This document shows positions 1 through 64,000 of a DNA stretch of 64,000 nt, piece by piece. Origin of the DNA: Providencia rettgeri (GTDB taxonomy: Bacteria; Pseudomonadota; Gammaproteobacteria; Enterobacterales; Enterobacteriaceae). The DNA lies in the NCBI RefSeq assembly GCF_001874625.1, contig NZ_CP017671.1:3410001-3474000 (forward strand). Reading direction: 5' to 3'. Each line of letters opens with the position of its first letter. Position 1 is the first letter of the stretch. The translations under genes were made by a program, and so were the position numbers. The notes below the pieces were generated by a model, which saw only the letters and a program-made list of their open reading frames with translations, searched no databases and was not told where the DNA came from.

Positions 1-962
1 TATTCCAAAGCCTAATTAACGATGAGACCCTCGCTTTGCCTGCTGGGGTTCAACAAACTATTCAACAGTTTATTGGCGCGATTGAAAACCGTACGGCTTG
101 GACAGGAAGTTTATCTTTTGGATATAAATACAACAGTAATATTAATCAAGCCCCTAATAAAAATAAAGTTTGGCAAACACCGGGCGGCACATGGAAAATG
201 GCCAACCCAATCGCGTCTTCAGGGCTTACTTATGATGCTAGCCTCAGTAAAATTATCCCAATAACAGGAAACCATTCCCTTCAAATCAAGGGAACATCCT
301 ATGGTGATCGCTATCCACATTATGCTGAGTATAGTGAAAACACCTCATCTTTCGCTGCCTTATATCGCTTTAATAATGCAAATACAACCGTATCTTTGGG
401 CCCGCAACTCGAACTAAAAACCGTCAATGAAAAGCGTCGATATTTAGGAATGGGGGGACGAATAGACGCAGATTATCAATTCACCCCTCAAGTGATCCTG
501 ACAACTTCAGCTGATTATCAACAACTTCATTATCAGAAACCCTATGACAGCGCTGATGGCTCGCGAACAGCACTTCATATGACGGGGATTTACGGTATTA
601 CACCTAATAGTTCCATATTTTTAGGTGCTGATGCCACTCGCGTAACCACTGAAGTTCGCAGTGACAACTATGACCAACTTGGCGCACGGGCTGGCTTTTA
701 TACGGTATTAACACCCGATATTCATTTCTTAGCATTAGCAACTTATCGAGAAAGCCAATTTGGTGCCTTCAACTATTTGCTAAATGTTAAGCGTCATGAC
801 CGTGAAACTATGTATTTTGCGCGATTAAATTTTCCAAATTACACACTACTGACCTTCACGCCTTATACCAGTTACCGCTTTCGAAATAATAAAAGCTCGG
901 CAGATGGGATCTATTCCTACCATCAGCACGAGGTTTCAGTTGGGTTAGAAACCCGCTTTTAA
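1..962 (+). CDS. Slam-type surface lipoprotein assembly modifier, C-terminal part (5' end outside window)
   Basis: The reading frame is open from the first bases to a TAA at 960-962, so this is the 3' part of a longer gene; the TTG at 36 is internal. The first ~35 residues look like the end of a helical TPR-type domain. They run into a W-T-G-S-L-S-F-G-Y motif and then about 280 residues of alternating polar and hydrophobic strands ending in Arg-Phe, as in an outer-membrane barrel. This matches the C-terminal barrel (formerly DUF560) of Slam proteins, which translocate lipoproteins or haemophores such as haemophilin across the outer membrane. A TonB-dependent receptor follows 25 bp downstream, the usual partner in Slam loci. 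The exported substrate gene is not in view and may lie upstream of the window. Confidence 0.75.
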   Translation, partial: FQSLINDETLALPAGVQQTIQQFIGAIENRTAWTGSLSFGYKYNSNINQAPNKNKVWQTPGGTWKMANPIASSGLTYDASLSKIIPITGNHSLQIKGTSYGDRYPHYAEYSENTSSFAALYRFNNANTTVSLGPQLELKTVNEKRRYLGMGGRIDADYQFTPQVILTTSADYQQLHYQKPYDSADGSRTALHMTGIYGITPNSSIFLGADATRVTTEVRSDNYDQLGARAGFYTVLTPDIHFLALATYRESQFGAFNYLLNVKRHDRETMYFARLNFPNYTLLTFTPYTSYRFRNNKSSADGIYSYHQHEVSVGLETRF

Positions 963-987
963 GTGTTATGGCATAGAGAAAAACAAA

Positions 988-3951
988 ATGTACAAATACA
1001 AATTAAAACCTATTACTACTGCAATTATTACCACCCTCTTTTTCCCAGCAACGACTCAAGCGGAAAAGAAAGAACATATTGGCACTATTACTGTTCAGGA
1101 TTCCGCAAAAACCATCAAGGAACGAGACCAACAAGGCTACGATGATCAATATGATGCCAAGGGTTCTAAGGTATATTTAGGTAAAGATCTAGTTGAACGC
1201 TATAAAGGAACCAGCACCGCTGACGTACTAAATAGTGCAATTGGTGTATACAGTGGCGATGCGCGTAATAGTGGTGCATTAGACCCTAATGTCCGAGGTA
1301 TTCAAGGTCAAGAGCGCGTCCCCGTCACAGTCGATGGCACAGAACAATCTTTAACCGTCTATCGTGGTTATAATGGCGCCAATAACCGTAATTATGTAGA
1401 CCCTAACCTCATTAGCAGTATTGATATTGAAAAAAGTGGTTCACTGGTTAGCGATATCAAAACATCCGTTGGTGGTGGGATAGCAATTAGAACTATAGGA
1501 ATAGATGATGTTGTCGCCCCCGATGAAAAATTTGGCTTTAGTTTAAAGCTAGAAACCAGTAGTAACTCGACACGAGAACGAGTACCAAACTTTGGATATG
1601 GTAGCGATTATCGAGATCACCCTGAGATCTATAAAAACAATAACTATGTTTTTTCAGACCCCGTCGTTAATATCACCCCAAAATCTCGCGGTAATGCGCA
1701 ATTTTTCAATTTTAAAGATAACGGTGGGAGAATAGCAGTAGGTACCCGCCAAGAAAAATTTGATGTTATGGCGGCCTATGCATACCGCCGACAAGGCAAC
1801 TATTTTGCTGGCAAAAAAGGCGCTCATCGCTACCAAGAAGCAATTCAGCTCAACGAACAACAAACAGTGCAACAGCAGCTAGGCCCAGACCCATACCTCC
1901 CTTTCGCAGCCAAAATATATGGTCCCGGGAAAGAGGTCACAAATACATCTAATGAATTAGAATCTTATTTAGTTAAAACAAATTTGTATCTCACTGAAAA
2001 CCAAACATTACATTTAAGTTTTAGGCGCAGCGAAAGTACCTATGGTGAAATTATGCCTTCGCGTATCGGCTTTAAAGAAATTGAAGGGAAACAAGTGCTT
2101 CCTCAATGGCCATTAACCCACTTTACGGTAAATGCCTATAATGCAGAATATGCATGGAAACCTGATGACAATCCATGGATTGATCTAAATGCCAATATCT
2201 GGATGACACACTCTGTTGGTGATACAAATACCTCAGGGGGTTACCCTCGTGAACCTAAAGAACGTGATTGGGGGTTTGAATACGGCTATGGAAACGGTAA
2301 AGACCCTAATATTGACGGTTCTTTAATTAATACTGCCGCAACAAACTCTGAAAATGACCGCATCGGTTTCAACTTGCGAAATACAATGGCACTTACACCA
2401 GATCTGGACTTAACGCTACGCGGGTCAATGCTTAAAGAAAAATTAGACTCTAATGATGTGCCCCCCTCCCAATCAGCTAGCCCCTTTATTGCTCTCCCCC
2501 GAAAAGGGCATCGGCAAGAGACAACCATTGCTTTTAACTTTAACTATAGGCCAACAACATGGTTAGAGCTTGATGCAGGCGCAAAATATATTGATGGTTG
2601 GACAGAAGATGATTACTTAAAAGAGCAAATGAGAAAACGCGCCAATGGTTTTCAAAACCCTGATGAACGCCTTGCTAGAAGGATCAACTACAACCGAATT
2701 TTGACACAAGAAGAATATGACAAAGCCGTCGCTAAAGGTTATCAACCCTTTGGCGGTTCTTATCGTAATAAACAAATTTTAACTGAGGTATTAGGGCTTG
2801 ATGATGCAGATTACCATGTTTATATCACCGAGAGAAAAGACCCTCAGCGACCAAACGAAAATGGCGTTTTAGACGTCAGTTTCCGTACTGACTGGAAATC
2901 GGATAAAGATGGTCGTTACACAACAAAAACGAACCCTTTCCACAATGGCACTATCGATCCACAAGCACGCGCAATTGACCCCGTCACAGGTAAGGAAGTG
3001 TTTGTTTATAATAAAGCGTATGAACATCCAGCAAGCGAACTTAAGCGAAAACTCACAGAGGAAGAAAAATGGCAGTTTCCCGGCAAACAAAAAAGTCATG
3101 GCTGGGCCCCTGCTTTTGGTGCAAATATCTGGTTATCGGATAATGACCGAGTTTATGCACGCTATATCGAAACAATACGTTTACCAAGTATTTTTGAAAA
3201 CAGTATCGGCTTTGCAGGCTCAAGTGAAGCCCGCAAAGAAAAAATGGTTTTTAAACCAGAACGAGCTAAAACCATGGAATTTGGCTATTCTCGTAACCTT
3301 CAAAGCTTATTAGGCGCTGAACGCCATGCAGATATAAAAATAGGTTACTACCACACTGTAATCGAAAATGCGTTTGACCGTGATGGTCGCCTTAACTTTA
3401 TTCAAGTAAAAGAACATAAAACCGCAGGGATTGAAGCCCTCGCTCGTTATGATAATGGCGGGGTATTTATGGATATAGGTATTGATTACCGCTTGAAAAA
3501 TGAAGTTTGCGATGACTCCGAGCCTGCAAAAGTAGACATTGGTAATCAATATAATATTTCCCAATGTACAACAGCTGGATTTCCCGGCGGCTTCTTGAGA
3601 ACGCAGTTACAGCCCAAATATGCGATTAACTCGAACCTTGGGATGCGTTTTATGGATGAAAGCCTTGAAGTAGGAACTCGTTTACGTTACACCAGCAGCG
3701 TGCAAAATAAAGATGAAAAGAAAATGATGCAGCGTTACCCCGGTAGTTATTCAATGGCGAATAATAGCCCTATGCACTGGACTCCAACATTAACCGCCGA
3801 TGCCTACGCTCGCTACCAAATAGATAAAAACATCAATGTTGAGTTTTTAGTTACCAATTTAACTGACCGTTATTATATCGACCCATTGACTCGTAGTATG
3901 ATGCCAGCGCCTGGGCGCACATTACGCTTAGGATTAAATGCACAATTTTAA
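988..3951 (+). CDS. TonB-dependent outer-membrane receptor, haemoglobin/haemophore or iron-protein type
   Basis: This 987-residue protein has a signal peptide (about residues 1-26, ending near TTQA) and a TonB-box-like GTITV stretch. A plug domain follows, with the LGKDLVERYKG and NRNYVDPNLISSIDI motifs, and then a 22-strand-type barrel ending in aromatic Phe. It is larger than siderophore receptors (~700 residues) and falls in the size range of protein-bound iron or haem receptors (HpuB, TbpA, HphR types). It lies directly after the Slam gene, probably in one transcript, which supports a role in taking haem or iron from a surface-exposed or secreted haemophore. The exact ligand cannot be read from sequence. 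No Fur box was resolved because the promoter is upstream of the window. Confidence 0.8.
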   Translation: MYKYKLKPITTAIITTLFFPATTQAEKKEHIGTITVQDSAKTIKERDQQGYDDQYDAKGSKVYLGKDLVERYKGTSTADVLNSAIGVYSGDARNSGALDPNVRGIQGQERVPVTVDGTEQSLTVYRGYNGANNRNYVDPNLISSIDIEKSGSLVSDIKTSVGGGIAIRTIGIDDVVAPDEKFGFSLKLETSSNSTRERVPNFGYGSDYRDHPEIYKNNNYVFSDPVVNITPKSRGNAQFFNFKDNGGRIAVGTRQEKFDVMAAYAYRRQGNYFAGKKGAHRYQEAIQLNEQQTVQQQLGPDPYLPFAAKIYGPGKEVTNTSNELESYLVKTNLYLTENQTLHLSFRRSESTYGEIMPSRIGFKEIEGKQVLPQWPLTHFTVNAYNAEYAWKPDDNPWIDLNANIWMTHSVGDTNTSGGYPREPKERDWGFEYGYGNGKDPNIDGSLINTAATNSENDRIGFNLRNTMALTPDLDLTLRGSMLKEKLDSNDVPPSQSASPFIALPRKGHRQETTIAFNFNYRPTTWLELDAGAKYIDGWTEDDYLKEQMRKRANGFQNPDERLARRINYNRILTQEEYDKAVAKGYQPFGGSYRNKQILTEVLGLDDADYHVYITERKDPQRPNENGVLDVSFRTDWKSDKDGRYTTKTNPFHNGTIDPQARAIDPVTGKEVFVYNKAYEHPASELKRKLTEEEKWQFPGKQKSHGWAPAFGANIWLSDNDRVYARYIETIRLPSIFENSIGFAGSSEARKEKMVFKPERAKTMEFGYSRNLQSLLGAERHADIKIGYYHTVIENAFDRDGRLNFIQVKEHKTAGIEALARYDNGGVFMDIGIDYRLKNEVCDDSEPAKVDIGNQYNISQCTTAGFPGGFLRTQLQPKYAINSNLGMRFMDESLEVGTRLRYTSSVQNKDEKKMMQRYPGSYSMANNSPMHWTPTLTADAYARYQIDKNINVEFLVTNLTDRYYIDPLTRSMMPAPGRTLRLGLNAQF

Positions 3952-3974
3952 TATTGGTTAGTTATTTATCATAA

Positions 3975-4009
3975 AAGGATACCCGTATTAATATGTAACG
4001 GATATCCTT
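3975..4009 (+). terminator. Inverted repeat downstream of the TonB receptor, possible terminator
   Basis: The arms are 3975-3986 and 3998-4009, 12 bp with one mismatch, around an 11-nt loop. They sit 24 bp after the receptor stop. The following tract (AACTTATTT) is only moderately T-rich, so this is a probable rather than certain intrinsic terminator. The rest of 4010-4359 shows no gene or clear signal. Confidence 0.5.
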
Positions 4010-4359
4010 AACTTATTTAAACGCCTTAACTCAAGTATCAATCTTTTTATCAAAGACCTGATATACCTTACCGCTCTATTATTTCTCTTATTCTAAAACG
4101 CATCATGATTCGACAGTAAGCCAAAGCCATCTTTACTTATTATTCTCGATCACCTAGGCGTTATTTAGTCTCTATAACCTTGAATAAACACACCTCATAC
4201 TCCCCTCACCAGAACCAATGAAAGCAAATGAAAAATAAAAAGCTCACCTTATGCCAAATGAAAGTAAAAATGTAAAATTTGCAACCCTTATCACAAAATA
4301 TCAATTAACAGTTCTAAATCATATAGATGAATATAAATCACCACACTTACACTATTTTG

Positions 4360-4523
4360 TTTTTCTTTCGAAACAAATCACAGTAGCTTTCGATTGGTCA
4401 TTTTTTGTGATCATGACTTCAATTTCGACATTTTCGATCACTTACTTTTTGATATTATGCAAAAGTATAAATAATATATAAAAACACAAAACGAAAGAAA
4501 ACGTAAACAAAGAGGAAGAAGCA
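4360..4523 (+). promoter_or_regulatory. Regulatory region of the sulfatase-porin transcript, candidate CRP and AgaR sites
   Basis: The region contains several TTTCGA-type words (near 4366, 4388, 4423 and 4432) and a TGTGA half-site at 4406-4410 followed six bases on by a weak second half. The same combination occurs before the anSME gene and before kbaY. DeoR-family AgaR in E. coli binds TTTC-rich direct repeats, and sugar operons commonly need CRP, so joint control is a reasonable inference. A GAGGAAG ribosome-binding site at 4511-4517 precedes the sulfatase ATG. No convincing -35/-10 pair was chosen. Confidence 0.4.
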
Positions 4524-6083
4524 ATGACTGTTTCGCGCAGAAGCTTTATCAAAGGATTAGCAGCCAGCGGTGCAGCAATGTCGGTTTCTAGTCCCATTTT
4601 AGCCAACTCAGGGAAACCTTCTAATGGCATGCCAGCCCGTCCTGATAATGCTCCAAATTTATTGATCATTTTCCCAGATGAAATGCGTGCACATGCATTG
4701 CAATTTATGGGAGAAGATCCTTCGATTACACCTAACCTAAATAAGTTTGCCAAACAAGCTAAAGTAATGACACAAATGGCGTCTAACTACCCATTATGTT
4801 CACCATTTCGCGGCATGTTTATGACAGGTCAATATCCTGTTCGTAACGGCATAACAGGTAATGCTCATGACTATGGCGGTAAGGTCGGTATTGATTTATC
4901 TCCTTATTCGAAATGTTGGTCCGATGTATTGAAATCACTCGATTATAGTACAGGCTATATTGGAAAATGGCATTTGGATGCACCTTATGCCCCTTTTATT
5001 GAAAGTTATAATAACCCGATGGAAGGCCGTTATTGGAATGAATGGGCAGCACCTGATCGCCGCCATGGCTTTGATTTTTGGTACTCCTATGGCACTTATG
5101 ACCTACATATGAAGCCTATGTATTGGGGAAATGATACACCACGTGAGAAGCCAATTTATGTCGACCAGTGGGGGCCTGAACATGAAGCTGATATGGCTAT
5201 CAAATTTCTACGCAATGAAGAGGGTAAATACCGAGATACATCGAAGCCATTTGCTTTAGTGGTTTCCATGAACCCTCCTCACTCCCCTTATGACCAAGTG
5301 CCACAAAAATATTTAGACGCTTACAAAGGAAAAACCTCACAAGAACTTAATACCAGACCAAATGTAAAATGGGATACTGAATATCAAGAAGGCTATGGTC
5401 CCCAATACTTTAAAGAGTATTTAGCGATGGTAAACGGCGTTGACGACCAATTTGGTCGCATCGTTGACGAACTAGAAAAACAAGGTCTTGCAGACAATAC
5501 GTTAGTCGTCTTTTTCTCTGACCATGGTAGTTGTCTTGGTGCTAATGGGCAGGCAACTAAGAACAACCCTTATGAAGAGTCTATGCGCGTACCAATGATG
5601 TTCCGTTTACCCGGAAAAATCAAAGTAGGACAAGATGATGCATTGATGTCTGCGCCAGATATATACCCAACAATATTAGGGCTACTAGGGTTAGAACACT
5701 GGATCCCCGGCTCAGTTGAAGGGAGTAATTTAGCGGAGCGTATAGCAACAGGTGAAGGCGATACCGCTAATTCACAGCTATACCTGTTTATTCCTTATGG
5801 CGAACCTTCATTTGGTAAACGGGGGGTAAGAACTAAAACCCATACATTAGTTATTGATCGCCAAGATGGCCAGCCTCTGAAATATACTCTTTACGATAAC
5901 GTAAATGACCCTTATCAAATGAAAAATGTCGCTGATGAGAATAAACCGCTTATCGATAAATTAATTAAAGAAGAGCTAGTTCCTTGGTTAGAAAAGACAG
6001 GTGATTCTTGGAGACCAAGTGAATTTATTACAGCAACAACAAATAAATTAAACAAAAAAGTCACAGAATGTGAAACTAAATAA
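4524..6083 (+). CDS. Tat-exported type I sulfatase
   Basis: This is a 519-residue alkaline-phosphatase-fold sulfatase. The C-S-P-F-R motif at residues 92-96 places the catalytic Cys92, to be oxidised to formylglycine. An Asp at about residue 52 and the later SDHG metal site (FFSDHGSCLG) complete the expected active-site elements. The N terminus reads SRRSFIKG, a twin-arginine signal, followed by a hydrophobic stretch ending near residue 28. Export in folded form through Tat is therefore predicted, after oxidation of the unfolded chain in the cytoplasm by the anSME encoded at 17633-18868. It is followed 122 bp on by a KdgM-like porin. The gene context suggests sulfated glycosaminoglycan-type oligosaccharides as substrate, but the sulfate position removed cannot be inferred. 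Confidence 0.88.
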   Translation: MTVSRRSFIKGLAASGAAMSVSSPILANSGKPSNGMPARPDNAPNLLIIFPDEMRAHALQFMGEDPSITPNLNKFAKQAKVMTQMASNYPLCSPFRGMFMTGQYPVRNGITGNAHDYGGKVGIDLSPYSKCWSDVLKSLDYSTGYIGKWHLDAPYAPFIESYNNPMEGRYWNEWAAPDRRHGFDFWYSYGTYDLHMKPMYWGNDTPREKPIYVDQWGPEHEADMAIKFLRNEEGKYRDTSKPFALVVSMNPPHSPYDQVPQKYLDAYKGKTSQELNTRPNVKWDTEYQEGYGPQYFKEYLAMVNGVDDQFGRIVDELEKQGLADNTLVVFFSDHGSCLGANGQATKNNPYEESMRVPMMFRLPGKIKVGQDDALMSAPDIYPTILGLLGLEHWIPGSVEGSNLAERIATGEGDTANSQLYLFIPYGEPSFGKRGVRTKTHTLVIDRQDGQPLKYTLYDNVNDPYQMKNVADENKPLIDKLIKEELVPWLEKTGDSWRPSEFITATTNKLNKKVTECETK

Positions 6084-6205
6084 TTAATATTAATTTGCCA
6101 CCTCTCCTTAGGTGGCAATTTCATAAAAAATAAAACAATAAATTCTCTAATAAAACAGGGAACTACTACCATCATGCTTAAAGCATACAGCTTGGAATAA
6201 AGATA

Positions 6206-6925
6206 ATGAAAAAACTATTTATCACTAGTGCCGTATTATTTGCAGTTTCTTCACAATATGCACTCGCTAATAACTATAAAACGACAATTGAATACCGTCA
6301 TCAATATTTAGATGCTTCTGGGAAAAGTGGCGACCGTATTAAAGCCTTTTTGGATACTGGGAAAAATATTGGCTTTGAGTTAGATGCTCGCTATGGAAAT
6401 AAAGATGGCGCATATGATGCAATGAAAATTGATGGTTCTGAGTTTTCTGCATTTTATTATAAAAAACTCAATCCAAACCTCGTTGGCCTTGTTGGTGCAT
6501 CTCTTGATTTTGATAAGCTCGGTCTAGTTTATGTTCCTTACGTCCGCTTAAACTATACGTTTGATAACGGTATTCGCTTACAAGGTCGTTATAAATGGAA
6601 GGTTTGGGATTATGGGCAAGTTGGTGAAAACGGCAGCAACTACCACTCTAAAGTTCAAGAATTTGATAGCTGGATTGGTTATAAATGGAATAATTTAGAC
6701 TTACAATATCAATTAGACTTAATGTGGGAAATGGCTGATAACGCACAACCTATGTATAACAATAAGAAATTTGATTATCAACATAACGTGCGCCTACGTT
6801 ATGATATTAAAGCTGATGATGGCGCATTATGGCGACCATTTGTTGAAGTAGGTAACGTGAAAGAAAATCGTTTCTCAAGCGACCGTCAAACCCGTTTCCG
6901 CGTTGGTATTCAATATACTTGGTAA
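6206..6925 (+). CDS. KdgM-family oligosaccharide-specific outer-membrane porin
   Basis: A 239-residue protein with a clear Sec signal peptide (cleavage after about ALA, residue 21) and a mature part made of short amphipathic strands rich in Tyr, Trp, Lys and Arg, ending in Tyr-Thr-Trp. Size and pattern match the KdgM family of monomeric 12-strand porins for acidic oligosaccharides such as oligogalacturonates. Placed after the Tat sulfatase and close to kduI/kduD, it most likely admits sulfated or unsaturated uronate oligosaccharides to the periplasm. It is the last gene of its transcript, since a strong terminator follows at 6959. Assignment to the family is firm; the substrate is inferred from context. 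Confidence 0.85.
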   Translation: MKKLFITSAVLFAVSSQYALANNYKTTIEYRHQYLDASGKSGDRIKAFLDTGKNIGFELDARYGNKDGAYDAMKIDGSEFSAFYYKKLNPNLVGLVGASLDFDKLGLVYVPYVRLNYTFDNGIRLQGRYKWKVWDYGQVGENGSNYHSKVQEFDSWIGYKWNNLDLQYQLDLMWEMADNAQPMYNNKKFDYQHNVRLRYDIKADDGALWRPFVEVGNVKENRFSSDRQTRFRVGIQYTW

Positions 6926-6958
6926 TTAAGCAGCGGTTATTATTAATCTAAAAACATT

Positions 6959-6996
6959 AAGACCTATTTCTGAAATATTGAATAGGTCTTTTTATT
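6959..6996 (+). terminator. Intrinsic terminator after the porin gene
   Basis: Perfect 10-bp stem, AAGACCTATT at 6959-6968 and AATAGGTCTT at 6981-6990, followed by a T-rich tract. It ends the plus-strand sulfatase-porin transcript. Confidence 0.85.
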
Positions 6997-7036
6997 TAAA
7001 AAAACATTGAGCACCCTACATTCTACAATAATAACA

Positions 7037-7080
7037 ATAAAAAAAACCGGTTATGTTTTATTACTAACAACATAACCGGT
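7037..7080 (-). terminator. Intrinsic terminator of the long aga-kdu-GH105 operon
   Basis: Twelve-bp perfect stem, 7046-7057 with 7069-7080, with a run of A on its plus-strand left side that becomes a U tract on the minus strand. It lies about 60 bp after the stop of the GH105 gene and closes the ~10-kb minus-strand operon. Confidence 0.85.
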
Positions 7081-7141
7081 GAAATAACAAATATAGTATT
7101 AAAAAGTAATAACAATGAGCAATGCTAAATGAATTTATAAC

Positions 7142-8209
7142 CTAACAAAATAAATTGATAACTTCACTACCCGCTAATAAATAAGCTCCCGCACCATAAT
7201 CCATATTATGTTCAAAATTAACATCTCTCGGGTTAAATGCAGGTAATTGTACATAACCTAACATACCATTAGGGTGAATACAGCCGCGTAATGCGACCCA
7301 AGCCTTTTCTAATACTGGGTAGAAAGTCTTTTCATCTAAAATATTATGATTAATTCCCCATGCTATTCCATAACAAAATAACGCTGCCGCACTACTTTCA
7401 GGCGCCGGGAAACTTTGTGGGTCAAGCAAACTCGTACGCCAAAAACCATCTTCTTGCTGATAAGGAATGATTGCAGCCAATAATTCTGTAAACAAATCAA
7501 TATAACGTTGACGATCGGGATGGTCACTCGGTAAGTGTGGTAAAATCCGAGGAATTGATGCGATAACCCAACCGATCCCTCTGCTCCAAAACACTTTCTC
7601 GCCATTCGCCTCACGTAGCTCACTACCTTGGCCATCTGGGATATAACGATAATCACGATAAACAAGCCCAGTCTCAATATCGCGTAAATGCTCAATTGCA
7701 TCCCAATAAGCTTGATTCATGTAGTTTAAATAACGTACATCTTTTATTTTTGCCGAAAGCGCGGCAAATGCTGGGGGCGCCATAAATAAGGCATCACACC
7801 ACCACCAATCTTCGCGACCCGCTTTGGGCTCTGCTAACATCAAATCAAACGCTTTAATCGTTGGCTCAAGAACTTCCGGTTGTAAAAATTGGCTACTCGC
7901 CACTAAATAAGCTTGCGTACAAACATGGTCATCCGCAAAGCGTGCATTAGGGCCTGGGCGAAACCCGGTATGAAGTGTGTAATTCATCACACCATCAAGG
8001 TATTCCTTATCTTGTGTCGCTTGCCATGCCGCAGCAACACAAGACCACAGAACGCCACGCTCCCAATCCGTATCTTTAATAAAACGGGTTTTTCCACTAC
8101 GGCGGATCACACTACGTACCTGATTCGCAGACTGAAAACGGTATACTCGTTTCATATCCTGCAAAACAGTATTTCGTTGTAGCGATTGAGGTAATAATGA
8201 TTGTTCCAT
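7142..8209 (-). CDS. GH105/GH88-type unsaturated uronyl hydrolase
   Basis: This 355-residue alpha/alpha-barrel protein has family motifs in order: RFADDHVC (residues 90-97), a triple-Trp segment leading to Asp139 as probable general acid, FWSRGIGWV, GFWRTSLLDP with PAPESSA, and DYGAGAYLLAGSEV at the C terminus. These are typical of the YteR/YesR group (GH105). The related GH88 enzymes act on unsaturated chondroitin disaccharides. Both hydrate the 4,5-unsaturated uronate left by lyases and release a keto-uronate. There is no signal peptide, so it should act in the cytoplasm on imported disaccharides. It is the last gene of the minus-strand operon, with RBS AGGAGAA before the ATG, directly after kduD, which takes the product onward. 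Confidence 0.85.
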   Translation of the reverse strand: MEQSLLPQSLQRNTVLQDMKRVYRFQSANQVRSVIRRSGKTRFIKDTDWERGVLWSCVAAAWQATQDKEYLDGVMNYTLHTGFRPGPNARFADDHVCTQAYLVASSQFLQPEVLEPTIKAFDLMLAEPKAGREDWWWCDALFMAPPAFAALSAKIKDVRYLNYMNQAYWDAIEHLRDIETGLVYRDYRYIPDGQGSELREANGEKVFWSRGIGWVIASIPRILPHLPSDHPDRQRYIDLFTELLAAIIPYQQEDGFWRTSLLDPQSFPAPESSAAALFCYGIAWGINHNILDEKTFYPVLEKAWVALRGCIHPNGMLGYVQLPAFNPRDVNFEHNMDYGAGAYLLAGSEVINLFC

Positions 8210-8227
8210 TCTTATTCTCCTGATGGA

Positions 8228-8983
8228 TTAACGGGCCAACCATCCACCATCTACCGCAATGGTATAACCATTAATATAGTCACTGGCTTTTGAAGCTAAG
8301 AAAATAGCAGGCCCTGCGAGATCATCTGGAGTTCCCCAACGGCCGGCAGGTATGCGCTCCACGATTGCTGCATTACGAGCCGCATCAGCGCGCAGTGCCG
8401 CCGTATTATCTGTTGCCATATAACCAGGTGCAATGGCATTAACATTAATATTATATTGAGATAACTCTGTTGCCAGTGCGCGAGTCAGCCCCATTACCGC
8501 GGACTTACTGGCCGTATAAGATGGCACCCGAATACCACCTTGGAAAGATAGCATTGACGCAATATTAATGATTTTGCCACCATTGCCTTGTTTTACAAAC
8601 TGACGGGCAACGCGTTGTGATAGGAAGAATAATGTTTTTTGGTTAATGTTGATCACATCATCCCAATCTTTTTCACTAAACTCTAATAAGTCTTCACGGC
8701 GAATAATTCCCGCATTATTAACTAATATATCAATATGACCCATTGCCGATACTGCTTCGTCAACTAAATCTTGTAAGCCTGATTGTTCCATTAAGTTCAT
8801 GGTAATGTAATGAAATTTGCGCCCTAATGCTTCTATCTGCTGTCGTGTTTCAGGTGCATCTTGTACACCAACCCCAACAATATCAGCTCCTGCTTGTGCC
8901 AAACCAATAGCCATACCTTGCCCTAACCCAGTGTTACACCCCGTAACGATGGCAACTTTCCCAGTTAAATCAAATAAATTCAT
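8228..8983 (-). CDS. kduD: 2-deoxy-D-gluconate 3-dehydrogenase / 5-keto-4-deoxyuronate-pathway reductase KduD
   Basis: Short-chain dehydrogenase of 251 residues, close to E. coli KduD (253). It shows the NAD(P)-binding TGCNTGLG (residues 14-21), NNAG (89-92) and the catalytic Ser143-Tyr156-Lys160 set. It reduces 2,5-diketo-3-deoxygluconate to 2-keto-3-deoxygluconate. The start at 8983 is chosen because AGAGGAA lies just upstream and the protein then begins MNLFDLTGK as in the family; an upstream in-frame ATG would add 12 unlikely residues. It lies between kduI and the GH105 gene. KdgK and KdgA, needed to finish the pathway, are not in the window. Confidence 0.92.
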   Translation of the reverse strand: MNLFDLTGKVAIVTGCNTGLGQGMAIGLAQAGADIVGVGVQDAPETRQQIEALGRKFHYITMNLMEQSGLQDLVDEAVSAMGHIDILVNNAGIIRREDLLEFSEKDWDDVININQKTLFFLSQRVARQFVKQGNGGKIINIASMLSFQGGIRVPSYTASKSAVMGLTRALATELSQYNINVNAIAPGYMATDNTAALRADAARNAAIVERIPAGRWGTPDDLAGPAIFLASKASDYINGYTIAVDGGWLAR

Positions 8984-8998
8984 GATGAGTTCCTCTAA

Positions 8999-9021
8999 CG
9001 ATGTGGGAATATCCCACATCG
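8999..9021 (-). other. Perfect intercistronic hairpin between kduI and kduD
   Basis: Ten-bp perfect stem, CGATGTGGGA with TCCCACATCG, around a 3-nt ATA loop. It stands 15 bp before the kduD start. No U tract follows on the minus strand, so it is not a classical terminator; it may stabilise or process the mRNA. Confidence 0.6.
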
Positions 9022-9059
9022 TTTTACTGTATAAGAAAAAAAAAGAGTGAAAGGAGTAA

Positions 9060-9890
9060 CTATTTCAGATCTTTCATTGCGACATGGTCCATATCATGGA
9101 AAACTTGATTTTCCCCAACCATGCCCCAGATAAAGGTATAAGCCGCGGTACCTACACCGGAGTGAATCGACCAGCTAGGGCTAATCACCGCTTGTTCGTT
9201 GCGGACCACAATATGGCGAGTTTCTGTTGGTTCACCCATATAGTGGAAAACCACATTATCTTCTTTCATATCGAAATACAGATAAACTTCCATACGGCGC
9301 TCATGGGTATGACATGGCATGGTATTCCACAAACTTCCCGGCTCTAATACCGTCATCCCCATTGATAACTGACATGTTGGTAGGATTGACGGGTGCAAAA
9401 ATTTATAAATAGTACGGACATTGCAGTTTTCAGCATTACCCAGTTTCTCAGGCGATGCTTGGTCAATCGTAATTTTACGGCTTGGATAAGCATGGTGAGC
9501 CGGTGCACAATTGATATAAAAACGAGCAGGTTCTTTCGCATCAATACTCATAAATTCAACTGTTCGAGTCCCCATACCAATATAAATGGCTTCACGCGGG
9601 GCTATCTCAAACACATCGCCATCGATAATAACTTTACCTGCCCCACCAATATTGATTGCGCCTAATTCACGCCTTTCTAGAAAAAAATCAACACCTAAGG
9701 CTTTCCCCGCCATTAACGCTAATGGCGCACTTGTTGGAACAATACCACCGACAATAATACGGTCGATATGGCTATAAGTGAGATTCATTTCCCCTTCACG
9801 GAACAGATCCTCAATCAGAAACTGTTGACGTAACCCTTCGGTATCGAGCGTTTTAGCATGCTCACTGTGAATTGGTTGACGAATTTCCAT
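9060..9890 (-). CDS. kduI: 5-keto 4-deoxyuronate isomerase KduI
   Basis: The 276-residue cupin begins [20 protein letters not shown], nearly the E. coli KduI start (278 residues). The zinc ligands His194, His196, Glu201 (in [15 protein letters not shown]) and His243 fall exactly two positions before the known E. coli ligands. It isomerises 4-deoxy-L-threo-5-hexosulose uronate, formed spontaneously from the unsaturated uronate released by the GH105 enzyme, to 2,5-diketo-3-deoxygluconate for KduD. It is transcribed after agaA with a 38-bp gap. The gene is complete. Confidence 0.94.
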
Positions 9891-9928
9891 TATAAATACC
9901 TCATAAATTTACTGATGGGTTAACCATC

Positions 9929-11101
9929 TTAGTGATCGGCTTTCCCGAATACAGAGTGAACGTGTTCACCTCTGATGAATGTGTCTGTTAAATAAAAATT
10001 GTTATCAACAACAGCAAAATTGGCTTGAGCACCTTTACGGATATAACCAAATTGCTCGCTAATACCGAGATATTCAGCCGGTATTGCGGTTGCCATCTGA
10101 ACGGCTTCCCATTCAGGTATGTGAGCTAAGCGCACCATATTGCGCAATGCACTATCCAAGCTACATGTACTCCCCGCTAAAGAACCATCGACAGTTCGAG
10201 CTTGGCCATTCGTGACTTTGACCATTTGTGCGCCAAGTGCGTAGTCACCATCAGGGAGCCCCCCTGCCCGCATGCAATCAGTAATCAATGCAATCTGTTG
10301 GTAACCTTTTAGGCGATAAGCCAGTTCCATCATGACAGGGTGGACATGAATACCATCGGCTATCAATTCAGCGAGTACATTGTGATATAACACGGCACCA
10401 CAGCAGCCAGGTTCACGGTGATGTAACCCCGTCATCCCGTTATAAAGATGCACGCCACAATCTGCGCCACGCGCAAAAGCTTGGCTAGTCTGCTCATAAT
10501 CCGCCGCAGTATGTGCAACACTGGTTTTAATTTTATGTTCAACAAGCCAATCAATAGCTGAAGTGGCGCCTTCGGCTTCAGGGGCTATAGCAACACGCAG
10601 TAAAGAACCTTCTGCACATCGATAAAGCTCATCAAGCTCAGCAACTGTAGGCGCTTTAAGGTATTTCACTGGATGCGACCCACGATGCCTTTCTGTGAAA
10701 TAAGGGCCTTCAAGGAAGCTTCCTAGCAGTTGTGCACCGGATGTTTGTGGTTTGGAGGTAAAGTCTCGGATGCTGGTTAACGCTTGCTGGATATCATCCA
10801 TTGGGGCTGTGACCGTCGTGCCAACCCACGCCACAACTCCCGTTTGGACTAATTCATCTGAGATAGTTTGCAAAGCAGATTGACTTGCATCCATCACATC
10901 ACAGCCGGCTCGTCCATGAATATGAATATCGACGAATCCGGGTAGCAAACTGCGGTCTTTAAGATGGATAATCGGGCAGTTTTCAGGCGCGATATTCGTA
11001 ACTTCCTGTACAATGCCATCATTTATCACCACATACTGCTGGTAACGGATGCCCTCTGGAGTGAACGTCCTATCCGCTAAAATTGCATATTGCTGGTTCA
11101 T
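9929..11101 (-). CDS. agaA: N-acetylgalactosamine-6-phosphate deacetylase
   Basis: Amidohydrolase-fold protein of 390 residues with DIHIHGRAG (His60, His62), FLEGPYF, a later His-containing segment AHTAADY and ITDCMRAGG with the catalytic Asp. This is the NagA/AgaA pattern. The PTS, AgaS and KbaZ neighbours make GalNAc-6-phosphate the likely substrate, giving galactosamine-6-phosphate and acetate. The start codon overlaps the stop of the upstream PTS IIA gene by four bases (ATGA), suggesting translational coupling. It acts in the cytoplasm after PTS uptake. A GlcNAc-6-P deacetylase role is the alternative but fits the locus less well. Confidence 0.88.
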   Translation of the reverse strand: MNQQYAILADRTFTPEGIRYQQYVVINDGIVQEVTNIAPENCPIIHLKDRSLLPGFVDIHIHGRAGCDVMDASQSALQTISDELVQTGVVAWVGTTVTAPMDDIQQALTSIRDFTSKPQTSGAQLLGSFLEGPYFTERHRGSHPVKYLKAPTVAELDELYRCAEGSLLRVAIAPEAEGATSAIDWLVEHKIKTSVAHTAADYEQTSQAFARGADCGVHLYNGMTGLHHREPGCCGAVLYHNVLAELIADGIHVHPVMMELAYRLKGYQQIALITDCMRAGGLPDGDYALGAQMVKVTNGQARTVDGSLAGSTCSLDSALRNMVRLAHIPEWEAVQMATAIPAEYLGISEQFGYIRKGAQANFAVVDNNFYLTDTFIRGEHVHSVFGKADH

Positions 11102-11529
11102 AAACCATCTTCTTCATTTTCAGGTTCAGACGACATAGCAAGCTGCTCACGGAGGTCTTGGATACTTGTCATACCAATCTCTCTCAGAACCGACAGTAAC
11201 TCACTGGCGGTGGTATCTTCACGTTCAAATGCAGCATTAACAATCATAGGAAGGTTGACGCCAGCTAAGACTTCAACAGAGGGGTTTTCCATCATAATTG
11301 CCATGGCACGATTACATGGAGTGCCACCCGGAAGGTCGGTGAGGAAAACAACTTGCTCACAAGACATCGATTGAATAGCGGCACGCATTTGCTGCTCTAA
11401 TTCATCGGGCGATATTGATTCAATGAAATCAATAAACACCATATTCTCCTGTTCACCTGCGATAGCTTTTACTGCCGATGCCATACCACTTGCAAAATTG
11501 AGGTGACCCGAAATAATCAAACCAATCAT
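11098..11529 (-). CDS. agaF: PTS mannose-type IIA component (GalNAc family)
   Basis: This 143-residue protein begins MIGLIISGHLNFASGM. His9 in the ISGH context is the phosphorylated residue of mannose-family IIA domains, and TDLPGGTPCNRA is the conserved second motif. It receives phosphate from HPr and passes it to the IIB protein at 13275-13769. It lies between IID and agaA in the order found in intact E. coli aga clusters (V-W-E-F-A) and overlaps agaA by 4 bp. Confidence 0.9.
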   Translation of the reverse strand: MIGLIISGHLNFASGMASAVKAIAGEQENMVFIDFIESISPDELEQQMRAAIQSMSCEQVVFLTDLPGGTPCNRAMAIMMENPSVEVLAGVNLPMIVNAAFEREDTTASELLSVLREIGMTSIQDLREQLAMSSEPENEEDGL

Positions 11530-11543
11530 TCGTATACTCCTAA

Positions 11544-11565
11544 GCGGGCAAACCCATTTGCCCGC
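11544..11565 (-). other. GC-rich intercistronic hairpin between PTS IID and IIA
   Basis: Nine-bp perfect stem, GCGGGCAAA with TTTGCCCGC, around a 4-nt CCCA loop, in the 51-bp gap after the IID stop. It lacks a U tract, so it is more likely an RNA-processing or stability element than a terminator. The IIA gene starts 15 bp further on. Confidence 0.6.
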
Positions 11566-11580
11566 AAATATCTAACTTAC

Positions 11581-12468
11581 TTACAGAACACCCAATACGT
11601 GACCAATCACACCGAATGCCAACATTGAAAAAATAAGTACAGGAGGTTTAGCCCAAAAGCCTGTGCCCTTGACCATTTTGAACATCAGGAAAACCAAGCC
11701 TAGCGGTAGTAAATTCGGCATAATTTTGTCGAATAATGCACTTTGCAGCTCAACAACCTTGCCACCTAATTCAATCGAGGCCGTTGTTTGCACCTTTATG
11801 AAAGTAGCGGATAACGCACCGATAACAAAAATCCCCATAATGTTGGCGGCTTTCGCTAATTTTTCAGTCGCATCACTCATATTGACCATCGCAGCTGTAC
11901 CTGCGCGATAGCCCATAAACATCAAACCGAAATACACAAAGAAGTGGATTATTTGATAGAGAAAGAAAAAGACAAACGGCCCTGCAATAGACCCTTCCAT
12001 TGCAATAGAAGCGCCTAATGCTAACGTCAATGGCATTAATGTCATGTGGTCGATAGCATCACCAATCCCACCAGTAGGCCCCATACCTGCAACTTTCATC
12101 ACGTTGACCGTTGAAGGCTTCTCTTTGTTTTCCTCCATAGCAACCGCTGTGCCGAGCAAAAACGTAAACAACTTTGGACTCGCATTGAAAAATTGCAGAT
12201 GGTTTTTTAGTGATGTCGCATAGTCCCGCTTGTTGTTTCCATGGATTTTGCGCAAAGCAGGGATAATTGAAAAAGCAAATCCACCACCTTGCATGCGTTC
12301 GAAGTTAAAATTACCTTCCATAAATAAACCACGAAACGCACATTTCCAAAGATCGCCTTTCGTTATTACCTTACGAACCGTTGTATCCTGATACTCATCA
12401 ACACCATCAACATAGGACTCAACAGGGAGGTTTTTCGTTTGTTCGATTGCTTTGTTATCAGATACCAT
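11581..12468 (-). CDS. agaE: PTS mannose-type IID component (GalNAc family)
   Basis: Membrane component of 295 residues, close to E. coli AgaE (292). It contains the IID family stretches KGDLWKCAFRGLF, NFERMQGGGFAF and GPTGGIGDAIDH, with several C-terminal hydrophobic helices. The start at 12468 is chosen because it gives the family length and begins MVSDNKA; the frame extends 28 codons further into the IIC gene without family support. It overlaps the end of IIC by 11 bp, indicating coupled translation. With IIC it forms the membrane channel that imports and phosphorylates the sugar. Confidence 0.9.
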   Translation of the reverse strand: MVSDNKAIEQTKNLPVESYVDGVDEYQDTTVRKVITKGDLWKCAFRGLFMEGNFNFERMQGGGFAFSIIPALRKIHGNNKRDYATSLKNHLQFFNASPKLFTFLLGTAVAMEENKEKPSTVNVMKVAGMGPTGGIGDAIDHMTLMPLTLALGASIAMEGSIAGPFVFFFLYQIIHFFVYFGLMFMGYRAGTAAMVNMSDATEKLAKAANIMGIFVIGALSATFIKVQTTASIELGGKVVELQSALFDKIMPNLLPLGLVFLMFKMVKGTGFWAKPPVLIFSMLAFGVIGHVLGVL

Positions 12469-13228
12469 CTTCAAAATCCTCATTTTTCTGTGAGTTATTG
12501 TTGTTACTGTTACCGCTGAAGAAGTAATACAGTGCTGCTGCGGATGCGCCAAGTATTGCTACCGCCATGATGGGAAGCTTCAAGTAAGTTGTCATAACAA
12601 ATCCAACGAAGAACACGCCCGCCACTTCTTTTGACCACATGATTTTTAACAACATAGCAAAGCCAATTGCTGGTACCATTTTCGCGCCAATACCTAAACC
12701 TTCTAGCAATACTTTTGGCGTGTTTTGATCTATCCATTCCGCAGCATGTTCACCAAAATAAACCGTGACGAATGCAACAATGGAATACAGTAATGAACGA
12801 ACAGTAATAGTGGCTATCAACAGTCGAGAAATACCCGATGCATCGGCTTTTTCTGCATAACGGTCTGCTTTACCCATAGTAAATGCAGTCATGGCGAAGA
12901 AACCGATAATGATCATTTGCATTAGCACTGCGATAGGCATCCCAATCCCCATCGCAACTGCAGGTGATTGATTAGTCATGATGGCAAAAGCAACGGCCGC
13001 TATAGTCCCTAATGTGACATCTGGTGGCTGAGCCCCTGCATTAGGAACTAACCCTAACCATGCAAGTTCCAGCGTAGCGCCTGCAATCAAACCGACTTGC
13101 ATATCACCCATAATCAACCCAACAACAGGGCCTGTAATGAGTGGCCTGTGAATGTTTAGCGCAACATCATACTTATCTATACCGCAAAAGAAGGCCCATA
13201 AAGCCACAAGAGAAGCTTCATAAATCAT
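12458..13228 (-). CDS. agaW: PTS mannose-type IIC component (GalNAc family)
   Basis: This 256-residue protein is almost wholly hydrophobic, with IIC motifs including GPVVGLIMGDMQVGLIAGA near residue 31 and NAGAQPPDVTLGT near residue 63. It is the sugar-binding channel subunit of a mannose-family PTS and pairs with the IID protein, whose start lies inside its last codons. Length matches AgaW (about 259). The C terminus is rich in Asn and Glu. Confidence 0.9.
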   Translation of the reverse strand: MIYEASLVALWAFFCGIDKYDVALNIHRPLITGPVVGLIMGDMQVGLIAGATLELAWLGLVPNAGAQPPDVTLGTIAAVAFAIMTNQSPAVAMGIGMPIAVLMQMIIIGFFAMTAFTMGKADRYAEKADASGISRLLIATITVRSLLYSIVAFVTVYFGEHAAEWIDQNTPKVLLEGLGIGAKMVPAIGFAMLLKIMWSKEVAGVFFVGFVMTTYLKLPIMAVAILGASAAALYYFFSGNSNNNNSQKNEDFEDGI

Positions 13229-13274
13229 AATAATTCCTTAAACACAGTTGTTTTAAGTTATGCCTCAAGCAGCC

Positions 13275-13769
13275 TTAAGCCGTTGCAAGCGCTAACACAT
13301 CCACTGGAGATTGGTCAGGTGTATTTTGCACGGTACAGGTGACGCCTTTATCCACCAAACGGCGAAATGCCTCCAAATCACGTTCATCAACAGACACCGT
13401 CTTCGCAATCTGTCTTTTCCCTTCATGGAAATGCATATTGCCAACATTACAGTGCGTTATAGGAACACCACCTTCAACTAAACGAGCAACGTCAGTTGGG
13501 TTATTGCAAAGTACAAAAATTTTCTGGCGAGGAGATGCTTTACTAATCACATCAATGGTTTTTTGAATAGAGAAAAAGCGGACCGCATATTCTCCACCTG
13601 CTGATGCTTTCATGCCAGCTTGCATAAAAGCAGAATTGGGTCCATCAGCAGCGTCATCATTCGCAACAAGAATTAAATTTGCTTCCGTGTGTTTACCCCA
13701 TGTAATACGAATTTGCCCATGTAATAAACGTTCATCGATTCGGGTCCAGACAATATTTGGTGTGTGCAT
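13275..13769 (-). CDS. agaV: PTS mannose-type IIB component (GalNAc family)
   Basis: Cytoplasmic protein of 164 residues beginning with the IIB signature TRIDERLLHGQ; His17 is the phosphorylated residue. It takes phosphate from the IIA protein and donates it to the sugar at the IIC/IID channel. It lies between agaS and IIC in the operon, 32 bp from agaS and 46 bp from IIC. Specificity for N-acetylgalactosamine is inferred from the surrounding agaA, agaS, kbaZ and agaR genes. Confidence 0.9.
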   Translation of the reverse strand: MHTPNIVWTRIDERLLHGQIRITWGKHTEANLILVANDDAADGPNSAFMQAGMKASAGGEYAVRFFSIQKTIDVISKASPRQKIFVLCNNPTDVARLVEGGVPITHCNVGNMHFHEGKRQIAKTVSVDERDLEAFRRLVDKGVTCTVQNTPDQSPVDVLALATA

Positions 13770-13801
13770 AACTTGCTCTCTTATTATTTGTTGTGTTTAT
13801 C

Positions 13802-14986
13802 TCAAGATAGCGATTCGCCATCTTTTTGATATGAGAACGGGTAAATAGTAACACCTTGAACAACCCGGTTAATTTCTCCTGTTGGAGAAGGGTTATCCGG
13901 TGTATTCCCCAGTGCAATAGAGCTATGAAAAGCAAATGCTTGCGCTAACATTAGATAAGGAAATAGTAACGCTGCGTCAGAACAATGCTCCAGTTTTGAA
14001 ATATAAATGAAATTATCTTTCAAAAAAATATCTTCAGAGGACGCAGTGATCCCGATCACCTTGGATGATGCATTATCGTGAATTACCTCTCGTAATAAGT
14101 CAGTTTCATACTGTCTGGTATACGGGTCATTCGAAAGAAATAAAACGACTAGCGTGTCTTTGTTAACGATTGATTTAGGGCCATGACGAAATCCTAATGG
14201 GGTATCAAAACTAGCCACCACTTTACCTGCGGTAAGCTCTAACATTTTCAAAGCCGCTTCCTGTGCAAGCCCCTGAAGCCCCCCACTACCTAAATAAATC
14301 ACACGTTTGAATTTACCTGCATAGCTCTCACGAATTATTCGGTTAAACTGCTGATAATTCTCATGATATTGAGTGAAAAATGGTAAGATTTGTTTATTAA
14401 AGAAAGTATCATCTAAGAAAATGGATAGTGCGGCCATCATCATAGATGAAAAACTTGATGTCATGGCTAAAGAGCGGTCATTCGACTCTTCTGGCATCAA
14501 AAGTGCCAATGCATTAGGGTTATTTTGGCAATATTGGAATAATTGCCCCTGTGAATTGCAAGTCAGCACTAAGTGGTAACATTGAGATAAACACTTTTCA
14601 GCGACATCAAGAGCTGCAACACTTTCAGGGCTATTTCCAGAGCGAGCAAAAGAAACTAACAAGGTCGGCACATCTTCAGCTAAATACTCTTTCGGGTCAG
14701 AAACCAAATCTGTTGTTGCTATTGCATCAACACGACGCTTAAGATGCCCAGTTAATATAGGGGCCAGTGCACGTCCGGCAAATGCAGAAGTGCCTGCTCC
14801 AGTCATAATAATACGAGCATCTGGTGCTGATAAAACTTTAGCTAAAAACGCATCAATTTCAGTACGTAATGCTTTCACTGATAACGCCGTTTTTTGCCAA
14901 CATTCAGGTTGCTGCTCAATTTCTTTTGCTGTCCAGAACGCATTAAGTTGTTCTAGTTCAGCCGGTTGATAACTTAAATATTCCAT
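13802..14986 (-). CDS. agaS: Galactosamine-6-phosphate deaminase/isomerase AgaS
   Basis: SIS-domain protein of 394 residues (E. coli AgaS 384). The first sugar-phosphate site reads MTGAGTSAFAGRAL; the second SIS half has YLGSGGLQGLAQEAALK followed by the DTPLGFRHGPKS stretch. In the aga pathway AgaS converts galactosamine-6-phosphate to tagatose-6-phosphate and ammonia. It starts 8 bp after the kbaZ stop, so the two are co-translated. There is no membrane segment and it acts in the cytoplasm. Confidence 0.9.
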   Translation of the reverse strand: MEYLSYQPAELEQLNAFWTAKEIEQQPECWQKTALSVKALRTEIDAFLAKVLSAPDARIIMTGAGTSAFAGRALAPILTGHLKRRVDAIATTDLVSDPKEYLAEDVPTLLVSFARSGNSPESVAALDVAEKCLSQCYHLVLTCNSQGQLFQYCQNNPNALALLMPEESNDRSLAMTSSFSSMMMAALSIFLDDTFFNKQILPFFTQYHENYQQFNRIIRESYAGKFKRVIYLGSGGLQGLAQEAALKMLELTAGKVVASFDTPLGFRHGPKSIVNKDTLVVLFLSNDPYTRQYETDLLREVIHDNASSKVIGITASSEDIFLKDNFIYISKLEHCSDAALLFPYLMLAQAFAFHSSIALGNTPDNPSPTGEINRVVQGVTIYPFSYQKDGESLS

Positions 14987-14994
14987 GTCAAACC

Positions 14995-16278
14995 TCAGTG
15001 ACTGAATTTACACGCATCGGCGTACACCGATAACACATCGCGAATTTTTGCGAAAACAAACGACTTAGGTGAGCTATCAATCAGACCCTCTCTCAATTGT
15101 TTAAATTGATGTGGCAGATATTGGCTAAGTAAAGGTAATGGGATTGGTTTAGCAGATAAATTATTCATTAGCTTATCTATTGCATCGCTAATTTCTTTAT
15201 CCGGCCAATAGTAACGAATGCGGTCGCTGAAGCTATATACCCGAGCAAATGCTTGTTGGTGAATATCGCCATGATAATACTTCTGCCAGAAATGCGGCTC
15301 GCTACACATCAAGCGCTCCATTTTTTCTTTTAAATGAGAACATTGCTTGGCAGGAAACATTTCATTCTCAATTTCGCACAATGAATACAGCGCTTCGCGC
15401 ATTGCAAACGTCAATGCGGGGCCTACTTTCAAAATAGCAAAATGGTCACGAACCAATTGTTTATAAGCATCTTCTGTTTGGTAATCAGTTGAGTGAGCTT
15501 CGAAAACCAGATGTGAATAATCATCAACTACTTTACTCAATGCCTGTGCTTTTTCGGGTTGATAATCAATCACACCGGTATGATCAAATTCCACTCCAGG
15601 TTGAACGACCAATCCGATAACCCGTTGCCAACAATCCCCCACACCTGCTTTTTCGAATGCTTTCGCATGACACTCTAAGGTTTTGCGAGCGGCATCAGGA
15701 GAAGTGACCTCCACACCCTCTAAAGCTTCTGTGGCTCCGCCGGGAACAGGAACTTCAGTACCAATGACATACACAATATCGCTACGACCGAATTGTTGTT
15801 TTGCTGTTTTTTCTGCGATAACCGCAAGGCGAGCCGCCCGCTCAGCAACAATTTCATCGGTTAAAGGAACAGGGTCATCAGCGCAAGACATGCTGCAATC
15901 TAAATGAATTTTTTTAAATCCAGCGGCAACATAAGCTGCGATTAAAACATCGGCATTATCCATAGCATCTGCAGCAGGGAGGTCTTGCCAACGGTTAGGG
16001 CCTAAATGGTCACCACCAAGAATTAGCTGATTGAGAGGAAAGCCAACTTTCTCTGCTTTTTCAGTAACATAATGATAAAAATCAGCAGGTGTCATACCGG
16101 TATAACCACCGAATTGATCAACCTGATTAGAAGTGGCTTCAATAAGAAGAAAGGAATTATTGTCCAACGCTTGCTGCAATGATGCTTCAATAACAAAAGG
16201 ATGAGCAGAACAAACAGAATAAATACCGTTCTGTTGACCTAACTTATTTTGCTGAACAATTTTTTCTAAAGGATGCAT
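14995..16278 (-). CDS. kbaZ: Tagatose-1,6-bisphosphate aldolase non-catalytic subunit KbaZ/GatZ type
   Basis: With the start at 16278 (GGAG nine bases upstream, protein beginning MHPLEKIV) the product has 427 residues, against 426 for E. coli KbaZ. Typical stretches are [25 protein letters not shown] and [10 protein letters not shown]. KbaZ/GatZ is needed for full activity and stability of the class II aldolase KbaY/GatY. The catalytic partner here is separated, at 22152-23006 in the divergent transcript. It is the first metabolic gene after agaR. Confidence 0.9.
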
Positions 16279-16330
16279 TAATACTAACTCCACAATCAAC
16301 ACCGGCAGTGCTGTTAATGGAGTTAGTCAG

Positions 16331-17107
16331 CTATAAATCTTTATCGACGATAATGACTTCGATTTTATGGTCCTTTAACTCTTGGACATATTCATCAGGA
16401 ATACCAGAGTCTGTTACCAAAATATCAATATCACCAAACTCACGGATCATATGACAGCTGCGTTTACCGAATTTCGTAGAATCAGCAACTGCAATAATAG
16501 TCTCTGAGATATCACACATTAAACGGTTGAGGCTCGCCTCTTGTTCATTGTGTGTCGTGATACCAACACGTAAATCGAATCCGTCAACCCCAAGAAAAAC
16601 CTTATCAAATCGGTAATTTCTTAGGCTGCTTTCTGCTTGAGAGCCAGAAAACGATAAAGCATTCTTTCGCAATGCACCGCCTGTCATTAATACATCAACG
16701 CCTGCGGTATTCGCCAACTCCATTGCAACATCTAAACCGTTAGTCATGACCACTACGTTTTCACGCGATTTTAAATGTGTCGCGATTTCACGCGTAGTTG
16801 TCCCCGAGTCTAAAATAACGGTATCCCCATCCTTAATTAGCGTGGCGGCAGCTTTCCCTATTAACGTTTTTGTTCCCGCATTTTGCCCACGTTTTTCGTG
16901 GATACTCAGTTCTGCAATAAACCCTGTATTCGGTATTGCAGCGCCATGAGAGCGAATAACATAACCATTTTTTTCAAGAAAACTTAAATCGCTGCGAATG
17001 GTGACACTTGAAACTTTAAAAATTTCGGCTAGATCCTCAACTCTGGCTTTACCATGTTGGTTAACCATGTCGAGTATTTCCATACGCCGCTCAACTGCCG
17101 CTTTCAC
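16331..17107 (-). CDS. agaR: DeoR-family repressor of the GalNAc locus
   Basis: This 258-residue regulator has an N-terminal DeoR winged helix (about residues 5-60, with VSSVTIRSDLSFLEKNGYVIRSHG split across helix and wing) and a C-terminal sugar-phosphate sensor domain (DSGTTTREIA, GVDGFD, VADSTKFGKR). It heads the aga-kdu operon and faces the anSME transcript across a 525-bp divergent region containing TTTCGA motifs. It most likely represses both directions until a phosphorylated amino sugar appears. The gene order agaR-kbaZ matches the E. coli cluster. Confidence 0.88.
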   Translation of the reverse strand: MKAAVERRMEILDMVNQHGKARVEDLAEIFKVSSVTIRSDLSFLEKNGYVIRSHGAAIPNTGFIAELSIHEKRGQNAGTKTLIGKAAATLIKDGDTVILDSGTTTREIATHLKSRENVVVMTNGLDVAMELANTAGVDVLMTGGALRKNALSFSGSQAESSLRNYRFDKVFLGVDGFDLRVGITTHNEQEASLNRLMCDISETIIAVADSTKFGKRSCHMIREFGDIDILVTDSGIPDEYVQELKDHKIEVIIVDKDL

Positions 17108-17632
17108 TTTCGTCTCCTTACGAAACCAAACAAAAGACTTTCATTTGATTTCGAAATTAGTTTACTACGCCAAAAATTACCGACAACGTAAAAAAACAAA
17201 ACTTTTGATCTCTTTCACAAAGTTTCGATTTGTTCACTATTTGCTTACGGATATTTTCATAATTGAAATATCATAGCTTCGAATGAGAAACTATCCAATA
17301 TATAAAGTGTTAATCAGTGTATTTTAATTAATCTAATCGTCAGACTGTCGCCTCTAAGCCCAGATTCGTGAAATTTTAGTAATGAAATGACTCTAAAATT
17401 AGCAAAACGTGCTGAAAAAACTTTTTCTATTCGAAAGATGTCGGGTTCCGTTTAATTAAAAAGTATATTTTGGAATTTTAACGACAAAATACTTTATCGT
17501 GAATCCCCCATTTATTCCCCTCCCCCACCTTTCAAAATCTTTCATTTTCCATTTTTGTGATTTCAATCTCTTTTGATTTTACGAAAATTGCGTAATGCTA
17601 TAAAAATAACCTGACTTCTTTCGGATAAAAAA
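17108..17632. promoter_or_regulatory. Divergent control region between agaR and the anSME operon
   Basis: This 525-bp gene-free stretch holds TTTC-type motifs near 17139-17157 (TTTCATTTGATTTC, containing the palindrome ATTTCGAAAT at 17148-17157) and near 17220 (TTTCGATTTG). There is an inverted repeat GATATTT/AAATATC around 17249-17271 and a second one at 17460-17495. A TGTGA half-site lies at 17556-17560, about 45 bp before a TATAAA box at 17599-17604. These resemble AgaR operators and a CRP-assisted promoter for the anSME gene. Exact transcription starts cannot be fixed by eye. Confidence 0.45.
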
Positions 17633-18868
17633 ATGGCTTCTAACCAACCAACTAACTTTCATATGATGGCGAAACCCACTAGCTATCGCTGTAATATCAA
17701 GTGTGAATACTGTTTTTATCTCGAAAAAGAGAATGTATTTAACGAAGAAGTAGCAGATAACCATCATGACGTGATGCCTGACAATGTATTACGTCGTTAC
17801 ATTAAAGACTATATTCAGTCTAACGCGAGTGACCAAATTGATTTTTCATGGCAAGGCGGAGAACCAACACTCGCTGGGTTAGCGTTTTTTGAGCGTGTTG
17901 TGAAGTATCAAAAACAATACGCACAAGGAAAAACGATCACAAATAGTGTCCAAACCAATGCAATTGCAATAAACCGTCAATGGGCACAATTTTTTGCCGA
18001 TCACCAGTTTTTACTCGGGGTTTCTATTGATGGACTTGAAGCGGTGCATGATAAATATCGTATTTCAGTCAATGGTAACCCAACCTTCGAACGCGTTAAA
18101 AAATCAATTCAGTTACTCAACGAATATGGTGTTCAATTTAATACACTTACCGTCGTGAACGATCAGAATTGGCGTAAAGGAAAAGAAACGTATCAAGCAC
18201 TAAAAGATATCGGCTCGACATTCTTTCAATTTATTCCAATTGTTGAAGTAGACCGACGTTTTCCACATATGCAAGGGGGGCACTATGCGCCCGGTCCGAA
18301 TGCTGTTATGGCGTCTTTCTCAGTTTCAAGTGAAGGATACGGACAATTTATGGCTGATATTTTCGACGAATGGATACGCCAAGGTGATGTAGGAAAAGTA
18401 TACATCCGTTTGTTCGATAGCTTACTTGGTACATGGATGGGTTATCCTGCGTCCACTTGTATTCAATCCAAAACCTGTGGACAAGCATTAATCATTGAAT
18501 CTAATGGTGATGTTTACTCCTGTGACCACTACGTTTACCCTGCAAACCGCTTAGGTAGCGTCCAAGAAAACACCTTAGCTCGTTTAGTTTCTTCTAAGCA
18601 ACAGACACGCTTTGGTCAAAATAAATACGACAAACTCACCAGTATTTGCCAACGTTGTGAAGTCCAAAGCTTATGCTACGGTGGCTGCCCTAAACACCGA
18701 ATTGTGGCAATTGATGGAGAAAAATATCGCCACAATTACTTGTGCCGTTCTTATAAAAAAATATTTCATCATACCGCACTAGGCATGCAGTTAATGCAGC
18801 AAGCTATTTCCCGCGGGGGATTGGCTAGCGATGCACTCCCTGCCTTAAAAAAAGCTTATTTTCAATAA
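17633..18868 (+). CDS. Anaerobic sulfatase-maturating enzyme (radical SAM, SPASM domain)
   Basis: A 411-residue radical SAM protein. The cluster motif C-x3-C-x2-C is Cys20, Cys24, Cys27, followed by the FSWQGGEPTL motif. The C-terminal SPASM domain supplies further cysteines, including CQRC, LCYGGCP and a late Cys in YLCRSYK. It oxidises the active-site Cys (or Ser) of type I sulfatases to formylglycine on the unfolded chain in the cytoplasm, without oxygen. Both sulfatases in the locus have the Cys-x-Pro-x-Arg target. It heads the divergent operon and is followed 24 bp on by the second sulfatase, so enzyme and client are co-expressed. Confidence 0.93.
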   Translation: MASNQPTNFHMMAKPTSYRCNIKCEYCFYLEKENVFNEEVADNHHDVMPDNVLRRYIKDYIQSNASDQIDFSWQGGEPTLAGLAFFERVVKYQKQYAQGKTITNSVQTNAIAINRQWAQFFADHQFLLGVSIDGLEAVHDKYRISVNGNPTFERVKKSIQLLNEYGVQFNTLTVVNDQNWRKGKETYQALKDIGSTFFQFIPIVEVDRRFPHMQGGHYAPGPNAVMASFSVSSEGYGQFMADIFDEWIRQGDVGKVYIRLFDSLLGTWMGYPASTCIQSKTCGQALIIESNGDVYSCDHYVYPANRLGSVQENTLARLVSSKQQTRFGQNKYDKLTSICQRCEVQSLCYGGCPKHRIVAIDGEKYRHNYLCRSYKKIFHHTALGMQLMQQAISRGGLASDALPALKKAYFQ

Positions 18869-18892
18869 ATTAACCTTTCTGGAGAGACTTTT

Positions 18893-20500
18893 GTGATCTT
18901 ACCTACTGTAAAAAAAAGCCTACTTGCTGGCCTTATAGCCACTAGTTGCTTAAGTTTTCCCTTAGCTGCAACTGCTGGAGGGACCCCTGAAAAACCCAAT
19001 GTTTTACTTATTGTTATGGATGATTTAGGGACTGGTCAGCTTGATTTTGTGTTAGACAATCTTGATGTTAACGAGCTAGCAAAACGCCCTACCGCCCAAC
19101 GTTATGATGGCGACATAAATAAAATGGTCGAAGCCGCGAAAATTGCGATGCCAAATGTCACTGAAATGGCAGCCGGCGGAATTAAAATGACTAACGCCTT
19201 TGTTGCTCACCCAGTTTGTGGGCCATCTAGAGCAGGGATTTTTACTGGTCGCTCCCCTGCAAGCTTCGGTACCTATAGTAATGATGATGCTATGTTAGGC
19301 ATTCCAGAGGACATTAAATTATTACCCGCTTTATTCCAAGCCGATGGTTATGCAACTGCCAGCATTGGGAAGTGGCATAATGCGAAAGTGATCAAAAAGC
19401 CCAAGATAGCTGAAGATAAACAAACTCGTGATTATCATGACAACATGATATCAACACCAGAACCTGGGTTTGCCCCCCATGAAAGGGGTTTTGATTATGC
19501 CTACAGTTATTATGCCTCTGGCGCAGCGTTGTGGAATTCACCAGCGATTTGGCGTAATGGGGAAAATGTCCCTGCTTCTGGCTACCTGACTCATTTATTG
19601 ACGGATGAAACTGTCAAATTCATAGACAGTCATAAAGATAAGCCTTTCTTTATTAATTTGTCGTATAGCGTGCCTCATATCCCACTTGAGGAGGCTTCAC
19701 CTGCCAAATATATGGATAAATTTAATACAGGTAATGTTGAAGCTGATAAGTATTTTGCCGCTCTGAATGCCGCAGATGAAGGGATCGGAAAAATAATTGC
19801 CACGTTGAAAGAAAATGGAGAATTACAAAATACGTTAATTTTCTTTATTTCAGATAACGGGGCTGTTCATGAATCCCCAATGCCAATGAACGCAATGGAT
19901 AAAGGCTTTAAAGGCCAAATGTTTAATGGCGGAGTGCGTGTCCCTTTTGTTGCTTATTGGCCGGGCCATATCCCAGCAGGTAAACAGAGTGACATCATGG
20001 TTTCAGCTATCGATATCCTGCCGACGGCGCTGAAAAGTGCAGGAATAACTATCCCAGATACCCTGAAAGTAGAAGGGAAAGATATTATGCCCGTACTAAC
20101 AGGCAAAGACGATAAATCTCCACACCAATACCTTTATTGGACAGGCCCAGGGACTAAACACTACAGCGAAGAAAATCAGGCATTCTGGCACGGTTACCAT
20201 GAATGGATAACATACCAACGTAAAGAAATCCCTAATAACCCTAACCTAGAAAAACTATCAAAAGGCTCATGGGCGATCCGTGATGGCGAATGGGCTCTGT
20301 ATTTTTATGACGATGGCTCAAACCAACCTAAGCTATTCAATGATAAACAAGACCCTGCTGAATCAATTGATTTAGCACGTCAGTATCCAGAAAAAGTTAA
20401 ACAGCTAAAATCTGCTTATTATCATTGGGTTAAAGACAAACCAAAACCTGTTGTATGGGGACAAGACCGTTACCAAATACTTGTTGATTCTGCACGATAG
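18893..20500 (+). CDS. Sec-exported type I sulfatase
   Basis: Sulfatase of 535 residues starting at a GTG with GGAGAG just upstream. It has a Sec signal peptide (hydrophobic residues about 9-27), the metal pair Asp43-Asp44 in VMDDLG, the Cys109-Gly-Pro-Ser-Arg formylglycine motif, GKWHN, and a C-terminal metal site ISDNGA. It is immediately downstream of its probable maturase. The difference in export signal from the Tat sulfatase at 4524-6083 suggests different substrates or folding needs. Substrate is probably a sulfated glycosaminoglycan oligosaccharide, by context only. Confidence 0.9.
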   Translation: MILPTVKKSLLAGLIATSCLSFPLAATAGGTPEKPNVLLIVMDDLGTGQLDFVLDNLDVNELAKRPTAQRYDGDINKMVEAAKIAMPNVTEMAAGGIKMTNAFVAHPVCGPSRAGIFTGRSPASFGTYSNDDAMLGIPEDIKLLPALFQADGYATASIGKWHNAKVIKKPKIAEDKQTRDYHDNMISTPEPGFAPHERGFDYAYSYYASGAALWNSPAIWRNGENVPASGYLTHLLTDETVKFIDSHKDKPFFINLSYSVPHIPLEEASPAKYMDKFNTGNVEADKYFAALNAADEGIGKIIATLKENGELQNTLIFFISDNGAVHESPMPMNAMDKGFKGQMFNGGVRVPFVAYWPGHIPAGKQSDIMVSAIDILPTALKSAGITIPDTLKVEGKDIMPVLTGKDDKSPHQYLYWTGPGTKHYSEENQAFWHGYHEWITYQRKEIPNNPNLEKLSKGSWAIRDGEWALYFYDDGSNQPKLFNDKQDPAESIDLARQYPEKVKQLKSAYYHWVKDKPKPVVWGQDRYQILVDSAR

Positions 20501-20520
20501 AATCGGATCTTTGGCCAATT

Positions 20521-20545
20521 AAGTGAGCATGGAGGCTCGCTTTTT
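20521..20545 (+). terminator. Short terminator or attenuator after the second sulfatase
   Basis: A 7-bp stem with one G-U pair (AGTGAGC with GCTCGCT), a 6-nt loop and then five T. It lies between the sulfatase stop and the DUF2264 start, so it probably lowers rather than abolishes downstream expression. Confidence 0.6.
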
Positions 20546-20564
20546 CTAACAATCGAGAATAAAT

Positions 20565-22040
20565 ATGACTACACCTATTATTCCTACTGAACGTCCAAAA
20601 CTCCCCTATGAACATCCTAATATAGCCATCTATCAACGACTGTTTAAAGAAAATATTATTAGAAGATGTATCCGAAAACGGGCTTACCACCACCATGACC
20701 AACTTATTGCCGATACCTTTCGCGATAATCAAAAGCCATTATTATTTCTTTGCGAAACACTCACTCGCTATGTCACGGAGGCTTTTCATCATTATCAAGT
20801 TTGGGATTATACCCATGCTTATTACCCCGGAAGCCCCGGACAACAAACCGTCAAGACAGATGCTATGGAAGGTGTTAGCCGAGTATTACCCCTGCTTGCA
20901 GCATGGTTAGTTCATCATCAGCAACCGATAATCAAAGGGCTAAACCAACAACCATTTAATATTGCAGAGATGATTAAAAGCGCATTTGTGAATGGGACAA
21001 ACCCTTCCCATAAAGGCTATTGGGGGAAGCTTGAAAACTACGACCAAAAAATATGTGAATCTGCAGACTTAGCTCTCACCCTTTGGCTCAGTCGTAAATG
21101 GGTATGGGATCAGCTTGATATTAGCTTACAACACCAAATTATCACGTGGTTCGAACAAGTTAATCACTGCGAAATCGTTGATAATAACTGGCATTTATTC
21201 CCACTCACCGTCCAATTTGTTATCAAAGCATTGACGGGAACTGACCATATTGCCCATTGGCGTTATAACAGAATTAAACAATTTTATGCTGGCGACGGTT
21301 GGTTCCGTGATGGTGCAAAAGGGAATTTTGATTATTACAATGCTTGGGGTTTTTACTATGGGCTTTACTGGCTAAACCAAATTATTCCAGGCTTCGATCA
21401 TGAATTTATAAAGCAATCCCTTAACCAGTTTAATCGCAGCTATCTACCATTTATTACAACCAAAGGTATTCCATTTTTTGGGCGCAGTGCATGTTACCGT
21501 TTAGCGGTGTCAACTCCATTAATCGCAGGTGTTGATTTAGGTTGTGATTCCGTCAGTATCGGTCAAGCCAAACATGCCTTAGAAAGCACACTTCGCTACT
21601 TTATTAGTAATGGTGCATTAAAAGCGGGAGCACCAACGCAAGGCTTATTCGCGCAAGACTCTCGTCTTGTCGATAATTACAGCGGACCTGCAAGCAGTTT
21701 CTGGTCATTGCGGTCTGTGGTCATCGCTTTATATTGTGGTGAACGGCTACAGCTTTGGCAAACTCCCACCAGCGAACTTCCAATCGAAAAGGCCGATTTT
21801 CGTTTCGAAATTCCATCGATTCATGCTTCGGTAATAGGAGTTAAAGATACGCAGGAAGTTACGGTGATATTTCGGCAGGAGTATACTCAACAGCAGTCTC
21901 CTTTAAGTCGCCGCTTAGATAAACAACCTCTCACTCAAAAGGTAATTGAAACAATTATAGGTCAATCAAAACGTCCTAAAAACAACCTATTACGTAAAGG
22001 TGTGACAACTTATAGTTCTAAAATGAGTCATTTTTTTTAG
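20565..22040 (+). CDS. DUF2264 (PF10022) family protein, putative alpha/alpha-toroid carbohydrate-active enzyme
   Basis: This 491-residue protein has no signal peptide. The first ~330 residues carry DUF2264 hallmarks: paired aromatic helices, NNWHLFPLTVQFVIKAL near residue 205, GDGWFRDGAKGNFDYYNAWGF split over residues ~245-265, and FFGRSACYRLA near residue 305. I recall that some DUF2264 proteins have been placed among glycoside hydrolases acting on uronides (GH154), but I cannot verify that here. Its place between a sulfatase and kbaY suggests it cleaves an intracellular oligosaccharide in this pathway. It is a candidate to replace a missing lyase or beta-hexuronidase. Length is toward the short side for the family. 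Confidence 0.7.
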   Translation: MTTPIIPTERPKLPYEHPNIAIYQRLFKENIIRRCIRKRAYHHHDQLIADTFRDNQKPLLFLCETLTRYVTEAFHHYQVWDYTHAYYPGSPGQQTVKTDAMEGVSRVLPLLAAWLVHHQQPIIKGLNQQPFNIAEMIKSAFVNGTNPSHKGYWGKLENYDQKICESADLALTLWLSRKWVWDQLDISLQHQIITWFEQVNHCEIVDNNWHLFPLTVQFVIKALTGTDHIAHWRYNRIKQFYAGDGWFRDGAKGNFDYYNAWGFYYGLYWLNQIIPGFDHEFIKQSLNQFNRSYLPFITTKGIPFFGRSACYRLAVSTPLIAGVDLGCDSVSIGQAKHALESTLRYFISNGALKAGAPTQGLFAQDSRLVDNYSGPASSFWSLRSVVIALYCGERLQLWQTPTSELPIEKADFRFEIPSIHASVIGVKDTQEVTVIFRQEYTQQQSPLSRRLDKQPLTQKVIETIIGQSKRPKNNLLRKGVTTYSSKMSHFF

Positions 22041-22077
22041 TTTTCTTTCATTACCTTTCGGTGTGAAACAAATAAAA

Positions 22078-22129
22078 TGTGATTTAGATCTTTTACCTTT
22101 CTTTATCTTTCGATTATTATAAATCGAAA
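22078..22129 (+). promoter_or_regulatory. Candidate CRP half-site and AgaR palindrome upstream of kbaY
   Basis: TGTGA at 22078-22082 begins a CRP-like element. At 22108-22129 an inverted repeat pairs TTTCGAT with ATCGAAA across 8 bases, including a TTATAA box. The repeat lies 22 bp before the kbaY ATG and resembles the TTTCGA words in the other promoters of the locus. Confidence 0.5.
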
Positions 22130-22133
22130 TTAA

Positions 22134-23006
<873 letters not shown>

Positions 23007-23035
23007 TTCATTGAAATAAATAATAAAGGAATGAC

Positions 23036-23614
23036 ATGAAACAAGTTGCTGTATTACTCGCAGATGGCTTCGAAGAAGGTGAAGCCGTCGTTTTCATTGA
23101 TATTATGCGTCGATTAGATATTCATGTTGATGTTCTTTCATGTATGGATACCCTGACACTAAATACTTATTTTGAAACTAAAATTAGTGCTGACTACTTG
23201 TTAACAGAAAAACTATCTCACAGTTATGACGCAGTAATGATGCCTGGCGGCCCAAAAGGCACCGATCGCCTTAGTAGCTCACCACAAGTTATTGAGTTTC
23301 TTCGCCGTCATATTTCTGAAGATAAATATATTTGTGCCCTATGTTCCTCTGGTGCCAAAGTACTCGCAGCTCATCAGTTACTTGAAGGTAGACATTATAG
23401 TACTGGTGATAAACTTGCTGAAAAATATAATGATGGGCACTACGTTGATCAAGACGTTGTTGTGGATGGTAAATTTATTAGTGCAAAAGGGCTAGGTGTC
23501 AGCTTTGAATTTGCATTTACTGTCGCTCGCTATTTACTTTCAGACAATACTGAGAAAGTAGATTGGCAAGCAAAGCATATCTACTTTAAGCACTGGCCAT
23601 TGCCTTATTTGTAA
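23036..23614 (+). CDS. DJ-1/PfpI superfamily protein
   Basis: A 192-residue protein with the DJ-1 pattern: LLADGFEEGEAV with a conserved Glu near residue 16, MMPGGPKG, and the nucleophile elbow ALCSSG placing the reactive Cys at about 103 (a second Cys sits at 100). Members include YajL-like chaperones and glyoxalases or deglycases. It lies 29 bp after kbaY and before a strong terminator, so it belongs to the sugar operon. A plausible role is handling methylglyoxal or other reactive carbonyls made during rapid triose and keto-sugar flux; this is inference. Confidence 0.8.
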   Translation: MKQVAVLLADGFEEGEAVVFIDIMRRLDIHVDVLSCMDTLTLNTYFETKISADYLLTEKLSHSYDAVMMPGGPKGTDRLSSSPQVIEFLRRHISEDKYICALCSSGAKVLAAHQLLEGRHYSTGDKLAEKYNDGHYVDQDVVVDGKFISAKGLGVSFEFAFTVARYLLSDNTEKVDWQAKHIYFKHWPLPYL

Positions 23615-23653
23615 TCCCTTAATTAACGGGATAGTGCGCTGTAACCTCAACTC

Positions 23654-23688
23654 GCACTAAAGGCGGCCTTCAGCCTTTAGTGCTTTTT
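23654..23688 (+). terminator. Intrinsic terminator closing the kbaY-DJ-1 transcript
   Basis: Eleven-bp perfect stem, 23654-23664 with 23673-23683, an 8-nt loop and then TTTTT. It separates the sugar locus from the convergent arsenic operon. Confidence 0.92.
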
Positions 23689-23832
23689 AAGACCGAGCAA
23701 TATAAAAAAACCGTTTTCACTGGTAATCGCAGGGGGTTTTATCGCCCATTTCATTGAAATAGAGCTTATTTTTCTCATTATTTCAGACGTATTCACGTAA
23801 AAGAAAACATAATAAAACCACTAAATAGTTAC

Positions 23833-24258
23833 CTACTTTAGTCTGTTCCCCAGTTTATCAACGATAACCTCACCATCTTCTTTGATAAACACCTTTTGCT
23901 GCGGATTTGGCAATATGTCTAATACCACTTCAGATGGCCTGCATAATTTCACACCTAATGGCGTTACCACAATCGGCCTATTAATCAATATTGGGTACTG
24001 CAACATAAAATCAATTAATTGGTCATCGGTATAAATCGTTTTTTTTAAGCTTAGTTGCTCATACGGTTCCACATTTTTGCGTAATAGCTCTCTTACCGTA
24101 ATGTTCATATCTATAATCAGTTGAACTAATACATTTTTAGTGGGTGGCGTTTCTAAATAATAAATAATCGTCGGTTCAATGCCACTATTGCGGATCATCG
24201 CTAGAGTGTTGCGTGAAGTACCACAATCTGGGTTATGGTAAATTGTAATTTCATTCAT
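23833..24258 (-). CDS. arsC: Glutathione/glutaredoxin-dependent arsenate reductase
   Basis: The 141-residue length equals plasmid-type ArsC. The catalytic Cys12 is in HNPDCGTSRNTL, with the later conserved Arg residues in the LINRPIVV segment. It reduces arsenate to arsenite for export by ArsAB. It is the last gene of arsRDABC, starting 10 bp after arsB. Confidence 0.95.
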   Translation of the reverse strand: MNEITIYHNPDCGTSRNTLAMIRNSGIEPTIIYYLETPPTKNVLVQLIIDMNITVRELLRKNVEPYEQLSLKKTIYTDDQLIDFMLQYPILINRPIVVTPLGVKLCRPSEVVLDILPNPQQKVFIKEDGEVIVDKLGNRLK

Positions 24259-24268
24259 GGAGTTGCCC

Positions 24269-25558
24269 TTAATTTAGCAGTGAAAGCCTTAGCACTAAAG
24301 CAATCAATGTGACGGTGAGTACAGGAATAGTCATAATGATCCCCGTTTTAAAATAATATCCCCATGTAATGGTCATATTTTTTTGTGATAACACATGCAG
24401 CCACAGCAATGTTGCTAAACTCCCTATAGGGGTAATTTTCGGGCCTAAATCAGCACCAATGACATTGGCATACACCATCGCCTGTTGAATAACTCCCGTT
24501 GCTTGGCTACCTTCAATGGAAAGAGCGCCGATTAATACTGTTGGCATGTTATTCATGATGGATGATAAAAACGCAGTGATAAACCCTGTTCCTAGTGTTG
24601 CTACCCATAACCCTTTATCGGCAAGGTAATCAAGCGTTTCAGAGAGGTAATCCGTTAACCCTGCATTTCTTAAACCATACACGACCAAGTACATACCTAA
24701 CGAGAAAATAACAATTTGCCACGGCGCACCACGCAACACTTTTTTGGTATTAATCGTATGACCTCTAGCTGCAATTCCCCATAAAATTAAAGCACCAATC
24801 GCAGCAATCACACTAACAGGAATACCTAATGGTTCTAAGACAAAAAAACCGATGAGTAATAGCGCTAGCACAAACCAGCCTGCTTTAAACGTCGTCATGT
24901 CCTTGATAGCTAAAGCTGGTTCACTCAGTTTAGTGACATCATATTGTTTAGGAATATCTTTACGGAAAAACCAATGTAACATCACCAGTGTCGCAATAAT
25001 CGCAGCAATATCCACCGGCACCATAATTGACGCATACTCAGTAAAACCAATATTAAAAAAGTCAGCTGAAACAATATTAACGAGGTTAGAAACAATAAGT
25101 GGCAGGCTCGCTGTATCTGCAATAAAACCAGCAGCCATAACAAATGCTAATGTCGTGCCTTTGTTAAAGCCAAGTGCAAGTAACATTGCAATCACAATCG
25201 GCGTTAATATCAATGCCGCACCATCATTGGCAAATAAAGCCGCAACAGTCGCACCGAGTAACACAATATAGCTAAATAATAGTTTTCCTTGGCCACCACC
25301 CCACTTGGCAACATGTAATGCCGCCCATTCAAAAAAGCCACTTTCATCTAACAGCAAACTGATAATAATCACGGCAACAAATGTCGCGGTGGCATTCCAC
25401 ACAATATTCCAAACAACGGGAATATCTTGAAAACTAATCACCCCCAAAATAAGGGCTAATACCGCCCCTGCCGTTGCACTCCAGCCAATACCTAGCCCTT
25501 TGGGTTGCCAAATAACGAACGTAATGGTCAAAATAAAAATTAATGCGGCAATAAACAT
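24269..25558 (-). CDS. arsB: Arsenite efflux carrier ArsB
   Basis: The 429-residue length equals E. coli ArsB. It has about 12 hydrophobic helices and the family stretches [15 protein letters not shown] and [15 protein letters not shown]. It exports arsenite or antimonite using the proton gradient, or as a pump with the ATPase ArsA encoded immediately upstream. It is complete. Confidence 0.95.
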
Positions 25559-25571
25559 AACAACCTCGTTT

Positions 25572-25597
25572 AAAAGGTGCTTTTCTATGCACCTTTT
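25572..25597 (-). other. Intercistronic hairpin between arsA and arsB
   Basis: Nine-bp perfect stem, AAAAGGTGC with GCACCTTTT, and an 8-nt loop in the 53-bp arsA-arsB gap. It could be a weak terminator or a processing site that lowers arsB relative to arsA, or the reverse by stabilising the downstream RNA. Confidence 0.55.
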
Positions 25598-25611
25598 TCC
25601 AAAAGTAGAAC

Positions 25612-27363
25612 TTATCCTGCGAGCTGACTTAATGCGGATATCCCCACAGGCTCTGTCTCAAGTAAAGGGACAATAGCAACACGCTTTGCCAATGTTGATG
25701 CCACCTTTTCAATCTGAGAAACCTCCTGCTCTGCCCTTGAAAGTAACAATGGTGAGGTTGTTTCTGTGATAGATAGGCTATTATTAATCACCCATGCCCA
25801 CGGGTGTATATCTGCACGTATTAAATCATTTTGTAAGTTTTCCGCCTCAAGCACAGGTGTTGTTTCAGCAAGTGTCGTAATAATCACTTTTGTCCTTTCA
25901 GGATCTTGCAATTGCATCATAGGGGTTAAGAAGTGGCCCTTCCCTCCCATTTTCTTAGCAATTTCTTTATGGTATGCCCCAGTTGCATCAAGGAGTAATA
26001 ATGTATGCCCTGTTGGAGCTGTATCCATCACAACAAAACGTTTTCCAGCATCCCTAATAATGCGAGAAAAGGCCTGAAATACCGCAATTTCTTCAGTACA
26101 TGGGGAGCGCAAATCTTCCTCTAGTAATGCCCGCCCCTCTGCATCTAAATCTTTCCCTTTTGTTTCTAAAACATAACTACGATAACGTTCAGTTTCGGCG
26201 ATAGAGTCAATTCGACTAACTTGAAGGTTGGGTAAAACACCATCGAGTGTTGACTCAATATGAGCAGCAGGGTCGGATGTGGTCAGATGAACATCTAACC
26301 CTTTTTCTGCCAGTTTCACCGCTATTGATGCTGCAATCGTTGTTTTCCCTACACCGCCTTTTCCCATTAACATAATCAACCCATGCTGTTGTTGAGATAT
26401 TTCGCCAACCAGTTCTGACAAAGTAGGTAAAGAAATAGGTTGTTTTGTCGGGGGAGTAGTTGGAACTTGTGGCATGTCATTAGATAACAACTGCTTCAGT
26501 GCATCGACTCCAACCATATTGATATTTTGTAAATAAAGAATATCGACAGGTAACGAGCGTAGTGCTTCAGGCATAGACGCTAATGCGGCTTGTTCACGAG
26601 AGTAGAGCGCATGGGATAACTTATCATTGTCAGTTATCGCCGTTTCGGGGAAAACACCATTAACGATCAATTGCTGATTTTTAATCCCCAGAGAAGATAA
26701 CTCATTGTAGGTTCTCGCAACTTCTCTTAACGCAGCTGACTGAGGACGTGCAACTAATAGTAACCTTGTTAGCGAGTTATCACTCAGCGCTTCCACAGCC
26801 ATGCTGTACTGCTCGCGCTGTTTTTCAAGGCCAGACATTGGCCCTAAACATGTCGCTCCGTCAGGGTTATCGCTGATAAAATCACTCCATGCACTCGGGA
26901 GTTGTAGTAAACGAATGGTATGCCCCGTTGGTGCAGTATCGAAAATGATATGGTCAAACTGACGGGTAATCTGTGTATTAGTCAACAACCCAGTAAATTC
27001 ATCGAAAGCAGCAATCTCTGTTGTACAGGCACCTGATAGCTGCTCCGTAATACTTTGAATTACCGCTTCAGGTAAACTTTCTTTGATGGGATTAATAATT
27101 TTATTTCGATATTCTTCGGCAGCGGCTTGCGGGTCTATTTCAATCGCAAATAGGTTTGGCACTAATGTTATTGGCTTAATGTGGTTTCCAATTGATTGAG
27201 AAAATACTTGCCCCACATTAGAAGCCGGGTCAGTACTTACCAATAAAACTTTTTTTCCTTCCTCTGCCAATTTGATTGCTGTTGCGCATGAAATCGAGGT
27301 TTTACCGACCCCACCTTTTCCTGTAAAAAATAAATAGTTAGGTGCGTTATCTAAAAATTTCAT
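25612..27363 (-). CDS. arsA: Arsenite-translocating ATPase ArsA
   Basis: Starting at 27363 (GAGGG upstream; protein begins [18 protein letters not shown]) the product has 583 residues, the same as plasmid R773 ArsA. Two homologous halves each carry a P-loop (GKGGVGKTS near residue 15 and GKGGVGKTT in the second half) and a DTAPTGHT signal-transduction motif. Cys residues in GACTTEIA and SPCTEEIA are the expected metalloid ligands. It energises ArsB and receives arsenite from ArsD. The in-frame extension upstream of 27363 overlaps arsD and is unlikely to be translated. Confidence 0.96.
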
Positions 27364-27376
27364 TGTATATCCCTCG

Positions 27377-27742
27377 TTAACAACATGTTTTATCGTTACC
27401 ACAGCACGGCTTAATGACCTCAACCTTCTCAATATTCATACGAATTCCAAACCATCTAGCAAGCTCATGGCGTTTAGGGTATCGACCAGTCAACACAATC
27501 TCACCATCAAGAATAAATAGAGGGAGTGATTCCGCCCCCGCGGTTTCCAAAAATGTTTTCACTTTTGTATTGTCAACAAACGCTATAGGTTCTTGTGCTA
27601 AGTTAAAACGCTTTACATTCGCCCCTTGTTTTTTTAACCAATCTACATCTGTTGCGAAGTCTACTAATACTTGGTCGACTTCTGTTCCACAAACACCAGT
27701 GCTACAGCATAGCGCTGGGTCAAATACTTCTAATCTTTTCAT
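27377..27742 (-). CDS. arsD: Arsenite metallochaperone ArsD
   Basis: Protein of 121 residues with the ArsD cysteines Cys12, Cys13 and Cys18 in PALCCSTGVCG and two vicinal Cys pairs at the C terminus (KPCCGNDKTCC). It hands arsenite to ArsA and can act as a weak second repressor. It lies 13 bp before the arsA start. Confidence 0.95.
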   Translation of the reverse strand: MKRLEVFDPALCCSTGVCGTEVDQVLVDFATDVDWLKKQGANVKRFNLAQEPIAFVDNTKVKTFLETAGAESLPLFILDGEIVLTGRYPKRHELARWFGIRMNIEKVEVIKPCCGNDKTCC

Positions 27743-27789
27743 ATCTCAACCTTATATATGTTTTTTCGAATATGTTAATTTAAAAAATT

Positions 27790-28125
27790 TTATGCCGAAC
27801 AATGACCCACTGACACTTTTGTCTCTAGGCTCTTGAGCAAATCTGCGATTCTATTTTTCTCGGTTGCATAGGTGACATCAATGATATTTTTTACCCATGG
27901 AAGTAATGTTGGAGATAAGCGATAGTGAACCCATTTACCCTGTTTAGAATCAAGCAAAAGACCGTATTCTCTAAGCATCGCTAAGTGACGAGATGTCTTG
28001 GGCTGTGATAAATTTAATGCGGTATAGATATCACAAACACACAATTCACCTGATGCTTTTAAAAGCAACACGATGTTTAGCCTTGTTTGATCGCCTAAAA
28101 TTTTAAACAGTTGTAATGGTTCCAT
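27790..28125 (-). CDS. arsR: Arsenite-responsive repressor ArsR
   Basis: With the start at 28125 (GGAG upstream) the protein has 111 residues and begins MEPLQLFKILGDQTRLNIVL, the usual ArsR N terminus. The ELCVCD metal site and the SQPKTSRHLAMLR recognition helix are intact. It represses its own operon and releases DNA on binding arsenite. A frame extension upstream of 28125 adds 19 residues that lie over the promoter and are not credible. Confidence 0.95.
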   Translation of the reverse strand: MEPLQLFKILGDQTRLNIVLLLKASGELCVCDIYTALNLSQPKTSRHLAMLREYGLLLDSKQGKWVHYRLSPTLLPWVKNIIDVTYATEKNRIADLLKSLETKVSVGHCSA

Positions 28126-28200
28126 ACATGCTCCTTTACTCTCTACTATGTATAATATATACACGCCAAACACATACGTCAAAGCATATGTGTTTTTTAA
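28126..28200 (-). promoter_or_regulatory. ars promoter with overlapping ArsR operator
   Basis: On the minus strand a TTGACG -35 (plus coordinates 28177-28182) is separated by exactly 17 bp from a TATATT -10 (28154-28159). An inverted repeat ACACATA/TATGTGT (28170-28193) overlaps the -35, resembling the dyad bound by ArsR. The arsR start lies about 30 bp beyond the -10. Confidence 0.75.
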
Positions 28201-28366
28201 CTATAGGTTATCCTAATCCCCCCTTCAGGCAATGAGCCACCACGCTATGGCAATATTTCATACAGAATATGATTAGCATCATTGAGAGTTAATACTAAAA
28301 GTTGTTGTAATTCTTTTTACTTTATTTCACACTCAACTCTAATCTAACCTAAATTAACGAGATATT

Positions 28367-28855
28367 ATGAAAAAGGCATTAATCGTTATAGATGCACAAA
28401 ATGACTATCTTACTGATGGGCGGTTTCCTTTATGGGATATTGAAACGACCTTAATGCGTATATCTGATAAAATTTTAGAATTCAAAAAAAATGACTGTGC
28501 CATTATTTTTATACAACATCTATCACCTCTAGGCTCGGCCTTTTTTGACGAAACAACAAAAGGTTGTGAACTTATATCTCAACTGACTAACCTGTCCCAA
28601 GATCATTTCGTTGTAACTAAAAGACATGGCAACTCATTTGATGAAACGCACCTTGATGATTTGCTTATAACGCATAATATAGAACATATTGAATTATGCG
28701 GAATGATGACTCAAAACTGCGTACTATTTACCACGATTGCTGAACAAGCAAAGAAATATAAAATAACAGTATTAGGGAATTGCTGTACAAGTGTTTCACC
28801 CGTGATTCATGCTGTTGCACTAAAAGGCTTATCGAGAATAACAAATGTGATTTAA
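28367..28855 (+). CDS. Isochorismatase-like cysteine hydrolase
   Basis: Single-domain protein of 162 residues with the superfamily triad Asp9 (VIDAQNDY), Lys85 (VTKRHGNSF) and Cys118 (GMMTQNCV, preceded by the cis-peptide region). Members hydrolyse isochorismate, nicotinamide, N-carbamoyl compounds or related amides. The substrate is not evident from context: it faces away from the ars operon and precedes a cytochrome gene on the opposite strand. There is no signal peptide. Confidence 0.82.
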   Translation: MKKALIVIDAQNDYLTDGRFPLWDIETTLMRISDKILEFKKNDCAIIFIQHLSPLGSAFFDETTKGCELISQLTNLSQDHFVVTKRHGNSFDETHLDDLLITHNIEHIELCGMMTQNCVLFTTIAEQAKKYKITVLGNCCTSVSPVIHAVALKGLSRITNVI

Positions 28856-28923
28856 AGCGGTAATTGGGTTATTTTTTCTATAGATATTATTGCTAGCAAA
28901 AGTGTCAAAAGTGATAACCTATA

Positions 28924-28958
28924 CCTATGATTTATTTAACTTTATTAAATATCATAGG
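28924..28958 (+). terminator. Inverted repeat after the isochorismatase-like gene
   Basis: CCTATGAT at 28924-28931 pairs with ATCATAGG at 28951-28958, with further A-T pairing inside. No U tract follows, so terminator function is uncertain. It could serve either convergent gene. Confidence 0.35.
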
Positions 28959-29058
28959 GAATAAAAATAACCTTCACCAACTTCATTTAAAATGGAATTG
29001 TTTGTTTTTATTAGTATTTAGAGATTCATAAAAAATCATTAAATACATAGGAGCAAAA

Positions 29059-29637
29059 CTAACCACCCATTTTATTATTTTTTTTCCAAATTATAAAATG
29101 GATAACCCCTAAACCACCATGACCATAAATATAAATCTCAATTAAAATAGTGAGTGACTTATGAATACTCCTAGCCTCTAAAGCAAATGGAGACTGCTGT
29201 AGCCATAAAATAAACCATGTTATACCTGACAAAATAACAATTGATAAAGCCCCCAACCCCAACCCTTGAACTGTTGCAGCAAGTCCTTTAGGAGAGCTAT
29301 CTGGTAGCTTTTTAGCTAAAAGAGAATTTATATCTTCTTTGATTTGTTTAAAATCCCCCCAGAGATAGGGATAAAAATATCTAAAACCGCGTTGATTAAA
29401 ACAAGATACGACTAAAAAGAACGTTAAAAAAAAGAGCACAAAACCAGAAATAATATGAATCCAAGTGAATAAATAAGCCATATCAAAAAAAGGAGGAACG
29501 ACTGACTTTGTTCCTGTCATCCAATTACTAACAATGATTTGCGATATCACTAAAACTAAAATTAATAAATGTAAAATTCTTATTTTTTTAGTCTGATACA
29601 GGCCAAAAAAATCCCAAATCGATTTAAATATGCTCAC
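29059..29637 (-). CDS. Cytochrome b/b6-domain membrane protein
   Basis: A 192-residue protein with four or five hydrophobic helices. Histidines at 23 (RILHLL), 61 (FTWIHIISGF), in RSIHKSL and in YGHGGLGVIHF are placed like the haem ligands of Ni/Fe-hydrogenase-type and YodB/CybB-type di-haem cytochromes b. It probably passes electrons at the inner membrane to a partner that is not encoded nearby. No operon partner is visible, so its redox partner is unknown. Confidence 0.72.
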   Translation of the reverse strand: MSIFKSIWDFFGLYQTKKIRILHLLILVLVISQIIVSNWMTGTKSVVPPFFDMAYLFTWIHIISGFVLFFLTFFLVVSCFNQRGFRYFYPYLWGDFKQIKEDINSLLAKKLPDSSPKGLAATVQGLGLGALSIVILSGITWFILWLQQSPFALEARSIHKSLTILIEIYIYGHGGLGVIHFIIWKKNNKMGG

Positions 29638-30120
29638 AGTATCTCACCTTTCTTTTTATAATATTTCATTTACACAAAATTTATTAGTTTATAACTCGAC
29701 TACCTCGTACTGCCAAACCTTGACTGCAGAATATTATATATGAAAAATAACATACATATACTGTTCAATTATGACTCTCTTTTTGTGATAATTATATTTA
29801 TCATTATAAGGGTGATTCAATTAGACAAGGGTTTACAGACTTTTTACTAAAATTTCAGAAGATAATAAATTACAGAGAAAGGTGTCATTCGCCCAACAAA
29901 AAAATACCTTATCTTATTGAAATTTCATTGAAATATATTTTCACCATAACTATTTTTTATAGTAAAACTATAAACAGTTTACGATTTAAATTATTACAAG
30001 ATTTTTATGCGCGGGAACTATTAGCTTTGATATTTCAAAGTTACGATAGTAGCGTTAAACAAAGAATGACTTTATATGTTTAACGCTATATTTTGGAAAA
30101 ACCATCCATTTCCGATAGTT
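29638..30120. other. Gene-free stretch with one strong inverted repeat
   Basis: No coding sequence is supported in these 483 bp. An 11-bp perfect inverted repeat TAGCGTTAAAC/GTTTAACGCTA lies at 30050-30060 and 30078-30088, followed by TATTTTGG. It may be a terminator-like hairpin at the end of the minus-strand lipoprotein gene, or the scar of an insertion. The rest is AT-rich without recognised motifs. Confidence 0.5.
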
Positions 30121-30804
30121 TTAATTACCCGAGAAATTACTTATAACTTCATACGTCAATGAATCATTAGAACTATTTATAATTTTTAGTTTTACATTCC
30201 CATAAGAAATAACATTGCTTTTTTTAAGGTTATATTGAAGGTTATTTCCAAACCCTTGATTTTCAATGTTTGAGCCTATTTTTCTGTAGCTAATATCTAC
30301 TATTTGATTATTTATCCCATTAAAAATCAAAGCCTGCTCAAATGAATTACCATCAGGGTTATTTAACTCAAGATATTCAATTTGGGCTTTATCACTACAA
30401 ACAGCAACATTTAAGTCAGTTACAATACAAATTTCATTAGCATTGGCTCCTTTCTTTATTAAAATTGAACTCCATGGCTGACCAAGAGCCTCAACGACAA
30501 CAGAACCGGAGTCAATGGTTTGAGCTGGCATATAGAAATCACCTTTGTCACTTGAACCAACTTTTTTGAACACACCAGGAATAATTTTATAAGCCAAGTC
30601 TATTTGTATTGGGTTCAATACCTTAATCGCTTTCAGCTCGCTTATATCACCTTCCCTAACTAAACTTTGACCTATGATGGCACGATTAACACTACCTACT
30701 TTCGGCTCACTTATTTTATGTGAATCTGGCGTGTAATTATATTCGGTCACTGCACACCCAGATAATGAAAGAATACAACTAACAGAAACTAACAAATTTT
30801 TCAT
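30121..30804 (-). CDS. Putative outer-membrane lipoprotein, unknown function
   Basis: The 227-residue protein starts MKNLLVSVSCILSLSGC, a lipoprotein signal with lipobox LSGC and lipidated Cys17. The residue after the Cys is Ala rather than Asp, so outer-membrane sorting by Lol is expected. The mature part is strand-rich with no domain I recognise. It stands immediately beside a decayed copy of an SSB-like gene (30870-30985), the same position occupied by other cargo genes at 39899 and 49393. This suggests it arrived as cargo of an integrative element. AT content is high. Confidence 0.6.
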   Translation of the reverse strand: MKNLLVSVSCILSLSGCAVTEYNYTPDSHKISEPKVGSVNRAIIGQSLVREGDISELKAIKVLNPIQIDLAYKIIPGVFKKVGSSDKGDFYMPAQTIDSGSVVVEALGQPWSSILIKKGANANEICIVTDLNVAVCSDKAQIEYLELNNPDGNSFEQALIFNGINNQIVDISYRKIGSNIENQGFGNNLQYNLKKSNVISYGNVKLKIINSSNDSLTYEVISNFSGN

Positions 30805-30869
30805 TTAATAAGACCCGTGGAAAAAAACATATGTGGACATCAAAGGTTACATTTATAAACAAATTCTAA

Positions 30870-30990
30870 CAAGCAATTCTCTGCGCTCCTGTTAGCGGAT
30901 AACCACTAAATCACTCATAGTAACCTGTAACTTTCTTCCTTTCTGGCAGGTCACCCGCTACAACGCGTTAATTTAGAGGTGGCTTGACTT
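30870..30990 (-). pseudogene. Decayed 3' end of an SSB-like gene (copy of 49943-50060)
   Basis: The plus-strand text from CTGCGCTCCTGTTAGCGGAT onward follows 49961-50045 closely, including the TTCCTTTCTGGCAGGTCA stretch, with substitutions and small indels. No frame remains open. It is a relic of the element family described in the summary. Confidence 0.75.
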
Positions 30991-31074
30991 TTTCAGCATC
31001 CTGAATAGCTCTGATTCTTTCCATTTGAGTCATTATTACCATTACAGGTTTTAAAAATTACTGGTAAGAAGTTA

Positions 31075-31243
31075 TCCCACCTTATACCTATAATGAGTCT
31101 GTCGTCGTTTCAGTGATCAATTTAGTACTATCATAAGGCATAGATAACGGGCGCATTATCGCTGTACGAATTCATGGGCTTAGCTATCAAGCTAAAGGCG
31201 GTAAAGTATGGGATAAGGATATTGTAGGTAAGCTTATTTAATT
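31075..31243 (+). pseudogene. Decayed C-terminal half of the RHH/recombinase-like gene (copy of 53865-54010)
   Basis: From about 31083 the sequence matches the C-terminal coding part of the intact gene at 53637-54053, including TATAATGAGTCTG, ATAGATAACGG and GGGATAA segments, with indels that break the frame. It lies downstream of the SSB-like relic in the same relative arrangement as in the element at 48988-56600. Confidence 0.75.
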
Positions 31244-31326
31244 ATAAAACAGGTAGAGGGGCGGTTTTAGCTAACTAACTCGCCCTTCTAACAAAAAAGG
31301 ATTAGGAGAAACTATATTAGCTATGT

Positions 31327-31764
31327 TTAATAAAGGCAGTTAGAAGATGACCAGTCTTTAATTAATCCATTTTTATCGGTAATAAAGTTATCTACGCATA
31401 AGCGAGGGTTATTAAGGTACGGGTCATTAGAACTGTTTTGGGTTTTCTTAAAGGTATACTGAGATCCCCCATCCTGTCTCTTATGAACCCCAAAAGGGCT
31501 GCCCCTTTGCATTATTAGGTCATCTATAGATTTACCAATCCAACTTTGGCGGCGATTTTTGAATTCATACTCCTCTTTTTCTCTTTCTAATTGTGCTTTT
31601 GATTTCATTGTAGTGGTGTTATTTCCATTGTTTTTGTGCTTTGCACCAGGGACACCCGTTAATGCATAAGTTATATCTGATATGGTATCTCTATGTTTCT
31701 GAGTACAACCACTTAATATGATCAGTGAAACTAAAATTATACTTAAATTGAATTTTTTATTCAT
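31327..31764 (-). CDS. Small lipoprotein with SmpA/OmlA-like C-terminal region
   Basis: Lipoprotein of 145 residues with signal peptide and lipobox LSGC (Cys20). The C-terminal half reads SWIGKSIDDLIMQRGSP followed by a short strand pattern and two Cys that could form a disulfide. That layout resembles the SmpA/OmlA (BamE-like) fold, but a firm family assignment is not possible. A charged Lys/Glu-rich linker joins the halves. It lies next to element relics and may be cargo. No operon partner. Confidence 0.6.
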   Translation of the reverse strand: MNKKFNLSIILVSLIILSGCTQKHRDTISDITYALTGVPGAKHKNNGNNTTTMKSKAQLEREKEEYEFKNRRQSWIGKSIDDLIMQRGSPFGVHKRQDGGSQYTFKKTQNSSNDPYLNNPRLCVDNFITDKNGLIKDWSSSNCLY

Positions 31765-31789
31765 CGAAGATAGCTCAAAGTTAATAATT

Positions 31790-33086
31790 AGTAATTATTT
31801 CATGTAGATATGAAATTTAAGTGTATCTTATACTAACTATAGTAATTATTAGACATATGAGAATCATCCGATATTGAAATAAACACAACCTAACCCCCAA
31901 ATATTGCGCCGTTCAAAACGGTACGAAAGATATCGCATGGCTATTTTTTCGCTCTACCAATTACAATCTCTTACTAAAACTTTTGTATCATAATAATCTA
32001 TTGACCTAATCATTTTTATACATCTGATATTGTGAACAATAATTAATTTCAATCTGAAGTTTTCTGTGGTAGTAAACTGAGAACAACAATTAATAGTAGG
32101 CAATTATTGGATAAATACAGCCATTAATAGGCTTCAATACTCTATTCCCCTTCAAGGCCAACTACGAATTCACTCTTTTTCTCGCGATTTAAGCACGGTT
32201 TTTCTTGGTGATATTCACGATCACATACTGTGATTACTCAATCCTGAACGCTGTGTCAGTCGGTCTATTCTTATCCACGTTTTGTGGTTACGAGAACCAT
32301 TCAGGATAGTCGGTTATCTCCATGAGATATCCATAAAAAAGCCCCCTATATGTTGAATGATATGTCCAACTTTTTGGGTGCAATTCATAAGCGGGTTAGT
32401 TTTTGATGGCTACTGAGCTCTTCCTAAATGAAACCCATCAACCCTATCAATACGTATTCTCCATAAGAATAGTGGCATATCTGCGGATGGGTGGCTTAGT
32501 ATTTTAACGTCTTTCATGTGTAGTATTGTTACTATTTTTAATGGATTTGCGTCAAAGTCAGCAATTAAATGGTTGTAATAAAACTGAATAATTTCACCAC
32601 ATTAAGAGGTAGCTTATCCATAGGATATATTATCATTACCAATTTAAATTGTATTTCTGATTAATTGCACCAATGTAAATATCTATTTAGTAAATTATAT
32701 CGTGTTCTATTTAGTTGTCTTGTTATTAAAATAGTACAGACTTAATTAATAAAAATGCATGAGATTACTAGTTACAATGCACATAATTAAGATAAATTCA
32801 TTTATCTGCACAATAACCAATCATGATTAATTTTGGCATTTAACTCTGACAAGTTAACTTTTGGTGCTTTCAAGTTTTACATCGGTATTTATTGGTAATA
32901 TAATCGGCTAAATTCATTATTCCTATCATGTAGTAAAGTAGAAATAAGAAAATCGTAACATTTTACAGTTTATATAATTAAAGCAATTGTTTGGGTTTGT
33001 TATATTTTAAAAATTATACTGCGATGTAAATTTACTACCTACAATAGTTAATGTCGCCAAATATCTCTTTATAATGGGATAGTCGT
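31790..33086. other. Long intergenic region with IS3-type end and decayed coding relic
   Basis: About 1.3 kb without an intact gene. At 32363-32387 the minus strand reads like an IS150-type IS3-family terminal repeat (TGAATTGCACCC, then GTTGGACA). At 32081-32356 one plus-strand frame stays open across 90 codons except for one TGA at 32231, but it lacks a start codon and I do not recognise the product. The arms ATCCTGAA/TTCAGGAT near 32243 and 32303 flank a small CCAC/GTGG hairpin. From 32400 to 33086 only AT-rich sequence and the promoter of the next operon are seen. Confidence 0.5.
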
Positions 33087-33290
33087 ATGAAAGATTTAAT
33101 TCTAGGGGGTACGGTTTTTATACCCGGTATTGCTTTGGTATTTTTTTTAGGTTTCTTTTTTTGGTTATTGATTAGGGTGGTTTACGCAAATTTAGTGTGC
33201 AAATATGAATATGCGGGGAGTTTATTCGATATTTCCATACTATTTTTCTGCGTTTTGGCCGTTCATTCATTATTAATTTATAGTTGGTAA
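33087..33290 (+). CDS. DUF1656 (AaeX-like) small membrane protein
   Basis: A 67-residue protein with two hydrophobic helices, matching the DUF1656/AaeX family that accompanies HlyD and FUSC efflux genes. The stop is 4 bp before the next start. Function within the pump is unknown even in E. coli. Confidence 0.8.
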   Translation: MKDLILGGTVFIPGIALVFFLGFFFWLLIRVVYANLVCKYEYAGSLFDISILFFCVLAVHSLLIYSW

Positions 33291-33294
33291 TATA

Positions 33295-34143
33295 ATGAAT
33301 ATAAAGAAATACTTATTAATTATTATATCTGTTTTTATCATCATTTCGTCTATATATTTATTATGGAACCATTATGCATTAAGTCCATGGACTCGTGATG
33401 GTAGAGTGCGCGCTGAAATCAACCAAGTGACAGCTGAGGTTTCAGGGAAAATTGAACAATTGATGGTCATTGACAACCAAGAGGTCAAACAAGGTGAATT
33501 GTTACTCATCGTTGACCCTACTGATTATGAAATTAAACTACGTCAATCTGAATTAGAACTTAATGATTTAGTAGTTCAATACAATTTTGCAAAGAACCAA
33601 TTAGCAAGGCGGACTAAATTAAGTCAAGTTGCAATATCTAAGGAAGAGCTAGATGATGCTAGAGCCCGCCAGGAAAGCTTAGCTAAGAAAATTGAATTAG
33701 CAAAAGTGAAGATTGAAAAAGCTAAACTTGACCTATCAAGAACACAAATTCATTCACCAGTAAATGGTTTTATTACTAATTTGAATTTACGTTCAGGGAA
33801 TTATATTAATGCAGGTTCCCCTTTATTTGCGATCGTTGATAAAGACTCTTTCTATGTGATTGCTTATTTAGAAGAAACTAAAATGACCAATGTTGTGGTT
33901 GGTGATAGTGCAAGTATAAAGTTATACAGTAACAATCATGAATTAAAAGGCAAAGTACAAAGCATTGGTAGAGCAATTGATGATAACAATTCCACGACAG
34001 GGAGTCTGTTACTTGAAAATATACAGCCTAACTACCCGTGGGTTCGATTAGCGCAAAGAGTACCAATTAAAATATCATTAAATGGCACTCAAGGAGTTAC
34101 ACTTATACCGGGTACGACTTGCACTGTATTTATTGAAGACTAA
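33295..34143 (+). CDS. HlyD/EmrA-family periplasmic adaptor (AaeA-like)
   Basis: The 282-residue protein has an N-terminal membrane anchor (about residues 5-24), a lipoyl half-motif (VSGKIEQLMV), a coiled-coil hairpin (about 80-140) and a second lipoyl half (SRTQIHSPVNGFITN). This is the membrane-fusion-protein layout. It links the FUSC inner-membrane protein encoded next to the outer membrane for efflux of aromatic acids or similar compounds. It is shorter than E. coli AaeA (310). Confidence 0.88.
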   Translation: MNIKKYLLIIISVFIIISSIYLLWNHYALSPWTRDGRVRAEINQVTAEVSGKIEQLMVIDNQEVKQGELLLIVDPTDYEIKLRQSELELNDLVVQYNFAKNQLARRTKLSQVAISKEELDDARARQESLAKKIELAKVKIEKAKLDLSRTQIHSPVNGFITNLNLRSGNYINAGSPLFAIVDKDSFYVIAYLEETKMTNVVVGDSASIKLYSNNHELKGKVQSIGRAIDDNNSTTGSLLLENIQPNYPWVRLAQRVPIKISLNGTQGVTLIPGTTCTVFIED

Positions 34144-35781
34144 GTGATGAAACTAAACTGGATATTCGCAGTTAAATATATGCTAGCGATTTTATTGGCT
34201 TGGTATATATCTTCATATTTTGGTTTTGATAAGCCCTATTGGTCAATGATGACGGTCGCAATCATTGGCTATCCAGACCCATCATTAAGCTTGGCTAAAA
34301 TGGTGGCACGGCTTGCGGGAAGTTTTATTGGCGTTATAGCAGTAACATTAATCGCTAATATTAGTATCAGTGACCACTGGCTGTTTACCGCCCTGATTAT
34401 TATTTGGCTGTCAGTATGTTTATTTATGGCGCTGACCTCACGTTATATGATGCCTTATATGTTTTCACTTTCGGGGTATACTTCTGCAATTATTGCTTTT
34501 GGTACTTCAGTTTATCCATTGCCTATGACTATATTTAATTTGTCTCAAGAAAGGCTAATGGAGGTCATGATAGGTATCATTATTTATACATTTATTAGTT
34601 ATGCTTTGCCAAATAGAACGAATAATCTACAAACAGTTCTACTGAAAAGAAAAATAAGTACGGATAGAAAAGATGTGTTATCAAGTGTGTTCAAAGGAAA
34701 CTATGATAATACGATGAAAAATCTATCTATTATCATTGCTGATAGTATTGCCCATGATGAAGTGAGTAAATATGAAAGTCATTTTTTATCTTTTAAAAAG
34801 GCACACAGTAAGGTATTAAAATTACCTATGCTGGTCACTATATCTATTATTGGTTTAGTCGATCGAGCATTTTTACAGTATGAAAAATATAATCAAATAT
34901 TAAGCTTGAAGAACAAGGTTGATAATCCCTCTACCTCTCAGTTTTATGTTTTTTTTGATTGGAAAGATGCTTTTTTAAATACATTAAGGTTAGTTGTAAG
35001 CCTAGTGATTAGTGTCATTTTTTGGCTTAATACTGGTTGGGAATATGGCTACATATTACCTGTGCTAGTGAGTATTTCTTTTACTTTTGGGGTTACTATT
35101 CCCAATGCTAATAAGCTTGCTTTTATTGTATTTATTGTTGCTCTCTTGGTTATCGCACTTAGCTATGTATTGAAGTTTTTCTTTTTAATACAAGCATCAA
35201 GCTTTATGCAAGCAGCTTTGATTATGACCCCTGTTTTCATCCTTTTAGGTGTCCTGAAAACAGTCGGTAAATTAGCATTTCTGATTTCACATATTATGTG
35301 TATTTCATTAATATTTTTAATTAATTTTACTAATCCAATGAGCTTTGATTTTGTCTTTTTTGCTAATACAGCCATAGCACTTATTTTTTCTATCATTATA
35401 GTGATCTTGATGTTGTATATCATCCCATTGAGTAATACACAGCAAATAGAATCTCGTAAAGTTAATTTCATTTTACAGAAGATAAATACAATACCGTTAA
35501 ATGAATTGGCTCTCATAAAAATCCGTAATACCTTACTAATGAATGTGAATTCATTATATGAACATAAAAATATTAACCAATTTTACGTGTTAATTGCATT
35601 GATTAGCCTATATGAATTATCCGAATCTGAGCAGGTAAGAAAGCTGATAGTAAGTATCATTAATGCAGTATCAATAAAAGATGATAAAGATAATATATTG
35701 AAATCTCTTAATGGTACTGAAAAATTTTATTCTGATATTAATGTAAAGTATGCCAAAGACGTTATTGGCTTGTTGTTATAA
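34144..35781 (+). CDS. FUSC-family efflux transporter (AaeB-like)
   Basis: A 545-residue inner-membrane protein with two clusters of about five hydrophobic helices (residues ~10-160 and ~280-430) around soluble segments, as in FUSC/AaeB proteins. GTG at 34144 and ATG at 34147 are both possible starts, directly after the adaptor stop. It probably forms a tripartite exporter with the HlyD-like protein. It is about 100 residues shorter than E. coli AaeB, so the substrate may differ. No LysR regulator such as AaeR is adjacent. Confidence 0.85.
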   Translation: MMKLNWIFAVKYMLAILLAWYISSYFGFDKPYWSMMTVAIIGYPDPSLSLAKMVARLAGSFIGVIAVTLIANISISDHWLFTALIIIWLSVCLFMALTSRYMMPYMFSLSGYTSAIIAFGTSVYPLPMTIFNLSQERLMEVMIGIIIYTFISYALPNRTNNLQTVLLKRKISTDRKDVLSSVFKGNYDNTMKNLSIIIADSIAHDEVSKYESHFLSFKKAHSKVLKLPMLVTISIIGLVDRAFLQYEKYNQILSLKNKVDNPSTSQFYVFFDWKDAFLNTLRLVVSLVISVIFWLNTGWEYGYILPVLVSISFTFGVTIPNANKLAFIVFIVALLVIALSYVLKFFFLIQASSFMQAALIMTPVFILLGVLKTVGKLAFLISHIMCISLIFLINFTNPMSFDFVFFANTAIALIFSIIIVILMLYIIPLSNTQQIESRKVNFILQKINTIPLNELALIKIRNTLLMNVNSLYEHKNINQFYVLIALISLYELSESEQVRKLIVSIINAVSIKDDKDNILKSLNGTEKFYSDINVKYAKDVIGLLL

Positions 35782-35802
35782 CCATAAATATATGAGGTGG
35801 TC

Positions 35803-36462
35803 ATGTTTGAATTATTAACTGCAATAGGTATTGGGTTAGTGGTATTGTTGCCATTATCAAATCCACTAACTACAGTTGCATTGTTTCTTGGTTTATCAGG
35901 TGGAATGACAATTGAGGCTCGTAAAAAAACTATAAAAATGACGCCTGTATATGTCTTTTTTATTATGTTGGCCTCATGGTATTCAGGGCAAGCGATCATG
36001 AATACCTTTGGTGTTACTATTCCTGGTTTGAGGATTGCAGGTGGTTTTATTGTTGCCTACATTGGTTTTCGTATGTTGTTTCCTATCGCTGAAAATAGCC
36101 GTAATGTTGAAGAGGGAAAAGCGGTAGATAATACATCTAGTATTGCATTTGTTCCTTTAGCTATGCCAAGTACTGCAGGGCCAGGTACTATAGCGATGAT
36201 TATTAGTATGGCTTCATCAGTAATCACCAATGAAAGCGCTTACCCACATTGGGTTGTTATTGTCGCGCCACCGCTGGTATTTTTAATTTTTTCTGTGATC
36301 CTGTGGGCCAGTCTAAAAAGCTCAAATCTTATTATGAAGTTTTTTGGTAAAAGCGGTATTGATGCAATATCTAGGCTGATGGGATTTTTACTGGTTTGTA
36401 TGGGCGTGCAGTTTATCATTACGGGTATAGGAGAACTCACACGTTCTGGTTTTTTTAGCTAG
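35803..36462 (+). CDS. MarC-family (UPF0056) integral membrane protein
   Basis: Protein of 219 residues, close to E. coli MarC (221), with six helices and the family motifs [17 protein letters not shown] and [17 protein letters not shown]. The start at 35803 follows GAGG by five bases. It is 21 bp after the FUSC gene and likely ends that operon, since a strong terminator follows. The biochemical function of MarC proteins is unresolved; a former link to antibiotic resistance was not upheld. Confidence 0.88.
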
Positions 36463-36505
36463 TTTTGATCAATGTTATCGTGTATTGCTCTGATTTAATA
36501 TATAA

Positions 36506-36551
36506 ATAACACCTTATTCAGCTCTTACTCCTCAACTGAATAAGGTGTTAT
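36506..36551 (+). terminator. Intrinsic terminator after marC-like gene
   Basis: Sixteen-bp perfect stem, 36506-36521 with 36536-36551, then a T-rich tract from 36556. Between here and 36851 no further gene or signal is visible. Confidence 0.88.
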
Positions 36552-36851
36552 AGCGTTTTATTTTTCATCGCCAGTCAACAAAGGTGATAAATTAATATCG
36601 AATAGTATTAATTATCTTTACCATCTCTAAATCCTTTTAGAATATACAAAAAACACATTAGTGAATATGTTATTACTTAATTTTTAAATATAGTTACTAA
36701 CTATTTGAAATTACAACGCCTTTTCATATTTACATGAGAAGTGGATATAATTTAAATATAATGTTAAAAAACTATCTAACTACCTTTGTTAACGAGCCCG
36801 AAAATCATCATTCTTATTCCCCTACCAATAATCAACTATTCCCCATAAAAA

Positions 36852-37265
36852 CTAATTACTTTTAGGTTTGTATTTAGCCCTGTAAACCCGTTTTTCATCA
36901 TTAACACACTCCAAGGTAAACACTTCATCTATTGATCCGACTCTTACTTTAAAGTGTGTGCTGCTATCAACATCAATTACTGTTGGGTAGGCGTTACTGA
37001 AATTAGAAATTACAATCTTTGCTATTGATTTACATTCATTAAATAGCATTTTAGAGCTATCAGACTTATCCAAAACGGGGGTTTCACTATTCGGAATTTT
37101 ATTGGTAACGGTCATCTCTAATAGCTCTAAGGGAGTATAAACAACGGTAGGCTTCTCCTTAGCGATACCAAAAACTGGAATTAACATACATAACCATATT
37201 ATTTTCTTTATATTTTTATATCCATTAATGTTACCAATAAATGATTTAATCAAAATCGCTATCAT
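36852..37265 (-). CDS. Hypothetical secreted protein
   Basis: A 137-residue protein with an N-terminal hydrophobic segment; initiation at an internal Met near residue 27 would give a shorter typical signal peptide. The mature part has two Cys (in FNECKSI and TLECVND) that could pair in the periplasm. I recognise no domain. No RBS stands out and the neighbours are element relics, so it may be cargo or an orphan. Confidence 0.5.
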   Translation of the reverse strand: MIAILIKSFIGNINGYKNIKKIIWLCMLIPVFGIAKEKPTVVYTPLELLEMTVTNKIPNSETPVLDKSDSSKMLFNECKSIAKIVISNFSNAYPTVIDVDSSTHFKVRVGSIDEVFTLECVNDEKRVYRAKYKPKSN

Positions 37266-37444
37266 GTTGAACGGACCTATTTTTTGTCTTATAAAAAGAT
37301 ATGGTCGACACTACTCGATTGTTATCCACTAGAAAACAGAAAGCACTGCGCCCTATGGTGTGTAAGAATCTCACGCTATCAGCTCTAATGTGAATATCTA
37401 CCATATCAATGACTGGCTTCTCACACATTACAATTATACATATA

Positions 37445-37526
37445 AAGCCAGCCTTTTATCTTTACCAGCATATCTATATTTTATACGCCAATACTTAGAG
37501 CCATTCGGGGTAACTTCTAAATACAT
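37445..37526 (-). pseudogene. Integrase N-terminal fragment (copy of 56264-56345)
   Basis: This ~80-bp stretch nearly repeats the part of the truncated integrase gene encoding its arm-type DNA-binding strands, including TTTACCAGCATATCTATATT. Flanking sequence is unrelated and no open frame survives. It marks another decayed integration of the same integrase type. Confidence 0.75.
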
Positions 37527-37769
37527 GGCTAAAGCCGCGACAGAAAAACCCATCAATTATCTACAAATATCTTTTCAGCAAGACTGATACAGTAAGTATT
37601 GATATCGTATTTGAAAGAGCACTAATTCACCACACTAATGATTACAATAGTAATTATAATGAAATCCATAGAATTCTAAATGATTATGGGTATTTTATTA
37701 TTCAGGATAGAAGCATGAAAATGTTGCCCTATCGGGTGGAGAACAACACTTACGTGGTTTCCTCTTTGA

Positions 37770-38641
<872 letters not shown>

Positions 38642-38679
38642 CAGCTTGAAGATAATTTATAACGATACTGAGACTATCT

Positions 38680-39414
38680 ATGAAAGAACAGAATATTTAT
38701 GATAACCCCATTTTTTTTAAAAATTATCAAACATTAAGGGTCAATGATACGGGCCTTAATGGCATCATAGAAGAACCTGCATTAAGGGCTCTATTACCTG
38801 ATTTAAAAGGTAAAATAATTCTCGATTTGGGATCTGGCTTTGGTGATTTTGCACGGTACGCACACAGCAAAGGGGCGAAAAAAGTTTACGGTATTGAGCT
38901 TTCAAGTAACATGATAGAACAAGCCAGAAAACTGACCCAAACCGATGATATTGAATATATTCATGCGTCAATGACTGACCCTATGACTTTCGATGAACGT
39001 TTTGACTTTATTATTTCCTCCCTCGCAATCCACTATATCGAAAACTTTAATCAGCTCGCAAGCGAAGCATATTCTCACCTCAAAGAGGGTGGGAAATTTG
39101 TATTCTCTGTGGAACATCCGATGTGTACCGCACATGCTTCTTCATTTATGAAAAATGAATCTGGTGAATTTATCTGTATGCCTGTCGATAATTATCAGAA
39201 TGAGTCTATACGTCATACCTCATGGTTTGTCGATGACGTTATTAAATATCACCGAACAGTCGAAAGTTATATTATGGGATTACTCAATGTGGGATTTGTG
39301 ATTGATGCTCTTAAAGAGCCTAAAGTCATCAATGAAGCCCTATTGGAAAAACCGGAAGCTGAAATTTTTAATCGATATTCACCTTTTTTAATTATTAGCG
39401 CACACCGTTTGTAA
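38680..39414 (+). CDS. Class I SAM-dependent methyltransferase
   Basis: A 244-residue protein with SAM motif I ILDLGSGFGDFARYA (about residues 47-61), an acidic motif II region (YGIELS) and a motif III-like LKEGGKFVFSVEH. This is the UbiE/YcgJ-type small-molecule methyltransferase pattern. It begins 38 bp after the acetyltransferase and may be co-transcribed. The acceptor is unknown; no ribosomal RNA methyltransferase motif is evident. Confidence 0.82.
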   Translation: MKEQNIYDNPIFFKNYQTLRVNDTGLNGIIEEPALRALLPDLKGKIILDLGSGFGDFARYAHSKGAKKVYGIELSSNMIEQARKLTQTDDIEYIHASMTDPMTFDERFDFIISSLAIHYIENFNQLASEAYSHLKEGGKFVFSVEHPMCTAHASSFMKNESGEFICMPVDNYQNESIRHTSWFVDDVIKYHRTVESYIMGLLNVGFVIDALKEPKVINEALLEKPEAEIFNRYSPFLIISAHRL

Positions 39415-39430
39415 TAGCAAAGTTGTAATA

Positions 39431-39514
39431 TCCGCTCTGAGTTAAGTTAAGGTGTCCATCACGTAGGATCACCATCAAGGGGTTCACATGACGGCTTATA
39501 GAGCGGAGTTTTTT
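39431..39514 (+). terminator. Long-loop stem with T tract after the methyltransferase gene
   Basis: TCCGCTCT (39431-39438) pairs with AGAGCGGA (39500-39507), followed by GTTTTTT. Inside, GGTG...CACC can form a nested stem. It is terminator-like, but the large span makes this tentative. Confidence 0.4.
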
Positions 39515-39594
39515 ACATTGGAAGATGAACAAAGAAAGCGTAAAATCAGTTAACCCACTGAATTTTAGGCATAAAAATAGACATGATTTGAAGT

Positions 39595-39848
39595 CTACAG
39601 GATTCAATATAAAGACATACCTCATTAATTATAAACATTTTATATTCATTCAATTTCGTATCATGCTTCCAATTATGTCCCCTTTTTATTTTGTGACTCA
39701 AAAATTAAGAGGTTCAGGCTTCAGTTTTCCCAAAGCCACCAGCATTGCAAAATATCATCAATTGGTAATTTCATTGCAGATAATGAAATACCAACCGGAA
39801 ATAGTTCTACTCGTGTTTTCCACGACTTCGTTTCAAACGGAACTGTAA
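39595..39848. repeat. Dispersed repeat, left flank, copy 1
   Basis: About 250 bp closely matching 49095-49340. It begins with the attachment-core remnant CTACAGGATTC and continues through the stretches CAATATAAAG, CATACCTCATT and TTTTTATTTTGTGACTC. No coding frame is convincingly conserved between the copies. A different gene follows each copy. Confidence 0.85.
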
Positions 39849-39898
39849 AATTAACACAGGTACGACTTCAAATTTAATCAGCTATTAATCAATCTTAT

Positions 39899-40429
39899 TT
39901 AAACTTTACTTTCAGGGTTTAGCTTGAACATGATGGTTGTTGATTCAAGGTCGCCATGAATTGATTGAGCGAACTCAGGGATTTCACCACTAACCTGCCA
40001 TCCTAGAGAGGTATATAAGCTAACAGTTATTCCTTTGGTATTTGTATCTAATGTTAGAAGTGTCAATCCTGTTTCCCATGCTATTTGCTCAGCCGCTAGC
40101 ATTAATCTCCTTGCGAGACCTTTGCGCCTGTAATCAGGTAATACCAATAATTTACAAATTTCTCCTCGGTGTTTGCCATTTGGCTTTGTACACAAATCAA
40201 GTCCAACAACACCAACGATTTTATTATCTACCTCTACTGAGATAAGCTTAAAATTGTTTGTTGATAAAGAGTGATTGACACCAACCCAATAATTTTTCAT
40301 ATCACCTATTTGATCTTTTGCGTCAGTATATCCAACACTAGCCCCACCAAGGACGCATCTATACAATAAATTGGTCAGCTCATCTATTTTGTTATCGCTT
40401 ATTTTGTCACTATAACAACGTATAATCAT
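39899..40429 (-). CDS. GNAT-family N-acetyltransferase
   Basis: This 176-residue protein has the acetyl-CoA-binding motif RRKGLARRLM (about residues 108-117) preceded by the strand ICKLLVLPDY, and a C-terminal strand pattern typical of GNAT enzymes. The substrate is unknown; small-molecule or antibiotic acetylation is possible. It sits as cargo between two repeats that elsewhere flank a DUF3024 gene (39595-39848 and 40554-40732). It reads in the same direction as the SSB-like relic beside it. Confidence 0.82.
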   Translation of the reverse strand: MIIRCYSDKISDNKIDELTNLLYRCVLGGASVGYTDAKDQIGDMKNYWVGVNHSLSTNNFKLISVEVDNKIVGVVGLDLCTKPNGKHRGEICKLLVLPDYRRKGLARRLMLAAEQIAWETGLTLLTLDTNTKGITVSLYTSLGWQVSGEIPEFAQSIHGDLESTTIMFKLNPESKV

Positions 40430-40553
40430 ATTTGCGCCTCAATAAGGGTCTCATTGCACAATAAGTTAGTAGATTAACTATGAATTAATTGAGCACACAA
40501 GTAACTAAAATTTTATAGATATATTTGAAACTCCTCGGTAACTTCGGAGCAGC

Positions 40554-40732
40554 TGAACTGGTCATCTTAAAGAGGAACAATGAAAGGTAGGTAACTAATT
40601 GTGGGTTAGTCTAAAGATGTGAAATGTCCTCTTTAGATTTTCCGATTTCAAATCGGCTTATGATACTAACTTTTACTAAGCAGTAACTATCTGCGCCCCT
40701 GTTAGCTGATAGCCATTAAACCTCTGTAGCTT
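40554..40732. repeat. Dispersed repeat, SSB-side flank, copy 1
   Basis: About 180 bp matching 49821-49988. Shared blocks include GAACTGGTCATCTTAAAGAG, CTAATTGTGGGTTAGTC, GTGAAATGTCCTCTTTAGAT and CTGCGCCCCTGTTAGCTGAT. The last block is the 3' end of the SSB-like gene in the second copy; here the gene is lost beyond it. Confidence 0.88.
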
Positions 40733-40822
40733 TATGAGTAAATTATTAAAATAATAGTTCGTAATTAATTGTTAAATATCAGACTAAGAGGATATTATAA
40801 TTTTAATTACGAACTATAGTAA

Positions 40823-41434
40823 CTATTCTAAGAAAAATGAAACATCAATACTCCCTCGATAGCTTCCCGCTTTGATATTTCCATTATGACAAAGGTTGAA
40901 ATATAATGTTTCTTTAGTGCTACTATTTGACATATTCCCTAACTTAATACGGTCATAATATGGAATAGCATCACCATTTCCATTTCTACAAATATCTGGG
41001 GTAGATGCTGCTCTTGAGGTTACAATATATGGCCTTTCTGTTGAATCCGCTGTATTGCCACTAAGTGAGTCCAAGGCCATTCCAGCCAAATTTGTGCCTG
41101 AATTATTTCCCGAACTTGTTTCCCTATGTAATTGCTGATTAGCTGAAACTACCATTAAAAGCTTACCTGCTGTTACACAATTAATATGCATACTCGCAAG
41201 TTTAGTTTCAAGCAATTGATTCTGTTTTCTCCCCGCAAGTTGATTACCAAATTTAATATCAGTCGAGCTAAGAGGAGCCACGGTACAAGAATCTAATGCC
41301 TCAACACTTAAACACTCGTTATCTAAAAAGTAGGGGAATAAATGTGCCCACCCTGAGATTTTTCTATATAAATCAATTTTATATCCAAAAGCAATAGACT
41401 CACCAGGCAATAATTTATATCTGCCTTTAACCAC
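40823..41434 (-). pseudogene. 5'-truncated fimbrial-type protein gene
   Basis: The frame encodes about 200 residues with Cys-containing strand patterns and ends GSYRGSIDVSFFLE, like the C-terminal strand of chaperone-usher fimbrial subunits or adhesins. There is no signal peptide: the frame begins at a GTG without RBS, and upstream codons are open only to a TAG about ten codons away. It is therefore probably the 3' fragment of a larger fimbrial gene. No chaperone or usher gene lies nearby. Confidence 0.5.
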
Positions 41435-41486
41435 TGAGGCATCTCCATTTATCGAATGCTATACGTGTAAACTCTTTAGCGCTTAT

Positions 41487-41690
41487 TCATGAACTATAAT
41501 CACGAAAATCTGAAAATTGACAGATATTTGCTACTCCATCATGCCAATTAGATATCATAGAATTCAGTTCTTTGTCATTTTCGATTGTGCCATTATCAAT
41601 CTTGCTAGTTATTTTCTCTAGCAACTCCTGCTTTTTCTTTATTGTGATACGACTAACTTTAATAGGTTTCAAGCGTTCAGATAATGACAT
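41487..41690 (-). CDS. Small hypothetical protein
   Basis: A 67-residue protein with AAGG five bases before the ATG, a helical Lys-rich N-terminal half and a C terminus SNWHDGVANICQFSDFRDYSS-like (aromatic, SDFRDY). Similar short proteins occur in phage-derived islands. Function unknown. It lies between the fimbrial relic and an integrase relic, consistent with element cargo. Confidence 0.55.
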   Translation of the reverse strand: MSLSERLKPIKVSRITIKKKQELLEKITSKIDNGTIENDKELNSMISNWHDGVANICQFSDFRDYSS

Positions 41691-41796
41691 TAAGGCCTTC
41701 TAATTAAATTAATACATCTTAATTCTATTAAAATACCCCCACGAACATATATGTTCTAGTTTTTTCATTTTATGGAAACGGGTAGTAGGTAACTTA

Positions 41797-42172
41797 TTGA
41801 TATTTAAAAAGAGTGCTTGTTTTCACTGTGGAATTAATTCCCAGAGGACAAATTTGTCTTGCGGTTACTTTTGGTGGTTATTTGTTCACCCTGAATCCAA
41901 AAAGAGACCAGACGGAACATTAACGCCAAGCGTTAGAAAAATGCGAGTTGATTCTAACACAGCATGGAGAGCAGCACTCAAAAAAGCTGGAATAGATAAC
42001 TTCCGCTTTCAGTTCTACAAGAAATGGGCGGATGGGAATCGGTTGATATGATGAGAAGATATGCTCACTTAGCACCTAATCATTTAAGTGAACACGCGAA
42101 GCAAATAGACACTATTTTCGGCACTTGCGTCCCAAATACGTCCCAGTTAGCAAAAGTGGAGAATTTTAAATG
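41797..42172 (+). pseudogene. Integrase C-terminal relic with internal deletion and frameshift
   Basis: The first frame encodes [23 protein letters not shown], the region preceding the catalytic HxLRH box of Rac-type tyrosine recombinases. The box itself is deleted. After a frameshift near 42021 the other frame gives [19 protein letters not shown] and LSEHAKQID, the final catalytic His/Tyr segment. It ends 26 bp before an attachment-core remnant. Its left part (41785-41885) also matches 50676-50780, including an AGGACAAA-type palindrome. Confidence 0.85.
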
Positions 42173-42197
42173 ATGGTAAGTGATTGAAAATTAATGG

Positions 42198-42257
42198 CCC
42201 TACAGGATTCGAACACGAGTCAATTAACATTGTTTTATAATGAAAATATCGTGTTCG
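42198..42257. repeat. Attachment-core remnant with inverted repeat
   Basis: CCCTACAGGATTCGAAC at 42198-42214 is identical to the tRNA-Arg 3' segment at 56586-56602. Beyond it CGAACACGA (42210-42218) is mirrored as TCGTGTTCG (42249-42257). It directly follows the integrase relic, so it is probably an old att site. From 42258 to 42658 only the upstream region of the MarR gene is present, with no clear promoter. Confidence 0.7.
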
Positions 42258-42658
42258 ATAAATTTTATACCAACAAATATACCAACAATTATTTTTCTAC
42301 AAAATAATTAAGGTTTTCAATTTAGAATACCTATAGATAGCGCGATCAATCACGCATTTATCTTTTATAGTACAGCCTAATAATCCACTTTTGAGCAAGT
42401 GCTCTTATAGACGGTGGTACACTATCACCGATGCTGTAAAACTTGCTTTCGTATTACCAAAAGAAAATATAATCGAAAAATCAAATATTAAGTCAAATGT
42501 AAAAATAAAATTTCTACTTTCACCTTACTAGTTCTCTATTTTGAATGAGGGTAAGTCTGTGAAAAGGTTCTTTTTCATGATAAACTTATATTGAAAATAT
42601 AAAGAGTTAGGTTGATTCAGACTTAGTATAAACATAAGCTCAAAACTGGATTTTAGTC

Positions 42659-43195
42659 ATGAAAGAAATCAAAAAAATGTCAGAAAAAGACTTTGTTGAT
42701 ACACTGATACAAGAGTGGCTGGAAACCGTCCCTACATTAGACCTGAGTGGTTTACCTATTATCGCCCGCATAGTGCGCATGAGCCACTATATCTCTCAAT
42801 TTATTGATGCTAATCTCGCTCGCTATAATCTCAATGTAGGTGAGTTTGAAGTACTCGCAGCACTTGCTAGAAATCCTGATCGTCAGCTTTCACCCAAAGA
42901 ACTGCAAAAGAAAATCCTTATTTCCTCTGGTGGATTATCTAACCGAATTAACCGGTTAGAAGAAAAAAAATTTATTGTTAGAATTCCAGATCCTGCGGAT
43001 AGACGTGGAGTCATTGTAAAAATAACCCCTGAAGGACGGAAGTTAACCCTTGAAGCAGTAGAAACCCACGTAGCGATTGAAAAATCCTTAGTTCAAGGAT
43101 TAGATGCCGAAAATAAAGACCAACTCGCCATGCTACTGAAGAAACTTATACAATCACAAAAATCTGAGCTCAACGAAAAAAATGGGGCTAAATAA
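42659..43195 (+). CDS. MarR-family transcriptional regulator
   Basis: Winged-helix protein of 178 residues. The central region reads LNVGEFEVLAALARNPDRQLSPKELQKK (split helices), the recognition helix ISSGGLSNRINRLEEK, and a wing with DPADRRGVIVKITPEG. This is the MarR pattern. Helical ends supply the dimer interface. The next gene, on the opposite strand, is an EamA exporter whose divergent promoter region carries two TATCTT-N6-AAGATA dyads, good candidates for its operators. The ligand is unknown. Confidence 0.88.
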   Translation: MKEIKKMSEKDFVDTLIQEWLETVPTLDLSGLPIIARIVRMSHYISQFIDANLARYNLNVGEFEVLAALARNPDRQLSPKELQKKILISSGGLSNRINRLEEKKFIVRIPDPADRRGVIVKITPEGRKLTLEAVETHVAIEKSLVQGLDAENKDQLAMLLKKLIQSQKSELNEKNGAK

Positions 43196-43273
43196 AAAAA
43201 CACCCCAAAGTTGGACTAAACCTCAAGGTGCAGCTCACATTGAGCTGTCTTCATTTTGACTTAATCACTTCAA

Positions 43274-44221
43274 TTAAGCTGTTTGCTGGCCTTCAGACTT
43301 TAAAACTAACCATAAACCCGCCAAAATCAAACATAATCCTATGACAGCTAACATATTAACGTTCTCATGAGCGACAACGATCGCAAGGAAAAACGCCACA
43401 ATCGGTTCAATTAAGCCCAATGCCACACCTGTAGGTGCGCTAATATGTTTCAAAGCTTGGGTATATAAAAGGTAAGCCACTCCAGTCGTTAATAATCCAA
43501 GATAAAATATAACAGCAATGCTTACCCAACCGACGGTTGGTGTTCCGGCTAGTACCCAAGCTATTGGAACAGCAATAAATATAGCAATACTAAATGTATG
43601 CTTAGTAATGGTTAATGGAGAATCAATACTGACCAATTTTTTACTCATCAACGTATAAAGTGCATAGCAAAAACCCGCACTCAAACAAATAAGCAAACCC
43701 CCCGTATTAATTTGCCAGCTACTACTTTGAGAAAGAACCATCCATGTCCCCCCAGCCGTTGCACAAAAAGTACCGAGCCACCAAAGCAAAGACGGTGATT
43801 TCTTTAAAAGGAGCGCCTGCATTAAGCCCGCCCAAATAGGCGCACTACCAATCGTTGTAGCAGTTCCAATTGCGATCCCAGTCGCCTTAATACCTGCAAA
43901 AAAAGTTAAGTTATATAACCCCATACAGATACCTGCGATAGTTATATATCGCCAATATATCATTGATTTTTTGGCAGAATTATCTGTTTGTTGTTGCTCA
44001 TTTACTTTTAGCGCTTGGCGGTTTGTAATTCGATAAAAAAACAACAAATGAAAGAATAAACACGCAACAAGCAACCTAAATGCCCCAATCCAGTAAGGAG
44101 CCGTTGCTCCTTGCACAAAGCTTTGAGCTGTCCCAGCCGTTCCCCATAAGAAGGCCGCACATAAAGCGAGAGTGATACCCACTAAAGATATTTTTTTCAT
44201 CGTCATTGAATTTTCTACCAC
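43274..44221 (-). CDS. EamA-family (DMT) metabolite or drug exporter
   Basis: Protein of up to 315 residues with ten hydrophobic helices in two EamA halves (AAFLWGTAGTAQSFV near the start; GFCYALYTLMSKKL in the second half; GLIEPIVAFFLAI). ATGs at 44206 and 44200 are equally plausible starts because the first GTG has no strong RBS. It likely exports a small metabolite and may be induced through the MarR regulator next to it. Confidence 0.85.
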   Translation of the reverse strand: MVENSMTMKKISLVGITLALCAAFLWGTAGTAQSFVQGATAPYWIGAFRLLVACLFFHLLFFYRITNRQALKVNEQQQTDNSAKKSMIYWRYITIAGICMGLYNLTFFAGIKATGIAIGTATTIGSAPIWAGLMQALLLKKSPSLLWWLGTFCATAGGTWMVLSQSSSWQINTGGLLICLSAGFCYALYTLMSKKLVSIDSPLTITKHTFSIAIFIAVPIAWVLAGTPTVGWVSIAVIFYLGLLTTGVAYLLYTQALKHISAPTGVALGLIEPIVAFFLAIVVAHENVNMLAVIGLCLILAGLWLVLKSEGQQTA

Positions 44222-44237
44222 TTTTTCAATAAAAATA

Positions 44238-44395
44238 TATCTTCATGCTAAGATACTTTTAGTGAAGAAACAAGGCAGAAAGATAAAAACAACCACAAAC
44301 GCTGTGAATTGATGATTAAAATCAATGTTTGTACGTTTTTAAATTGATATTAAAAAACCATTAATTAATACTAATTATATCTTCTCATGAAGATA
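44238..44395. promoter_or_regulatory. Two identical-type dyads between the divergent exporter and DcuC genes
   Basis: Site 1 (44238-44255) and site 2 (44378-44395) both read TATCTT-N6-AAGATA and are both followed by CTT. Each is 34-37 bp upstream of a start (site 1 near the EamA gene, site 2 near the DcuC gene). Symmetry and placement fit a MarR-type operator at each promoter. Confidence 0.6.
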
Positions 44396-44428
44396 CTTCT
44401 AATAAAACAATAATGATGCGAGGCAGCT

Positions 44429-45793
44429 ATGACTGTTATAATTATCAGTGTAATAGTGTTGATACTAGCGGGTTATGCAATTGCGAAGAACTTCGAAGCA
44501 AAAATTGTATTATTCACCGCAGGTATTGCGCTGATGCTCAGCGCAGCAATGTTAGGGATGCCTATTTTAGATATAAAGCAAAGCACAGGGAATATTTGGC
44601 TTGATCCACTAAAACAAATACAGCTAGGGTTTATCAAACAATTTGGTGGCGCAGGGATCATAATCATGGTCCTATTCGGTTTTTCTTCTTATATGTCACG
44701 CATTGGTGCAAACGATGCCGCGGTTCATTTAGTTGCAAAGCCTATTTCAAAAATCCGGTCTCCTTATATCCTAGTTCCAATCGTTTTTTGGCTAGGAAAC
44801 TTACTGTCGTTAGTGATCCCCAGTGCGGCTTCCTTAGCCGTTATTTTAATGGCGACCTTATACCCAATATTAAGGGCTGCTAAAATGTCATCAATGACCG
44901 CCGCGGGTATTATTGCCACCACTGCAACTATTATGCCAACACCATTAGGAGGAGATAACGTTGTCGCCGCTCGGTTACTGGGCTTTGAGCATGTCGTCGA
45001 CTATGTCACCTTACACCATGCCGTGATCTCCCTCCCCGTTTTATTATTAATGGGTTTTGCGCATTATTTCTGGCAAAAATATATGGATAAGCGCCAAGGT
45101 GCCGCGGCCTTTACCGAAGTTGATAAGAGTAAGCTTGAAGGTAATAAAGATCTTCCTCCGGCTTATTATGCCCTCTTTCCACTTGTTCCACTTATCTTAA
45201 TTATTGTATTAGGGCTGTGTTTTAGAGAAATCAAAGTCGGACTAGTTGAAATTACTCTGTTCTCTTTTGTTCTTGCATTTGTCACTGAGCTTACCCGTAA
45301 AGGCAATCCAAAAGAACAAATGGTGCAAGCCGGGTTATTTTTTAAAGGCATGGGGGAAGGGTTTTCTCAAGTCGTTGTCCTGATTGTTGCTGCGGGTACT
45401 CTGGTTGCGGGTCTGAATGCCATTGGTATCATCGACATGATTTCCGGTGTTGTGAAGGACGTCAATAACGCAGGGGTTGGGTTAATGTTTATTTTCTCTG
45501 GCTTAACGGCATTGATCACCTTCATTAGCGGTAGTGGTAACGCAGTATTCTATTCTTTCATTGAATTGATCCCATCTATTGCTAATCAGGCTCATGTTGA
45601 CCCAATTATGGTTGCTCTACCAATGCAATTTACCTCTAACCTAGTTCGAGCAATTTCTCCAGTTTCTGCTGTCGTCATTATTGTCGCATCGGTTATCAAA
45701 GTGAGTCCTGTTGAAGTAGTGAAAAGAACCTCTGTACCTTTAGCGGTAGGCACGATAGCAACGTTAATTTATGCATATTTTCTGTATGCGTAG
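44429..45793 (+). CDS. DcuC-family C4-dicarboxylate carrier
   Basis: A 454-residue inner-membrane protein with about 12 helices and DcuC-family stretches such as FGFSSYMSRIGANDAA, PSAASLAVILMATLYP, TPLGGDNVVAA and SGSGNAVFYSFIELIP. E. coli DcuC exchanges fumarate, succinate and aspartate anaerobically. It is followed 26 bp on by an AbgA-like amidohydrolase and then a periplasmic asparaginase, suggesting uptake of aspartate or an N-acylated amino acid. The exact substrate is inferred. Confidence 0.85.
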   Translation: MTVIIISVIVLILAGYAIAKNFEAKIVLFTAGIALMLSAAMLGMPILDIKQSTGNIWLDPLKQIQLGFIKQFGGAGIIIMVLFGFSSYMSRIGANDAAVHLVAKPISKIRSPYILVPIVFWLGNLLSLVIPSAASLAVILMATLYPILRAAKMSSMTAAGIIATTATIMPTPLGGDNVVAARLLGFEHVVDYVTLHHAVISLPVLLLMGFAHYFWQKYMDKRQGAAAFTEVDKSKLEGNKDLPPAYYALFPLVPLILIIVLGLCFREIKVGLVEITLFSFVLAFVTELTRKGNPKEQMVQAGLFFKGMGEGFSQVVVLIVAAGTLVAGLNAIGIIDMISGVVKDVNNAGVGLMFIFSGLTALITFISGSGNAVFYSFIELIPSIANQAHVDPIMVALPMQFTSNLVRAISPVSAVVIIVASVIKVSPVEVVKRTSVPLAVGTIATLIYAYFLYA

Positions 45794-45819
45794 AATGGGT
45801 TATTAAAAGGAAAATCAAA

Positions 45820-47094
45820 ATGACTACAATAGATAATGCCTCATTAGTTGCGTGGAGGCGTCAGTTCCACTGTTACCCAGAAACGGGTTGGGGAGAGTTT
45901 TATACCACGGCGATCTTAATTAAAACACTTGAAGAAATGGGGCACCATGTATTAGAAGGGGAGCAGATTATCAACCCTGATTTCATTCGTGGTCGCAATC
46001 CATCCATTGTTGAAAAAGCCAAGCGCGCAGCCAAAGAACGCGGGGTCGATGATGCGCTACTCGAAAGGATCGGTGACTACACTGGATGTGCGGCAATCTT
46101 TGATACAGGACGACCGGGGCCCACTGTCGCATTTCGTTTTGATATTGATTGCGTCAATGTACAAGAAACCGATACGGCAGAGCACATCCCAAATCAAGAA
46201 GGGTTTAGCTCAACGAATCAAGACTATATGCATGCTTGCGGCCATGATGGACACATGGCTATCGGCCTCGGTGTGGCAAAATGGCTAATCGAGAATAAAG
46301 ACCGTCCACTTAAGGGGGTTATTAAACTCATATTCCAACCCGCAGAAGAAGGTGTACGGGGAGCAAAGCCTATTGCTGAAAGTGGCATTTTAGATGATGT
46401 TGATTACTTTGCCTGTGGCCACCTTGGCTGTGATATTCCGAGTGGAGTGGTCGTTGCTGCACCTGAACGTTACCTTTCCACCTTAAAAATGGATCTCCGT
46501 TTTAAAGGTAAAGCCGCTCACGCAGGAATGGAGCCCCATGCAGGGAAAAATGCCTTACTGGCTGCCTGTAATGCCACTATCCAGATCTTAAGCTTGCCAA
46601 CCCACGGTGAAGGAATGACACGAGCCAACGTCGGAGTCTTAAATGCAGGTGAAGGCCGTAACGTGATCCCTTCATACGCACAGATGCAAATTGAAGTACG
46701 GGGTGAAAACGAAAAAATTAACAATTACATGACCGAAGAAGCCTTAAGACGTGCACGCGGTGTAGCACTCAGCTTTGATGTTGAACTCGAAACTGAGGTC
46801 ATGGGGGAAGCCGTTGATTTCATTCCTGACGATGAAATGACTGACTATATCACTGAAGTAGCTCAAACCATTCCAGCCGTAGAAAAAGTACAGCGCACCA
46901 TGAATTTTAATGGCAGTGATGATGCCACGCTGTTGATTAAACGTGTACAAGCCCATGGCGGAAAGGCCGCTTATTTTGTGATTGGCTCTGACATCAAAGC
47001 GGGCCACCATCAAGCCAAATTTGATATCGATGAAGAACAGCTATTCACTGGTTTTTCAATCTTTACAGGGTTACTACAACGTTTATCCGTATAA
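45820..47094 (+). CDS. M20 metallopeptidase/amidohydrolase, AbgA-like
   Basis: Protein of 424 residues with RRQFHCYPETGW at the start, a long insert after residue ~50 typical of AbgA, the metal motif HACGHDGHMA, PAEEGVRGA and a later GHHQAKFD. It belongs to the M20D group that cleaves N-acyl or p-aminobenzoyl amino acids. Without a visible AbgB partner it may act alone on an N-acyl-aspartate or related amide imported by the adjacent DcuC-like carrier. No signal peptide, so cytoplasmic. Confidence 0.85.
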   Translation: MTTIDNASLVAWRRQFHCYPETGWGEFYTTAILIKTLEEMGHHVLEGEQIINPDFIRGRNPSIVEKAKRAAKERGVDDALLERIGDYTGCAAIFDTGRPGPTVAFRFDIDCVNVQETDTAEHIPNQEGFSSTNQDYMHACGHDGHMAIGLGVAKWLIENKDRPLKGVIKLIFQPAEEGVRGAKPIAESGILDDVDYFACGHLGCDIPSGVVVAAPERYLSTLKMDLRFKGKAAHAGMEPHAGKNALLAACNATIQILSLPTHGEGMTRANVGVLNAGEGRNVIPSYAQMQIEVRGENEKINNYMTEEALRRARGVALSFDVELETEVMGEAVDFIPDDEMTDYITEVAQTIPAVEKVQRTMNFNGSDDATLLIKRVQAHGGKAAYFVIGSDIKAGHHQAKFDIDEEQLFTGFSIFTGLLQRLSV

Positions 47095-47124
47095 AAACAA
47101 CAAATCAATATAAGCCAATTATGA

Positions 47125-47156
47125 AACCTTATAACGGATAATGTTATAAGGTTTTT
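47125..47156 (+). terminator. Intrinsic terminator between amidohydrolase and asparaginase
   Basis: Eleven-bp perfect stem AACCTTATAAC/GTTATAAGGTT with a 7-nt loop and a T tract. It lies only 10 bp before the asparaginase start, so the asparaginase must have a promoter overlapping this site or depend on read-through. Confidence 0.85.
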
Positions 47157-47165
47157 TAAGGAAAT

Positions 47166-48215
47166 ATGATGAAAAAGACATTATTAAATACGCTACTTTC
47201 TAGCATAATCTTATATACCTCTGTTTCACTCGCAGCCGACGCCATTAAACCCAACGTAACCATTTTAGCCACTGGGGGCACCATCGCAGGAAGCTCCAAG
47301 TCCAACCTTGATACCACCGATTATAAAGCGGGCTCACTGGGTATTGATGTATTAATCAATGCCGTGCCAGAAATCAACGATGTTGCTATCGTCAAAGGCG
47401 AACAAGTTTCTAACACCATTAGCGGCAATATTAGCAGCGAGATCCTCTTAAACCTCAGTAAGCGTGTTAACTATTTACTGAATGAAGGAAATCAACAAGG
47501 TGTAGTTATCACTCATGGTACTGATACAATTGAAGAAACAGCATTTTTTTTAGAATTAACAACTAACAATAAAAAGCCGACCGTTATTGTCGGAGCAATG
47601 AGACCAGCCACGGCTATCAGTGCAGATGGCCCAATAAACCTGCTTGAAGGCGTAGTACTTGCCGCAGACAAAAAAGCAGAAGACCGTGGGGTTATGGTGG
47701 TTTTAAATGACCGTATTGGCTCTGCTTTTTATACCACTAAAGCAAACTCCACAACACCTGATGCATTTAAATCTTACGAGCCTGGTTATTTAGGTGTCTT
47801 TGTGAGTGGAAATCCTAAATTTTACTATACCCCAGCACAGCCTATTGATCGTGCTTTCTTTGATATCAGTAAAATAGATGATCTACCGAGTGTTGAAATT
47901 ATTTATGCCTATCAAGATCAAACTCCAGCCCTGCTAGATGCTGCTATCAGTAACGGAGCAAAAGGAATTATTGTTGCGGGAAGTGGCAATGGAAATGTCT
48001 CTAGCAATATGGAAGAGGCAATTAAACAGCTGAGTGATAAAGGTGTTCCTATCGTGATGGCAACGCGTACAGGATCAGGTTATGTAAGTAGTAAATCATT
48101 TGCGATAGGAGCAGGATTTTTAAACCCACAAAAATCCCGTATTTTATTACAACTAGCGCTCGCAAGCGGTGCCGATATTAAACAAATCTCTAATTATTTT
48201 GATAGCCAACGTTAG
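47166..48215 (+). CDS. ansB: Periplasmic type II L-asparaginase
   Basis: The 349-residue protein has a Sec signal peptide (to about residue 24, SLAADA), the first active-site motif ILATGGTIAGSS with catalytic Thr, and the second motif ITHGTDTIEETAFF. It hydrolyses periplasmic asparagine to aspartate and ammonia. The neighbouring DcuC-type carrier could then take up the aspartate. Met at 47166 and 47169 are both possible starts after AAGGAAA. Confidence 0.92.
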   Translation: MMKKTLLNTLLSSIILYTSVSLAADAIKPNVTILATGGTIAGSSKSNLDTTDYKAGSLGIDVLINAVPEINDVAIVKGEQVSNTISGNISSEILLNLSKRVNYLLNEGNQQGVVITHGTDTIEETAFFLELTTNNKKPTVIVGAMRPATAISADGPINLLEGVVLAADKKAEDRGVMVVLNDRIGSAFYTTKANSTTPDAFKSYEPGYLGVFVSGNPKFYYTPAQPIDRAFFDISKIDDLPSVEIIYAYQDQTPALLDAAISNGAKGIIVAGSGNGNVSSNMEEAIKQLSDKGVPIVMATRTGSGYVSSKSFAIGAGFLNPQKSRILLQLALASGADIKQISNYFDSQR

Positions 48216-48240
48216 CCGAATACCGAATGGTTATATTATT

Positions 48241-48269
48241 AAAGGTGCCTAATATATTGGCGCCTTTTT
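48241..48269 (+). terminator. Intrinsic terminator after ansB
   Basis: AAAGGTGCC pairs with GGCGCCTTT (one T-G pair) across a 9-nt loop, followed by T-rich sequence. Confidence 0.8.
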
Positions 48270-48322
48270 ATTTATTAATGATTTTAATGCATGGTCAAAT
48301 AAGACGATTATCTATCTAAGAT

Positions 48323-48480
48323 TTAAAGATTTTCTTTTTTAGCTAACAGGTAATAAACAATCGCTGTAATAGGGAATGTAATAAAAAATGCAAAATTATA
48401 GCTAATCATACCTGAGACCAATCCAATAACAAGCGCAATGATATCCGGTTTTCTCCAGTTAAGAATATAATCACTATTAT
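48323..48480 (-). pseudogene. C-terminal fragment of an NCS1-type permease gene
   Basis: Minus-strand translation from about 48473 to the TAA at 48323-48325 gives ILNWRKPDIIALVIG, SYNFAFFITFPITAIVYY and LLAKKENL, the last helices of a cytosine/allantoin-type NCS1 permease. The N-terminal part is missing; the fragment abuts the IS3-type transposase relic. Confidence 0.65.
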
Positions 48481-48484
48481 GTCG

Positions 48485-48957
48485 GGAATATCAAGTATAT
48501 TCGACATTATAGTAAGTGGATTTACTTAGCCCGTATGTTGAATTTAGTGTCCAAAGAAATTATTGGCTATATCTTATCAACAAAACCGGATTCGGAATTA
48601 GCGAAAGAAGCCTTAGATAACAGCATTGAAAGGCAATTACCGGATACGACAAGTTTGATGTTCCATTCAGATTAAGGTTGCCAATATTCATTGGAGGAGT
48701 TTAAGGAGCACCTCATTGAAAGGAAAGTAACTCAGAGCATGAATCGGCAAGGTAATTGCCTCGATAATGCAGTGATGGAAAGATTTTTTAGGAGCTTAAA
48801 GACTGAAAGATTTAACCACTTATCGTTTATAAATCATCAGTCTGTTATCAATAAAATTGAAGATTATATCCAGTTTTATAATTATTATCGACGCTATTCA
48901 ACGATTGGCTATTTAACACCCCATCAAAAATATCATGAACTAAAAAATGCCGCTTAG
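48485..48957 (+). pseudogene. IS3-family transposase OrfB relic
   Basis: One frame encodes the second half of an IS3/IS150-type integrase-like transposase: YIRHYSKWIYLARML, FHSD-stop-GCQYS, MNRQGNCLDNAVMERFFRSLK, YNYYRRYSTIGYLTPHQKYH. The TAA at 48673-48675 replaces the usual Gln after HSD. The first catalytic Asp codon appears as AAT (Asn) just before KYIR. The 5' part and OrfA are absent, so it is inactive. Confidence 0.88.
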
Positions 48958-48987
48958 ATCTTCTACAGAATTTGTTGACCATTACAA

Positions 48988-49105
48988 TTTCAATAGACGT
49001 GACTAGACCTTGGAATACTATGGATTCTTGTGATAGCTGATTTTATAAGGGCTTTATGGACTATTGTGGACGTTGAAATACTTGAGAATGGCCCCTACAG
49101 GATTC
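48988..49105. repeat. Direct repeat, left attachment end of the 7.6-kb element
   Basis: About 118 bp matching 56478-56598 with scattered substitutions. It includes CAATAGACGTGACTAGACCT, TTGGAATACTATG and GAAATACTTGAGAATGG, and ends in CCCTACAGGATTC, the tRNA-Arg 3'-end segment. It defines the left end of an integrative element. Confidence 0.88.
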
Positions 49106-49345
49106 AATATAAAGCCATACCTCATTGATTATAAACACCTTAAAATCATTCAATTTCGTGTCATGCCCCCAATTATGCCCCCTTTTTATTTTGTGACTCA
49201 AAAATTAAGAGGTTCAAGCTTAATTTTTCCCAATGCCACCAGCGTTGCAAAAATATCATCAATTGATGATTTCATTGCAGATAACGAAATACCAACCAGA
49301 AATAACCCTATCCGTAATCTACATGTGTTTTTTACTACCGCCTTT
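49101..49345. repeat. Dispersed repeat, left flank, copy 2
   Basis: About 245 bp matching 39601-39848, with the TTTTTATTTTGTGACTC and GATTTCATTGCAGATAA-like blocks. It lies directly inside the left attachment repeat and before the DUF3024 cargo gene. Confidence 0.85.
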
Positions 49346-49392
49346 TCAAACGGAACGATAACAACCGAAAAATATTTTTCACATGCAGAGAG

Positions 49393-49713
49393 CTACCCAA
49401 AGAAATAGGATGAATCATCTTCATCAACTATCTTAAGAGCTTCTTCTAAAGAATATGTGCGTGTTTTGTCATAAATTACCCAATGGTCAACATTAAACCA
49501 AAACAGCCGCCAATTGGACTCAGTACAATCGAACTTTATTTTTATAATAGGTATAGATTGCTTATCACCACAACAATTACCGCTTTGCTTAATGATTACC
49601 TCCTTATTTCGAACGCTGTAGGTTAAGTTGAAAACACTCCTTGCATCACCTGAAGGCATCCATATATTAATATATTGCTCAATAAGATACTTAATCTTTG
49701 ATGATTCCATCAT
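49393..49713 (-). CDS. DUF3024-family protein
   Basis: A 106-residue protein whose C-terminal half follows the DUF3024 pattern: PIIKIKFDCTESNWRLFWF, then DHWVIYD, SLEEALKIVDEDD and a final FFG. The N-terminal half has a CC pair. Function of the family is unknown; members occur singly on chromosomes and mobile elements. Here it occupies the cargo slot between the two dispersed repeats that at 39.6-40.7 kb enclose a GNAT gene. Confidence 0.7.
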   Translation of the reverse strand: MMESSKIKYLIEQYINIWMPSGDARSVFNLTYSVRNKEVIIKQSGNCCGDKQSIPIIKIKFDCTESNWRLFWFNVDHWVIYDKTRTYSLEEALKIVDEDDSSYFFG

Positions 49714-49820
49714 TCGCTATACCTGCACAAAAATAATTGTTCTCATTCCAATTGAATTCTAATCGTAAAGCAATACTTGAATGTAGCTTACCAAACTGCC
49801 CCGATATTTTCGGGTTAGTT

Positions 49821-49988
49821 GAACTGGTCATCTTAAAGAGGGTCAGTTAAAGGTAGGCAACTAATTGTGGGTTAGTCCAAAGAGGTGAAATGTCCTCTTT
49901 AGATTTCCCGACTTCAAATCGGTTTATTGATACTAACTTTTACTAAGTAGTAACTATCTGCGCCCCTGTTAGCTGATAACCATTAAAC
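49821..49988. repeat. Dispersed repeat, SSB-side flank, copy 2
   Basis: Matches 40554-40732. It covers the sequence between the cargo gene and the 3' end of the SSB-like gene. Its repeated inner block TCATCTTAAAGAG and CCTCTTTAGAT can partly pair, suggesting a structured RNA end. Confidence 0.85.
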
Positions 49989-50308
49989 CATTCATAGCGA
50001 CCTGTAGCCGTGACTTTGTTTCCTTTCTGGCAGGTCATTATCTCCAGCGCGTTAATATCGAATGCCACTATCTTTAATGGATACGGGCTACGCTTGTCAC
50101 TCTCAGCCTGAATAGTCATCGTGGCCATAACTTTACCTGTAGCTGTTTTCACTCGCTCAGGGGCTTTTATTACCGTTCCTGATGTGGTGATCCTAATTGA
50201 TTTTTCTTTTCTCATTTCTGGTTTATTCATCTTGATACCATCACAATATAAGCCATTGGTTAAAATAAAATGCTGATAGGATTCTGGAAGATTGGGTAAT
50301 AATTCCAA
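49943..50308 (-). CDS. SSB-like OB-fold protein of the integrative element
   Basis: Up to 121 residues (TTG start), or 95 from the ATG at 50230. The sequence SGTVIKAPERVKTATGKV, ATMTIQAE, YPLKIVAFD, KGNKVTATGRYEWFNGYQLTG follows the strand order of single-stranded-DNA-binding OB folds. It probably serves replication or integration of the element. Neither start has a strong RBS. Degenerate copies of its 3' end occur at 30870-30990 and 40680-40732, each beside a different cargo gene. Confidence 0.65.
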   Translation of the reverse strand: MELLPNLPESYQHFILTNGLYCDGIKMNKPEMRKEKSIRITTSGTVIKAPERVKTATGKVMATMTIQAESDKRSPYPLKIVAFDINALEIMTCQKGNKVTATGRYEWFNGYQLTGAQIVTT

Positions 50309-50509
50309 TTTCTAGGGGTGATCTAAATGTTAATTTAACCATGATGATACGGGATTATCCCGTATGTAACTATAAGTTATTGATTATACTTAATTCCATT
50401 AAATCGACGGAATCAAAATACAATTGACCGCCTGAAACCTTAGCGTAACCTTAGTGTTAGTTTCCATTTCCTAAAGTGCGTTTTCACTGGAAACCATTGT
50501 GGAAACCTC

Positions 50510-50604
50510 ACCGTAATCTCACCGTTATCGGCTTAATCCTCACCGTAATCTCACCGTTTAACCTTGCCGTTCAATCGCATTATACGGACCGTAATAGGAC
50601 CGTT
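50510..50604. repeat. Three iteron-like 17-bp repeats
   Basis: ACCGTAAT-N3-ACCGTT occurs at 50510-50526, 50542-50558 and 50588-50604. A related degenerate stretch with repeated AACCTTAG precedes them near 50437-50460. Direct repeats of this type upstream of an SSB-like gene suggest an origin or a binding array for an element-encoded initiator or regulator. Confidence 0.75.
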
Positions 50605-50700
50605 ATTTTAGCTTTGGTTATTCATGTTCAGAGTAGATAAACTATTGATTTACTCGGTAACGCATATTTGCGTCACGGTAACTTATTGATATTTATTCAG

Positions 50701-50776
50701 AGGACAAAATTGTCCTGTGGGTATCGCAATGCTTATTTGCATTGTGGTTACTTTTGATGGTTACCAAAGTGGTTAC
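50701..50776. repeat. Palindrome and GTGGTTAC repeats
   Basis: AGGACAA-AA-TTGTCCT (50701-50716) is a perfect palindrome. It is followed by GGTTAC words at 50746, 50759 and 50771, two of them within GTGGTTACTTTT. The same palindrome and one GGTTAC survive near 41842-41870 in the relic element. Confidence 0.7.
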
Positions 50777-50842
50777 TTTTATCTCATGGCCATGATTAGA
50801 ATATTGCCAGCCAGTGACGAGCCTCCAATTTCAGAGCCTCAT

Positions 50843-50901
50843 GACTCCTTAATATCAAGGAGTCCTATTTAACCGCCTTAAGTGCCCTTGATTTCAAGGC
50901 A
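50843..50901. repeat. Two successive hairpins
   Basis: GACTCCTT/AAGGAGTC (50843-50864) has an 8-bp perfect stem and a 6-nt loop. GCCCTTGA/TCAAGGC follows at 50884-50900. They lie just after the end of the 62-residue gene on the minus strand and may act as its terminator or as part of the origin region. Confidence 0.55.
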
Positions 50902-50972
50902 ACCTATAGCCTGTATACCGTCACACTTTTTCTTGCATCGCTTAATATTTAACCATTGCGATTATCTTCGCA

Positions 50973-51161
50973 TCACCGTTTTGGTGCTGGCTTAGTCCAC
51001 TGGTAGGTTGGTGCTGTCATTCTCCGTCTGTGACGTTCTTTAGCCTGTATGGTCTGGGCTACACCTGTTCTAATGGCTAATCTATCGCGTCCGTTGAGTG
51101 ATTGCCCTTGCTGGTGGGCTAACTCCATCATAACGGCTTCTATTGCTTCACGTTGTAACAT
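50973..51161 (-). CDS. Small basic element-encoded protein
   Basis: A 62-residue protein with GAGG eight bases before the ATG. The helical N-terminal part reads EAIEAVMMELAHQQGQSL; the C-terminal half is rich in Arg and Lys with a Pro-rich tail, suggesting nucleic-acid contact. I recognise no family. Position between the iteron region and the MerR cassette suggests a regulatory or replication-accessory role. Confidence 0.5.
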   Translation of the reverse strand: MLQREAIEAVMMELAHQQGQSLNGRDRLAIRTGVAQTIQAKERHRRRMTAPTYQWTKPAPKR

Positions 51162-51263
51162 GGCTATACCTCAAAGGTGTTGTGATTATCGCTATACCTT
51201 GATTGTGCTGAATTGGAACAATCAAAGTCCATCATGCCACTCGCATAAAACATGCTGTTTTGC

Positions 51264-51298
51264 TGGCAACCAGAGTGGCAACCGTCAAAATGGCAACC
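51264..51298. repeat. Three TGGCAACC repeats
   Basis: Direct 8-mers at 51264, 51276 and 51291 lie 100 bp upstream of the 62-residue gene on its promoter side, so they could be regulator sites. From 51299 to 51816 no gene is supported; an imperfect 12-bp inverted repeat at 51621-51658 is the only clear structure. Confidence 0.55.
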
Positions 51299-51816
51299 AC
51301 GCTCACGGGTTAAAATACGCAATCTAAAGGCTAACCCAAAGTGACGGCCTCGGGTAAATCAATGGGTTATGTTTTACAGTGGTAATTGTCCAGACTAGTC
51401 CAAACTTATTACCCTTGTTTTGCTGCGTACCATTCTGCGTACTTTTACACAACATTATGATTTTATTTGATTATAACGAAATGCGAGAATTAAACACATA
51501 CCTACTGCGTACCTATTTAATTTTGGACGGGCTTATAAATTTGTTTGACACGATGTCTGGTTTTGTCAGGTTCTGATATCAACAATTAAAAATATTTGCT
51601 TCAGCCTCATCCCACCCTGACCTGAAAGTTTAGTAGGCTTCGATGTTAAATTTTCAGGCACTTAGGAAGAGAGTTTGTGATAACCCCAATGAAGCTATCA
51701 CAACTAACTCACCAGCTAAATTAATTCTACGACATAACATTTAAAATACGTTAAATCCGTCGATTCTTTAGGCTCGCACTCCGAAAGCTACCAACAACAA
51801 TAAGTACTTTGAACAG

Positions 51817-52122
51817 TCATTCCATTGATATCAATTTTAGTAACGAATCTATTTTTTCTATTCTTGACTCCACTTTTTTAGCAGCGCCATCAAGAGAGTA
51901 TCCATCTTCAATTAGCTCTTGAATTAAAATGATTTTTTTGATATTTGCTAAATTAAATTGACGAGATTTGGATTCTAAATCCACTGTATTGATAATCCCT
52001 TTTTCTTCCCAATAACGAAGTTTTCGAATTGGGACGTTCGTTATTTCAGCAACCTCGCTGATACCTACTCTTATATTTGTCAAAAACTCAGAGTATGTTT
52101 TACTTGCTTCATCTTTAGCCAT
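51817..52122 (-). CDS. MerR-family transcriptional regulator
   Basis: Protein of 101 residues. The MerR helix-turn-helix and wing are visible at about residues 18-60: VGISEVAEITNVPIRKLRYW followed by EEKGII and RQFNLANIKK. A coiled C terminus contains no Cys, so it is unlikely to sense metals. It faces a two-gene transcript across a 144-bp gap holding a 19-bp palindrome and probably controls it. It resembles short regulators from Gram-positive mobile DNA more than CueR or ZntR types. Confidence 0.82.
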   Translation of the reverse strand: MAKDEASKTYSEFLTNIRVGISEVAEITNVPIRKLRYWEEKGIINTVDLESKSRQFNLANIKKIILIQELIEDGYSLDGAAKKVESRIEKIDSLLKLISME

Positions 52123-52200
52123 GCTACCCCCCTAAAACACACAAATAATACCTCGTTGAATTGTACTGTAAATAACGTCAGCATACAAACACACCAACAC

Positions 52201-52238
52201 TTGAACTATTGCTTCACATATTGTAGTATAACTACAAT
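52201..52238 (+). promoter_or_regulatory. Palindromic operator overlapping a wide-spaced promoter
   Basis: ATTGTAGT-ATA-ACTACAAT at 52220-52238 is a perfect dyad. It overlaps or lies within spaced promoter boxes: TTGCTT (52209-52214) and TACAAT (52233-52238) are 18 bp apart, or TTGAAC (52201-52206) and TATAAC (52227-52232) 20 bp apart. A long spacer over a dyad is the hallmark of MerR-activated promoters. Confidence 0.65.
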
Positions 52239-52266
52239 TATTGAAGAAAATGAACGCAAGGGGCAC

Positions 52267-52938
52267 ATGTCATTACTGAAACTATTAATACCTGCAATTA
52301 TATTTTTCACGCCATCAATATATACCATTGATACTTTAGATAAAAAAAGTAAAGAGACCGAAATGAATAACAAACAAGATACAATGAAACAAATTATTAA
52401 TGATGATATTCAATTGCTAATGAGCCAAGAGGAATTAATGTGGCCATTAGCCTTTTCTAAAACTGGATTACATGGCGAAGTGCCAGTTACCCTTTTTCGG
52501 TTTGAACCAAATAATTCATTTGAATTATTTGCAGAACACAGCTCTATACTTATCAATGATAAGACTAATGAATTACAGGGCTTTGTTAGATTACGCCCTC
52601 AATATAATAAAAACTCACCTCAAGTAACAAAATCAGAAGCGGAATCCATCATGGTTAATTTTATTAGCCAATATGCTCCTAATTTAAAAAATAATTATAA
52701 AATACAATGGATTGATTCGCATGATGAAAATATCATAATTAATAATCAGCCTATAATTATTCGAGGAATGAAAGTTAAATGTCGTGACTTAAATACAGGT
52801 CTTTATTTCTGGACTATTATCGCCCCCGATGCCTCTATCATGGTTTTTGAAAAAGATATCAAGTGGGACTTCATCCGCGCAGGTAGGCAAACACAAAAGT
52901 GGCTTCATGATGAATGGCTTGCGAAAAATAATAAATAA
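52267..52938 (+). CDS. Secreted PepSY-like hypothetical protein
   Basis: With the start at 52267 (AAGGGG upstream) the protein has 223 residues, with a short N-terminal hydrophobic segment (about 2-20) acting as signal or anchor. The soluble part contains a segment VTKSEAESIMVNFISQY resembling a PepSY-type helix and an aromatic FWTIIAPDASIMVFEKD strand pair. No catalytic motif is recognised. It is co-transcribed with the DUF2798 gene 12 bp downstream and is likely regulated by the MerR protein. Confidence 0.55.
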   Translation: MSLLKLLIPAIIFFTPSIYTIDTLDKKSKETEMNNKQDTMKQIINDDIQLLMSQEELMWPLAFSKTGLHGEVPVTLFRFEPNNSFELFAEHSSILINDKTNELQGFVRLRPQYNKNSPQVTKSEAESIMVNFISQYAPNLKNNYKIQWIDSHDENIIINNQPIIIRGMKVKCRDLNTGLYFWTIIAPDASIMVFEKDIKWDFIRAGRQTQKWLHDEWLAKNNK

Positions 52939-52950
52939 GGGGTTGATAAC

Positions 52951-53208
52951 ATGTATTCTATTCGAATAAATCATTTTAAATTACCAAGAGCTTTTTTACA
53001 TTTCTTGATTCCTTTATTTTTGTCTTGCGCTATGTCATCTATTGTTTCAGCAATTAGTTTAATGCAAGCGCAAGGCATAGGTAACTTACCAGTCTCAATT
53101 TGGTTTTCATCTTGGATGCTATCTTGGTCTATTGCTTTTCCATCAGTACTTTTATTACTGCCATTAGCTAGAAAACTAGCTCTTAGACTAGTAAGAGCGG
53201 AGAATTAA
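52951..53208 (+). CDS. DUF2798-family small membrane protein
   Basis: An 85-residue protein with two hydrophobic helices and the DUF2798 pattern: FLIPLFLSCAMSSIVSAIS, then WFSSWMLSWSIAFPSVLLLLP with a basic C terminus. Members are of unknown function and are often linked to MerR-type regulators. AGGGG precedes the ATG. It is the second gene of the putative MerR-controlled pair. Confidence 0.8.
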   Translation: MYSIRINHFKLPRAFLHFLIPLFLSCAMSSIVSAISLMQAQGIGNLPVSIWFSSWMLSWSIAFPSVLLLLPLARKLALRLVRAEN

Positions 53209-53344
53209 AAATCGTAAATAATATTAAAATCACTTAGTTGTGGTTTTAATATTAGAGCCTCACTTCAAGCCATTCTCAGTATCAAGGGTAGCATTTCAAC
53301 TGTTACCCTTTCCGACTATGGCCATAATCACAATCGTTAACCCT

Positions 53345-53441
53345 CCTCAATTTTGAGGGCATTGTTTCTATTGACAAATACAGGCTCAAAAATGAGCCGA
53401 TTGATTCTATTGGTAAAATTAGACCGTGCTCAAATTTGAGC
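53345..53441. repeat. Cluster of three CTCA/TGAG palindromes
   Basis: CCTCAA-TT-TTGAGG (53345-53358), GGCTCA-AAAA-TGAGCC (53383-53398) and GCTCAAATTTGAGC (53428-53441) lie with centres 39 and 44 bp apart in a gene-free stretch (53209-53636) upstream of the RHH gene. The shared CTCAa/TTGAG half-site suggests a dimeric regulator binding several sites. Confidence 0.7.
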
Positions 53442-53636
53442 TTTGCCATGTATTCAGTCAGTTACAAGGCGCAATAATACGCTTTGCTTGTTTTACAGTA
53501 AGTTACCCTGACTTTGTTATATTAAGTTATACAATTACTCGTTAAATCCACCAGCAATTTTACATTTTCTAATCTGTATAACACTGTTATACGCTGATAT
53601 AATAAGCACTCACTGAGCTAATAACGGACTATTATC

Positions 53637-54053
53637 ATGAGTAAATCTAATCTTATTGCCTTTCGTCTACCTGCTGAACTGCAAGCCCTGTTTAATGATG
53701 CTGTATCGAACTCTGGTACCGATAAAACAGCGTGGATAGTCTCAGCTATCAAAGAGAAGTTAAACCGCCCAGACAGCAATCCTGACGCTCGTATGTTATC
53801 GCTAGTGGAACGCCTAGAATCGTCTGTGGCATCTTTAATTGCTGGTAAGGCAGATATCCCACCGTATACCTATAATGAGTCTGCTGTCGTTTCTGTGGTT
53901 AATTTGGTGCTATCAGAGGGTATAGATAACGGACGCATTATCGCTGAACGAATTAATGAGGCTGGATATCAAACTAAGGCTGGCAAAGCGTGGGATAAAG
54001 ATATTTATTCAGCGTGGAAGCGCCACAAAGATATTATTGGAAAACTAAGATAA
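53637..54053 (+). CDS. Ribbon-helix-helix protein with recombinase-like C terminus
   Basis: Protein of 138 residues. The N-terminal SKSNLIAFRLPAELQALF with the following helix is an RHH/CopG-type fold. The C-terminal part IIAERINEAGYQTKAGKAWDK, IYSAWKRHKD resembles the helical region of resolvase recombinase domains. It is probably a DNA-binding regulator of the element. A decayed copy of its C terminus lies at 31075-31243. The cluster of palindromes at 53345-53441 upstream is a likely target. Confidence 0.65.
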   Translation: MSKSNLIAFRLPAELQALFNDAVSNSGTDKTAWIVSAIKEKLNRPDSNPDARMLSLVERLESSVASLIAGKADIPPYTYNESAVVSVVNLVLSEGIDNGRIIAERINEAGYQTKAGKAWDKDIYSAWKRHKDIIGKLR

Positions 54054-54086
54054 GCAGAGCAGTATTATGCGAGCTTAACTCTGCTT
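54052..54086 (+). terminator. Inverted repeat at the end of the RHH gene
   Basis: AAGCAGAG (54052-54059) pairs with CTCTGCTT (54079-54086), followed by AAAT; the stem starts at the stop codon. Without a T tract it is a weak terminator candidate. Confidence 0.4.
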
Positions 54087-54112
54087 AAATACTCAATAAG
54101 TAGTGATTGGCA

Positions 54113-54793
54113 TTAACTGCCTTTCTTGCTCTCAATTTCTTTAGGGTAACTGAGGTCAAACCAAGGTTCGAACTTATAGCAATAATTTTCATTTTTTCTT
54201 AAATACGAAACGCTAGGCTCAATTTTTCCACAATCTGACACTGCATAAGAGTCCATCCTTAAACTTACCATTAATATTTTAGTCTCTACTACTGCTAGCC
54301 CCACAACCAAAGGGAAGAAACCAAAAAATGTACAACACAAGGTTAGCGCGATACTTTCGATTTTTTTCTTTTTAACTACCCTATCCCACGCAAATATTAT
54401 TTCCTTCTTACCCATAAATAAGGATAAACCAAAAGCGATAAACACTATGATTTCTAGTAATATAAATGAAAATAAAATACTAAAAAGAATCGACGCTATC
54501 CATGGTGAAGTATTTAAATAATCAGGCTCTATTTGAAAGCGAAAATTTAGATATTTCTCTGCAAAAAAGTAGCCACCTGAAAAAACAGCTCCCCAAGTCC
54601 AAATAATCAATTTAGTTTTTACAAAATGAACTAGTATTTCTCTTTCTAGAAATATCCGAAACCAACAACCTAAGACAAAAAATGTTATCGCAACCATATC
54701 GGCGGAATAGAAAAATAAAGCTACACCTCCAATCAGAAACATAATCCACATGAGGAGATTTAATATACTATCCACTGTATCTTTTTGTTTCAT
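54113..54793 (-). CDS. Hypothetical integral membrane protein
   Basis: This 226-residue protein has five or so hydrophobic segments (about residues 13-50, 62-80, 95-130 and 148-175), a Cys pair in LTLCCTF and a soluble C-terminal tail with Cys in SDCGKI and NYCYKFEPWF. No family is recognised. It is convergent with the RHH gene and is likely element cargo, possibly an envelope or exclusion protein. Confidence 0.55.
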   Translation of the reverse strand: MKQKDTVDSILNLLMWIMFLIGGVALFFYSADMVAITFFVLGCWFRIFLEREILVHFVKTKLIIWTWGAVFSGGYFFAEKYLNFRFQIEPDYLNTSPWIASILFSILFSFILLEIIVFIAFGLSLFMGKKEIIFAWDRVVKKKKIESIALTLCCTFFGFFPLVVGLAVVETKILMVSLRMDSYAVSDCGKIEPSVSYLRKNENYCYKFEPWFDLSYPKEIESKKGS

Positions 54794-54859
54794 TTAGCCC
54801 TCTCAGTTAAGTTCTTACTAAATTAGTGCGTGAGCATTATTTATAAACATAATGTTTTA

Positions 54860-55432
54860 TTAGGTTATCGTTATCTTTATACCCGATGTTAATTTGTCTA
54901 CAAATGGTATAAACGCCTGCCAGTAATAATCCTCTAATCTTGCCTGCTCTGCCACTTTCTCCCTGAATTTCTCCCATCTCATGCCTTTGGGTTTATCGAA
55001 AGAATACACATGCTTGGTTAGGTTGCTAACATCAGGGCTGTAACCCCAAATAGCAAAGCGGCCTACTCGTACCTTGCGCCTTAATCGGTCAAGATTACTT
55101 TCACTCTGGCTAGCATAGTGAAGTTTCCAACATTTTCTACAGCCGAGGTCTTTACTGCTAAAATACAGCTCAGCCCTGCGCTCATAGCAGCAAGGGCATA
55201 AATACCAATACCGAACGCCATAGCCAGCCTGAGTGGTATCAAGCAATAATGAGAGCCTTTTACCCCCGATAATCACTATGTATCTATCACCGTCCTTGCT
55301 GATAACTAGCTTCCCTACACTAGTGTCCCATTTCAAGCCGTGCCCGTTGATGTTTAGCTTTCTAATTGCCGCAATGGTCTTATGTCCAATGACAGGTAAT
55401 GAATCGGTGTAATGCCTTGATTGCTTTCTCAT
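54860..55432 (-). CDS. Zinc-ribbon protein of the integrative element
   Basis: A 190-residue protein with a CPCC-x22-CRKC zinc ribbon (about residues 79-106) between a strand-rich N-terminal half and a basic helical half (NLDRLRRKVRVGRFAIWGY). Proteins of this layout are found in phage-derived islands without known function. A nucleic-acid-binding role is likely. It lies just after the integrase side of the element. The 146 bp upstream show no other gene. Confidence 0.6.
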   Translation of the reverse strand: MRKQSRHYTDSLPVIGHKTIAAIRKLNINGHGLKWDTSVGKLVISKDGDRYIVIIGGKRLSLLLDTTQAGYGVRYWYLCPCCYERRAELYFSSKDLGCRKCWKLHYASQSESNLDRLRRKVRVGRFAIWGYSPDVSNLTKHVYSFDKPKGMRWEKFREKVAEQARLEDYYWQAFIPFVDKLTSGIKITIT

Positions 55433-55577
55433 GAGCGCCTCGTGTTTTTCAATCCGAAATAATATGAGTATTTCATCAAAAATAGGCTGTTGAGTTGAAG
55501 TGAAACTTTATGAGGATTAAACGAGGAATAGCTGAACTCGTTGAGTGAATCCAGCCAATTATGGCATTACTTGTTAA

Positions 55578-55925
55578 TTACTCGACTTTCCACTTTAACC
55601 CGGATGTTTTGAATTTGAATTGCTGCGTACCTTTGCCTTCAATGGATAGTTCGATAAAAACCACATCTGAATTTTTAATTTTACTGGCGAATTCAATATA
55701 CTCTACCGGAACAGCAACATTTTGCTCAATGGTCACATTCACATATTCAAAAACCCCTATTTCTCCATTATCAAACTTAACTCGTGCTTTACAAGTATCT
55801 CCCGGATAACAATTAATCTTAGCATTTTCTGTTTTTAGTACAGTTGAGCTAATAGCTTTCTCGTCCGAGCTGGATAAAATAATGGATATATCATCATTAT
55901 TGGCAGCTTTTAATATTGCAGAGTG
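55578..55925 (-). pseudogene. 3' fragment of an unknown gene fused to the integrase break
   Basis: A minus-strand frame of about 113 codons runs from KAWCETNHSAIL-like sequence at the integrase break to TAA at 55578-55580, with protein-like composition (SSSDEKAISSTVLKTE, NCYPGDTCKARVKF, QQFKFKTSGLKWKVE). It has no start codon because its 5' part is replaced by the integrase 5' part. A deletion has joined two unrelated genes here. Confidence 0.6.
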
Positions 55926-56413
55926 ATTAGTTTCACACCACGCTTTTCTAATTTTCTAAGCACCTCTAGCATGTCTAGAGGCTTAATTTCTGTAATGCTA
56001 GCTTTACCAATGTAAGGGAAGATATCTTTCTGGAAGGCTTCTAATAAGTCATCAGCGTAGCCTTGCGACCAATTCGGCTTTTTATAGTCGTGCCATTCAA
56101 GCGTGATTTTCTCAAAGCTATTATTGACCTGAGACTCTTTTTCTCGCTTTTCGGCTTTCTTTACCAACGATGGATCATCCCCTAACGCTAATATGCGCTT
56201 GGCTTCTTCTCTTTTCGCCCTAGCTTGTGCGAGTGATATTGATGGGTATACGCCTAAAGCCAGCCTTTTCTCTTTACCAGCATATCTATATTTCATACGC
56301 CAATACTTAGAACCATTCGGAGCAACTTCTAAATACATGCCCCCACCGTCAGAAAGTTTATAAGCTTTCTCTTTTGGCTTGGAAGTATCTACTTGTCTGG
56401 CTGTTAGCTTCAT
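55910..56413 (-). pseudogene. Truncated tyrosine integrase (P4/Rac type), N-terminal part
   Basis: The 167-residue frame has the DUF4102 arm-binding domain (KLTARQVDTSKPKEKAYKL, GGGMYLEV, KYWRMKYRYAGKEKRLALG, YPSISLAQARAKREEAK) and most of the SAM-like core-binding domain to LEKRGV. It then breaks within ten codons and lacks the whole catalytic domain (Arg, HxLRH, Tyr). Full relatives have about 400 residues. It reads away from the tRNA 3' end as in genomic islands. The element cannot excise on its own. Confidence 0.9.
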
Positions 56414-56477
56414 CTGGGGGCACCGATTTTCATTGAACGGGGTAATGCCCCCAATTATGCCCCCACATAGTTGTAGA

Positions 56478-56598
56478 TTTCAATAGACGTGACTAGACCT
56501 TGGAATACTATGATTTCTTGTGATAACTGATTTTATAAGGGTTTTATAGACTGTTGTAGACTTTGAAATACTTGAGAATGGTACGCCCTACAGGATTC
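56478..56598. repeat. Direct repeat, right attachment end of the 7.6-kb element
   Basis: Partner of 48988-49105. It lies between the integrase start and the tRNA-Arg 3' half and merges with it at CCCTACAGGATTC. Differences from the left copy are scattered single substitutions and a 3-bp indel in GGTACGCCC. Confidence 0.88.
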
Positions 56599-56627
56599 GA
56601 ACCTGTGACCTACGGCTTAGAAGAGCG
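56581..56627 (-). tRNA. 3' half of tRNA-Arg(UCU), phage attachment site
   Basis: On the minus strand the sequence runs from the anticodon loop (CTTCTAAG, anticodon TCT) through variable loop, T arm (ACAGG-TTCGAAT-CCTGT), acceptor strand and CCA. The bases before the anticodon loop do not pair with its 3' arm, so the 5' half is absent here. This is the 3' att copy left by integration in the anticodon loop; the intact 5' half should lie at the other end of the prophage, beyond 64000. Confidence 0.85.
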
Positions 56628-56828
56628 TAGAATTAATACTTTATAATCAGTTAATTACAGTCTCTTTCAGTGTTCACAAGCTACAAAGAAGATAAAGTAA
56701 TTCAAAGTTGTTTAAAGTCGTTCAATCACATTTAAACTTGAACGCCCCAACCACGTCCCATCATCCCCCTTTCATTTTTGCGTCACAATTTCGGCACAAC
56801 TCGTCACAGTGATTTTCCTCTTATATAA

Positions 56829-59120
56829 TTAATAAACGCCTAGCGTGTGGATAATCCGATTGGTCGGGATATTCAACCCTTTGTCAGAGCGTGACTCAAT
56901 TCCACCACTGTATGTTGTGCTAAACTTAAATACGTTAACTAAGTGTCCATCATTATTTTGATAGGCTTGGTGAATGATACTGGAGTCAGCAGGAGCCGAT
57001 AAAGAAACGTTATTCATATTCAGTGTGACCATACCAGAGAACCCAGCACGCAAACTTGATAACTCATACTTGGCTAGGTTGATATTAGCGTTCCCGAGAT
57101 TTAAATTAACTACCCCACCTTCAAGCCAAAATGCACCTTGGTCATAAACACCATAGTCAACATTTGGCCTGTTCATGTTAATTCCCGTACTAGTTACATC
57201 GATATTGTACAACCGCAAACCCGCATTAAATGAAATTGTTGGTCTACTTGCTGCTGTTGTGACTATCTCTAATTCCCCGCCACGCATTTGATTCCCGTAA
57301 CTTAACGTATAAGACGCAGAGTCTGATATGATTATCCGTCTTGCGCCCGTATTCGTTAACGCCCTGTCTGATTTTGTATAGGTTATGCGCAATAGCTCCA
57401 ATGCCCTATCAATTGTCTTAACGGGCGAAGTCGGCGTGCCGACATAATCATCATTCCCTGATGTTGAGTTTACAGTGACAATATTGAAATCATGCCCATC
57501 AACACATATGCCTCGTGTATACTCTTTGAATGCCAGCGGCACTTTTATTCTATTACCGAATGTATCGACATATTTAAAACGTTTGGATACACCTGTTTGC
57601 GTGTCTTTTTCAAGAGTCCAATCATTATTGACGCCCATGCAAAATGTGCTTTCATCATTGGCACCTGTTATCTCCCCAATCGTCAATTGGCTATTGTACC
57701 CAACCACAGAGCTCGCTTTGTTCTTCTCCGTGTAAAGACAGCGAACATCTGCGGCACCTTTAGCAACAGCCAGAGAATGGTCATTCCCTTCGCTGGTTAG
57801 ATTTGTGCTTGTTGTCCCCTGCGACCAGTAAAAAATAGCACCAATTTTAGAGTTAGGGTCGGATATTTTTTGAGTTGATAATCCGGTTGATGGGTCTAAA
57901 GACTCAATCGGGTTTAGGTATGGATTCCCAGCTAATGGTGTACCCGTTCCTCCTGTATAATATCCGTCAACGTGAGAGTTGTTGCCGTCTTGTCCAGAAT
58001 AAACGCCAAATTTAATGTGCTCAGTCCGAACATCAACTTTACTGCACCATGAGCAGTTTAAAATAACACCACAGTCTATTTTGTTCGCGAAGATATCATA
58101 GACCTCTGATGTAGGGCTTCCTACTAATCTAACGCCGCCTAGAATTTGATTCTTGGGCTCTATGCTGTAGCCATAGGTAACAATACCGTGTGTCGCTGTC
58201 ATTTTCTTTGTATCCAACCAAAGAACACCAGAGAAGTAACCCTGACCAATCAAATCACCCGTGTCCACAAGGTAATTCGCTGATTGCACTGCAAACTGTA
58301 ATGGGTTTTCAAAGTCTGGAATTAAGACGCTGTGCGTTAAGCCTGAAAAATACCAACGCGAACCCATTCCATAAAACTTCATATAAGGAGGGAGTAATAT
58401 TTGCTTTGTTATGCGGTAAGATCGGCGACTTAATCTAACATTGAATTTAGGATTTCTTCTCGATGTTTTTTCCCAATCTCCTTGGTATTCCGTCGATAAA
58501 GATGCATTGATTGCCTTATCTATCGCCCACCAATCATCATCAATACCATTACCTTTAGCCCCAAACCAATCCACACAGGCATCACCATCTATAATAATAT
58601 TAGCCCACAACCCGTTGCTTAATTGAACGCCAGTGCCATCATCGGTATCACTGATAACTCGAAAGTGCTGAGCGTCTATGTTTCTATAATACCCACCAAG
58701 AGAAACGGTCACCCCAATCTGCAGGGATATAAGTTTCATATCTTCCACTGACTTGAACCCGTATTGAGCTTTTTTATCTAACTGGTCAGGGTCATACTTC
58801 AGCACATTCGGATAATAGAATTGTTGCGCTCCGTAGCTGTCATAAACAGCCATACTGTGACCTTCCACTGTCACAAACTTAGCAATCTGACCGTTGTAAA
58901 CAGGAAATCCAGCTTGGTTGATGATTAGCGGCTGAGCGACAGGAATTGTGCTGCCGCCCTCATTTTCCAAATAAACTTGGATTTGATTTTCTGGAATGGT
59001 CGGATCGGTATCAATCTTACCAATATAAATTTTGCCATTACTCGCCGCTTGGAATTTCCTTGCGAGAGTGAATTGTTGCGAAGGCATCGAGACGACGACA
59101 TTAGGGATAATATCTGACAT
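56829..59120 (-). CDS. P22-type tailspike protein
   Basis: Protein of 763 residues, start chosen at 59120 after GGAGAAAGCA. The first ~110 residues follow the P22 gp9 head-binding domain ([64 protein letters not shown]). The remainder differs from P22 and shows beta-helix-type repeats, with a C-terminal trimerisation-like region. It should bind and cleave the host O-antigen and is attached to the virion. Its place next to the attachment site matches P22. Confidence 0.9.
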
Positions 59121-59184
59121 TGCTTTCTCCAAGCGTGAGTAGTCGCACCAGTGTTAATCTGGTGTGTTGTTAAAATTAGGACGT

Positions 59185-59206
59185 AAAAAAACCGCAATTA
59201 AGCGGC
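59185..59206 (-). terminator. Intrinsic terminator after the antirepressor gene
   Basis: CCGC/GCGG with a 6-nt loop, followed on the minus strand by seven U. It separates the antirepressor transcript from the tailspike gene. Confidence 0.75.
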
Positions 59207-59243
59207 GTGGTTGGTTTTGTTAGCCCATCCTTGGGCTATGCGG

Positions 59244-60104
59244 TTAAGCTGGCAATGAATCCAATCTTAATCTATTTAGAATTCTAGAGTTGTCTGTTTG
59301 CTTTGGTTCGATGTGGCGAGTTAATCTATCAAGTAGTTTTCTTATCTCACCATTCGCCCTGCTAGCCTCTTTAGGCATATCGTAATATCTTCCCTCTAAT
59401 CTATGTTCTGCTGCATGAAGTATCGGGTAAACCTCGCTCATGGCTGCACAACACAGCGATAAGTAATTCCACTGCCAGCAAAGAGTGATTAACTCATCAT
59501 CTGTTATTTGCTGATTTGATAAAGGTAACTCGTCCTGCTTAGGAATATATTCACCTTCCATCACTAGCTTGTGAACATACTCTACGGCCATTGGTATCTG
59601 GTCGGCTGTTAGCTCGTCAATTCCGCTAACATTAAATTGCTGATGTACCAGTGAATATGCTTCGGGGTACATAATGCCCTTTTTGCTCACCAGTAGATTA
59701 ACAGCGTTCTTTAATGGGTTGCGTTCCTGAACCGTTGACTTGTGTTTAGCCTTAACTTCGCCAGTAGTCCAATACTCATAAAGTACGTCGTCGCATTCTT
59801 CTTGATACTGGATTACTTTGTCGCGGATTTCAGGTTTAACTTTGTTAGGGCTGATAGTGTGAAGCCAGCCAGCAAGTTTACGCAGAGCTAGGCAAATCAT
59901 TGATTGCTCACCGCCTTTTGTGGGTATAGACATTTCCTCTATACCTTTAGAAAAGCGCTGAGTTAGCTTTCTATACTGCCCCATCCAATCTAACCCCATC
60001 CCCTCGACAATAGGTTTCATAGGTACATATGGCTCACCGTTATAATTTACGATACATAAATTGTTACCGTGGAAAGGTACGTTAATTGTTGATATAGTAT
60101 TCAT
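59244..60104 (-). CDS. ant: P22-type antirepressor Ant
   Basis: A 286-residue protein (P22 Ant 300). The N-terminal P22_AR_N domain is visible (INVPFHGNNLCIVNYNGEPY, VPMKPIVEGMGLDW, KLTQRFSKG, LRKLAGWLHTISPNKVK), with a different C-terminal helical part. Ant inactivates c2/CI-type repressors, leading to induction. It lies last in an arc-led transcript, as in the P22 immI region, so it is expected to be silenced by Mnt in the lysogen and by Arc in early lytic growth. Confidence 0.9.
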   Translation of the reverse strand: MNTISTINVPFHGNNLCIVNYNGEPYVPMKPIVEGMGLDWMGQYRKLTQRFSKGIEEMSIPTKGGEQSMICLALRKLAGWLHTISPNKVKPEIRDKVIQYQEECDDVLYEYWTTGEVKAKHKSTVQERNPLKNAVNLLVSKKGIMYPEAYSLVHQQFNVSGIDELTADQIPMAVEYVHKLVMEGEYIPKQDELPLSNQQITDDELITLCWQWNYLSLCCAAMSEVYPILHAAEHRLEGRYYDMPKEASRANGEIRKLLDRLTRHIEPKQTDNSRILNRLRLDSLPA

Positions 60105-60109
60105 GTCGG

Positions 60110-60319
60110 TTACTCCTTAGTTCCTGACAAATCCGAAGCCTCACCTGTTCCCGCAGTTGGGGCTTCACTATTTTTTCTCTCTTTCAATGCATTTGCAGTT
60201 TCTACGATGCAGTGTTCACACATGTTAACGTTCATCCCGCCTTTGCTGCTAGTCGCAAAAATCATACCTTGGTTTGTAATTGAGTTATTTTTACAGCAAA
60301 AATCACACCATATACTCAT
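60110..60319 (-). CDS. Small ClpX-type zinc-finger protein in immI
   Basis: A 69-residue protein with CDFC near the start and CEHC at about residue 34, a spacing and sequence like the ClpX C4 zinc finger, followed by an acidic disordered tail. Its start overlaps the arc stop by four bases (ATGA) and it ends 5 bp before ant, so it is part of the arc-ant operon. P22 has no such gene at this spot. It may modulate antirepressor or protease action; this is inference. Confidence 0.7.
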   Translation of the reverse strand: MSIWCDFCCKNNSITNQGMIFATSSKGGMNVNMCEHCIVETANALKERKNSEAPTAGTGEASDLSGTKE

Positions 60320-60471
60320 GCTTTGGCCTCTTCATTTTCAATACTCCTCATTAAACGCTGAATAATCTCTGAGTTAAGAGAGCGACCTTCTTTTTCAGCT
60401 AATTCTTTTAGCTTTTCCTTTAACTCCGGTTTCATTCTTACGCCAAATGGCGCTATATCCCTTACTTTCAT
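60316..60471 (-). CDS. arc: Arc-type repressor
   Basis: Short ribbon-helix-helix protein of 51 residues (P22 Arc 53): MKVRDIAPFGVRMKPELKEK, then KEGRSLNSEIIQRLM. The strand FGVRM contacts DNA and GRSLNSEI is the conserved helix start. TGGAGGG precedes the ATG. It heads the arc-zinc-ant operon, divergent from mnt, and should repress that operon during lytic growth. Confidence 0.9.
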   Translation of the reverse strand: MKVRDIAPFGVRMKPELKEKLKELAEKEGRSLNSEIIQRLMRSIENEEAKA

Positions 60472-60544
60472 TTTAAACCCTCCATTTCAATTACATTATA
60501 ATTACACGGTGAGAGTATTAAGTCAAAAAAAATTTCACTACACT

Positions 60545-60554
60545 GTGATATCAC
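60545..60554. promoter_or_regulatory. Candidate immI operator dyad
   Basis: GTGATATCAC is a perfect 10-bp palindrome within the 107-bp arc-mnt intergenic region, 24 bp before the mnt start. P22 has Mnt and Arc operators in this interval. Assignment to either repressor is not possible by eye. Confidence 0.45.
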
Positions 60555-60578
60555 GCACATGCAACAGTGGGATTTAAT

Positions 60579-60830
60579 ATGAAAGGCATGAGAAGCATTG
60601 CACCGTTCGGTGTGAGAATGCACGATGACTTAAAAGAAAAATTAACTGTCAGAGCTGCCCAGAATGGTAGGTCTCTAAACTCTGAGATTGTTATGATCTT
60701 ACAAGAAGCCGTTGACTCCGCGTCATCAAAGCCAAAAAGTAATGCTGAGCATCAAGCTGCGATACAAGCTGAAGAGTTCAAAAAAGCCGTTTATGATACA
60801 TTAGTTAAACTATATAATGATAAAAAATAA
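60579..60830 (+). CDS. mnt: Mnt-type repressor
   Basis: From the ATG at 60579 the protein has 83 residues, as P22 Mnt. The N-terminal RHH (SIAPFGVRMHDDLKEKLTVR, NGRSLNSEIVM) resembles the neighbouring Arc. The C-terminal coiled coil ending KAVYDTLVKLYNDKK resembles the Mnt tetramerisation helix. It is transcribed away from arc-ant and should keep ant silent in the lysogen. A GTG at 60567 would add four residues and is less likely. Confidence 0.9.
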   Translation: MKGMRSIAPFGVRMHDDLKEKLTVRAAQNGRSLNSEIVMILQEAVDSASSKPKSNAEHQAAIQAEEFKKAVYDTLVKLYNDKK

Positions 60831-60847
60831 ACAATTGTGAGGTTGTG

Positions 60848-61212
60848 GTGAAAAAGTTACTTATTTTTTCTTTTTTACTTTTCCCAGTATTTAGCTCAAT
60901 AGCTTCTAGCGTTAAGTGCTCTGAGAAGGCAACGAATATTTATTTTTCTAAATTGATAACTTATGACTCTACTTTATCTGCTCTCAGGGGGATAACCCAA
61001 GTAAATTAAGTAAAACTGAAATTAAAATAATAAACGATCTAATCTCCTTCTGTGAGCGAGGAATAACTGACAAGGATTATGATACAGAGAAATTATGGAA
61101 CATGATGTATGATGATTTTTCATCGAAAGGATTTGTATCTCCTGAAGGAGCAAAAAAGTACGCTGATGCATTCATTAATATGTATAAATATGGCACCACT
61201 ATAAACAAATAA
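60848..61212 (+). pseudogene. Frameshifted small secreted prophage protein
   Basis: From GTG at 60848 (GAGG upstream) the first frame encodes a signal peptide and about 45 residues, then meets TAA at 61006. A -1 shift at the five-G run (60987-60991) restores a frame to TAA at 61210-61212 encoding NPSKLSKTEIKIINDLISFC, YDTEKLWNMMYDDFSS, GAKKYADAFINMYKYG. The joined product of ~120 residues would be a periplasmic protein of unknown function. It could be an inactivating indel, a sequencing error or programmed frameshifting. Confidence 0.65.
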
Positions 61213-61222
61213 CGAGGTGATG

Positions 61223-61699
61223 GTGAAAAAATTTATTATCTTATTGCCCTTCCTCTTGATTGGATGCGCAAAAGTTAGTGATTATCAGAATAAATGCGAA
61301 ATTCAAAACGAAAAATTATCGCAAGTTGCAACATGTCTCAATAACTCCGTTCTGTCAGATTCAAGAATGGCTAACTCACCACAAGTAAAAATGTATATTT
61401 TAGCCGCAAAATATCTCGGCGAAAAAGTAGATGCTGGTGAAATAACAGAAACACAAGCAAGATTGGAGTTACAAAATTTCTATATCGCGCTACAGAATCA
61501 AGAAGCTTACAATTCAGCAATGCAAGGTCAAGCTATCCAGCAGGGCTTGCTAAACTATCAAACATTACAGACGATGCAAGCGATACAGAACAAAGCCAAT
61601 AGGCCTGATATTTACTACCCTCCAGCTCAACAGCATGGAAATATATCAACCAACTGTTATAAGTTAGGCAATAACGTTAATTGTAATAGTTCATATTAA
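61223..61699 (+). CDS. Prophage-encoded small lipoprotein
   Basis: About 158 residues, beginning VKKFIILLPFLLIGC with lipobox LIGC. GTG at 61223 is preferred because GAGG stands five bases before it, exactly as for the upstream gene; GTG 61217 and ATG 61220 are alternatives. The mature part is Gln- and Asn-rich and helical. Such morons between gene 16 and mnt may alter the host envelope or superinfection; no family is recognised. The first bases duplicate the leader of the gene before it. Confidence 0.65.
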   Translation: MKKFIILLPFLLIGCAKVSDYQNKCEIQNEKLSQVATCLNNSVLSDSRMANSPQVKMYILAAKYLGEKVDAGEITETQARLELQNFYIALQNQEAYNSAMQGQAIQQGLLNYQTLQTMQAIQNKANRPDIYYPPAQQHGNISTNCYKLGNNVNCNSSY

Positions 61700-61721
61700 A
61701 AAAGAAGGGCTATAGCCCTTC
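61698..61721 (-). terminator. Terminator overlapping the stop of the ejection-protein gene
   Basis: GAAGGGC/GCCCTTC with a TATA loop; the minus strand continues into a U run. The stop codon of the minus-strand gene lies inside the hairpin. Confidence 0.75.
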
Positions 61722-64000
61722 ATCTTCACCTGAAAACCACCCAATAATACCAAGTCTTGCAACATTCCTCTTTTCATCTGCTGGAAGTTTGTTATATATC
61801 TCCCTCCACCATCTTGATTTTGAAATGTTTTCCTCCACTGATTTAACGGTGGCTTGTTGTGCTTGCGGCGAGCCTCTTGATGACATAACAAGCCTTTTCC
61901 ATTCTGGTGAGGTCATCATTTCCGTTACCGCATTGTAACCTCTACCCTTTACGTTACCAGACGTTTGCTTTAAGGCTTGAGAGGCAATGAATGAACCGCC
62001 ACCAGTTTTAGCAGCCGCCAGTGATGCAAGTGTTTTACCTATCCATCCTCCACGCTCACCAGATAACAACTCTCCTATGTAGTTCATTCTCCCTGAGAAT
62101 CCAATATTGTCATTGAATTTTTCGGTGAATCTAGCTGTTACACCAGTTGGTTTCCAGTATGTATTCGCATCTTTGACGTTTTTAGACAGTAAGTACATTG
62201 ATTCTAATGACTTTCTAGCCTCTGGCGATAGGTATCGATAAAGAGTTTTTTCTGTGCCTTTGTCTTTCATCGCCGCCCAAGTGTTAACCATTCCAGTAAA
62301 CATATTATCTGATGATTTTTGGGTTCCTTTACTAAAAATATCATTTAGAGACGTGGCTATTACTTGCTGCCTTTGATTCTCAGGTATGGCATTCATCACC
62401 TTGTGAAACTGCGCCCTTTCACCTTTAGCTAAATTTGATATTGCGCTAGTCACCTGATTGGTTATGGATTTATCCAGCCCTTTTCCTGCAACGTTTTCAA
62501 ATGCCTTTTGAACTTTAAAGCGTTGAGCACCAATCTGTTTGGCTAACCTAGCTTCATTGCCAACATCAAATTTGTTTGCTATGGCATGCATGTCATCAGA
62601 CAGTGAAGCATATAGCATTTTCATTCTTGACTCATTTTCGTTTCCAAAAACAGTGCTAGCTTTATCGTACTCTTTCCCTACTCTTTTTCTTAAATAATCA
62701 AGGCGGTCATAAGTTAACCCTCCGCTATTTTTAGCGCCACCTAAAGGAGCTACGGCCTCAAAAACTTCTTTTTCTATTGGTGATAAGTATTCCCAACCGC
62801 CACGGTCATCCGCCCACTTATTTAACTGAATTTCCGTCAGGTCAGCATTAACAGGAGTTCTGCTTGGCACTGCCCTGCTAACGCTTTTATATAGTTTCTT
62901 CTCTTGGTCTTTTAATCCTTTGATTGTGGAGTTATATCTCCCGACTAAAGCATCGTCCATATCTGACAGGTTTCTTTTGCCTAAGTTATTTAGCAAATTT
63001 TCGGCACTGTCATTAAGAGCAGTTAGTGAGTCTCGTCTAATAACAGAAAACTCACTATCAGGGACTAAAGCCATTTGAGTCTGAAACTCTTGTCCTGCTT
63101 TATTTTTAGTCAAATAAGCATCAAACATTTGCTCTGGCTCAATACCTAGAGTCCTTGCCGCATTCGTTAATTCTTTATCGTGACTAAAAGCCCCAGCAAC
63201 ATCATCATATTGCTTATTAACTGCTGCTATTGTTGCATTATCCACCCCTACAGGTGAATTTCCCGAAGCTACGCGATCCGCTTGCTGTGCTGTTTGTTGA
63301 GCTGCCTGTTGCGCTTCTTTACCAAACTTACTAGCAACAGTATTGTAAGCACCTTTAAGTAATGGAGCCGCAGCCCTAGCAATGCCACTACCAGCAACAC
63401 CCATTCCTAAATCAGTAGCTAGGCTACTTGCGTTATCTTTGTCGCTATTTTGAGCTAAAGCGCCTACTGTATTCTCGGCAACCATATCAGCACCACGAAC
63501 GGCGGCACGTTCAAGCTTGCTTGTTGTTCCTGCTAGTGCTAACGCTGCTTTTTCCTGACTTAGCAACGGAATTAGATATGGACCAATTTCAGCGGCTAAT
63601 TTTGCATATGGATCTTGAGGTTGTAATTCATCAGGCAATTGTAGTCTAGGTGCTGGCTGATATGTACCGTCACCACCAAATGCCTGACCAGCCCATGAGC
63701 CAAATGATGCAAAAGTATCAGCCATCTCTGGCACAATATTAGCAACTTTAGTTCCAGTTAATAACAACCCTTTACCAGCCTCTACAACTGGATTGCCCAT
63801 TTCAGGTTGCTGTTGTGGCTTCTGCGCGTTGTGATAGGCTAAGATTTCATCCGTTGGAATATCTAAATTAGCCATTTGCGCATCAGATAATTGCGGTTGC
63901 TGGTTGGCTTCTAAGAATTGCCTGCGTTTTTCTTCCCATGAATTTGACTGCGCTTGCGGCTCTTGGCTTTGATTTGCTTGCGAACCACCAGAAAACTGTT
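61710..64000 (-). CDS. P22 gp16-like DNA ejection protein (5' end beyond window)
   Basis: The minus-strand frame is open from the TAG at 61710-61712 to the window end, at least 763 codons; a Met near 63875 is internal, since upstream codons continue with Gln-rich sequence (SWEEKRRQFLEANQQPQ). The protein has a Gln/Ala-rich N-terminal part, an Ala/Gly-rich hydrophobic region (residues near GTTSKLERAAVRGADM) and a long helical C-terminal half. By position next to immI and composition it matches the P22 gp16 ejection protein that helps DNA cross the envelope. It is longer than P22 gp16 (609). Confidence 0.75.
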   Translation of the reverse strand, partial: QFSGGSQANQSQEPQAQSNSWEEKRRQFLEANQQPQLSDAQMANLDIPTDEILAYHNAQKPQQQPEMGNPVVEAGKGLLLTGTKVANIVPEMADTFASFGSWAGQAFGGDGTYQPAPRLQLPDELQPQDPYAKLAAEIGPYLIPLLSQEKAALALAGTTSKLERAAVRGADMVAENTVGALAQNSDKDNASSLATDLGMGVAGSGIARAAAPLLKGAYNTVASKFGKEAQQAAQQTAQQADRVASGNSPVGVDNATIAAVNKQYDDVAGAFSHDKELTNAARTLGIEPEQMFDAYLTKNKAGQEFQTQMALVPDSEFSVIRRDSLTALNDSAENLLNNLGKRNLSDMDDALVGRYNSTIKGLKDQEKKLYKSVSRAVPSRTPVNADLTEIQLNKWADDRGGWEYLSPIEKEVFEAVAPLGGAKNSGGLTYDRLDYLRKRVGKEYDKASTVFGNENESRMKMLYASLSDDMHAIANKFDVGNEARLAKQIGAQRFKVQKAFENVAGKGLDKSITNQVTSAISNLAKGERAQFHKVMNAIPENQRQQVIATSLNDIFSKGTQKSSDNMFTGMVNTWAAMKDKGTEKTLYRYLSPEARKSLESMYLLSKNVKDANTYWKPTGVTARFTEKFNDNIGFSGRMNYIGELLSGERGGWIGKTLASLAAAKTGGGSFIASQALKQTSGNVKGRGYNAVTEMMTSPEWKRLVMSSRGSPQAQQATVKSVEENISKSRWWREIYNKLPADEKRNVARLGIIGWFSGEDEGL

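Follow-up and report, generated by a model that had tools for sequence, protein, structure and literature searches.

Phage satellites are already known to carry cargo hotspots, as in P4 and the PICIs, and the presence of a tape measure gene in satellites has been reported only recently. For P4, the account in PMC9122126 does not settle how cargo is exchanged and offers recombination at cohesive ends as a speculation. The accessory genes of SaPIs are described in two places, one at the 3' end far from int and one between int and stl; a criterion given for Gram-negative PICIs is that their attachment sites are never occupied by prophages (PMC6092414). Putative satellites elsewhere, cf-PICIs included, also have predicted tmp genes (PMC12987554). 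Our search of open-access papers by title and start of abstract found no literature on phage satellites of Providencia, Proteus or Morganella. Here we compare with these systems a stretch of 64,000 nucleotides of the Providencia rettgeri chromosome (NZ_CP017671.1, positions 3,410,001 to 3,474,000; hereafter the window), in which three related sites carry three different genes. We propose, with a probability of roughly four in five, that each of the three sites is the slot end of a phage satellite, the satellites having inserted serially and since decayed, and that their cargo is exchangeable.

A BLAST comparison of the window with itself bore out the repeated flanks on which an initial sequence-only reading had built its case. 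The repeat on the far side of the cargo, at 49095-49356, matches 39595-39843 (85%, E 3e-77), the near repeat at 49793-49989 matches 40528-40722 (89%, E 2e-66), and a third copy links 49943-50056 to 30866-30972 (77%, E 5e-17); all three matches are beyond chance. What that reading took for the 3' end of an SSB-like gene occurring three times does match at all three sites, but most of 40528-40722 is an intergenic block, C2a, with SSB coding sequence limited to the 47 bp of 40676-40722. At 30866-30972 the similarity is to SSB 3' sequence only, without C2a, and as part of the gene at 53637-54053 survives there too (31056-31223), this third site is best seen as a decayed copy of a larger module. 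The near flank is C2a together with the 3' end of an SSB/PriB-fold gene, and the far flank, with its tRNA 3'-end core, integrase arm sites and constant block C1, is an attachment end of prophage type (Table 1). The cargos were rightly described as different, as the phrog_1353 lipoprotein, the GNAT acetyltransferase and the DUF3024 protein belong to unrelated families. A phrog_1353 lipoprotein gene also directly follows the SSB-like gene in the Proteus loci L069 and L080 and in the viral contig L090.

Table 1. Features of the window around the three cargo sites
Feature	Position	Strand	Remarks
Cytochrome b561-like gene	29059..29637	-	satellite backbone gene, 92% to G010 copy; PF01292 on G010 homologue
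Slot cargo 0, lipoprotein phrog_1353	30121..30804	-	
SSB-like gene, 3'-end remnant, copy 0	30866..30972	-	
Backbone gene M, remnant	31056..31223	+	cf. 53637-54053
Integrase fragment	37435..37527	-	
Attachment end of copy 2	39595..39744	+	tRNA core + integrase arm sites type I
Constant block C1, copy 2	39745..39843	+	
Slot cargo 2, GNAT acetyltransferase	39899..40429	-	
Conserved intergenic block C2a, copy 2	40528..40675	-	
SSB-like gene, last 47 bp, copy 2	40676..40722	-	
Integrase-side attachment arm + tRNA 3' core	48987..49105	+	90% to 56477-56598
attL arm of copy 1	49095..49243	+	integrase arm sites type I
Constant block C1, copy 1	49244..49356	+	
Slot cargo 1, DUF3024 protein	49393..49713	-	PADLOC candidate PDC-S43, E 4e-16
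Conserved intergenic block C2a, copy 1	49793..49942	-	
SSB/PriB-fold gene, 95 aa	49943..50230	-	start = ATG common to relatives; listed ORF 49943-50308
Backbone gene c02, 62 aa	50976..51161	-	
Backbone gene M	53637..54053	+	no assigned function; kept beside SSB-like gene
Backbone gene c09	54860..55432	-	paired cysteines by eye
Satellite integrase, N-terminal fragment	55910..56413	-	first 160 aa identical to intact G010 integrase
Attachment end, integrase side	56477..56598	+	partial tRNA-Arg sequence

The label SSB holds by fold, although the protein scores only 18.9 bits against PF00436, under the Pfam cut-off of 26. Its AlphaFold model (mean pLDDT 76, pTM 0.65) matches SSB and PriB chains in Foldseek with E-values from 1e-4 (best) to 1e-3; an SSB/PriB OB-fold is thereby predicted, with putative single-stranded DNA binding. 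By sequence, the protein found no match in the PDB or in the phage and plasmid collections searched. In locus L049 a stop codon breaks the upstream extension of the gene.

Attachment cores lie at window coordinates 39595, 42199, 49094, 56587 (a partial tRNA core, after which comes a phage-like region) and 98176, and the best match to the tRNA-Arg gene and next gene of the related genome G010 falls at coordinate ~137520. We read the segment at 48987-49105 as the junction between two tandem elements, and the cytochrome b561-like gene as probably a leftover of an older copy; backbone gene c09 belongs to no Pfam or PHROGs family. From this arrangement we infer a stack of satellites at the tRNA-Arg site, produced by serial integration and decay.

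Complete relatives in other genomes are tRNA-integrated elements of 22.6-23.7 kb, larger than the small elements that had been supposed. Direct repeats bound both ends in three of them, measuring 13 bp at tRNA-Arg(tct) in G010, and 25 bp and 28 bp at tRNA-Ser(tga) in G007 and G023, respectively; in each the tRNA gene lies beside the integrase and the element's own integrase sits between the repeats. For the G015 element, neither a tRNA nor a long direct repeat was found in the stretch examined. The intact order runs from an attachment end with arm sites through C1, the cargo slot, C2a, the SSB/PriB-like gene and gene M to a tail/packaging module, a P4-type primase, an antirepressor, AlpA, the integrase and the attachment end in the tRNA, so that the slot occupies the end opposite the integrase. 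The tail/packaging module comprises a tape measure and a neck-like gene, with a small-terminase-like gene in some elements. In G010, Pfam identifies the integrase (PF13356/PF00589), AlpA (PF05930) and the primase (Zn_Ribbon_Prim, Toprim_3 and DUF927), and Pfam and PHROGs together add an antirepressor, ProQ, the tape measure (phrog_1107, E 1e-121) and Neck1 (phrog_5). Four elements have 4, 4, 4 and 5 open reading frames above 300 aa, namely the tape measure, primase, a repressor-like protein and integrase, plus an unassigned 342-aa frame in G023, and no capsid, portal or large terminase was recognised among them. The tape measure is present in 18 of 26 distinct loci bearing gene M, a count that excludes the window and takes L083 and L084 once, as they share length and hit positions though not every letter (19/27 if counted apart), and that is to be read with M-bearing stretches spanning ~10 kb, beyond which a tape measure may lie, and with a partial copy in L054. 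It occurs in three sequence types, beside Neck1-like, TerS-like or DUF5681 genes, and resembles those of Klebsiella/Salmonella prophage-type phages (60-80% at best, over short parts). On gene content, the complete elements are most likely P4/PICI-like phage satellites of Morganellaceae; as satellites they would be mobilised by a helper phage.

Followed into other genomes, the flanks enclose different cargo from locus to locus, contrary to the possibility that the same genes always lie between them and as the sequence-only reading had anticipated with its slot of exchangeable genes shared by a family of elements. Both flanks were found at 29 loci, of which 12 are empty, 16 hold cargo and one (L072, a gap of ~450 bp without a convincing gene) is unclear. 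This set retains L063, whose SSB-like gene is cut after residue 86, and leaves out loci with one flank undetected (window copy 0, L051, L052, L059, L061, L064, L065, L077, L078, L080, L083, L084, L086, L089 and L090) as well as repeat fetches of the same region (L066=L060, L067=L057, L070=L063, L074=L056, L076=L051 and L079=L061). About 15 cargo types occupy the slot. Cargo is not confined to single genes, being multi-gene in L055, L060, L063 and L081, and the common orientation noted earlier holds for the three cargos of the window, all on the minus strand, but not elsewhere, with an opposite-strand gene in 5/16 filled slots (L054, L056, L057, L060 and L091). PADLOC assigns 5 of the ~15 types to defence or candidate defence; since the other 10/15 have no defence match above noise, defence as the general function of the cargo does not follow. 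L083 carries a Beta_protein (PF14350; PADLOC beta and PD-Lambda-2_C). Cargo proteins matching no family in the libraries tried are c70, the 187-aa proteins of L054 and L091, the 112-aa c56 and a 243-aa protein of L060, and NCBIfam returned no family for 10 proteins. The same cargo can recur, as GNAT does in L056, L058 and L062, and GNAT is found with integrase-arm types I, III and IV. Conversely, closely similar flanks can surround different contents: L050 (MntP) and L053 (UzuA) share flanks at 94.4% over 878 nt and 94.7% over 228 nt, and L081 (Panacea pair) and the empty L085 at 93.0% over 556 nt and 99.1% over 228 nt. Most likely, the element end is a site at which varied accessory genes, predicted anti-phage defences among them, substitute for each other.

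How cargo enters and leaves bears on whether this is a cassette system, in which a dedicated recombinase would insert and excise single genes at a fixed site, as in integrons, which have their own integrase, attI and attC sites and a constant recombination point. Common flanks around different single genes, the shared direction of the three window cargos, and a DUF3024 and an MntP cargo whose left edges agree within 2 profile columns (268 and 266) are what such a system would give. Yet breakpoints are not constant to the base: across all loci, left edges fall anywhere between profile columns 88 and 276, and right edges between 158 and 380 or still further on, so that junctions differ by tens to hundreds of bases between loci. 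The slot consists of two bays, one between the SSB-like gene and C2a and the other between C2a and C1, and a 39-bp block, C3, belongs to its empty form in Providencia/Proteus-type loci. With up to 5 substitutions, C3 is present in 9/9 Providencia/Proteus-type empty slots and 3/3 slots with cargo only in the SSB-side bay, and in 0/12 slots whose C1-side bay, or whole region, is filled by cargo; L063 retains its right half. At up to 3 mismatches it occurs in 5/24 Providencia genomes, the C1-side bay being empty in each. Because the Morganella-type empty slots L071, L073 and L075 (3/3) lack it, C3 is no universal empty state. As judged by comparison between loci, cargo in the C1-side bay appears to replace the empty-slot sequence rather than to be added to it; no mosaic marking a recombination event within one lineage was caught among the loci compared. 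Cargo in both orientations and of several genes, a recombination point that is not constant, an integrase fragment with a phage arm-binding domain, and an Rfam search of 29000-60500 that gave nothing at E<=1 beyond a sar-like RNA below cut-off and a weak ctRNA all sit badly with cassettes. The earlier description of a cassette system without integron features holds in that we saw no such features, but its cassettes find no support, a model that the variable junctions and the loss of C3 from filled C1-side bays lead us to reject as very improbable. Together with the three arm types found with GNAT, these observations make replacement across conserved flanks likelier than site-specific cassettes.

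The elements might instead be remnants of complete temperate phages, the slot being an ordinary lysogenic-conversion ('moron') region by the prophage attachment site. Prophage ends are a familiar place for conversion genes, the tape measure, neck-like, small-terminase-like and antirepressor genes are phage genes, and, among 12 viral contigs that carry the SSB-like gene, 8 are 47-73 kb long. Three of the 12, however, are 22-24 kb, the elements bounded by direct repeats in three genomes are alike in architecture and nearly alike in size and open reading frames, no large terminase, portal or capsid was recognised among their frames above 300 aa, and a P4-type primase with AlpA and an integrase is satellite content; we therefore hold this reading unlikely. 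Least credible of all is a single chromosomal locus duplicated twice, with the cargo as its diverged parts. The copies do lie within ~20 kb in the same orientation, but their cargo genes are unrelated, two of them each open with a separate attachment core, and in other genomes relatives occupy tRNA-Arg or tRNA-Ser genes among different neighbours.

Two ideas about the conserved blocks were discarded. C3 as a packaging (cos-like) or other essential site does not agree with its loss where the C1-side bay is filled, and two pattern scans of viral contigs returned the same four contigs, all empty slots of this satellite family. The C2a inverted repeats were considered as cargo-bounding terminators; a consensus scan of 49000-50400 gave no terminator-like site, where shuffled sequence gave 1.2 on average, and 2 promoter-like sites against a shuffle mean of 6.0, and the third inverted repeat differs in GNAT copies.

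Under the satellite reading, the 3' end of a tRNA-Arg(UCU) gene would have received three related elements in succession, all of which later decayed. When one cell harbours two satellites, recombination within the conserved stretches flanking the slot could swap their cargo, new cargo having first entered through an irregular event. The position of the slot far from the integrase would let such swaps leave the replication, packaging and integration genes untouched, and the cargo may be of use to the satellite or to its host cell, at times as a defence against competing phages. More tentatively, and with somewhat less than even odds, we posit a Morganellaceae satellite lineage with its own tape measure, often with a neck- or terminase-like partner, that builds chimeric tails on siphophage helpers and whose two-bay, attachment-side slot trades defence and other genes between satellites stacked at one tRNA gene. 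The SSB-like gene and C1 offer two DNA hooks for pulling interchangeable cargo from Morganellaceae genomes, and they also recover family-less genes (c70, the L054/L091 and L060 proteins, c56) where predicted defence systems sit. The empty slots supply a reference state from which cargo exchange at a satellite hotspot can be studied at base level, and the tape measure genes provide another host family for testing satellite control of phage tails.

As described in PMC9122126 (Rousset et al. 2022), P4-like satellites share integrase, AlpA and primase with the present elements, and the variable locus of P4 likewise holds many unrelated systems in either orientation; the cargo overlaps in kind, with Beta_protein in L083 and gop-beta-cII in the P4 locus. 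The P4 hotspot, however, lies between psu and int beside cos, whereas the slot here is opposite int, by attL and the SSB-like gene; psu and cos were not located here, Psu (PF07455) being found in 0/7 genomes, with 14 control genomes likewise silent. Besides psu, P4-like satellites are characterised by sid and delta genes. With PICIs, as portrayed in PMC6092414, the elements share int, alpA, primase and in some cases a small terminase subunit, and the slot corresponds to the SaPI 3'-end accessory position away from int. They depart from the Gram-negative PICIs in size (22.6-23.7 kb against 12-15 kb) and in encoding a tape measure and a neck-like protein, as that definition allows no phage structural genes. 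Satellites in the general sense carry their own integrase between direct repeats, as in G010, G007 and G023, and an incomplete structural/packaging set, as in the frames above 300 aa of the four elements. The satellite-encoded tape measure is shared with the PLE of Vibrio cholerae (PMC12987554); here it occurs in another host family, resembles those of phages such as Klebsiella and Salmonella prophage-type phages, and keeps company with Neck1-like, TerS-like or DUF5681 genes.

We explain the repeated flanks of the window as the putative cargo slot of a P4/PICI-like satellite lineage. Direct repeats at a tRNA gene enclose the module in three genomes from the window's genus: 13 bp at tRNA-Arg tct in G010 (element of about 22.6 kb), 25 bp at tRNA-Ser tga in G007 (about 23.0 kb) and 28 bp at tRNA-Ser tga in G023 (about 23.7 kb). 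Gene order in a further element, G015, is similar, with neither a tRNA nor a long repeat in the stretch examined. By Pfam and PHROGs the G010 element encodes an integrase, AlpA, a P4-type primase, ProQ, an antirepressor, a repressor-like protein (labelled 'Icd-like' here), a tape measure and a Neck1-like protein. The ORFs longer than 300 aa (four each in G010, G007 and G015, five in G023) are the tape measure, primase, repressor-like protein and integrase, plus one 342-aa ORF without assignment in G023; no recognised terminase, portal or capsid protein is among them in the four elements. Judged from sequence, this gene content is that of satellites.

The repeats from which the sequence-only reading proposed three SSB-like flanks with different cargo, as a cassette-like slot, reappear in self-comparison of the window (Table), and the slot with its repeats is a real feature, beyond chance. 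The 3' end of the SSB-like gene is present in them, over shorter lengths than claimed: the middle copy holds 47 bp of it and the left copy about 107 bp. Self-comparison also gave three additional repeats absent from that reading, and because two of these lie in or just upstream of an integrase fragment, an integrating element is suspected. Copies of the tRNA core stand at window positions 39595 (with one base changed), 42199, 49094 and 56587, and one more lies past the window's end at 98176. G010's tRNA-Arg, taken with the gene that follows it, has its best match about 137.5 kb from where the window starts, and neither the window nor the next 39 kb contains an intact tRNA according to ARAGORN. 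Our reading is that the three window copies would be part of an element stack accumulated at one tRNA gene. Decay is greater in copies 0 (lipoprotein cargo) and 2 (GNAT) than in copy 1 (DUF3024), which retains the SSB-like gene, the adjacent backbone gene M and part of the integrase; the 47 bp are what copy 2 retains of the SSB-like gene, and copy 0 has only fragments.

Relatives of the SSB-like gene occur in Providencia, Proteus, Morganella, Moellerella, one bin labelled Paceibacterota and 12 viral contigs, with none in the phage-isolate or plasmid collections searched. The satellite end in that bin (L071, labelled Candidatus Paceibacterota) is perhaps on a misbinned contig of a Morganella relative. 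DNA searches, proposed with the original observation, located the near flank (conserved block C2a and the 3' end of the SSB-like gene) in 15 of 99 genomes, 14 of them of the window's genus and one a weak match in another; the far flank turned up in 14 of 99, none outside the window's genus. The far flank is an attachment end: aligned over loci, its left edge is the tRNA 3' end (CCTACAGGATTC) in the window and several relatives, followed by an arm with repeated sites and then the constant block C1. Arms sort into types by repeated site, C1 being common to the types (motifs of five types were searched, with no exact match in L069, L071, L072, L075 and L092), and a 20-bp arm site is found at both element ends in G010. 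By their position, and by what is usual for this integrase class, the arm repeats are putative integrase arm sites.

On the strand of the SSB-like gene, an empty slot runs from the SSB-like stop codon through C2a, the 39-bp block C3, a short variable stretch and C1 to the attachment arm; C3 is absent from the Morganella-type empty slots (L071, L073, L075), which also have less length. Both flanks are present in 29 distinct loci; 16 of these hold cargo, 12 have an empty slot and one is unclear, and the cargo does differ across the filled slots, as had been proposed. The Beta protein of L083, whose C1 side is past the contig end and which stands outside the 16, is a fifteenth cargo type. PADLOC matches UzuA (E 1e-57), PDC-S42 (2e-33), AbiLi (1e-24), Beta (4e-21) and PDC-S43 (DUF3024; 4e-16), its PDC names being candidates only, and gives nothing better than 0.004 for the remaining ten types. 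Two Proteus loci (L069, L080) and one viral contig (L090) carry the copy 0 lipoprotein immediately behind their SSB-like gene. DUF1643 is in the slot region of both Providencia L059 and viral contig L092 (67% identical); the SSB-like gene of L092 is of Morganella type. L054 and L064 have a relative of the GNAT cargo (79-80% identical) beyond C1, outside the attachment end, in a neighbourhood common to both genomes; it may be a remnant of an older element or a source of the cargo.

Table. Features of the window and related loci, with cargo edges as last matched/first matched column of the junction profile.
Feature	Position	Edges	Remark
Repeat pair	49095-49356, 39595-39843		85%
Repeat pair	49793-49989, 40528-40722		89%
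Repeat pair	49943-50056, 30866-30972		77%
Additional repeat	53837-54005, 31056-31223		82%
Additional repeat	56477-56598, 48987-49105		90%; just upstream of integrase fragment
Additional repeat	56247-56339, 37435-37527		91%; inside integrase fragment
Integrase fragment	55910-56413
IS3-like transposase fragment	48691-48957		by eye; just left of stacked-element junction
sar-like RNA (RF00262)	60103-60169 (+)		41 bits, cut-off 43; in phage-like region about 56829-63875 neighbouring the stack
AbiH gene	L056:11114-11998		Pfam 8e-58; between SSB-like gene and M, outside slot
Genes right of M	L049:13376-13885, L053:14384-14944, L060:14437-14847		without PADLOC or PHROGs match
Tape measure genes	L049:15791-19183, L047:2795-5173, L056:17847-19472		and homologues
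Cargo DUF3024		268/340
Cargo GNAT		276/380, 274/380, 273/353	four loci
Cargo MntP		266/324
Cargo UzuA		116/324
Cargo PDC-S42 set		122/none
Cargo 187-aa protein			plus a second, separate 187-aa protein
Cargo c70		114/210, 103/158	two loci
Cargo c56
Cargo 243+106 aa pair
Cargo AbiLi/AbiLii-like pair		none/281	second member weak
Cargo phrog_1353 lipoprotein		119/158	edges at L069
Cargo SocA/Panacea protein + membrane protein		134/238
Cargo DUF1643		103/229	edges at L092
Slot of L054		126/363
Slot of L058		97/378
Slot of L060		88/369
Slot of L091		187/363

Arm type I accompanies DUF3024, GNAT, AbiL, PDC-S42, Panacea, one 187-aa gene and empty slots, and GNAT accompanies arm types I, III and IV. 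Flanks on the two sides match at 94.4% (878 nt) and 94.7% (228 nt) between the MntP and UzuA loci, at 93.0% (556 nt) and 99.1% (228 nt) between the Panacea and an empty locus, and at 94.0% (737 nt) and 92.9% (182 nt) between the window DUF3024 copy and empty G010. Cargo is, by these comparisons, apparently uncoupled from the rest of the element.

Base-exact constancy of the breakpoints, the other check proposed at the outset, does not hold: on a junction profile built from nine empty slots and run over the loci (SSB stop near column 117, C3 at 276-326, C1 palindrome at 389), the edges vary and group in two bays, one after the SSB-like gene and one after C2a. For the GNAT copies of window copy 2 and L056 the true left edge probably falls before the profile column given, because their last C2a inverted repeat is unlike that of other loci. 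Counted as present at five or fewer substitutions, C3 is found in 9/9 Providencia/Proteus-type empty slots, in 3/3 loci whose SSB-side bay alone is filled (L057, L069, L081) and in 0/12 where cargo occupies the C1-side bay or spans the region (window copies 1 and 2, L050, L053, L054, L055, L056, L058, L060, L062, L063, L091), L063 retaining its right half. Genes that fill the C1-side bay thus take the place of slot sequence. Element content, boundaries, cargo diversity and replacement are shown by the comparison of loci; satellites sharing one cell would exchange cargo through homologous recombination in C2a/SSB and C1/arm, a process that stacking of elements would favour.

The AbiH site is a second variable spot of the elements, and the stretch right of M, where genes vary by element, is a third. 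Of 26 distinct M-bearing loci of the satellite family, 18 have a tape measure gene; the tape measures are of three sequence types, matching best phrog_1107, phrog_2276 and phrog_339, with Neck1-like, TerS-like or DUF5681 genes nearby. One Providencia genome has a related tape measure at another place (G023:C1:1992216; 50% identity over the C-terminal part), possibly that of a helper.

Satellite cargo hotspots are already established as a kind, and the slot merits specialist attention as a variant. The P4 hotspot lies between psu and int, beside cos, takes cargo in either orientation and has an exchange mechanism described as unresolved (PMC9122126). SaPI accessory genes occupy either the end opposite int or the stretch from int to stl (PMC6092414), and the slot of the Providencia satellites resembles the position away from int. 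Satellite tape measures were described in 2026 for PLEs, in a paper which states that a satellite-encoded tape measure had been reported nowhere else, and which itself presents putative tmp genes from additional satellites (PMC12987554). The Providencia satellites fit this class of satellites encoding tape measures, and by analogy we infer that theirs would work as in PLEs. What sets the lineage apart is the lineage itself, the slot beside an SSB/PriB-fold gene, its two bays and the tape measure module.
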